Source: Cochliopodium minus (Eukaryota; Discosea; Himatismenida; Cochliopodiidae). Taken from it: a stretch of DNA of 31,889 bases. The stretch covers positions 258,270 to 290,158 of the forward strand of contig JAMYWO010000004.1 of assembly GCA_024220525.1 (NCBI GenBank). The letters are read 5' to 3'. The notes beneath the pieces are model-generated. The model did no database searches. It had not been told where the DNA came from and saw nothing but the letters and a program-made list of their open reading frames with translations. The stretch's first letter is position 1. The number at the start of each line of letters is the position of its first letter. The translations under genes and the position numbers were made by a program. Below, piece after piece: positions 1 to 31,889 of the stretch.

Positions 1-108
1 AGACATCGTGTCATCGCCTCTTGTGCTAAAGCAGTAGCCCATCAACTACTGATGCAAAAAGTACACACTGAACCAGGCCTTCCCAAAATTAGTATACTAA
101 TTATCTAA
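1..108 (+). CDS. Possible 3' end of a gene cut by the window edge
   Basis: Frame 1 is open from the first base to a TAA at 106-108, giving 35 codons with much higher GC than the surrounding DNA. The peptide contains RVIASCAKAVAHQ and then LLMQKVHTEPGLPK. I do not recognise it. The composition contrast is the only support, and the opposite strand also has partly open frames. It could be the end of a gene or of a mobile element extending off the left edge. Confidence 0.2.
   Translation, partial: RHRVIASCAKAVAHQLLMQKVHTEPGLPKISILII
66..77 (+). repeat. 12-bp direct repeat, copy 1
   Basis: CACTGAACCAGG occurs here and again, identically and in the same orientation, at 623-634. In DNA this AT-rich a GC-containing exact 12-mer twice within 560 bp is unexpected by chance. 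The two copies bracket the unexplained 243-521 frame and may mark the ends of one inserted or duplicated unit. Confidence 0.4.
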
Positions 109-242
109 AATATTTTAGAATAAAAAAATTATCTAAGATTCTAATATTGCTAACGATTATTTTCGATTATTTTGTTTTGAAATGGATTATTTACTAATAA
201 AAATTAAGTAAATTAAATTCGATTAAAATATTTTTTAATATT

Positions 243-521
243 ATGTTTTTTATTGATAAAATTTCGAAAAAGGTAAAAAAGGCGGAAGTTGTGCTTGTTG
301 TGGATCAACTTTATATGCAACCACTTCTGCATGTTGAGAGGATAGGCTTTGCTTGGTATAGTGCCCATGGATCAAAATTTCTCGAGAAATTTCTTCTATT
401 TGTTAAAAAAAGTCATTTTACAAATCTCCATTATTTTTGTCCAGCTGCCCCTTTTAACATGGGTGAAGTTGGTTGTGAGGATCTTTGTCTTTGGCCAATA
501 GAATGGAAACAATATGTGTAA
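243..521 (+). CDS. Unrecognised open frame, 92 codons
   Basis: An ATG-initiated frame of 92 codons ending in TAA, with locally higher GC than the flanks. I recognise no domain. The middle contains VVLVVDQLYMQPLLHVER and the end contains CPAAPFNMGEVGCEDLC. Other frames across 280-500 also have long open stretches, and one is cysteine-rich (start GGSCACCGS). The strand is therefore uncertain, and this may be a fragment of a spliced gene or of a repeat element bracketed by the 12-mers at 66 and 623. Confidence 0.2.
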   Translation: MFFIDKISKKVKKAEVVLVVDQLYMQPLLHVERIGFAWYSAHGSKFLEKFLLFVKKSHFTNLHYFCPAAPFNMGEVGCEDLCLWPIEWKQYV

Positions 522-622
522 CTGGATAACTTGGATTTTGTTTGGTAGATTTAATTGTTATCTTCTTTGAGATTGAATAATGGACCACATCAACTAAATC
601 ATTATAAATAATTGAAGGCCTG

Positions 623-659
623 CACTGAACCAGGATAGGATAGTAGAGATTACTATCCT
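623..659. repeat. 12-bp repeat copy 2 next to a 9-bp hairpin
   Basis: The second copy of CACTGAACCAGG (623-634) is followed by a perfect inverted repeat: AGGATAGTA at 637-645, loop GAGAT, TACTATCCT at 651-659. After it come GACTC and a run of nine A. A stem of 9 bp with a 5-nt loop could be part of a small RNA, a 3' processing hairpin or an element end. I see no tRNA arms and no known RNA family signature. Confidence 0.35.
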
Positions 660-843
660 TGACTCAAAAAAAAATATTAAAAATAAAACTAATTCAAATC
701 TCATCTAATACTTGAATTCAAAAAATTAATTAAACATTATTAAAAATTTCATTATTAAAAAAAATGAATTATGAAATGGAAGAAATATAAAGTGGTGAAA
801 CTATAAATAAAAAAAAATTAGTTTGTTTTTTTTAAAAGCAAAT

Positions 844-1947
844 ATGAGTAAAAAATTAACTTCTGAACAAAGATGGTCATTACCTGCCTATCAATTTGTG
901 CTGAGATGGATTTATCTTGCTTTACTTGGTGGAATCGTTGAATTGGGGACATTTTATGAAGATCCTGAATTGAAAGAATACATTGAAGTAAATCATTTAT
1001 CCCGACAATCCATTTCTCAAAGGTTCAGATCAGAAAAGGAAAAAGGGAAAACAACATGGGAGAACCATTTATCCATGACAGACCAAGGTCCTCCGAATAG
1101 AGAATTGAACTACAGAACAATAAGAAACAACCCTGTATATCAAGATATCAAACAGGGAGAAGAAGTGAATACGACAAAACAAAACCTCCTCCTCAATATC
1201 CACAGCAAAGTTATCCACCAAAACAATATCCTACTCAACAATATCAACCACAACGAAATCAACCGCAACAAGATTGTCAAATCACTGAAGATCTTGTTTT
1301 CGAAAAAGAGATGCAGAACTACATAGATTTTATGAGCCACAAGAAAACGATAGATCAAGAGCCAAAGCAAAAGAAAAAAAAAGCAGATTAACCCTACGAA
1401 GACTCACATGAGGTAGATTCACCACCCAAAAAAAAAAAGTTATAGTCCCAAAATTGGATCAGCCCAAAGTGAAGAAAAAAGTGGAAAAACCAAAGATATT
1501 TGCAAGTCAAATGCACTTCAACGAAATTTCCGAAGAGCTTGAGTTCGAATACCATAATCACACTTACACCTATCATGGAACAGAAGAAAATAGGTAAAAA
1601 TAATAAAATCTTTTGAAAAACGAATTATTTTCATTTTTCATTGAATTTGTAGTTGTTGCAATAAAGAAAAATGGGATGCAAGTTCAAACGATTTCGCAAA
1701 AGAATCAATTTCAATCACTTGGATTCTTCGTTTTGACCACAAAATTCCAAGATTCAAAGAAGAGGTACCTTCAATTGTTCAACAATCTTTAGAATCTTTT
1801 TTTTCAACTGGTCATACTGACATGATCAAAGAGAGAATCATCCTCAAAAACAAAATCAATCCTAACAAATGCGAGCAAGAAGAAGATGAACAATGGATCA
1901 ACTTAGTAGAAAAAATATCTGAAAACCAAGAATTACAGATAAATTAA
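844..1947 (+). pseudogene. Broken gene of unknown function (frameshift plus in-frame stop)
   Basis: The frame opens at ATG 844 with MSKKLTSEQRWSLPAYQF and a hydrophobic stretch. Coding sense leaves this frame between about 1098 and 1170 and resumes in frame 3 as a Pro/Gln/Tyr-rich segment (PPPQYPQQSYPPKQYP). That segment runs to a TAA at 1389-1391, but the same frame continues after the stop with similar lysine-rich sequence including PPKKKKV, a nuclear-localisation-like motif. A normal intron (about 1595-1651, GTAAAA...TTGTAG) joins a last exon ending in TAA at 1945-1947, in phase. A 68-nt GT-AG intron at 1088-1155 would repair the frameshift, but it is far too GC-rich for this genome and leaves the stop. 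I therefore read this as a pseudogene or poor-quality sequence. No family was recognised; the C-terminal exon (CNKEKWDAS, SITWILRFDHK) may be a small globular domain. Confidence 0.55.
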
Positions 1948-2294
1948 AAACAATTTCAATACTATTTCTCATTTTTTTCTATGAATGTGGTCCCACTGCG
2001 TGATATCATAATTCATCATTTCAATCAAAAACCACAAATGGTTTTTCCAAACAAATTCTCATCACATATCTAAAAAAAGTCTCCAATCGAAAAAAAATCC
2101 CAGTCTCATATATGGAATATTCACTGATATATAACATAATTTCATGTTTATAATCAATTCATATTTCCAAATAAAAGAAGAAAATGAAACAGATCTCCAA
2201 TTCATGCTTTTCTCATCATAATATATTCGTAAAAAATCCAAATTTTCATTTTGAATTGCTCCATCATTTTAAAATTAAATAAAAAATACCAACA
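1948..2294. other. Intergenic, nothing recognised
   Basis: AT-rich DNA on both strands with no frame showing coding-like composition, no RNA gene and no repeat that I can identify. Confidence 0.4.
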
Positions 2295-2452
2295 GAAAAT
2301 GGAGATGTTTTTCATTTGGGCACAATTTTTATGGGCAATGTGGAACAGGAAACAAAAAAGATATTTTAACTCCAACCAAAATAATGAACAATCCGAAAAT
2401 AAACTCTATAGTGCTGGAGAATACAGTTCTTTTTACATTGAAAGCAAATTGA
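2295..2452 (+). pseudogene. RCC1-repeat fossil
   Basis: One RCC1 blade is readable in two frames. ENGDVFHLG comes from frame 2295, then HNFYGQCGTGNKKD and LTPTKIMNNPKINSI from the frame one base over, ending at TGA 2450-2452. Restoring one G near 2319 would join the two halves into a standard blade (G-x-V-F...G-H-N-x-x-G-Q-C-G-x-G). The blade is cut off at LKAN, just where the next strand should begin, with no usable splice donor. The neighbour at 2877-3514 is also RCC1, so this is probably an upstream remnant of the same gene or of a dead paralogue. A sequencing error is possible, since an ambiguous base lies nearby at 2884. Confidence 0.6.
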
Positions 2453-2460
2453 CTTTATAA

Positions 2461-2876
2461 AAAAAATCAAAGGTGTTGTTTTTTTATCCCTTCTTTCAAA
2501 AAAAAAATAAAAAAAAATCAAAAAAAAAGTTTGTCATTTGAGGTAAAAATACTATTTCCTTTTCTCTCATCCTAATCATACAAATACACAAATTTTTTTT
2601 CCTCTTATCAATTTTATTTTTTTTATAAAACAACCATTTTTCTTTATCAATAGCTCTATTTTATAAATTATGATTGTTGTTTTTGATTATAAAGAAATAT
2701 GAGTGATAATATTTCAATTATTTCATTTTTTCTCTAAATATATATTATCATCGTGTATATTCGGCATCTTTTCAATATCTCACAAATATAATCGAAATCT
2801 TTTGAATCTATCACCACGCGCTAACAAAAATTAAAAAAAAAAAAAAAATGAATATATTCAAAAAAGAATTTTGTTC
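2461..2876. other. Intergenic, homopolymer-rich
   Basis: Runs of A and T dominate, and no coding frame or RNA gene was seen. If 2295-2452 and 2877-3514 belong to one RCC1 gene, this stretch should hold missing blades, but I find none. Confidence 0.35.
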
Positions 2877-3514
2877 ATGAAGTNTGTTAAGACCAATCTC
2901 ACCAACATCATTTCTGTCACTACAGGGTCGCATCAGTCTATTTTTGTTAATGGTTTTATTTCAATTATTTTTAAATTGTTTTAATAATTTGATTTTCAAT
3001 TATTTTATTTTTATTTATTTTTATTTATTTTTATTTATTTTTATTTATTTTTATTTATTTTTATTTAGAAAAACGGGAGGTTTTTGTTTGCGGATGGGGA
3101 AATTATGGGAAGTTAGGTCTTGGAGATGAGAAAAGCAAAGACTGCGCTACCAAACTTCCGTTCAGAAAAGACCTCAATATGGTCCACAACCACTATCGAC
3201 ATCTAGTATACTTTTCATTATTTTTTTTGAAAAACATAAAATAAAATTGAAATGTTTATATTTTCATCAAATTATTTCAATTATTTTATTTTTTAAAAAA
3301 TTTCATTTTATTTTTTTTAAAATTTTTTTTAAAAAATTAATTTTAAAAGGAATGGAACATAGAACTCCATAAGTATTTCCCCAGATCTTTCAAACAGAAT
3401 GTTTTTGCTTTCTTGTTGTGTTTGCATGAGCTTTCCCTGTCTAAAACCTATCAAGTTCATGTGAAGCTTCCCAAGCCCTTACAAAAGCTGATCATCAAAT
3501 CTAGTTATAACTGA
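2877..3514 (+). CDS. Short or truncated RCC1 protein with conserved C-terminal box
   Basis: Three exons close in frame: 2877-2952, 3069-3205 and 3350-3514, giving 125 aa from the ATG at 2877. The first two exons carry RCC1 blade sequence (IISVTTGSHQSIFVN, then EVFVCGWGNYGKLGLGDE), with the typical W-G-N-x-G-x-L-G core. The last exon begins EWNIELHKYFPRSFKQ and ends in the C-terminal box shared with the RCC1 genes at 27163 and 29669 and the ankyrin gene at 15833 (VFAFLLCLHEL ... KLPKPLQKLIIK). A normal family member has about 470-500 aa, so this is either the 3' end of a gene whose upstream part has decayed or a truncated gene. The start is uncertain, and base 2884 is N, so one residue is unknown. 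Confidence 0.65.
3009..3067. repeat. 10-bp minisatellite in an RCC1 intron
   Basis: The unit TTATTTATTT is repeated in strict 10-bp register about five to six times, ending at the TTATTTAG acceptor of intron 2953-3068. The repeat supplies the pyrimidine tract and the acceptor itself. Confidence 0.8.
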
Positions 3515-3737
3515 CTATAAAATGAGTGTCCATTAAAATTTAAATTAATAAAAATTAAATAAAAAAATCTATTAATAAAATATTAATAAAAAAATATAAA
3601 TAATAAAAAATAAAATAATATACAAAAAAAATTCATTTCAAAATTAAAATATTTTAATAAAAAAATATAATACACTTGTCAACAAAAACTCATTTTCTTT
3701 GTTTATTTCGAATTGACTATCAAAAAAAATAAAAAAA

Positions 3738-5348
3738 ATGAGCATATTTTTTGACTCCCTCCCTCAAAATGCACTGTTATCCATCCTCTCGTATCTTCCC
3801 AACAAAGATTTGGGCATCATCTCCTTGGTCAACAAGAAATATTACAAATTGTCACGTCATAATTTCATCTGGAAGAAGAGATTGATCTCTCATTTTCAAT
3901 TCAAAGGTAATTTGATTGAGAAATAGGAATCCTTCCAAAAAAATATAATATAATGAAATTTGTTAGTAAATATGATCTACTTTAACAAAAATGATAATAT
4001 GGGATACATTGATATTATATAGTATCTTATGTTGAGATTTAAAAATTGATCCAAATTATAAGGAGAATAAAGAATTCAAAATTGTTTTAAATTGTATTTA
4101 TTTTATTTTTGAATTTTATAAAAAGAGAATATTGAAGAAACAAGCTACGAAACTTACAAAACTTTTCTCAAGGCAAAGATACCAATCTACAAGAAGACAT
4201 TGGATTATCTCAATTATAAAGACACCAACAGTCTTTCCATGGTTAGCACTTCCTGGATGAAGTTAACAGATCATGTAAAAATAAATTATATTAATTAATA
4301 TAACAAAAAAAAAAAAAAAAATTAAAAATAAACATAGTAATAATAAACAAAATAACTAAAAAATTTTATTTTTTAAAAAAAGATATACAAGAAAAAAATT
4401 GCCGAAAAGTTCCCAAAATTCCAAATTCCCAACTTGACCTCTAACAAAAATACTAACTACAAATCTTTGTACATTTCTCTTCTTAAAAAGGAGTTTTACA
4501 TTAACTGGATGAAGGCCACCCTTAAAATTATATTCATAGGATATTTAATCAATTATTTCTTAGTTACGTTAAAACAATACGTTTCTCTTTCTTACATAAT
4601 TTTTTTCTTCCTAGGTTTGAAAGTTCTCAAGTTCACTGTGTTGTCTGTAAAAAAAAAATTAAAATCAACTCATTTTTATAAAATCAAAATATTTCTTAAA
4701 AATAATAGTACTTCTTCAAAAATTTTGGAAGAAAACTGAATCCTATTCGTTATTTCTTTTTCACTGACATTTATTTGATCTACCACTCCTTCCATTTCAT
4801 CACCTCCCAGCAAAATTATTTTAACGTAGATATTTACTCTCCCTTCCTTCTCAACCTGGTATGTTTGCAAATTATCACGTTTGAAGTTGGAAGTTTGTTT
4901 AATGTCCAAGTTTCTCTTTCTCTTAGCAATCTATTTCAGGTAAAAATATTTTCTTATAAATAAAATTTGTATTTTATTTTTTGAAAAAATTTTTTATCGA
5001 AATAACTTACAGATTTTCTTATATGGCCTGGGCTATATTACCCCAAGTTCTCACATATTAGTTATCTACCGTGCCCTCATAGGTTTCGTCTTCTTTTTCA
5101 ACCCACAATCGAATGCGCGTTTCTCGAGATCCAATACTAAATTTTTCATAATCTCAATGTATGTCGTCATGTCCATTGTCACAGCTGTAGTTTTCTTTCT
5201 CCAGTTATTTTACTTCGGATCTTATCGTGATTATACTTATTGGATTTTCTTTGCTGGAATGTTTGGTTTTGTAATTCATTTGAACAACGTTAGAATGTAC
5301 TACCAGGTATTTAATTCTTTGAACAGAAGAAGAAAGAACTATTATTGA
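3738..5348 (+). CDS. F-box protein with a second F-box-like unit and a polytopic membrane domain
   Basis: Five exons close in frame: 3738-3906, 4126-4274, 4383-4646, 4709-4939 and 5013-5348 (382 aa). Residues about 6-50 are a clear F-box (SLPQNALLSILSYLPNKDL, then a W at about 48). After WKKRLISHF a second, weaker unit follows (YKKTLDYLNYKDTNSLSM ... SWMKL). Each unit is followed by a similar YxTYKTFL/YKSLYISLL helix, so the N-terminal half looks like an internal duplication. From about residue 135 the protein is strongly hydrophobic, with roughly six or seven predicted spans (for example IIFFFLGLKVLKF, MSIVTAVVFFLQLFYF). I do not recognise the membrane family. F-box proteins usually bind SKP1 as substrate adaptors of SCF ubiquitin ligases; a membrane-anchored one would act at a bilayer (inference). 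An alternative is two neighbouring genes wrongly joined at 4646/4709, but phase and hydrophobic character are continuous there. The gene converges on its right neighbour, with 62 bp between stops. Confidence 0.6.
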
Positions 5349-5410
5349 AAATCAAAATGATCAAATATTAAATTTCGAAAAAAAAAAAATTATGACTTTT
5401 TGAATTTTTT

Positions 5411-6540
5411 TTATTTAAAGTCCAATTCCTTTTTTCTTTCTTCATTAATTTTCATGAACTTGGTAACGGAGAACCAATCATCTGTGAAATACAAGTTAAA
5501 AGCCAAATAAAGGAGTTGGTTCGGTTTACCCACTTGTCCAAAATTGATTGAGCACAAAAAACGCTTGTTTATGAGTGTTCTCAACAAAAACTTTCTCTCC
5601 CCAAAATCAATTAAACCTTCAACTAGTGATCAATTTTATATTTTGTTGATAAAACTTTTTAAAAAAAAGTTTTTTACTTGTATCACCGTTATTGTATCCC
5701 GATCCTTGTCCAGATGGTCCAACCCTATAAAAAAATGTATAGTTCAATTTTTTTTAGATTAAAATTAAGAATGAAATTAGACCATCCATTTCCAGCAAGT
5801 CCAATCCCCTCACCCCCTCCATCACAACAATACTGAATTAAGTTTATAAGAGTAATATAAATGTAAGAAAACTTGATTAAAAAAAAAAATACAATATTCT
5901 CTCTTATATTCGTGGTTACTAAACCAATAGCTATGTGTCCATTGGAAGTAGTATGAAATTCAACTGTAAAGTGGAAAATCCCTTTATTGAATCCCCTGGA
6001 TACTCTAGTACTACAAATTTTTTTAATTTAAAAAATTTAATAATAAAAAAAAAAATTTTTGGAAATTTGGAAACCATGATAGGCTTTCTCTTTTCTTCAC
6101 TATTTTTCTCTTTTCACTAACTTGGTAGAAATTTTTTTCGCAGATTTTTGGATCGAATTGGACAAGATTTGCTTTTGTTTTTTATGAGAATAATATAAAT
6201 TTTTAATTTTAATATCACCCACCATCCCTGACGAAATTTTTCCATGTTTCAATTTTTTCCAATCGAAAATCTTCATCATTGAATCCCTCTCTTAATGCTT
6301 TCGATCTCCAAATCTAAAAAAAAATATATATATAACCACCAAATAATTTATATATAATTTATGTCATACCTGATCTCTGTTCATTAATTCTTCCCACTAA
6401 ATCATTTAATTTAATTTCTTTGATCGTTTTTAAAAATATACCTTTTTACTTATTTTTGTCATTCTTCCAATTGTCTCAATATCAAAATATTCACATAAAT
6501 AAATACACAAAGGTGAAGGTAATTTGGAAATATGATCCAT
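5411..6540 (-). CDS. F-box-SPRY protein (SCF adaptor-like)
   Basis: Eight short exons on the minus strand join in phase: 6540-6442, 6396-6370, 6313-6223, 6171-6075, 6010-5893, 5832-5783, 5724-5678 and 5622-5411 (246 aa). No single frame reveals this gene. Residues about 6-60 are an F-box: KLPSPLCIYLCEYFDIETI, then WEELMNRDQIWRSKAL. Residues about 85-235 read as a SPRY domain: FDPKICEKNFY, FHFTVEFHTTSNGHIAIGL, GWVGPSGQGSGYNNGDTI, EGLIDF, and CSINFGQVGKPNQLLYLAFN. The G-D-x-I-x-x-L-x-D core is typical. This matches the known FBXO45-like plan in which the F-box binds SKP1 and SPRY selects the substrate. The smallest intron is 45 nt (6397-6441). A 19-nt T run lies just upstream of the ATG (6541-6559). 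Confidence 0.8.
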
Positions 6541-6664
6541 TTTTTTTTTTTTTTTTTTTGCACGAGTCTGAACATTCATGAAAACACATATAGTCTCAAA
6601 ATTTCACCTTAAATTTCTTAGTTCTTTTAATTCATTCAAAATTAATCTCTTTTTATTCAAAATC

Positions 6665-9600
6665 CTAAAAAAACAACAAGAAAGAAAGGGCCAACAAAGC
6701 AGAGGATACAAAAAAAGAAGAAGCAGAAGAGGTGGAGGTAGTAGTAGAAGAGGTGGTAGTAGTGGTAAAGGTTGCATCTCTAACGAGAAGACCAGGATCT
6801 ACATAACAGCTCTTTGAAGCATAGTTGGATTGAGTGACAGAGGTAGGATAACCTTGAGGATCAGCAACAGAAGAAGAAACAAATCTGTAGTCGGTGATTA
6901 ACAATGTTTGGTTGGCAGTGAGGGTCCATGATTGGTAATAGGTCATGTCAATTCTTGCAACAAAAGTATCGGTGTTGTATCCAAAATCTGCCAATGGAAT
7001 TCTGACTCTGGTCCATCCTTCGTTGGTGATTGCCCAGTTGTTGATGTATTTAGAAGTGACAACAAGCTGAGAAAGTCAAAAATAATTTATTAATTTGAAA
7101 AAAAAAAAAAAAAAAAAAAATTTCTTACAGAACTTACAACAGAAGAATTAGAGGTAGTAATTGCGAGTTGAAGTTTGATTTGACTAGGAGTCACAGCCTT
7201 TGCCCAGAATTGGAGAAAAGAAGTCTTTGCAACGAGGATTCCGTTAGCATCATTGTGAACTGCAAATCCTCCGGTCATTGTGTTAATGCTTAATGAACCA
7301 GTGGAGCAACTGGTTGGCTTATCAGTAGAATTAGAAATGGTAGTACCCCAAGACCAAGAAGTCCACGAAGCTGGTTTGTTTGCTGTGATTTGGTTAAGAG
7401 CGTTGCTGGAAATGATTACAAAGTTATCTTGAGGAACGCTGCAAGCCGCTTGAACGGAAATTTGAGGAGGAGGAACACAATTTTTGTTTCTGCTGGTTTC
7501 ACAACCTGCCATTCCGACCAATTCTAAGATTATTAAATGAAAAAAATAAGTTTTTAACAAAAATTGTCAATTGATTTTTACCATTAACTGCGATTTGCCA
7601 TTTTCCAGAATAGATGTTTTGGTATTGAGTGTAAGATGGATAGAATACACCTTCAGCAGGGGAATATGGAATACCAAGATCGAAACCTCCCATGGTCAAA
7701 GAAACGGTTTGAGGTCCCTTTCCGTGATAGATTTGGTAAGACAAGATCTTAGTACGCATATCAAATCCCAAAAACGCTTGACCGTAAGTGTTGGAAGTTC
7801 CAGTAGCAGGGCACAAATCAGCTTTATACAAAGATTCGTAAGCAGGAAGAGCAGGAGGAATGGTAACAGTCCCAGGAGCACAACCAGATTTTGTGCATGA
7901 GTGTCTAATGGATACTTGATTGTTCCAACTTGCTTGGTAAACAAATCCTCCATCAAATTTGCTTGTAGTGGAGGATGCAGGAAGACTGTTTTCAACACGC
8001 ACATAAAGCATGTTGTTTCCAAAGTAATAAGTATCTGCAACAAGGTTGTCGAGGGAAGATACTTGGGTAAAGTTAGCTGCAGGATAAGTTCCTCTAAATA
8101 CTTTAATGGTTCCAGCAGGATATGGAATACCAACAACTACCCAATCACCAGGTGCAGCTGCAGTGAACATTAAATCGAGAGACGGAGGAGAAGGATGAGG
8201 CCATGTAACAACGAGACCTCTTCTTGCAATCATGTTAAGTCTGTATTCAGTTCTAGTCGCATCTTGCCAGGACTCTCCGGTGGTACCGATTCCGTTAGCC
8301 TTTTGAGTATCACCAAAATAGTAGAAATTGGATCTAATCCAAGGATTAGTGTTGTTCAAATTGGTTCCAGAAAACTCGGTATTTCCAGTGTTCATGTTTT
8401 TGATATTCAAATAACCAAAACCTTCATAAAAAGGACCACATCTTTGGGATGCTTCAGTCTTGTTTGCAACACACACAGACAAGTTGTAAGTGTGAAATGG
8501 CTCTTCTGGAACAGACCAAGTACCCATGTTTCCAGTGATTGTACCATCAACATCGTGAATGTGAACAAATTTTGGGGAATCTTGTTCGAGTCCAGCACTG
8601 TAATTGTTAGGATATCTTTGGTTGAAAAATCTTTGAGATCCATCCAATACTTTAGTTCTGAGATAACGATTTTGTGGGAAAAGGATGTTATGTGCATTTT
8701 CGAGAGAACTGATGATTGAAGATTGTCTGAATTGATTTGAGAAGCAACTTCCAAAAGTGTTGTTGTTTTGGAATTGAGGACCAGCTGCATCATAATTTTG
8801 ATATCCGTATACAGGAGCATATGGAGACCAAATATTTGCTCTAGCTCTAGGAGTTACAACAAAACCTGCCCACCCAGGGTTAATAAAATATCCGGTGTTG
8901 TTAGTTTCACAAATGAACAAAGAGTTTTGAACGGTTGCAGGTTGTACAATTGCTTGAAATCCAACTCTGTTGTCAAAAGATTTGATTCTGTAAAACCACA
9001 AGTTTGAAGCACGAAACCAAAGTCCAAATTGTCTATTTTTGTATGCAAGAACGTCAGAAAAGGTTCCTGGAACAGCTTTTCCTGCAGTGGTAGAATTGTA
9101 TGGACCTGTTTGAGGAGACCAAGATGGATTTGCTACTTGTTGGATGGTTCCATCCGGATTTTGAAATTCATCAACCATTACTCCAGAATCTCTGTTACTG
9201 TGAGCAACATTATTTGAGAAACTTCCCAAAGGCATCTTTCTAGGAGACATCATATTATCATTTGCCTATTAAATTTAATTAATAATTAATAATTAAAATA
9301 TAAATAATTATAATCTGTTTACATATTTGGCTTCAGATTTTCCATTGGGCTTAACTGGAAAGACATACCAAAAACCAAAGGTTCCTCCACTAGCAACGTT
9401 CCCAGTAAAAAAGTTAAGGGGATTAGGAATCCAGAAAACACTAGCTTGTGTATCAGAAGGGATGATTTCTCTATCTCCATCTTGAATGTTCAAAACTTTA
9501 GCACCCAAGTTGTTGGTGAATACATTGTTGATTTCCGACCCATCTTCCAAAAAGTAGCAACTGCATGTGATGTTGTAAGCTACATTGCTATCAACTGTGA

Positions 9601-11004
9601 TGTTGTTGGAATCGTGGATAACCAAACATCTTTGAAAGTTATCGTGGATAGAGTTATACTTTGCAAATACAGAGACTCCATCAGTTTGTCCCATTTGATG
9701 GAAATGGCTAAAGAATATTTTGTGAGTAAAAGAAAATTAAAGGGGTTGTTAAAGTATTATTTACATAGGATATCTTCCTACAACACCTCTTTGTCCCATA
9801 GCAGTGAATTCAGCACCAACAAGAGCAGCACCAGTCACACTACGAATCATAATGTGACCTCCAAAAAGACTTTGAGCAGATGATGAATCACCTAATTTGT
9901 GATAAGAAATTCATATTGTGCTTATATTTGAAAAAATATACCTCTAATTATGATATTTCTGGTCAAGTGTGCAACTTCTCCACAATATTCGTTTACATTA
10001 CAATAATGGACATATTTCAAAGCATTGTTAATAGTGATTTGATCACATTTGTCATTGGAATTTGGACATTTGATATTAGCAGTAATGGCTGTGATATTGA
10101 CAACTTCATTTTGATCAAACTATTAATTAAGGTGATTGAGGTATTATAAATAAATTTATTTTTAAATTTTTCTTACAGCAGAAGTATAAGTATAAGGGAC
10201 TGCAGGATAATCAGTTTCAACAAGTACAATAGTATCACCAACTGCCCAAGATGTACCAGCCGCAACATAGATGGTGGTATCACCTTTGTTTACATATTGC
10301 TTGATATTGGTGAATGGAGTTTTTTTATATTCTCCCCATATTTCAATAAATCCTCCAGTTGCAATAGCAATACCCTTGGATCCCAATGCTACACCATCTA
10401 AAAATATATTGTATGATTTAAAGTGAGTTATAAAATTTTATATAATCTTTTTATGGAATATAAATATTTTATTACCAAATGGATCATTTCCCATATCATT
10501 GGATACATCATCACGTGCTCCATTCAAAGTCACAGTGATCTAAATTTTCAATATAAAAATAAAAATTTTTAGGAGAACGTATGGATTTTTTATTACTTTG
10601 CTTGTGATTGGACAGGTTCTTTGTCCAATATATAATTTTCCACCTTTATTAACTCTCAACCATTTTAAGCTCAAATTGGATGGTGCCTATGATAAAAGAA
10701 TTAAATTATCATATTCGTTCAAAAAAATTTATGATGCAGGAGAATTACGTTTTTGAAATATAAAGTCCCAGAAACACTGATTGAATTCAATGCCAAATCT
10801 CCAGAGATATAATATGTTTGGCCTGCGGCAATTGTAACATCCATCTGATATCATAGAAGTAAAAATATAATAAAAAAGATAGTTTTCTAATTTATAAATT
10901 TCAAAATTTCTCCTTACATTGGTAGATCCAAGTTGGGTTCCACCAGATGGGCATTGTGCGAAGATAGCTCCTATCAATAAGCAAACAATTAAAACTATTT
11001 GCAT
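6665..11004 (-). CDS. Secreted or GPI-anchored G8-domain/beta-helix surface protein (CEMIP/PKHD1L1-like)
   Basis: Eleven exons join in phase to 1239 aa: 11004-10918, 10844-10749, 10686-10597, 10539-10476, 10397-10177, 10119-9942, 9891-9765, 9707-9323, 9265-7582, 7523-7138 and 7066-6665. The start gives a classical signal peptide (MQIVLIVCLLIGAIFAQC). Residues about 25-190 form a G8 domain (ISGDLALNSISVSGTLYF, KGGKLYIGQ, and VAAGTSWAVGDTIVLVE). Next come EVAHLTRNIIIRG and a Gly/Asn/Val-rich region typical of right-handed beta-helix repeats. HIHDVDGTITG near residue 650 matches the HDxDGSxTG landmark of the CEMIP, TMEM2 and fibrocystin-L group. The C-terminus is a Thr/Ser-rich stalk followed by SSALLALSFLLFF and stop, which looks like a GPI-attachment signal. 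In animals members of this family bind or cleave hyaluronan; enzymatic activity here is not shown. Exon 9 (1684 nt) is unusually long for this genome. Confidence 0.85.
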
Positions 11005-11664
11005 TTTTTTTTATTATATTTAATTATTATAATTTATTTTTTATTTTATTTATTTTTTTCAAAGTTAAAATTTTTTAAATTCCTTTTTTTTACTGTCAGC
11101 TTTCTGACAAAGCATCAGATGTCTTATTCAACTTTCAATAACTCTAATTCACAAATATTGAACCCTAAAATAATTTAACATTTTGTCAAAAAATTTGAGG
11201 ATATTTTGAAAAATTTTGAAAATGAATTTATTAAAAAAGAAAAGTGGTCACAATACATTCATTTATTTAGGAAAGCATTCGAAGAGTAAATTTAAAAAAT
11301 GTGAAAGATTTAAAAACAATTTTTGACAAAATGAATATAAAAAAAAATTTTTTACAAAAATTAATCACTTAAAATATCCTTCCATTTATATCTCTTTTTT
11401 GAAGTTCTTTCTTAATGAACTGTTAATGGGATATTTCCTTTTTCAGTTACGGAAAACCCCGATTGGAAAATATGAAAAAATATTATTTTGATTTTTAAAA
11501 ATTGATTATTGATACAATGATAGTCACTTCAAATAATATTGAAAACATTATGATTTCTTTCTCAAAAACATTAACTATAAAAATTGAAATTTATATGACT
11601 TTCATATATTAAATTAAATATATTCAAAACTTTTATATAATTTTTAATAAATTACAAAGAATAA
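11005..11664. other. Intergenic region upstream of the G8 gene
   Basis: About 660 bp of AT-rich DNA between the start of the G8 gene and the stop of the CH-LIM gene. I see a small TGTCAG-CTTT-CTGACA hairpin near 11094-11109, which could be a promoter element of the G8 gene. A short plus-strand open stretch near 11223-11288 is too brief to call. Confidence 0.35.
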
Positions 11665-14600
11665 TTAATCAATTTCAATATTATCAATAAATTCGTTGAT
11701 CAATAATCTTTGACGAAGAATAGCATTAATCCAAGTCTGAGCATGCATCTGATCCGATCCTTTCAATATGATGAACCCATTGTCACCCTCAAAATTAATT
11801 TTAAAGCATGTCCCTTTTGTTTAAAAAATTAATTTTATTATTTCATTTTTTAAAATTTTATTTTTTTTACCTTGGAATACTTCAGGTTCGTGCTCAGTTA
11901 ACTTGCATTTGTAGAGGGCAAACTTCTTTTCGCATTTGGTTCCCTTTTCTTTGAATTTAAAGAGAAAGCCCTCTTGTAAGCAAAAATATTTTTTGATCCA
12001 TTTTGAACCGTAGAATTTGACACTCATGTAATCTATGTAACCCTCTTTTTGTTGTTCCAACTTTGAGATTGGAGATTTCCTATTTGGATCAAAAATTTTG
12101 AAAAAATTTGAATTATTTGAAACTTTTAAAATTTTACCACAAAACATCCCTCTTTTTGTCTCTTTCAAGATCTCTGAGTGCGTTTTGTTTGGAATCCTCC
12201 AATATTTTGATCCACTCTAATCATAATAATTAATACAGTAATCTTATTTTTTTTTTTAAAAAAGTTTTATACCTAACATAGTTTTATTACTTTCTGCTTG
12301 AATGGAGAAAGTTCTTTCAACAGTAACTATCTGAAATACATCTTTAAAAATTAAAAGAATAATTAAAATTGGGGATAAAAAATATGAAAGGAAAAACCTG
12401 TTTTAGTTTCAAGAGCAAAAATAGAATTGACGAAAGCGAGAGGAATGAACCCTTCAGGCTTCTTCCCTTTCTTCTCCTCGCTCAAGTAATAAAGGAGCTT
12501 GTTGTTCTTCAAAACAAAGTAAAATTGCTTGAAAAAGCTGATAATCCCCTCGGTCTCCATCTTCATTGTACCTTCTTTAGTGAGATACTCTTGTAACTCG
12601 GGAAGATCATTAGATTCATTTTCGTTTCTTTCGATCATGAACTGCTTGACGAGTTTAACAGTGTTTCTCTTCTTCCACTCCTTGAACTCATCACTAGGAA
12701 AGTTTGTCATGTCAACTGTGGTTGTTCTTTCGAGCAGATTTTCTGAGTTGGCGGATGCTGTTACATTCATGTTATTATTCGAAGTGTCTGTTAACAGAAA
12801 AAAAGAATTAAAGTGAAAATAATTTTTTTTTTTTTTTTGAGTTTACTTTTACGAATGTCTTCTTTTTGAGGATCTTGTTTCACGACTTTTGGTTTGTTAG
12901 GTGTCGAAGGGAGAATTTTGTTGACTTTTCTTGAGAAAGTTATGTTGCATTTGTGACATTTATACTGGACCTCGCTCTCAAGGCTTAGTTGTGTATTACA
13001 TTTAGAACAGTTTGGTGGTTTGGTTGTGCTAGTTGAGGTTGTAGTGGGTTTGGGAGGAGGCTTTGTAGTTGATGTTGTAGTCGTGGTTATAGTTTTAGTT
13101 GGAGGTTTGGGAGGAGGCTTTACAGTTGAAGGGGTTGTTGTGGTTGTGGGGATTTTTGGAGGAGGTTTAGGTTTTTCTCTCTCCAACTTTTCTTGTCTCT
13201 CCTTTTCTTGTTTCTCCTTTTCTTTTTCCATTTTATCTCTTTCTTGTTTCTCCTTTAGCAGTTTCTCTGACTCCAACCTTTGCTTTTCTAATCTTTGCTT
13301 TTCTTGTCTTTGCTTTTCTTGTTTCTCTTGGAGTTGTTTTTCTTTTTCCATTTTTTCTCTTTCTTCTTTCTCCTTTAGAAGTTTCTCTGACTCCAACCTT
13401 TGCTTCTCTAATTTTTCCTTTTCCATTTTTTCTTGCTTTTCTTTTTCTTGTCTTTCCTTTTCTTGTTTCTCTTTGATTTGTTTCTCCTTTTCCATTTTTT
13501 CTCTTTCTTGTTTCTGTTTCTCAGACTCTTGTCTTTGTTTCTCTAGTTTTTCCTTTTCCATTTTTTCTTTTTCTTGTTTTTCTTTTTCAGATCTTTGTTT
13601 TTCAATTCTTTCTTTTTCCTGCTCCACTTTCTTCTTTTTGTTTTCCTCTTCTTCCAATTGTTTTTTCTTTAGATCCTCTTCTTTTTGTCTTGCTATTTTC
13701 TGTTAAATTTAAATTAATAACGAAAGAAGAAGGCTTCTAAAAGTGTTTACTTTCCATTCTGGTTCTTGGTTTGTATCTTTTTTTGGTGTGGCGTTGGTTT
13801 GCTTTTTGTCTATAAGATTGGAAATAAAATCGACAGATTCTTGTTTTTTGGTGGGAACTTTCGGTAGTTCTTTGGGTTGAACACTGTTAGTTACTTTGCT
13901 TGGCTCTTCTTTTTTGATATTACTAGTAAAAGTTTCTTTCCTTGGCTCTTCTTTTTTAATAGAATTTGTCACATTTTCTTTCCTTGTCTCTTTTTTGGGC
14001 AGACTTATCACATTATCTTTTATTTCTTCATTTTTGGGTGGACTTTTTATGCTTTCCATACTTAACAGACTTGATATATTATCTTTACCTGATACTTGAG
14101 TACAATCTATGAAAATAATAGTATTCATAAATTATAAAGATTATTTAAAATGAATACCATTATCTAATTTATTATGTTTGATTGCTGCAATGAAAGCTTT
14201 TTTTCCGCACATGTTACCTTTAAAATATTATAAAGATATAATGTAAAATGTAATTGGAATTTTACAATATGGCTTTTCCATTACAGCAATGCACTAAAAT
14301 TTATTAATAATTTAAATATTGAAAAATAAATTATTAATAAATTTACTTTTCCACCGCTGATACTCTTTTTGCAAGTAAAGCACTTGAAACATTCTTTATG
14401 ATAAGAATGATTTTGGAATGTAACCATGTCTCCTGAAGTAGCTTTTTGGCAAAAAAAACAACTACCGCCAGATGTTCTACTTGGTCTTTTAAAAAATTAA
14501 ATGAAAATTTTAAAATTTAAGGTTACTCATTTTGTGGTATTTCATCTGTTTTTTGTTTTTTTGGCACTTGGTTGGTAATTTGAGTAGTTGGCTTGGTTTT

Positions 14601-15645
14601 TTTGACACAAACTTCGCAAATGTATGATCCATTTTGGTTGATGACTTTAAGAAATATTAAATTAAAAAGAAATTAAATTATTAAATTTACTATCTTGATC
14701 TTGTTGGAATGGTTTGGTGCATTGAGAACAATTAAAACAGTTTTTATGGAATAAGTTATCATCATAGGAAATGGTAGTCCCTTCAAGTTTTTTTTTGCAC
14801 TATTTATAAGGAGATTAATATGTCATCTTTAGAAAGAAAAAACTTTACTTTATAACAACTTGGTCCTTTTTCATTTATAAGAGATGTATTCGATTTTGAT
14901 ATTCCTACTTGTCCTGGATTTTTTGAAAAGTAGTTATATAGAGTAGAAACGTAGGTCATCGTACCTTTAGAATAAATTAATCAAAAATAACAAAACAAAA
15001 AGACTTTAGATATAATACAAAGAATTCATGGATTTATATTTTTATCCAATTGAAAATCGAATTATAAAATAATTACTTAATGGCTCGGGTTTTGTTATAA
15101 GCATATCTTCTGCATCCAATAAAGATGTCACTCCTAATTTCTCCATTATTGTGAATGCCAGATTATGATTTTTGAGCATGTTATCCTGTGACAATGAATT
15201 GAAATCTATCAAATCTGGTCGATGTGCATGTATAATTGCGCAAAATGCAAGTCTAGATTTATTTACGAGTATATTTAGAAATTTAAATTTCAATAAATAT
15301 TCTGAAAATTTACCCTAAATCATAGTATTTTGAATAATTTTGTTATCATAGATTGTATTAATAGATCTTTACCATTTCTCCATGATTCGCTAAAAAAAAA
15401 TAAACATAAAATAAAATTTTTTTTAGTTCATTAAGTGAAAAAATTGAATCACCTAAAATTGGTGATACTGACATTCTTATACCCATTTGTAACCTTTTTT
15501 GTCCATTCTTCATTTGAAAGAAAAAAAATTAATTTTTTAAAAAGTGATTCAAGAATATATTTACCCAACAATGCTGCCTTTCCTATATATTGATAAGTAT
15601 GATGGAATCTTTAAATTTATGATATTTATTACCTGTTTTTTTCAT
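11665..15645 (-). CDS. Cytoskeletal CH-LIM-LIM-coiled coil-zinc ribbon-PH-PH protein
   Basis: About 19 exons join to 984 aa. 5' exons: 15645-15633 (13 nt), 15582-15565 (18), 15507-15453 (55), 15389-15373 (17), candidate 1-nt exon 15314, 15252-15077, 14964-14849. Then 14799-14691, 14644-14527, 14485-14347, 14293-14266, 14217-14158, 14106-13751, 13699-12847, 12787-12398, 12341-12273, 12216-12138, 12079-11871 and 11813-11665. Residues 1-125 are a spectrin-type calponin-homology domain (ALLEWTKKVTNGYKNVSI, LAFCAIIHAHRPDLIDF, LGVTSLLDAEDML, TMTYVSTLYNYFSK). Two LIM zinc fingers follow (about 130-182 and 216-272), each with the C-x2-C...H-x2-C-x2-C-x2-C...C-x2-C pattern. Residues about 417-580 are Lys/Glu/Gln coiled coil. 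A Pro/Thr linker, a CSKC...CHKC zinc ribbon (about 632-664) and two PH domains end the protein. CH suggests actin binding and PH lipid binding, so it is a likely membrane-cytoskeleton scaffold. Confidence 0.85.
15314..15314 (-). other. Candidate 1-nucleotide microexon
   Basis: On the minus strand the sequence reads TTTAG, then G, then GTAAAT, so a single G is flanked by a full acceptor and a full donor. The flanking introns would be 15315-15372 (58 nt) and 15253-15313 (61 nt), both typical in size and composition. Using this exon gives exactly SWRN-GLAFCAIIH, the invariant core of a CH domain. Alternative: one intron ending at a TTTTCAG acceptor, which inserts about 16 AT-rich codons (EYLLKFKFLNILVNKS) into the core while keeping an open frame. 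Confidence 0.5.
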
Positions 15646-15832
15646 ATTCAAATTGGATATTCAACCTTTTTTTAATATATAATATTTAAAAAATAATTAT
15701 TTAATTTCTCGGTGCTTGAAAAGTTGAACCGGAGTTGAAATTAGAATTGATGATACTTGAAAATAATCTTACTCTTGGGCATCAAATTACGAAAAATTAT
15801 AAAAAAAAAAATTTTGTTTATCATAGCAGTCA
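15646..15832. promoter_or_regulatory. Divergent promoter region of the CH-LIM and ankyrin genes
   Basis: Only 187 bp separate the two divergent ATG codons, so both promoters must lie here or inside the genes. It contains A/T tracts and a slightly GC-richer core around 15710-15745 (CTCGGTGCTTG, GAACCGGAG). No known motif was recognised. Confidence 0.45.
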
Positions 15833-17202
15833 ATGGGAAATGAGAACAATTCGAGAAAGAAATCTATAAGAGAGAATAGAATTATAAATTCAAATGATCA
15901 AAAGAAGGAATCAGAGAAAATAGAATTAAAAATTCCCTTTGAAATAGAACAATATTTGAAGAAATATTATATTAACTCATTGAATCCACAAGGGAAAACA
16001 ATATTACATTATTATTGTATGAAAGATCTTGATTTTGAGAAGATTTCTGTTCTCCTATCTCTCAAGGCAGATGTAAAATGAATATTTAGTTAAATCGTAT
16101 ATATAAAATGAACTATATTTGTACAAGGTAAAGATAAATGATTTGGAAAAAAGAGAAGCAATACATTATGCATGCATGAACCCGAAAATAAATTTTGAAA
16201 TCATCAAATTATTAATGGAAAATAGAGCAAATTTGAATAATAACGATAATCAATTGAATTCTGCAATATTTTATGCAATAACCAACAAAAATGTAACAAC
16301 CGAATTGATAAGGAGATTGGATGAAATGGAAAGAATAGGTTTTGAATTGTTATTAGAAGCAATAGGTCCAATGATTCCAACCACAGAACATAGAGAAAAG
16401 ATTATTGAGTTTTTGATCACAGATAATAATTATATAAAACAAAAGGGTATAAATATTTTATTCATTATTGAGAGATCTAAAAATTCAATACAAAATTTTT
16501 AGATCTACAGTTAAAGTCTCTATTACATCACACATGCCTCATCAATTCAAATTATAATCTTATTTTAAAATTGATCGATAACAAGGCGGATGTAAACGCA
16601 GTGGACTCTCATAAAAAGAGCCCTTTACATTGTGCTGTCTTGAACAATGACACCTCACCTGACATTATTCTTTCATTAATAGAGAAGGGAGGTAAAATTT
16701 ATTGTTATTTCAAAATTGTTTTATCAAAGTATGATAACTATATAGCTGATCCTGATTGGTTGGACAATGACCAAGTATGCTTATTTAAAATTCTTTTTAA
16801 AAATAAACATATGCTTAGGAAACGTCTTTGCATTATGCGTGTACACGGGTAATATTTCTTTTGAAAAAAAAAATAGTTTTTGAACCTATTTTTTTAATTA
16901 AGAATAAACCTGATTTTGTAATCATTCTATTAATGAAAAAAACTTCTATCAATTTGAAAAACTACAGAGGTCTAACTGCAAAAGAAATTGCTCTTGTTCA
17001 TGAGGACAGAGAGTGTTACGATATTTTGGATGACTTTGAAAGGGGTTTATATCTTTGGAATGCTAAAAGGGAGAAGTACTTCCCCTTTTCTCTAAAAAAC
17101 AAAATTTTGTGCTTATTGATTTGTATCAGAGTAAAAAAGGGAAAGTTTAAATTCCCAAAGTATGTAATGTTTATCATAATCAATAACATTATTTTTAATT
17201 AA
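15833..17202 (+). CDS. Ankyrin-repeat protein with the shared C-terminal box
   Basis: Six exons join in phase to 368 aa: 15833-16072, 16128-16446, 16503-16691, 16746-16774, 16819-16848 and 16903-17202. Degenerate ankyrin repeats run from about residue 45 to 310: GKTILHYYCMKDLDFE, REAIHYACMNPKINFEII, KSPLHCAVLNNDTSP, ETSLHYACTRNKPDFVI, and a final INLKNYRGLTAKEIAL. The last 40 residues (YFPFSLKNKIL, ICIRVKKGKF, KFPKYVMFIIINNI) match the tails of the three RCC1 proteins in this window. The protein starts MGN, so N-myristoylation is conceivable. Ankyrin repeats bind proteins, and the tail may recruit a common partner (inference). Exon 3/4 and 4/5 junctions are supported by the repeat pattern across them; the exon 5/6 acceptor could alternatively lie upstream, though that gives a worse repeat. 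Confidence 0.8.
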
Positions 17203-17278
17203 ACCTTTCTCTGAAAATCTGATTATTAGAAGATTATAATTATAATTGATTATATTATTGAACATTTCATAAAAAAAA

Positions 17279-20200
17279 ATGGAAGAAGAAAAAATTTTTG
17301 ATAAATACGAATTTTATTCTCCTAATTATTCATTAGATGAATCTGAAAGATCATTATCTTCATCCTTTGTATATGATGTTCAGTTGGAGAGCATTTCGAC
17401 TCACAGCGAAAATAAAAGCATCAATCAATTCATTCAGAGGCAAAACAGCAATTATAATTATGATCAATATAAACCATCATTGAAGAAAGATTATTCAACA
17501 TTGGAAGAATTGCTGAGAACAAATCCCAACCTAAAAAGTAAATCATTTTTTTTATTTCAAAGATCCTCAAAACATAAATTATCTCAAAAAATAAAATACG
17601 ATGCAATAAAGCACATAAACACATTTTTTCAATCAATCACAAAACAATAATTTATTAAATATTCACAAAAAGGAGATAACATTATCAATGAAGATAAATA
17701 CGATGATTATGATGTTGTCACTTTGAGCAGTAATAGTAATATTTCAACTCCGAGTATCAGCAGCAATGATTCTAAGAGTGAATTGAGGGATAATATCAGT
17801 TATGAATATCCCTATAAAGATCAGAGTCTATCTGAATCCCAAGACTCATTGGAAATAGAATGTTCAGATTGGAATCTTCAATTCCAACATATAAATAGTC
17901 TAACAGATGAAAATGAGAAAATATCAAGATTATCAACAATAACAAAGAATTTCCATTTCAATGCAAAGGTAAAAAACAGTCCAATTATACCAAAGCACAT
18001 CTTGATATCTTAATATAATTTAAAATATCCTTTTTCGCTCATAGAAATATGGAGAAATAATAATCTCCGAAAGATTTCTTCCAATAGAGAAAAGAATAAT
18101 AAAACCTATTTCTCTTGGTGGAATAGCGGGTAAAAATCTTTTTTTTTTCACTGATTATTTATAATATTATTATCATAAAAAGGCGGAGAAAAATTTGTTG
18201 GTAAAATTGATATTATTTTGAAATAAAATCCATTTTAAAATAAAATAATCAAATTAATCAACACTTATTTTTTTAAATTTACCAGTTCACGGTATGTTGT
18301 ATAAATTTGCGCAAGATATCAAAATTTCAAAGGGAACATTTATTTATGGATTCAACGAAAAAGATGGTAAAATTAGAAAATAAATTTTAATTAAACATTT
18401 CAAAACTAATTCATGAAAAAGATTATCTTGCACAGAAGTCTGTTGGACATGAGCTTAAAAATATTTCTGCACTTTTTGATGTTGTAAGTAGAGACACATC
18501 TCTTTCAAGTTTCACAATATCTCTTTCTTGCAGGGTTGATTTCATGGGGTACATTTCTTTTTAAAAATTATCAAAATTAAATCATTTTTATTTATTAGGT
18601 TTCGTCTTTTTGTTCAATCATTGCTTCCAATAGATAGCGAAACACTAGTTTATGGAAGTGAAGATGGTAATATCTTACTTTATTAACTTACTATCGTTTT
18701 AATATCGATTTAGGGGGAAGAACAATCAAAAGTGAAAATAGAAAAGTTAAAAATATCATGGGGAGTATTGCAAGTAGTCTCTACTTGAAACCTCATGTTT
18801 GCTTGGATAGGGAGAAGAACGAACACGAATTGATTGGTCCTTGTGATGTTGAAATTCACGAAAAGGGAGATACTTTATATGCAATAGGTATAAAACGATA
18901 TAATTTGATTTCTTATTGTTAATTTTTTAAAAGATCTTGCGAGGTAAAATATCCTTTAAAAATTTTGAAAAATATTGTAATTAATTCTATTAAGATTGCT
19001 TCCCCCTGACGTGGATATAAAGAAGCCTCACTCAGTTTTTTACCAACAGTTTAGACCAGAGTTTTTGAAGTGGTATAAAAAACCTATGAGCAGCGATGCT
19101 TGCACCAAATTTGGAGCAATTGATTCCAAAATCAATAATGATGATGTAATTCCGTTCCAAATAAACTATAATGGCTAATCGTTCAATATTTTTAGGTTTT
19201 GGAAGCTTCAAGAATTTTGAGAAGTGAAAGAATTCCCAAATTTTCGAGAACTTTTAATATTTCAAACTTGAAAGAGTCAAATTTGAGGGGAATTAGTTCA
19301 GCAATGCAGCAAAGAGGTAAAATTATTTATTTTGAAATCTGTTTTTATTTATTTATTTTATTATGTTTAGGAATTAATGTTAGGTATCTCGGATTGGTGA
19401 GACAGCACGCAACAGATCCAAGAATTAAATCTAGATGCCTCTTTGAGATGATATGTAGAATCACATCGAATCATCTCAAAAAGATATTCAGAAACGAAGC
19501 TGAAAGAATAGGGTAATTTAATCAAGAAAATTTTTCTTATTAATTAATTTTTTATTTTAATAGAATTTTTAAACAAGAATCTTTTGTTGGATTGGCTCGT
19601 GATTATTATAACGATTTTATACTGAACAACTCTTCTTGGAAAAGAGATGATTTCTTTAAGAAGGGTATCATGGACAAATTTGGGGAGAATTCACTTTCAG
19701 AAGTAGAAAAAGGGGAAGAGTACAACTTGCTTCAGGGGATCAAAATCTCGAACATTTTCAAGTACCTTTCTCAGAAAGTGGGGGTTTCTTTGAGATATGA
19801 AATATTCGAAAGATTTGTAAATAATGAACAATCCATCATATCAAGAAAGAATTATTATACAGAAGAATACATCACTTCTCTCTCCAAGTTTGAGTTTGTT
19901 GTAGATGATTTCGAACCTTTTGTCGCTTCCATAAAGGGTCTAAAGTTATTTTCAATGGCAACTGCAGAATCAATGAGAAAGCAAGCATTACAAAAGACAG
20001 ACATCGAAGAAAAATTGAGCATGATGTTCAGAGCAGCAGATTTGATGGACGAAGGTACCATTTTATTATTTATTTTTCACTGTTAATTTATTTAATAAAT
20101 AGCTTCGGGAGGAGATATCTATGAAAGAATTAAATACACTAAATTCAGAATTGAAATTGTAAATTTGATTCTTGACAATCAAAAATTGATTGACAGGGAC

Positions 20201-23200
20201 AACAGCTGGATTGACAAAGTAAAGAAAATCAATGAAAAAACGGATGGAATTTTCAATGAAATCAAAGATCTCTGCCAGTTCAATGAAGTAGACTTTCCAT
20301 CTGATATGGAAATTTTGTCGATCACTTGTAGCCTTCAGAAGATTTTAATTTCAAAGAAGACCAGCGCAATTACTTCCAAAATTGAACAAGTGGTCAATAT
20401 AATGAAAAACATTGAGAGTTTTGGAGAGAATTATGAGGAAAAGGAAGAGCATGTGAGTTGCATTTCCAAAATCACTTATGATTTGTTGAGTTACATTTCA
20501 TGGCACAAAGATTGGAAAGAAATTTTGCACCATGGAAACAACATGTCGAAGATATTGAACTACCCTCTCATTTTACAAAGAGTTTTACAAATATTGGTTG
20601 AAAAGTAAAGTGTTTCATTTCTTTGGATTTATTTTAATTGATTTTTATTTAGTGAAAAAATAGAAAGGGGATCAGTAATGAGGCCATTGCTCGAATTGGG
20701 AAAACTTGAAGAAAATAAGTTAATATCAGAAAGTCTGGGGAATTATTTACAAACCTTGTCAAAAATTAACATCTTTAGGATTACACCCGGTTTGATAACC
20801 GACGATTCTGTCATTGGAAATCTCAAAAACATTTCGCCTATGCCTTCCTTAAACAAACTGACAATAAGAAATAGTGGCAAGTTAACTTCAAAGACACTGG
20901 ATTTCTTTTTAAGTTGGGCTCCCAATTTGTCTGATTTTTCTTTGAGGAACTATTGGAACATTGGTGACGAAGGTGTTTCCATTTTGTCAAAGTTTGAAAA
21001 GCTCGAAAAATTGAACATTGGTCCAAGTTTGATCGAATCCAGATCAATGGATCATTTTTCAAGATTGTCTTCTCTCAAAGTTCTGAGCTTGAATAAATGC
21101 TTCAAAGTTGAATATCTCCCATCAATGAAAGCTTTGGTGACATTGTCCATCAAGAATTTTTCTCAAATTTTCGTCAATTTTCAGAACTACTTCAACATCT
21201 CCAATTTTCCCAACCTTAACAACATTTATTTTCGAAACACCAACATTTCTGATGAAAATCTTTCTTTCATGTGCGATGAATTTTCAAGCAACATAACAAA
21301 ACTTTGTCTCAACTATTCCAAGGGAATTGCCACTTTGAAATGCATCGAAAAATTGTCCTCTTTAAAATCTTTTGAAGCCAGATCTTTCAAGGGATACACC
21401 AAAGAAAGTGAAGAAGAAGCGATCATCTGGCCAAGATCGATAACAAAGATTGATTTGAGAGATTCCAAAGTATCTGATTCCTTTTTCGATTCTCTTCACA
21501 GTAACAATCTGAGATATCTTGATATTCAATTCTCATTGATTTCAGATAAAGGCATCCTGAGAATCCTCGAAAATTCATGGAAATCATTGAAAGTGTTGAA
21601 GATCAGATTCTGCGAGCTTCTCACTTCTGAGAGCAAGAAAGTCATCTGCTCCAAGAGCAAAAACTTGAAGAAGTTTTCTGCAATGGACATCGAAGCTCAT
21701 CATTTTATGAAATTGGATCTCTTGAAGCTTGTGAGACTCAAAACTAATTTTTCCAACTGCTCTCTTGAAGATTACAAAAAGATCATTCCAAGATTGATCA
21801 ACCTCAAAGGACTTTCTCTGAAATCTCAACTTGAAGATAAGGTAGTTTCTTACATCTGTAATCACTGCAGAGAACTCAAGAAACTCAATTTGTCGAGCGA
21901 AACACTCACGGACGAGGCTTGTGAATACATTTCGAAGCTCAATCCAAAATTGAAAGAGTTGGACATCTCTTACTGCTCCTCTATCACTAAAGTTGGTTTA
22001 GAGTTTCTTTTGGAGAACAACTGTACACTCAAGCGTTTGAAGGCTTACAATTGTAACACAATGGAGCCTGCTTGTTTCAATATCATAGAAGAAAGATGTG
22101 GGTAAAAAAAAAAATATTAAAAGTTTAAATTTTCTTAAATTTTTTTTTAAAAAAATTTAGATATCATCTCGAAAAATTTGAAGGGTTTTTTGGTAAAAAA
22201 AAATTTTTAAAATTTTAAAATAAAATTGAAGCTTTTTTATTCACCTAGCTTTGTCACAATCAAAAACTTTCTATTTTCCCAACCTAAAAAAATTTAAGGG
22301 CTATTTCTTTGAAGAAACTGGCAAGAGTTTCTCAGAGATGGAGAAACTTCTTAAGCTGGACGCATTTTTCACCACCATTGAAGACAAACAATTAGAATGT
22401 GTGACGACATGCAAGAGTCTAGAGAATTTTCAGTGTTTGAGGGGTACTATCATCAATATTTGTGAAAAAGATCCTACCTTTCTTCAAACATGGGGAGAAA
22501 ATAACGAAACAAAAAATAATATTAGGTTTTTGAATCTTCCTTTTGATAAATTTAATGAAAGAAACATTCTTTACTTGAAACATTTCGAGAATCTTGTTTA
22601 TTTCCCTCTCGATCAACTTAAAGTCTCTTCTACTTCCAAGTATAATTTGAAGAGCTATTTCCCTCATTTCAATGAAAATTTTATCACTAAAAGCAACGAG
22701 GAGAAAAACTTTCTTTCTACCAACAGAGAATCCATAAAGTTCCAATTTTCAAATGATATAGTTTGCCCTCTTTGGAAAGGACAAGTAGCAGGTAAAAAAA
22801 ATTTTTTTTTAATTTATTATTTATATAAAAATAACAATTTTGTATAAATTTATTTTTATTTTTGAATTTGTTTAGTTGTAAACCACGGTCATGGGGAGGT
22901 ACAAGCATTCATAATCATGAAATTGTTTTCGATGGGTTACAAGGTGTTCGCCTTCTATGACGATTCCATAAAATGCAAGGAGACAGAGATGTTGCTGGAG
23001 GAGAAATTTCAAAGGAATGTCATCATGTTACCTTATGTCCCCAACAGTGAAAATTCGGTCAAGGAAGCTTGTGAAAAAGCCCAGAGTTTGGGTTTAGATA
23101 AAATAGATTTGATGATAGCAGGTCCTCTAGGAGAATCCCACTTGCTTGGTAAACATTTTTTAGAATATTTTTTTTTCTTTAAATTCCAAACATTTTATAA

Positions 23201-23835
23201 ATAAAAATTTTTTATTAATTTTATTTTAATGTTTCATTTGAAACTAGAAGAAGTGTCCAACAGTATCGAATGTTGTACCAACCAAGAATTCTTGGCCACA
23301 ATGGACAAACTTCTCTTTCCAACTTTCTATTTCTTGAAGGTCTTTTCTCCAATCATCACCAGCACTCCTAATGCGAAGTGCTGTTTTGTAGGATCGATCA
23401 TGGGTCTCATTTATGGTAATTATTATTTAACATATAATTTTGTTTGTATATTCATTTTTTTTTAAAGTGAATTTTTCTGGGAGACAATACTATAACAGGT
23501 AATACATATTTTTTTCCCAAATTTAATTATTTATTATTTTTATTTAGAATTGTTAATTCTTCTGTACATCAATTATTCAAAAATGTTTGCCTGGAGTGGA
23601 GGGATAAAGGGGTTTTGGCATTTTGTGCGGTCCCTGGATTTGTTTCAACAGGAGAATATGTTAAGTACAAAAAGGATCGTTTTTTTTGATTTTCATTTTA
23701 TTTTCATTTTGTAGATATGACATTGTTGGATCCACTGCTTACGTTGGTTGTGAAAAAATTTTCAAGATCATCGATTTTGCCAGTATTGAGCACTCTGGCT
23801 TGTTTATTAATGATAGACTTCAAATTGTTTTTTAA
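17279..23835 (+). CDS. CLU-like / leucine-rich-repeat / degenerate SDR fusion protein
   Basis: Twenty-two exons join in phase to 1752 aa: 17279-17537, 17673-17968, 18045-18129, 18183-18200, 18286-18366, 18422-18548, 18599-18666, 18714-18887, 18934-18943, 18995-19145, 19196-19316, 19371-19512, 19564-20054, 20103-20604, 20653-22101, 22161-22192, 22249-22791, 22876-23148, 23248-23415, 23468-23498, 23548-23664 and 23715-23835. Residues 1-185 are Ser/Asp-rich and disordered. About 186-400 read like a CLU domain: GHELKNISALFDVV, DFMGFRLFVQSLLPI, ETLVYGSEDGG, YAIDLARLLPPD and FRPEFL. GINVRYLGLVR near 464 fits the same group. A helical part follows, then LRRs from about 842 to 1516 (LKVLSLNKC, LKELDISYCSSITKVG), of the F-box-LRR/AMN1 style. 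Residues 1517-1752 resemble a Rossmann SDR (VVNHGHGEVQAF, MIAGPLGES, CFVGSIMG, FCAVPGFVST). The catalytic Lys of YxxxK is absent, so it is probably not an active enzyme. Function is unknown. The exon 1/2 intron (135 nt) is the least certain junction. Confidence 0.75.
18934..18943 (+). other. 10-nt microexon
   Basis: ATCTTGCGAG is flanked by AAAAG and GTAAAA. Without it the exons 18714-18887 and 18995-19145 are out of phase, and reading through hits TAA at once. With it the peptide is AIDLARLLPPDVD, matching the D-x-A-R-x-x-P-P core of CLU domains. This is the only in-phase solution I could find. Confidence 0.8.
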
Positions 23836-23913
23836 AAAGTTTAAAGATTAAAAATTATTTTATTAATCATTTTTAATTATTTTCGAGCAAATTTATTGAC
23901 AAATAATAGAAAA

Positions 23914-26598
23914 TTAAGCTTTTTGTTTTCTCGAACCAAGATAAAGAACTGCAATTGAAAACAAGTGCAAGACTATACAAATTGCCACTAAAATGACATA
24001 ACTTCTCCAAATAGAAGCACCAGACTCCAAATAAGTTTTAATTGCAACAGATCCAGTGGTAATTGGACATATGCTACCTACTAATTCACTTAATTGACAA
24101 GTGAAACTGTAAAAATTAAGATTAGAAAACATAAATTATAAGTAAAATAATAAAAATTACGTTGCTCCAGAAAATTCATTGATGGCTAGAATTTCGTAGG
24201 CGTATTTGATGGGAGACATAAATTTGATCCAAATTAGATAAACAGGAATTGATGAAGACTTTACGAAAAACCCTCCCAACAACATGAGTGGAATGAATAT
24301 GATAGGTGCAAAAATCAAAGAAATTTGGAAACTTTTAGTTGCAGTAGAAATCGCAACAGCAAGTGCTTTTAAAAAATTTAAATAAAATATTTTAAAATTC
24401 TTTTTTTTTTTAGGTTTACCAACTGCTGTATGAATTGTAAGAACAAGGGTTGCATAAAAAATGAAGAATTTTCCGGCATCCTTGTTGAGTCCAACCATCC
24501 AGTAAACAAAAAGGCTGAATATCATTGCTGAAATAAAATAAAAAATAAAAAATTAAAAATTAAAAAAAAAATTTTTTTTACGTTCAACGATTTGGAGAGG
24601 AATCATTGAGAGCATTTTGGAACAGTAGTAAGCCAACAAACCATACCATCCACCTCCCTTTTCTCTCAAGAACAACCCTCTTTCAGCGGGAAAAGCATGA
24701 AGTTCTCCCATTAGATTAGACATGAAAACGACACTACAAATTAATTGAAGAAGTTTGAAAGTTTCAAAAAGTTGGAAAAATAATAATAAAAAAATAAAAC
24801 AAAAAAAATTAAAAAATTAAAAAATAAAAAATTAAAAAATTAAAAAATAAAAAATTAAAAAATTAGATTGTTTACATCATACAAAAGAATAATACACCTT
24901 GTCTGTTGGTTATACTTGTTTGATTATGGTCCATTTTCAAGTAGACGAGACCGATCAAGAGACCGAAGAAGATGTTCTGGAAGACTTTTGCCAACAAGAC
25001 AGCAGGGTTCCTTATCATCTGTTTTGCAGACCTCTCCAACAATATTCCAAACTTATAAAATTGTGAACCCTTATTTTCTAAAATAACAAAAAAAATAAAA
25101 ATTTCAAAAAAAAAAATTTTAAAAAAATTAAAATCTTTTTTTTACTCTTTATTTCTTTTTCTATTCCTTGGTTCCCATAATTTTCAATTTTACTTTCGTT
25201 TGGTTTGTATTTTTCAATCAAGTCTTTGGTGATCTCCGCGCTCTCAATCGTTTTATTTTCGAGTTGAAGTTTATAACCTGATGTGATCTGTTGTTGATAA
25301 AAAAATGATTAGAAGGTTAATAGGTGATTATGAAAATATTTTTTTTTTTTTTACCAAGTTGAGAAGGTAATCTGCAGGATTTTGATATTGTGGACATTGA
25401 TATCCAAGATTTGCGAAATAGGAAACCACATCTTTGGTGGATCCGTAATATACTTGATGTCCATTTGCGAGCAATAATAATTTATCGAAGAGAAAGAATA
25501 CTTCTGCAGAAGGTTGATGGATTGTAGCTATTTTAAGATAGATTTAAGGTTAATATTTGATATAAAGGGTTAATATTTCGTACAAATGATTGTTCTTCCT
25601 TGTTTGGCGAAATCTTTGAGGGAATGTATCAAATTTATTGATGTTGCAGAATCCAATCCAGATGTAGGTTCATCCAATAAAATCACGCTTGGATTATTCA
25701 ATAATTCCTTTTTTTTTAATTTTTCAGTTATTTATATAATTTAATATTTTTCTTTAAATTAAAAAAAAGAAAATTTACTTGACCGATTGATACTCTTTTT
25801 CTTTGTCCACCCGAAATTCCTTTTTGTCCTTCTCCACCAACATAAGTATTTTGGCAAGATGTAAGATTCAATTCCTTTTTAAAATTACACATACAATAAA
25901 ATAAAATAAAATTTTGCGAAATTTATTTAAATTCAATTACCTTGATCACTTCATCAACTATACCCATCTTTTGTTCATCAGTTATATCTTTTGTTAATCT
26001 TAATTTGGCGGCATAACTCAAACTCTCTTTTACTGACAAAAAAGGAAGCAACAGATCATCTTGTTGTACATAAGCCATATTGTGCTTGAAATCCTTCTTG
26101 TTGAATTCCCTCCCATTTGCCAAAACTTCACCAGTCATTATCCCTCCCATCTATAAAGCGGAGAATTAAAAAAAAAAAGAAAGAAATTGTTAAATTTACC
26201 TTTTGGCCCAAAATGTTGAGAAGAGTTGTTTTACCACTTCCACTTGATCCCATAATTGCAACCATCTCTCCTCTCTATCAATTCATATTAATTTTAATTA
26301 TTAATTTTTTTTTATTTTTTTATTTTGCCTTAAAATCCGCAGTTACTGAATGCAATATTCTTATTGATTCAACTTTACTGAAACTCTTTCTTTCGACAGT
26401 CAATCCAACGTTTCTCAAATTAATATCAAACTGTTTATTGTGCCCATTCGAAAGATACTTAAAAGAATTCTCGTGGTTCACTGACATTCCTTTTCCATCC
26501 TTTTGTTCTTCCATCTCGATCGAAACTTCATCCAAATTTGTTAAATTTATTTTGGAATTGTGATACTCTGTAGGTATGTTATCTTGATTTAAATCCAT
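23914..26598 (-). CDS. ABCG (White/WBC) family half-transporter
   Basis: Twelve exons join in phase to 649 aa: 26598-26329, 26274-26200, 26150-25941, 25874-25779, 25707-25584, 25527-25355, 25287-25146, 25077-24876, 24733-24582, 24527-24420, 24365-24161 and 24106-23914. The nucleotide-binding domain comes first: Walker A GSSGSGKTT near residue 99, Q-loop YVQQDDLLLPFLSVKESL, signature ISGGQRKRVSIG near 206, Walker B VILLDEPTSGLDS and H-loop TIHQPSAEVF. The C-terminal half has six predicted spans (RNPAVLLAKVFQ, GLLIGLVYL, LHAFPAERGLFLREKGG, SMIPLQIVEP, SPIKYAYEILAINEF). Domain order and length fit ABCG half-transporters, which dimerise to export lipids or small hydrophobic molecules; the substrate is unknown. 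All catalytic motifs are intact. Intron 1 has a GC donor. The gene converges with the CLU-LRR gene, with 78 bp between stops. Confidence 0.92.
24808..24864. repeat. A/T minisatellite inside an ABCG intron
   Basis: Alternating units of ATTAAAAA and ATAAAAA repeat about seven times within intron 24734-24875 (142 nt), the longest intron of this gene. Slippage in such repeats can explain intron-length variation. Confidence 0.7.
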
Positions 26599-27071
26599 TC
26601 TTTTGTTAAATTGTTTTTTTGTTATTTTGTTTTTTTATCTTTTCTTGTATAATTTTTTTTTTTTGATCAAAAATTTCTTAAGAGGAATTAAATTTTGTGA
26701 AAAGGGATTTTCGAGGGATTATTTTGAGGGATTTACAAGGGATTTTTTTGAGGAATTAATTTAACTTTAAAAAGATTCAAATTCTCCAACGAGAGTTTCT
26801 TCGGACCAATTTTAATATTATCTTACTTTTTTTTCAGATCTTACAAACCAAGATATTGAAACTTTAATCCTTTAATCAGATTGTCCAAGATAATTTAATC
26901 AAAATTTAATTTCTTCTAAATATGGAACATTATTTTTAAACATTCATTCTAAGATATTTGGATCATTTTTACATTTGTGATATTTTTTATAAAAATTGCA
27001 AAAATCTTCAATTATTCGATGCTAGCATCAAATTTTTGAGTTCATCAGATAAAGTTTATAAAAAAAATTTC
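26599..27071. other. Intergenic region between the ABCG and RCC1 genes
   Basis: About 470 bp serving as upstream DNA for the divergent ABCG gene and the G8 fossil/RCC1 gene. Apart from the GGGATT cluster described separately I see no gene. Confidence 0.4.
26704..26757. promoter_or_regulatory. Phased GGGATT repeat cluster upstream of the ABCG gene
   Basis: GGGATT occurs at 26704, 26715, 26728 and 26739, with a related GGAATT at 26752 and another at 26684. Spacings alternate between 11 and 13 bp, close to one helical turn, and the spacers before GGG are similar (TTCGA, TTTTGA). The cluster lies about 105-160 bp upstream of the ABCG start, where a set of binding sites would be expected. A degenerate tandem repeat is the alternative. 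Confidence 0.4.
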
Positions 27072-27138
27072 ATTTAGATGGTGTATCATTAGGATCCAAG
27101 GGTATTTCTATTGCAACTGGATTATCTTGAAATATGGG
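27072..27138 (+). pseudogene. Fossil of a G8-gene exon
   Basis: From ATTTAG at 27072 the plus strand nearly duplicates the start of the intact G8 gene's exon 5 (minus strand, 10397 downward), including its splice acceptor. It reads DGVSLGSKGISIATG against DGVALGSKGIAIATG. After this the frame is lost by a deletion of a few bases, but TTGAAATATGGG is again identical. The match ends at ATGGG, which is also the beginning of the 13-bp repeat that contains the RCC1 start codon. This is a relic of a second G8 gene copy, not a functional gene. Confidence 0.8.
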
Positions 27139-27175
27139 AAATTCAACAATGAAAAAAAAAAAATGGGAAATTCAA
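27134..27175 (+). repeat. 13-bp direct repeat at the RCC1 start codon
   Basis: ATGGGAAATTCAA occurs at 27134-27146 and again at 27163-27175, the latter beginning with the RCC1 start codon. The first copy overlaps the end of the G8 fossil, so this is probably the junction of a duplication or insertion event. Confidence 0.7.
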
Positions 27176-29394
27176 AAGTCAAATCAAATGTGATAAAAAA
27201 CGAGAAACAAGAGAAAACAAATATTGAAAACATAAAAGAGAAGAAATTAGAGATTGATCATAATTCAATACAGAGCAAGAAAAGAAAATTTATACCAATT
27301 AAACAAGAAGATTTCACTCTTGAGAAACATGATTACAAAATTGGATTCTTTATAACTGAAAATGATGATAGAATCAAAGATGAATCCAATAATCCAACAT
27401 TATGTAATCCTTCCAAAGAAATTGATCAATAAATTTATATTCAATTAATTTAGTTGATGAATATACAATCGAAAATATACCAACCATATCAAGTACTGCT
27501 GATTCTACTTATGGTATCATTAATAACTCAATAATTACCAATTATATATTATTAATTTATTCATATTATTTCGCATATGAAATTTTATATTATATTATAA
27601 CCAAAAAGGAATTAATGAAGAGGGAGTATTAGTTTCTTGGGGACAGAGTTTGAAAGATCAAGACTATCATCCTGATGTAGAACCAGTGGAGGAATTTTTG
27701 GGGATAGGTGTGGTGGCAATAGGGATTGGAAACTCTTCAATGGTACTTCTTTCGGATGATAATAAGATTTATTATCCCAACAAAGTGTAAATTCGTTCTT
27801 TGTTTTTCATTTTTAATTCTTTATTAACTTACTTCACAAATTAGATCCAAAGAATTTTATTATTTGTTCCAACCACCAGAAAAAGTAATTTGCGTATCTT
27901 GTAACGAGCAAGAACTATTTGTGGTGTGCGAAAACTCTGTTGTTTATACCAAACAATTTTCGGTTAATGTAATCAAAGAAATCACCTCTCTGAGAGACAA
28001 AAGTATAAATAGAGTAACCTCTTCAATTTTCCACTCCATCTTTTATTCTACTATAAAGGGAACTTTTTATGGCTATGGCTTGGCAAGAGATCATTCTGTT
28101 CAAGACTTATTTTCGGACTCTGAATCAACTAACAGTGAAGATGACGGAAAAAAAGATCGTTCCCCTCTTAATCAATTAGACATGACTTGGTAGATTCTTT
28201 TTTTAAATTTCATTATTTTAATTTAAAAAATGTTTAATTATATTCTGTCATATTGGAAACAAAATTAAAAAAATGTGGGTTTGTTTTGCAGCTTTCAACT
28301 GCTTTCATTCTATTTCTGATAGGACATTTTCATTTTTCATTTTTTTCAAATCATTTCTTATTTATATAAAAATTAATTTGAATGTGATAATTGGATCTTC
28401 AGTTAATGAATAAAATTTGATCCAAATTAATGTTGATTAAATTATTGGTTTGTTTATTAAAGGTTACCAAAAGGAAGAAGAGTTGTAAAACTTGGATGTG
28501 GTGGAATGGCCCATTATTGGTTACTAGATGATGGTTCGTTTTACACTTCTGGAAGTAACGGAAATGGTGCCATGGGGAGAAGCAACGAGGATGTCATTTG
28601 TGCTAAACCATTTGAAGAGAAAGTTCTTGCCTTTTCAGCGCAATATTACGGGTGTATTTTACTTGTTAAACACAATAATACTACTTCCCCAACTCTTTTG
28701 TATGGATGTACGATTTTTAGCAATTATAATTTTTTTTTTAAAAAATTTTTTTTTTGAAAGTTGGTTATAATACAAACGGAGAAATGGGATTAGGAACAGA
28801 AAACAGGTTAACTCAAAAATATCCTGTTCCATTGGCTTACAAAAAAAAAAAGGTGGTAGGAATGTATTGTGGATATTTTCATTGCCAACTCCTCGTTGAA
28901 TCTGACAAGGGAGAAAGACAATTGTTGGGATGGGGTAATTGCCATTTTGTGGATTTTAAATATTTATTTCAACCGAATTCGGTTAAATTGTTTGACTGTT
29001 TTTAATTTAGCCAATTAAGTTAATTAATTTTAGATTCAGGAAAAACATCATTATTATTTTGATGGATTTATTGAGACATTCTATAAAATTTAATGCAAAT
29101 TTATTAATAACAATACTAAAAATTTGTAAAGGGTTCAATTATTACGGGCAAGTAAATAATTTTAATAGCACTGACAAAAGTTGTAGAGGTGCTTCTTATT
29201 ATAACCCAGTCTATGGAACCAAAAAAATTTCAAGATTTCTTTCCAACGTTTGTATCTCTTGGTCTCCTGATATACATCATTCTTTTTCACCCATCGTCAA
29301 AAAAAAAGTTTTGTTTTACTTGTTGGGACTCAAATTTCAGAAAATGAAACTTCCGAAATATTTGAATTATAAAATCATTAAACTATTTTTGTGA
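27163..29394 (+). CDS. RCC1-repeat protein, paralogue A
   Basis: Seven exons join in phase to 501 aa: 27163-27403, 27454-27513, 27609-27786, 27845-28189, 28463-28707, 28761-28934 and 29132-29394. After a Lys/Glu-rich, probably disordered N-terminus (about 80 aa, starting MGNSKVK), RCC1-like blades run from FDEYTIENIPTISST onward: GVLVSWGQ, ICVSCNEQELFVVCENSVV, FYGYGLARDH, LLDDGSFYTSGSNGNGAMG, FGYNTNGEMGLGTENR, and CGYFHCQLLVE. The fold should be a beta-propeller. The tail KKKVLFYLLGLKFQKM ... KLPKYLNYKIIKLFL is the shared C-terminal box. No BTB domain is present. RCC1 propellers act as exchange factors or protein-binding platforms; the tail favours an adaptor role (inference). The 273-nt intron 28190-28462 is unusually long. 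Confidence 0.85.
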
Positions 29395-29396
29395 AT

Positions 29397-29564
29397 GTAA
29401 AAAGTGGAATTCAGGAGAAACATTCCAAGAATTTAAAAATAAGAAAAATTGATAAAAAAATTTTATTGGAAATATTGTGCTTTGCAAGAAGAGATAATTT
29501 TAATCAAAATCATGATAGAATTGGATATCGAGATTCTTTTCTCACAAATAAAATGCTAATTTGA
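29397..29564 (+). other. Unexplained open frame between the RCC1 paralogues
   Basis: A frame open for 55 codons ends at TGA 29562-29564 and contains DKKILLEILCFARRDNFN. The amphipathic character and higher GC look coding-like. It is not in frame with the RCC1 gene before it and has no clear start. It could be a relic exon from the duplication; I cannot assign it. Confidence 0.25.
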
Positions 29565-29668
29565 AATCACCATGATGTACTCTTTCATAAATATAATATA
29601 ATTCATTTGTTTTTCAAATTTTCTGTTTTATAGTTCTGTGATCCATTTTTGATTAAATATTAAAAAAA

Positions 29669-31737
29669 ATGAAAGGCCCAAATGAAAGAAAGATTGTTGA
29701 GATAGATATTAAATTTAATAAATCTCAAATAAATAATAATGCATCCAATGAATTCAAAATTGGATCAAAAAAAGAAACAGATATAATACGTAACCAAAAT
29801 AATATCCAATATTTGGCAATATAAAATATAAATAATGAATATTAAAATAAATAGTGGATGAATATAGTATCGAAAATATACCAACAATTTCAAGTACATC
29901 TGATTCCACATATGCAATCAATAAAGAAGGAAAATTGGTTTATTGGGGAAAGGTGGGAACAAATGATAAATTCTATCCTGAAATCGAGTTGGTGGAGGGA
30001 ATGGAGAATGAAAATGTGATTGCAATGGCAACTTCGGGAATCAATAGAATCTTTCTGACTATTGATAATAAAGTGTTTGTGATCATTGGGTAAATATCTA
30101 TTATTTCATTTTATTATGTGATATATTTTATAATCGTTTATAAATGAGATCAAATAATCTTTATCATTTGTAAATGTTGATCCAATCATTTTTATTAACA
30201 AATTTTCAAATTTAAAATTTAATTTCGATGAGATTCTTGGACTATTTTTAATTCATTATTTTTTTTTATAATTTAAAGAATAAAATCATAAATAATTTAA
30301 TAAAATTTCATTACTTTTTTGATTAAAATAGTATTTTTTATATTAAATATTTATTTTGTAATAGTAATTACAATAATAATAAAGTTGAATATGTCTTCAC
30401 TCCAAAACAAAGAATTCTTTGTGTAGCCTGCAACTATACCAGCTTCTTGGTAGTCTGTGAAAACTCGGTGGTTTATCTTATAAAGAATGAGAACAAAAAT
30501 ATTTTGGAGATCACATCACTTAGAAACAAAAATATTAATAGAGTTTCCGCACAAACTAATCGTGCCATTTTCTCTTCACAATTTAACAAAGACCCAAATG
30601 ACGATCTTTTTATTGGTTATGGGTTTTTGTCGGATCATACTGAAGTTTATGGAGATATCAATATGGGATTAGAAGAATTGGATATGACTTGGGTTCCAAA
30701 GGGGAGGCGTGTTGTAAAAGTAAAAATTAATTCAATTAAAATCTCATTTTATAATTCATTATTTTATAAATATTTCACTTGTCAATGTTGTTTTAATTTT
30801 TTTTTATTGAAAGGTACAATGCGCAGGAGAAGCAAATTATTGGCAATTAGATGATGGGTCTTTTTTTTCATCTGGTAGAAATGGTAATCGAGCTTTAGGA
30901 AGAGGAAACTCAGGGAAGATTTGTGATAACCCCTTTTCTGATGGCAAAAAGATTCTGGCATGTGCGGGACAGTTTTATGGTTGCATTTCTCTTGTTCACC
31001 AAGATAAACCAAATGAAAATAAACCTTCTCTTATTTATGGCTGTAAAACTTTTTTTAAAATATACATATATTAATAGTTTATTTTTTATTTTTATAAATA
31101 ATATTTATAATAATATCTTTTGGCAGTTTTTTAATAGGTAATTTTTAAATAACCAAAATTTTATTATTTTCTTAGTTGGATACAATGCGAACGGAGAAAT
31201 GGGTTTGGGAACTAACAATTCAACGAAAATTTCGCCAGTTGAGTTGACATATTGCGAAAGAAAGGTGGTAGGAATGTATTGTGGTTATTTTCATTGTCAA
31301 CTCCTTGTTGAACAAAATAATGGAGAAAGACAACTTTTAGGATGGGGTTTGTTTTAAAAATTAAATTAGATTTTTATTATTTGTTTTTTAATTTTATGAA
31401 TTTTATTTATTTAATATTTTTATTATTAATCTTTAAAGGATACAATTCTTATGGCCAAGTTAACTCACTTGATGAAAACCCAAACAAACTAAGAAACAAT
31501 TTTTATTCACCAACTTATGGATCTCGACAAATATCAAGGTTTCTTTCCAATGTTGCAAATTTACCTTGGACTCATGAATATCACTCCAAGTTTCCCATTG
31601 TTGTCAAAAATAAAGTTTTGTTTTATTTGCTTTGTACAAAAGCCAAAAAATTCAAACTTCCAAAGTATTTAAACTTTCAAATTATTAAATATTTTTATAA
31701 TTTTTATTTTATTACAATTAAAACTGGCTTAAAATAA
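29669..31737 (+). CDS. RCC1-repeat protein, paralogue B
   Basis: Six exons join in phase to 469 aa: 29669-29789, 29855-30089, 30365-30719, 30814-31042, 31176-31346 and 31439-31737. It is a tandem paralogue of the gene at 27163: DEYSIENIPTISSTSDST, VVCENSVVYLIKN, IGYGFLSDH, QLDDGSFFSSGRNGNRALG, FGYNANGEMGLGTNN and CGYFHCQLLVEQ all have direct counterparts. The tail (NKVLFYLLCTKAKKF ... KLPKYLNFQIIKYFY) is the shared box, here followed by 14 extra residues. The N-terminus is about 40 aa shorter than in paralogue A, and it starts MKGPNERK. Intron positions are partly different from paralogue A (see findings). Predicted role: propeller-type protein-binding module, possibly an adaptor. Confidence 0.85.
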
Positions 31738-31889
31738 ACGTTTGGACATGATCATCTCAATCATCTCAAATCTCATCTCTTAAGAAATAAAAATATAGGA
31801 AATGATAAATTTCTTAATCAATTCAATATTGAATTGAAAAACAATAAATATGTTTATTGTTGTGCTTGCAAGGAGATAAGTAAAGATAA
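31738..31889 (+). CDS. Possible partial exon at the right edge
   Basis: Directly after the TAA of RCC1 paralogue B, the same frame stays open for 50 codons to the window end. It contains HDHLNHLKSHLLRNKN and KYVYCCACKEISKD, with a CC-x-C cluster and spaced His residues suggestive of a zinc-binding or nucleic-acid-binding module. There is no ATG near its beginning, so it may be an internal exon of a downstream gene or part of a mobile element. The signal is weak. Confidence 0.25.

Follow-up and report, generated by a model that had tools for sequence, protein, structure and literature searches.

We analysed a window of 31,889 nucleotides (the whole stretch of DNA under study) from the genome of Cochliopodium minus, in which all four copies of a C-terminal segment of about 45 residues could be read from the sequence on the + strand (Table 1). 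The N-terminal fold is an RCC1 propeller in three of the carriers and a set of ankyrin repeats in the other. The preliminary description had reported like C-terminal tails on four proteins and had labelled their folds RCC1 and ankyrin. The tails are present at all four sites, and both labels were upheld by Pfam (RCC1 E 1.4e-7 to 1.3e-4; Ank_2 E 7.8e-8). Its placement of the sites was also right, but the start it gave for the tail lay about 25 bases late, since an invariant Trp opens the conserved unit, with a near-invariant His five residues on.

The consensus of the four window copies reads W-x4-H-x2-F-P ... F-K-x2-[IV]-x2-F-L-L-C-x-K ... K-[LIVF]-P-K-[FYP]-[LVI]-x-F-x-I-I-K, and we refer to this unit as the W-H-PK box, a name coined in this analysis. 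Copy 2, on the ankyrin carrier, has Arg-Glu at the usual His position. With the RCC1 tail of gene 3 as the query, E was 6.8e-22 for copy 3 (at 29 kb) and 4.3e-4 for the ankyrin copy; copy 1 was not recovered at E 1e-3. Copy 1 as the query matched RCC1-type tails (e.g. L008 at E 8.7e-4), and a search of the own genome with its tail gave at least 150 matches. Judged by these sequence comparisons, the similarity among the window tails is beyond chance.

Table 1. Copies of the W-H-PK box in the window and the pieces of their carrier genes.
Feature	Position	Strand	Evidence
RCC1 repeat, exon piece, gene 1	2306..2437	+	Pfam RCC1 E 1.4e-7
RCC1 repeat, exon piece, gene 1	3077..3202	+	Pfam RCC1 E 6.2e-6
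Box copy 1 (RCC1 gene 1), all of the last exon; stop 3512-3514	3350..3511	+	read from sequence
Ankyrin repeats, second carrier	16119..16502	+	Pfam Ank_2 E 7.8e-8
Further ankyrin repeats, second carrier	16571..16852	+	Pfam Ank_4 E 1.1e-3, under curated cut-off
Box copy 2, ankyrin protein; stop 17200-17202	17056..17199	+	E 4.3e-4 from RCC1 tail, and alignment
RCC1 repeat, exon piece, gene 2	28766..28936	+	Pfam RCC1 E 1.2e-4
Box copy 3, within last exon 29131-29391 of RCC1 gene 2	29260..29391	+	E 6.8e-22
RCC1 repeat, exon piece, gene 3	31181..31348	+	Pfam RCC1 E 1.3e-4
Box copy 4, last exon of RCC1 gene 3 (~31438 on, stop 31735-31737)	about 31567..31695	+	profile match

Number and position of the box across the genome

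Four tail searches of the own genome (44.65 Mb) located the box at 362 distinct places on 201 contigs, a number that is a lower bound. The same genome gave no match to a reversed-tail query. Some of the copies stand in tandem, for example on C281, C342 and C497. Conservation among the 72 boxes that were read was close to complete at four positions: W in 70 of 70, H in 69 of 72, P in 71 of 72 and K in 70 of 72. The distance from box to stop was at most 60 residues in 70 of these 72 boxes; one of the two exceptions lies 61 residues from the stop, and the other (L026) is internal, with 308 residues following the box. At 20 of 20 box places chosen at random, a stop was found at most 58 residues away. 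The expectation of many strictly C-terminal matches was therefore borne out in number and, with those two exceptions, in position.

Relatives of the box occur in 43 environmental proteins, and its W, H and PK are conserved in the environmental sequences as well. None of the 24736 Pfam models searched describes the box, so that its carriers are currently annotated by their N-terminal fold only.

Partner folds of the box

Upstream of the box we found RCC1 and ankyrin repeats, LRR-like repeats and Ras/Rab GTPases, with best Pfam E-values of 5.8e-47 (RCC1), 6.6e-64 (Ank_2), 7.2e-10 (LRR_6) and 9.9e-25 (Ras). At two loci the box was read downstream of a Ras-family GTPase domain in one open frame (Ras E 1.3e-22 at L022 and 5.1e-21 at L036). 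Identity between boxes on different folds reaches up to 58%, against a median of 39% among RCC1-linked boxes. A CxxX end, of the prenylation type, is found 28-49 residues beyond the box in 12 of the 72 boxes, comprising all nine that are linked to GTPases and three others. As had been proposed for the window tails, the box is a portable unit, attached at the C-terminal end to recognition folds of several unrelated kinds. This one genome has over 300 copies of it, and its occurrence is not confined to close paralogues.

Among the 58 boxes with a partner label, the nearest neighbour sits on the same fold in 50, which indicates that most copies spread by whole-gene duplication and that joining events may be few. 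Together with the tandem copies, this pattern speaks for a reading with no module at all, the tails being the ordinary C-termini of recent paralogues or an effect of AT-rich low complexity. That explanation is scarcely credible, however, given that unrelated folds carry the box, that the reversed query found nothing in the genome, and that W, H and PK persist in the environmental relatives.

Predicted structure of the box

AlphaFold predicts the box with confidence as a helical appendage of the propeller. In the model of P0015, a partial propeller, the box forms three helices past the last strand, with pLDDT of about 83, 91, 96 and 90 over the four ten-residue blocks of residues 161-200. The solved RCC1 chains listed align only with residues 1-152 of this model and leave the box uncovered. 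The model of exon 29131-29391, which holds copy 3, has helices at residues 54-71 and 76-86. One helix only lies downstream of the PK, and it is the last predicted helix. These predictions make the box a self-contained helical domain, about 45 residues long, that folds apart from its partner rather than continuing the propeller. Its predicted layout is a short helix capped by Trp and His, a helix of ~18-21 residues, the almost invariant Pro-Lys, and a helix of ~10 residues. Searches with Foldseek and VIA-align, for which a tail model of modest confidence was used, returned no relative.

Discussion

The W-H-PK box is very probably a docking module. A single partner common to the carriers would bind the constant box, and the choice of client, or of the membrane in the GTPases that carry a CxxX end, would fall to the variable N-terminal fold. 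By analogy with known C-terminal boxes, the shared partner may be a cullin-RING ligase adaptor, a proposal that we rate at somewhat less than an even chance, and SKP1 or a SKP1 relative would be the first candidate. The core of such a ligase is encoded in the genome: a Skp1_POZ search returned SKP1-like genes, with a Skp1 domain at six places, and there are 29 cullin exon matches on eight contigs, an Rbx1-like RING at E 3.1e-14, and at least 150 F-box-like matches (150 of 469 candidates listed). If the partner is a cullin-RING adaptor, the box proteins would form a large class of substrate receptors that act in the manner of SOCS-box and F-box proteins but lie outside both families. More tentatively still, the box could be a third kind of C-terminal SKP1/cullin adaptor, invented in this lineage and carried by more than 300 RCC1, ankyrin, LRR-like and Ras/Rab receptors, which would make prenylated GTPases ligase receptors here independently of animal Rab40.

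The preliminary description had likened the core of the tail to half an F-box of the PRANC type, so that the PK helix would be helix 1 of a truncated F-box that binds SKP1. Poxviral proteins that join ankyrin repeats to a C-terminal F-box or BC box are described in excerpts of two papers (PMC9414399, PMC6232478), and in the excerpt of the former, truncated poxviral F-boxes of two helices bind Skp1/Cul1. These poxviral proteins, both the ankyrin/BC type and the ankyrin/F-box type (PRANC, PF09372), resemble the ankyrin carriers in having ankyrin repeats and a short C-terminal recruitment box. The box also shares with the F-box (PF00646, PF12937) the Pro-containing start of a hydrophobic helix and partner folds such as LRR, and the six SKP1-like places would supply a binding partner. 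With hhalign, the PK helix aligned over 13 columns to F-box helix 1, but at a probability of 5%, which was equalled in 5 of 200 trials with the columns of the F-box profile shuffled. None of 35 tails matched an F-box, SOCS or PRANC profile (E 5, HMMER filters on), nor did profile comparisons of the box give any other convincing match. An LPxE-like start of helix 1 occurs in 0 of 72 boxes, and the 362 box places have no overlap with the F-box-like matches listed (150 of 469 candidates), which are distinct places in this genome; a true F-box lies in the window itself, from 3738 on. The most conserved half of the box (W, H and the long helix) precedes the PK, where the F-box has nothing; past the Pro there is one helix as against two in PRANC, without a counterpart of F-box helix 2 or of helix 3. 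Unlike PRANC, moreover, the box is found on several folds, and the genome that encodes it is a cellular one. We consequently regard a truncated F-box as unlikely, and the PRANC-type likeness does not hold at the level of profiles.

A divergent SOCS/VHL-type box, which would bind Elongin C and a cullin as the ASB ankyrin proteins and Rab40 do, fits the C-terminal place and the shared partners, ankyrin repeats and Rab-type GTPases. In the excerpt of PMC10509765, the SOCS box is likewise a C-terminal box of ~40 residues on varied folds, ankyrin and Rab GTPase included, and Rab40 is a GTPase with a C-terminal SOCS box; the Rab40-like arrangement of GTPase domain and box in one frame is seen here at L022 and L036. 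The order of elements is the same, with the Pro-containing segment following the first helix, and F-x3-F-K-x2-[IV] resembles L-x3-C-R-x2-I position by position. Yet the SOCS_box profile (PF07525) had no match in the whole genome at E 1, and hhalign of the box against two SOCS boxes, which lack equivalents of its invariant W, H and PK, gave a probability of 0.1%. The BC-box pattern [TSP]-L-x3-[CSA]-x3-hydrophobic, as given in the excerpt of PMC6232478, occurs in 1 of 72 boxes and LPxP in 6 of 72. A yeast Elongin C query, of approximate sequence, matched solely a SKP1-like place at E 0.2, although introns and divergence may hide an Elongin C gene. By profile and pattern, the box on these GTPases is not the SOCS box of Rab40, and we consider a divergent member of that family very improbable.

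RCC1 folds and Ras-type GTPases are connected in known exchange-factor biology, which lends weight to a docking or localisation module that works outside the ubiquitin system, whether on a common scaffold, at a membrane compartment or through mutual pairing of the carriers. We give this reading a chance comparable to that of the cullin-RING adaptor. The CxxX ends of all the GTPase-linked boxes and three others point to membranes, and neither profiles nor patterns disclosed a ubiquitin signature in the box. Against it, the partner list of ankyrin, LRR-like and GTPase folds resembles that of known ligase receptors, and, since 60 of the 72 boxes lack a CxxX end, a role at membranes cannot be what the boxes have in common. 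Returning to docking in general, the sequences suggest that the box is an undescribed plug-in module through which a large number of recognition proteins would share a partner, for which the ubiquitin machinery is a possible candidate. Even if its role is another, a constant tail on GTPases, RCC1 propellers and repeat proteins still offers a way into a large signalling system that lacks annotation.

A conserved C-terminal box on several protein folds

We found all four of the tails that the preliminary description had reported in the window, which is eukaryotic DNA with short AT-rich introns and spliced RCC1, ankyrin and F-box genes. Three of the carriers have RCC1 repeats and one has ankyrin repeats. 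Together with their relatives, the tails define a box that begins with a Trp (W-x4-H-x2-[FY]-P-x3-[FV]-K-x2-[IV]-x2-[FY]-L-L-C-x-K) and continues, past a linker of variable length, as K-[LIVF]-P-K-[FYP]-[LVI]-x-[FY]-x-I-I-K.

Positions of box copies and other features
Feature	Sequence	Positions	Strand	Remark
Box copy 1	window	3350-3511	+	
Box copy 2	window	17056-17199	+	
Box copy 3	window	29260-29391	+	
Box copy 4	window	31567-31695	+	
Genuine F-box gene	window	3738-3950	+	begins about 230 bases downstream of the stop that follows box copy 1
F-box-like match	window	3750-3887		E 2.4e-8
K/E-rich open frame	window	12791-13657		long; low-complexity
K/E-rich open frame	window	13020-13706		long; overlaps the preceding frame on the opposite strand
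Leucine-rich repeat ORF	window	20678-22105	+	single exon; LRR_6 3.2e-7; no box seen by eye
ORF with internal box	L026	3803-5470		556 aa; no Pfam match
Box carrier	L081	1014-1529	-	weak GLMA_2nd match, below cut-off

When the four tails were used as queries against the window's own genome (598 contigs, 44.65 Mb), they gave 51, at least 150, at least 150 and 145 matches, two of these counts being lower bounds since all 150 scored candidates matched. Pooling yielded at least 362 distinct box places on 201 contigs, and a reversed copy of one tail query gave no match in this genome. Among 20 of the 362 places drawn at random, the His was kept and the box ended within 58 residues of the stop in every case. 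The Trp was kept in the frame read in 19/20 (the frame of locus L082 starts past it) and the Pro-Lys in 19/20 (the exception being L081). A profile of 35 tails picked 72 distinct boxes, its own members included, so that the conservation figures for this set (W 70/70, H 69/72, P 71/72, K 70/72, last-helix Ile 66/71) are partly circular. The median distance from box to stop was 9 residues, with 48/72 within 20 and 70/72 within 60; the outliers were L017 (61 residues) and L026 (308). Twelve of the 72 boxes had C-x-x-x ends, namely all 9 GTPase-linked boxes, 1 of 4 in L028, L027 (RCC1-like by eye) and L081.

The claim that one tail sits on different folds was borne out by Pfam, which identified RCC1 (L091 5.8e-47, L089 1.2e-35 and others), ankyrin repeats (L043 6.6e-64, L047 9e-52, L084 4.6e-24), the Ras family (L023 9.9e-25, L022 1.3e-22, L036 5.1e-21, L082 2.2e-13) and LRR_6 (L037 7.2e-10) in box carriers. 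The tail is thus common to several unrelated folds. The random 20 comprised 8 RCC1, 3 ankyrin and 2 Ras carriers at E 0.01, four carriers that were LRR-like by eye only (L078, L083, L086, L029; no Pfam LRR match), L087 (RCC1-like by eye), L012 (RCC1-type through tail kinship) and L081, whose GLMA_2nd match is weak and below the cut-off. The N-terminal parts of L081 and L028 lay outside RCC1, ankyrin, LRR and Ras, L028 having no Pfam match.

We compared the 58 boxes that carry a partner label, several of them assigned by kinship or reading, with 14 unlabelled boxes dropped; the nearest neighbour was on the same fold for 50 and on another fold for 8. Boxes on different folds shared up to 45-58% identity, against a median of 39% among RCC1-linked boxes. 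On these figures, the joining of the box to new folds was probably old or rare, with large duplication afterwards.

Among environmental proteins, a first profile search matched 14 and a second 32, for a total of 43 different proteins. The 31 that we read were mostly RCC1 pieces with the box as their end; an ankyrin repeat occurs in P0043 (Ank_4 0.0052, below cut-off), and P0041 and P0042 break off inside the box. No relatives were found in the viral and prokaryote contigs searched.

Predicted structure of the box

AlphaFold predicted helices at 54-71 and 76-86 for a window tail (18 sequences), at a moderate mean pLDDT of 61.8 with box blocks at 67-84. For P0015, an environmental protein with a partial propeller and the box (33 sequences), box helices were predicted at 160-165, 168-188 and 194-203, with pLDDT block means of 83, 91, 96 and 90 over residues 161-200. 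Solved RCC1 chains aligned to residues 1-152 of this model only. Since the box helices are separate and the alignment is confined in this way, the model indicates that the box is an appendix and not a propeller blade, contrary to the possibility, raised beforehand, that it continues the propeller. No solved structural relative of the box was found in these comparisons, which barely probed the box itself.

Relation to F-boxes, SOCS boxes and the ubiquitin system

The preliminary description had likened the tail to half an F-box (LPxxLxxxI); its shared tail on different folds stands, but this reading was not supported in five tests. The 35 tails had no match to F-box or PRANC profiles, and none of the 362 box places overlapped the F-box-like matches listed in the genome (best 150 of 469 candidates). 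LPxE occurred in 0/72 boxes. When compared by hhalign with 20 F-boxes from this genome, the box aligned over 13 columns at a probability of 5%, a score equalled or beaten by 5/200 column-shuffled profiles. Finally, the helix after the Pro-Lys (PK helix) is the last of the box, which thus has one helix from there on, whereas even truncated poxviral F-boxes have two (PMC9414399). The PK helix and F-box helix 1 could still share a distant origin. A same-strand F-box match lay within 2.5 kb of 3/362 box places, all on the 3' side (among the best 150 of 469 candidates), and box genes and F-box genes look like separate genes.

The partners of the box recall the animal ASB and Rab40 proteins, which carry SOCS boxes. 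A SOCS box, initially favoured, is unlikely: the BC-box pattern, scored as published (PMC6232478), occurred in 1/72 boxes and LPxP in 6/72. At an E-value cut-off of 1, the SOCS_box profile matched nothing in the genome, and hhalign of the box with two SOCS boxes gave nothing. Elongin C was not recognised in this genome, a miss that introns could explain.

SOCS-box and F-box receptors combine a constant box with variable recognition folds, and the box proteins resemble them in pairing a constant C-terminal box with a variable recognition fold. A GTPase with a C-terminal box of such a type has so far been known as Rab40 (PMC10509765). Skp1 domains occur at six places in the genome (contigs C60, C175, C78, C245, C33 and C43), which suggests that the SKP1 family has expanded; C60 carries a canonical SKP1. 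Cullin exons lie on eight contigs, an Rbx1-like RING is present and F-boxes are many (at least 150 matches listed); judged by sequence, the genome holds cullin-RING ligase parts. Because of the receptor-like architecture, the Rab40 precedent and these parts, we tentatively propose that the box would dock on a SKP1/cullin-type machine. The sequences establish the module, its copy number, its position and the folds that carry it, whereas the protein that it would bind is inferred. We consider it an equal possibility that the box is a tether outside the ubiquitin system. The box represents a domain family that is new and has no Pfam model; it would work like known portable tails and belongs to none of those tested.

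Elsewhere in the window, the minus-strand frame of the K/E-rich stretch looks like a real protein of coiled-coil type.

Follow-up and report, generated by a model that had tools for sequence, protein, structure and literature searches.

How does a gene of Cochliopodium minus assemble the conserved glycine codon of its CH domain when the two exons that carry the ends of this codon do not fit together? In the stretch of 31,889 nucleotides analyzed here (hereinafter the window; contig JAMYWO010000004.1, denoted C4, positions C4:258270-290158), 120 nt on the minus strand (15372-15253) interrupt this codon, and the outer splice sites of the interval are one base out of phase, so that direct joining of exon 4 to exon 6 yields a product that is one base short, out of frame and soon terminated by a stop. 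The earlier note on this locus had proposed that a single G within the interval is used as an exon. Our analysis of the genomic sequence indicates that this is very probably the case, with the glycine codon predicted to receive one base from each of three exons, G at 15373, G at 15314 and A at 15252; the second of these would be an exon of one nucleotide located between two ordinary GT-AG introns. We rank this solution so high because of the phase mismatch, the near-uniqueness of the splice model and the fact that a diverged paralog, located on contig C107, is arranged in the same way.

The gene that carries the interval spans positions 11665-15645 of the minus strand and, according to the unsupervised gene parse and the spliced translation, consists of 19 coding exons with 984 codons; the spliced sequence of 2955 nt is in frame and contains one terminal stop. 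Pfam searches with the protein divided into two pieces detected a CH domain (PF00307, 2.3e-26) and a LIM domain (PF00412, 7.3e-17, two stretches), with a PH domain (PF00169, 1.6e-20, two stretches) in the C-terminal piece; the CH domain is N-terminal and is followed by LIM, in agreement with assignment to the CH-LIM family and with a protein of the cytoskeletal type. On the minus strand, the 5′ part of the gene starts with exon 1 (15633-15645, 13 nt, including the ATG), followed by exon 2 (15565-15582, 18 nt), exon 3 (15453-15507, 55 nt) and exon 4 (15373-15389, 17 nt), the last base of which is the first G of the glycine codon (phase 1). Intron 4 (15315-15372, 58 nt, GTAAAG...TTTAG) has a donor of 8.5 bits (74th percentile of the predicted introns) and an acceptor of 5.3 bits (32nd percentile). 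The predicted exon 5, a single G at 15314, provides the middle base of the codon GGA and is followed by intron 5 (15253-15313, 61 nt, GTAAAT...TCTAG), with a donor of 9.2 bits (83rd percentile) and a weak acceptor of 3.2 bits (10th percentile). Exon 6 (15077-15252, 176 nt) opens with the last base of the glycine codon and continues with L-A-F-C-A-I-I-H. The coordinates and sequence of the interval (58 nt, the G and 61 nt) are those reported in the earlier note, as are the sizes of the neighboring exons (13, 18, 17 and 176 nt). Among the other 16 introns of the gene, 15 are 41-63 nt long and one is 112 nt long.

We enumerated all GT/GC-AG splice models of two classes for the interval: those with one intron, whose sites could lie beyond the interval by as much as 12 nt, and those with two introns, each 30 nt or longer, between the fixed outer sites. 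Two models keep the frame and avoid stops, namely, the 1-nt exon and a single 71-nt intron, which leaves 49 nt of the interval in the exon; only the former preserves both the frame and the glycine. In the 1-nt model, a canonical AG precedes and a canonical GT follows exactly one nucleotide (15314; AG/G/GT), and both flanking introns are of the GT-AG type.

The 1-nt exon was also selected, unprompted, by an unsupervised parser that combines Markov models of coding, intron and intergenic sequence with splice-site matrices and a learned intron-length table; when its donor was forbidden, the parse lost 9.9 nats and switched to the 71-nt intron. This choice is supporting evidence only because short exons are not penalized and the locus itself belongs to the training data, which comprised the window and ten 10-kb stretches (47 genes, 211 introns and 169 internal exons). 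No other internal exon among the 169 consists of one nucleotide. A 3-nt internal exon was called elsewhere, on the minus strand of a neighboring 10-kb stretch (L021, 0-based positions 4197-4199 of the reverse complement).

An intron of 120 nt is not abnormal per se in this genome because 33% of the 211 predicted introns are at least 100 nt long and 5.7% fall between 115 and 130 nt. In 40,000 simulated introns of 120 nt, the pattern AG-N-GT leaving at least 40 nt on either side was found in 1.8% of the cases, AGGGT so placed in 0.4%, and AGGGT with splice scores no worse than those of the C4 gene in 0.11%. Among the predicted introns, AG-N-GT so placed was found in 0 of the 38 introns of 90-160 nt and in 0 of the 79 introns of at least 90 nt. 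For simulated introns of 127 nt, the length of the corresponding interval in the C107 paralog, AGGGT so placed was found in 0.58%, and its chance occurrence in both loci would amount to about 2 in 100,000 if the two were independent, although, given their shared ancestry, they are not fully so.

The paralog itself (L003 and L031, on C107) is the strongest evidence for the 1-nt exon. It was identified by searching the AT-rich genome (44.65 Mb, 598 contigs) with the CH protein, which produced 33 matches, 3 of them exons of the C4 gene itself; 20 other loci were fetched. A separate search for the CH family listed 90 matches exon by exon, some of which were inspected. Like the C4 gene, the C107 gene is one base short at this codon, and here, too, a single G within AGGGT makes up for it. 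The 18-nt exon is followed by an intron, a 52-nt exon (55 nt in the C4 gene), another intron and a 17-nt exon, TGAAAGTTGGAGATCAG; then come a 61-nt intron (GTAAAT...GATAAG), the G (L031:2280, equivalent to C107:105279, assigned by homology), a 65-nt intron (GTAGGG...ATATAG) and the continuation A TTG GCT TTT TGT. Thus, the exons of 18, 17 and 1 nt are identical in size between the two genes, and in both, the neighboring exons are out of phase without the single base, the skipping of which results in a frameshift and an early stop. Enumeration for C107 left the 1-nt exon as the single frame-keeping model; no one-intron model survives, and the sole in-frame acceptor that can be paired directly with its donor leaves a stop.

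The two genes are considerably diverged, with 82 of the 119 aligned residues identical (69%), pS of 0.62, dS of 1.33 and dN of 0.25, that is, a dN/dS ratio of about 0.18 over the CH region. Alignment of their introns is no better than that of shuffled sequences, and two introns of the C107 gene fall inside the region that corresponds to exon 6 of the C4 gene, where they are absent. Because the introns are unalignable and yet AG/G/GT is common to both genes, this motif appears to have been preserved while the nearby intron sequence turned over. The inner sites of the C107 gene are weak, at 3.9 and 4.5 bits compared to predicted-intron medians of 6.3 (acceptors) and 6.8 (donors), and the C107 CH exons ahead of an internal ATG were missed by the parser, regardless of whether GC donors were allowed, so that the C107 model is based on homology. 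The first intron of this gene is apparently GC-AG (L031:1910-2003, GCAAAA...TGATAG), as judged from the homology of the first exons, and is required by the C107 model.

The recurrence of the same deficit and the same solution in C107 makes it unlikely that the C4 arrangement reflects base loss, a pseudogene or mere chance. Besides the 1-nt exon, the enumeration for C4 left only the model with a 71-nt intron that ends at the acceptor TTTTCAG at 15302 in frame and free of stops, and this model is the second choice of the parser. The earlier note correctly described it as keeping an open frame and inserting about 16 codons into the CH core, but gave the retained length as 51 nt, whereas it is 49 nt, 48 nt above the 1-nt model. 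Its acceptor scores only 1.0 bit, and it converts to glutamate, followed by an AT-rich insert, a glycine that is present in all 18 paralog loci for which the alignment covers this residue (of the 20 fetched, C107 and one other do not cover it). Moreover, this route is closed in C107 by the stop behind the in-frame acceptor, and we consider the model very unlikely. An assembly or sequencing error, whereby one base is missing at a splice junction of a plain 120-nt intron that is otherwise in phase, appears equally improbable. With a base added at either junction, a parse with one intron does become acceptable, trailing the 1-nt model by 3.5 to 4.1 nats before priors, and introns of the requisite size, as noted above, do occur among those predicted. 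Such an error, however, would have to be matched by an independent identical deficit at the same codon in C107 and by fortuitous AGGGT motifs in both intervals, and the remainder of the C4 gene is intact across its 19 exons.

The possibility that the C4 gene and its paralog are pseudogenes frameshifted in this stretch draws on the same out-of-frame junction of exons 4 and 6 with its early stop, and we regard it as the least credible of all: the rest of the 984-codon frame is intact, the dN/dS ratio between C4 and C107 is about 0.18, and the identical defect comes with a canonical rescue in each locus. Slightly less remote, but still highly unlikely, is a single intron with a one-base shift to noncanonical termini, either GT-TA or TA-AG, which would give the same mRNA without any 1-nt exon. 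Both loci have G/GT at the donor and TAG/A at the acceptor, such that a one-base shift would yield GGA in either case; furthermore, the cDNA would be identical under the two explanations, so that the extra G in cDNA is necessary but insufficient to establish the 1-nt exon. Introns with GT-TA or TA-AG termini are extremely rare, and such an intron leaves unexplained the AG/G/GT in the middle of the interval in both loci, where it divides the interval into two introns of the usual size.

Within this one genome, the 1-nt exon recurs in C107, and another paralog has a single intron at the same glycine instead. This paralog, C81 (L006 and L032), contains CH and LIM domains according to Pfam, and its single 55-nt phase-1 intron interrupts exactly the same glycine codon with an ordinary junction, G/GA; C81 also shares with C4 two further introns in position, at residues 5 and 94. 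A predicted exon of 6 nt in C81 (L032:1482-1487) lies between introns at CH residues 5 and 7, and tiny exons are recurrent in this CH gene family. C81 most naturally represents the earlier state with one intron, although the change may instead have run in the opposite direction. In a tree of the CH domains alone, which included 9 of those encoded in the genome, C4 and C107 grouped together (support 64) and C81 was unplaced; given that the support for C81 is just 28, the tree does not settle the direction of the change. Among the other loci, C227 was considered as a third case because its match begins right after the glycine, but inspection by eye shows a phase-0 intron one codon later and no 1-nt exon; the C227 CH exon was not called by the parser. 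In C354, C207, C81:2149 and C141, where CH matches also begin near the glycine, the parser called no 1-nt exon, and C81:2149 gave no gene. Searches of genome and viral contig collections, both poor in eukaryotes, confirmed no relatives in other organisms. A myosin head encoded in the genome scored best against PDB entries from Dictyostelium discoideum (up to 843.8 bits, compared to 734.5 bits for the top entry of the following group), which is a lead toward an amoebozoan affiliation; a search for 5.8S rRNA found nothing.

Under the scenario that we favor, the ancestor would have had one phase-1 intron at the glycine, as in the present C81. Two routes are conceivable from this state: the gain of another intron one base further downstream, or the loss of an exon base at the acceptor, compensated by a cryptic AG/G/GT within the intron that restored the frame; the latter combination of base loss and a cryptic 1-nt exon is the route proposed for Fusarium CYP621A (PMC12940212). 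In either case, the change to the 1-nt exon would have preceded the duplication that gave rise to C4 and C107.

As regards splicing, the two introns would be recognized by intron definition and removed one after another, since the proximity of the TTTAG and GTAAAT sites would prevent their simultaneous occupancy. After the first step, the leftover site, TGG/GTAAAT or TTTAG/GACTTG depending on the order, would resemble a normal splice site. Sequential intron removal has been proposed for the plant APC11 gene (PMC4674806). When intron 5 of the C4 gene is kept, the reading frame immediately meets GGG TAA, and when intron 4 is kept or the 1-nt exon is skipped, a stop follows within about 20 codons; the same applies to C107. 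Since skipping or retention soon meets a stop, the full protein is expected from correct two-step splicing only.

The statement of the earlier note that single-nucleotide exons are very rarely documented is fair. Nuclear cases have been described in APC11 and VPS55 of plants and CYP621A of Fusarium (PMC4674806, PMC12940212, PMC8831610, PMC12409088), to which mitochondrial ones can be added, and among the open-licence papers matched by searches for such exons, no title or abstract opening names a nuclear 1-nt exon in a protist. A close counterpart of the C4 gene is CYP621A, where (PMC12940212) the exon is likewise a G within AGGGT that forms the middle nucleotide of a conserved glycine codon and bridges a phase-1 to phase-2 mismatch; the interval in both cases is about twice the usual intron length (139 nt in CYP621A compared to 120 nt in C4 and 127 nt in C107). 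In contrast, CYP621A is a fungal P450 gene in which the exon is conserved in 24 genes and covered by 18 SRA reads (PMC12940212), whereas the predicted exon described here is conserved between two paralogs of one genome. In the APC11 gene of land plants, including Arabidopsis (PMC4674806 and PMC8831610), a single-nucleotide coding exon, constitutive in this gene, is also located between two introns, but the gene and the lineage are different, and splicing has been verified in vivo with constructs. The 1-nt microexon of land plant VPS55 (PMC8831610) resembles the present case in that duplicates with and without the exon exist, as with C4 and C107 compared to C81; VPS55 differs in that a single gene in some lineages produces transcripts with and without the exon, and the donor context is GTRAGT. 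The single base-pair exon of placozoan mitochondrial cox1 (PMC5436844) differs from that of C4 in being mitochondrial rather than spliceosomal, in a lineage where cox1, according to the abstract, has trans-spliced introns; the mitochondrial literature also includes work on fungal mitogenomes.

With high probability, then, the C4 exon is an addition to the very rare spliceosomal kind represented by those of plants and Fusarium, and its occurrence in a pair of diverged paralogs, in a short-intron genome that is probably amoebozoan, would carry 1-nt exons beyond plants and fungi. The more ambitious interpretation has, in our estimate, about as much for it as against it: this would be the first nuclear 1-nt exon outside plants and fungi, and an old one, selectively kept through gene duplication despite complete intron turnover, with C81 as the likely earlier state. 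If this is true, the genome provides a before-and-after picture of the birth of a 1-nt exon, along with obligatory stepwise splicing in which every error truncates the protein. C4 and C107, together with the apparently pre-change C81, are tractable loci for the study of both stepwise splicing and the origin of 1-nt exons.

Two observations pertain to the neighboring genes in the window. Beside the CH-LIM gene, on the plus strand, the parser called a long multi-exon gene (15833-23835) that by eye starts as ankyrin-like and continues as leucine-rich-repeat-like, and is probably a fusion of separate genes. Further along the same strand, two adjacent predicted genes (27163-29394 and 29669-31889), RCC1-like by eye, contain similar segments (VVCENSVVY and YGQVN) and look like a tandem duplication.
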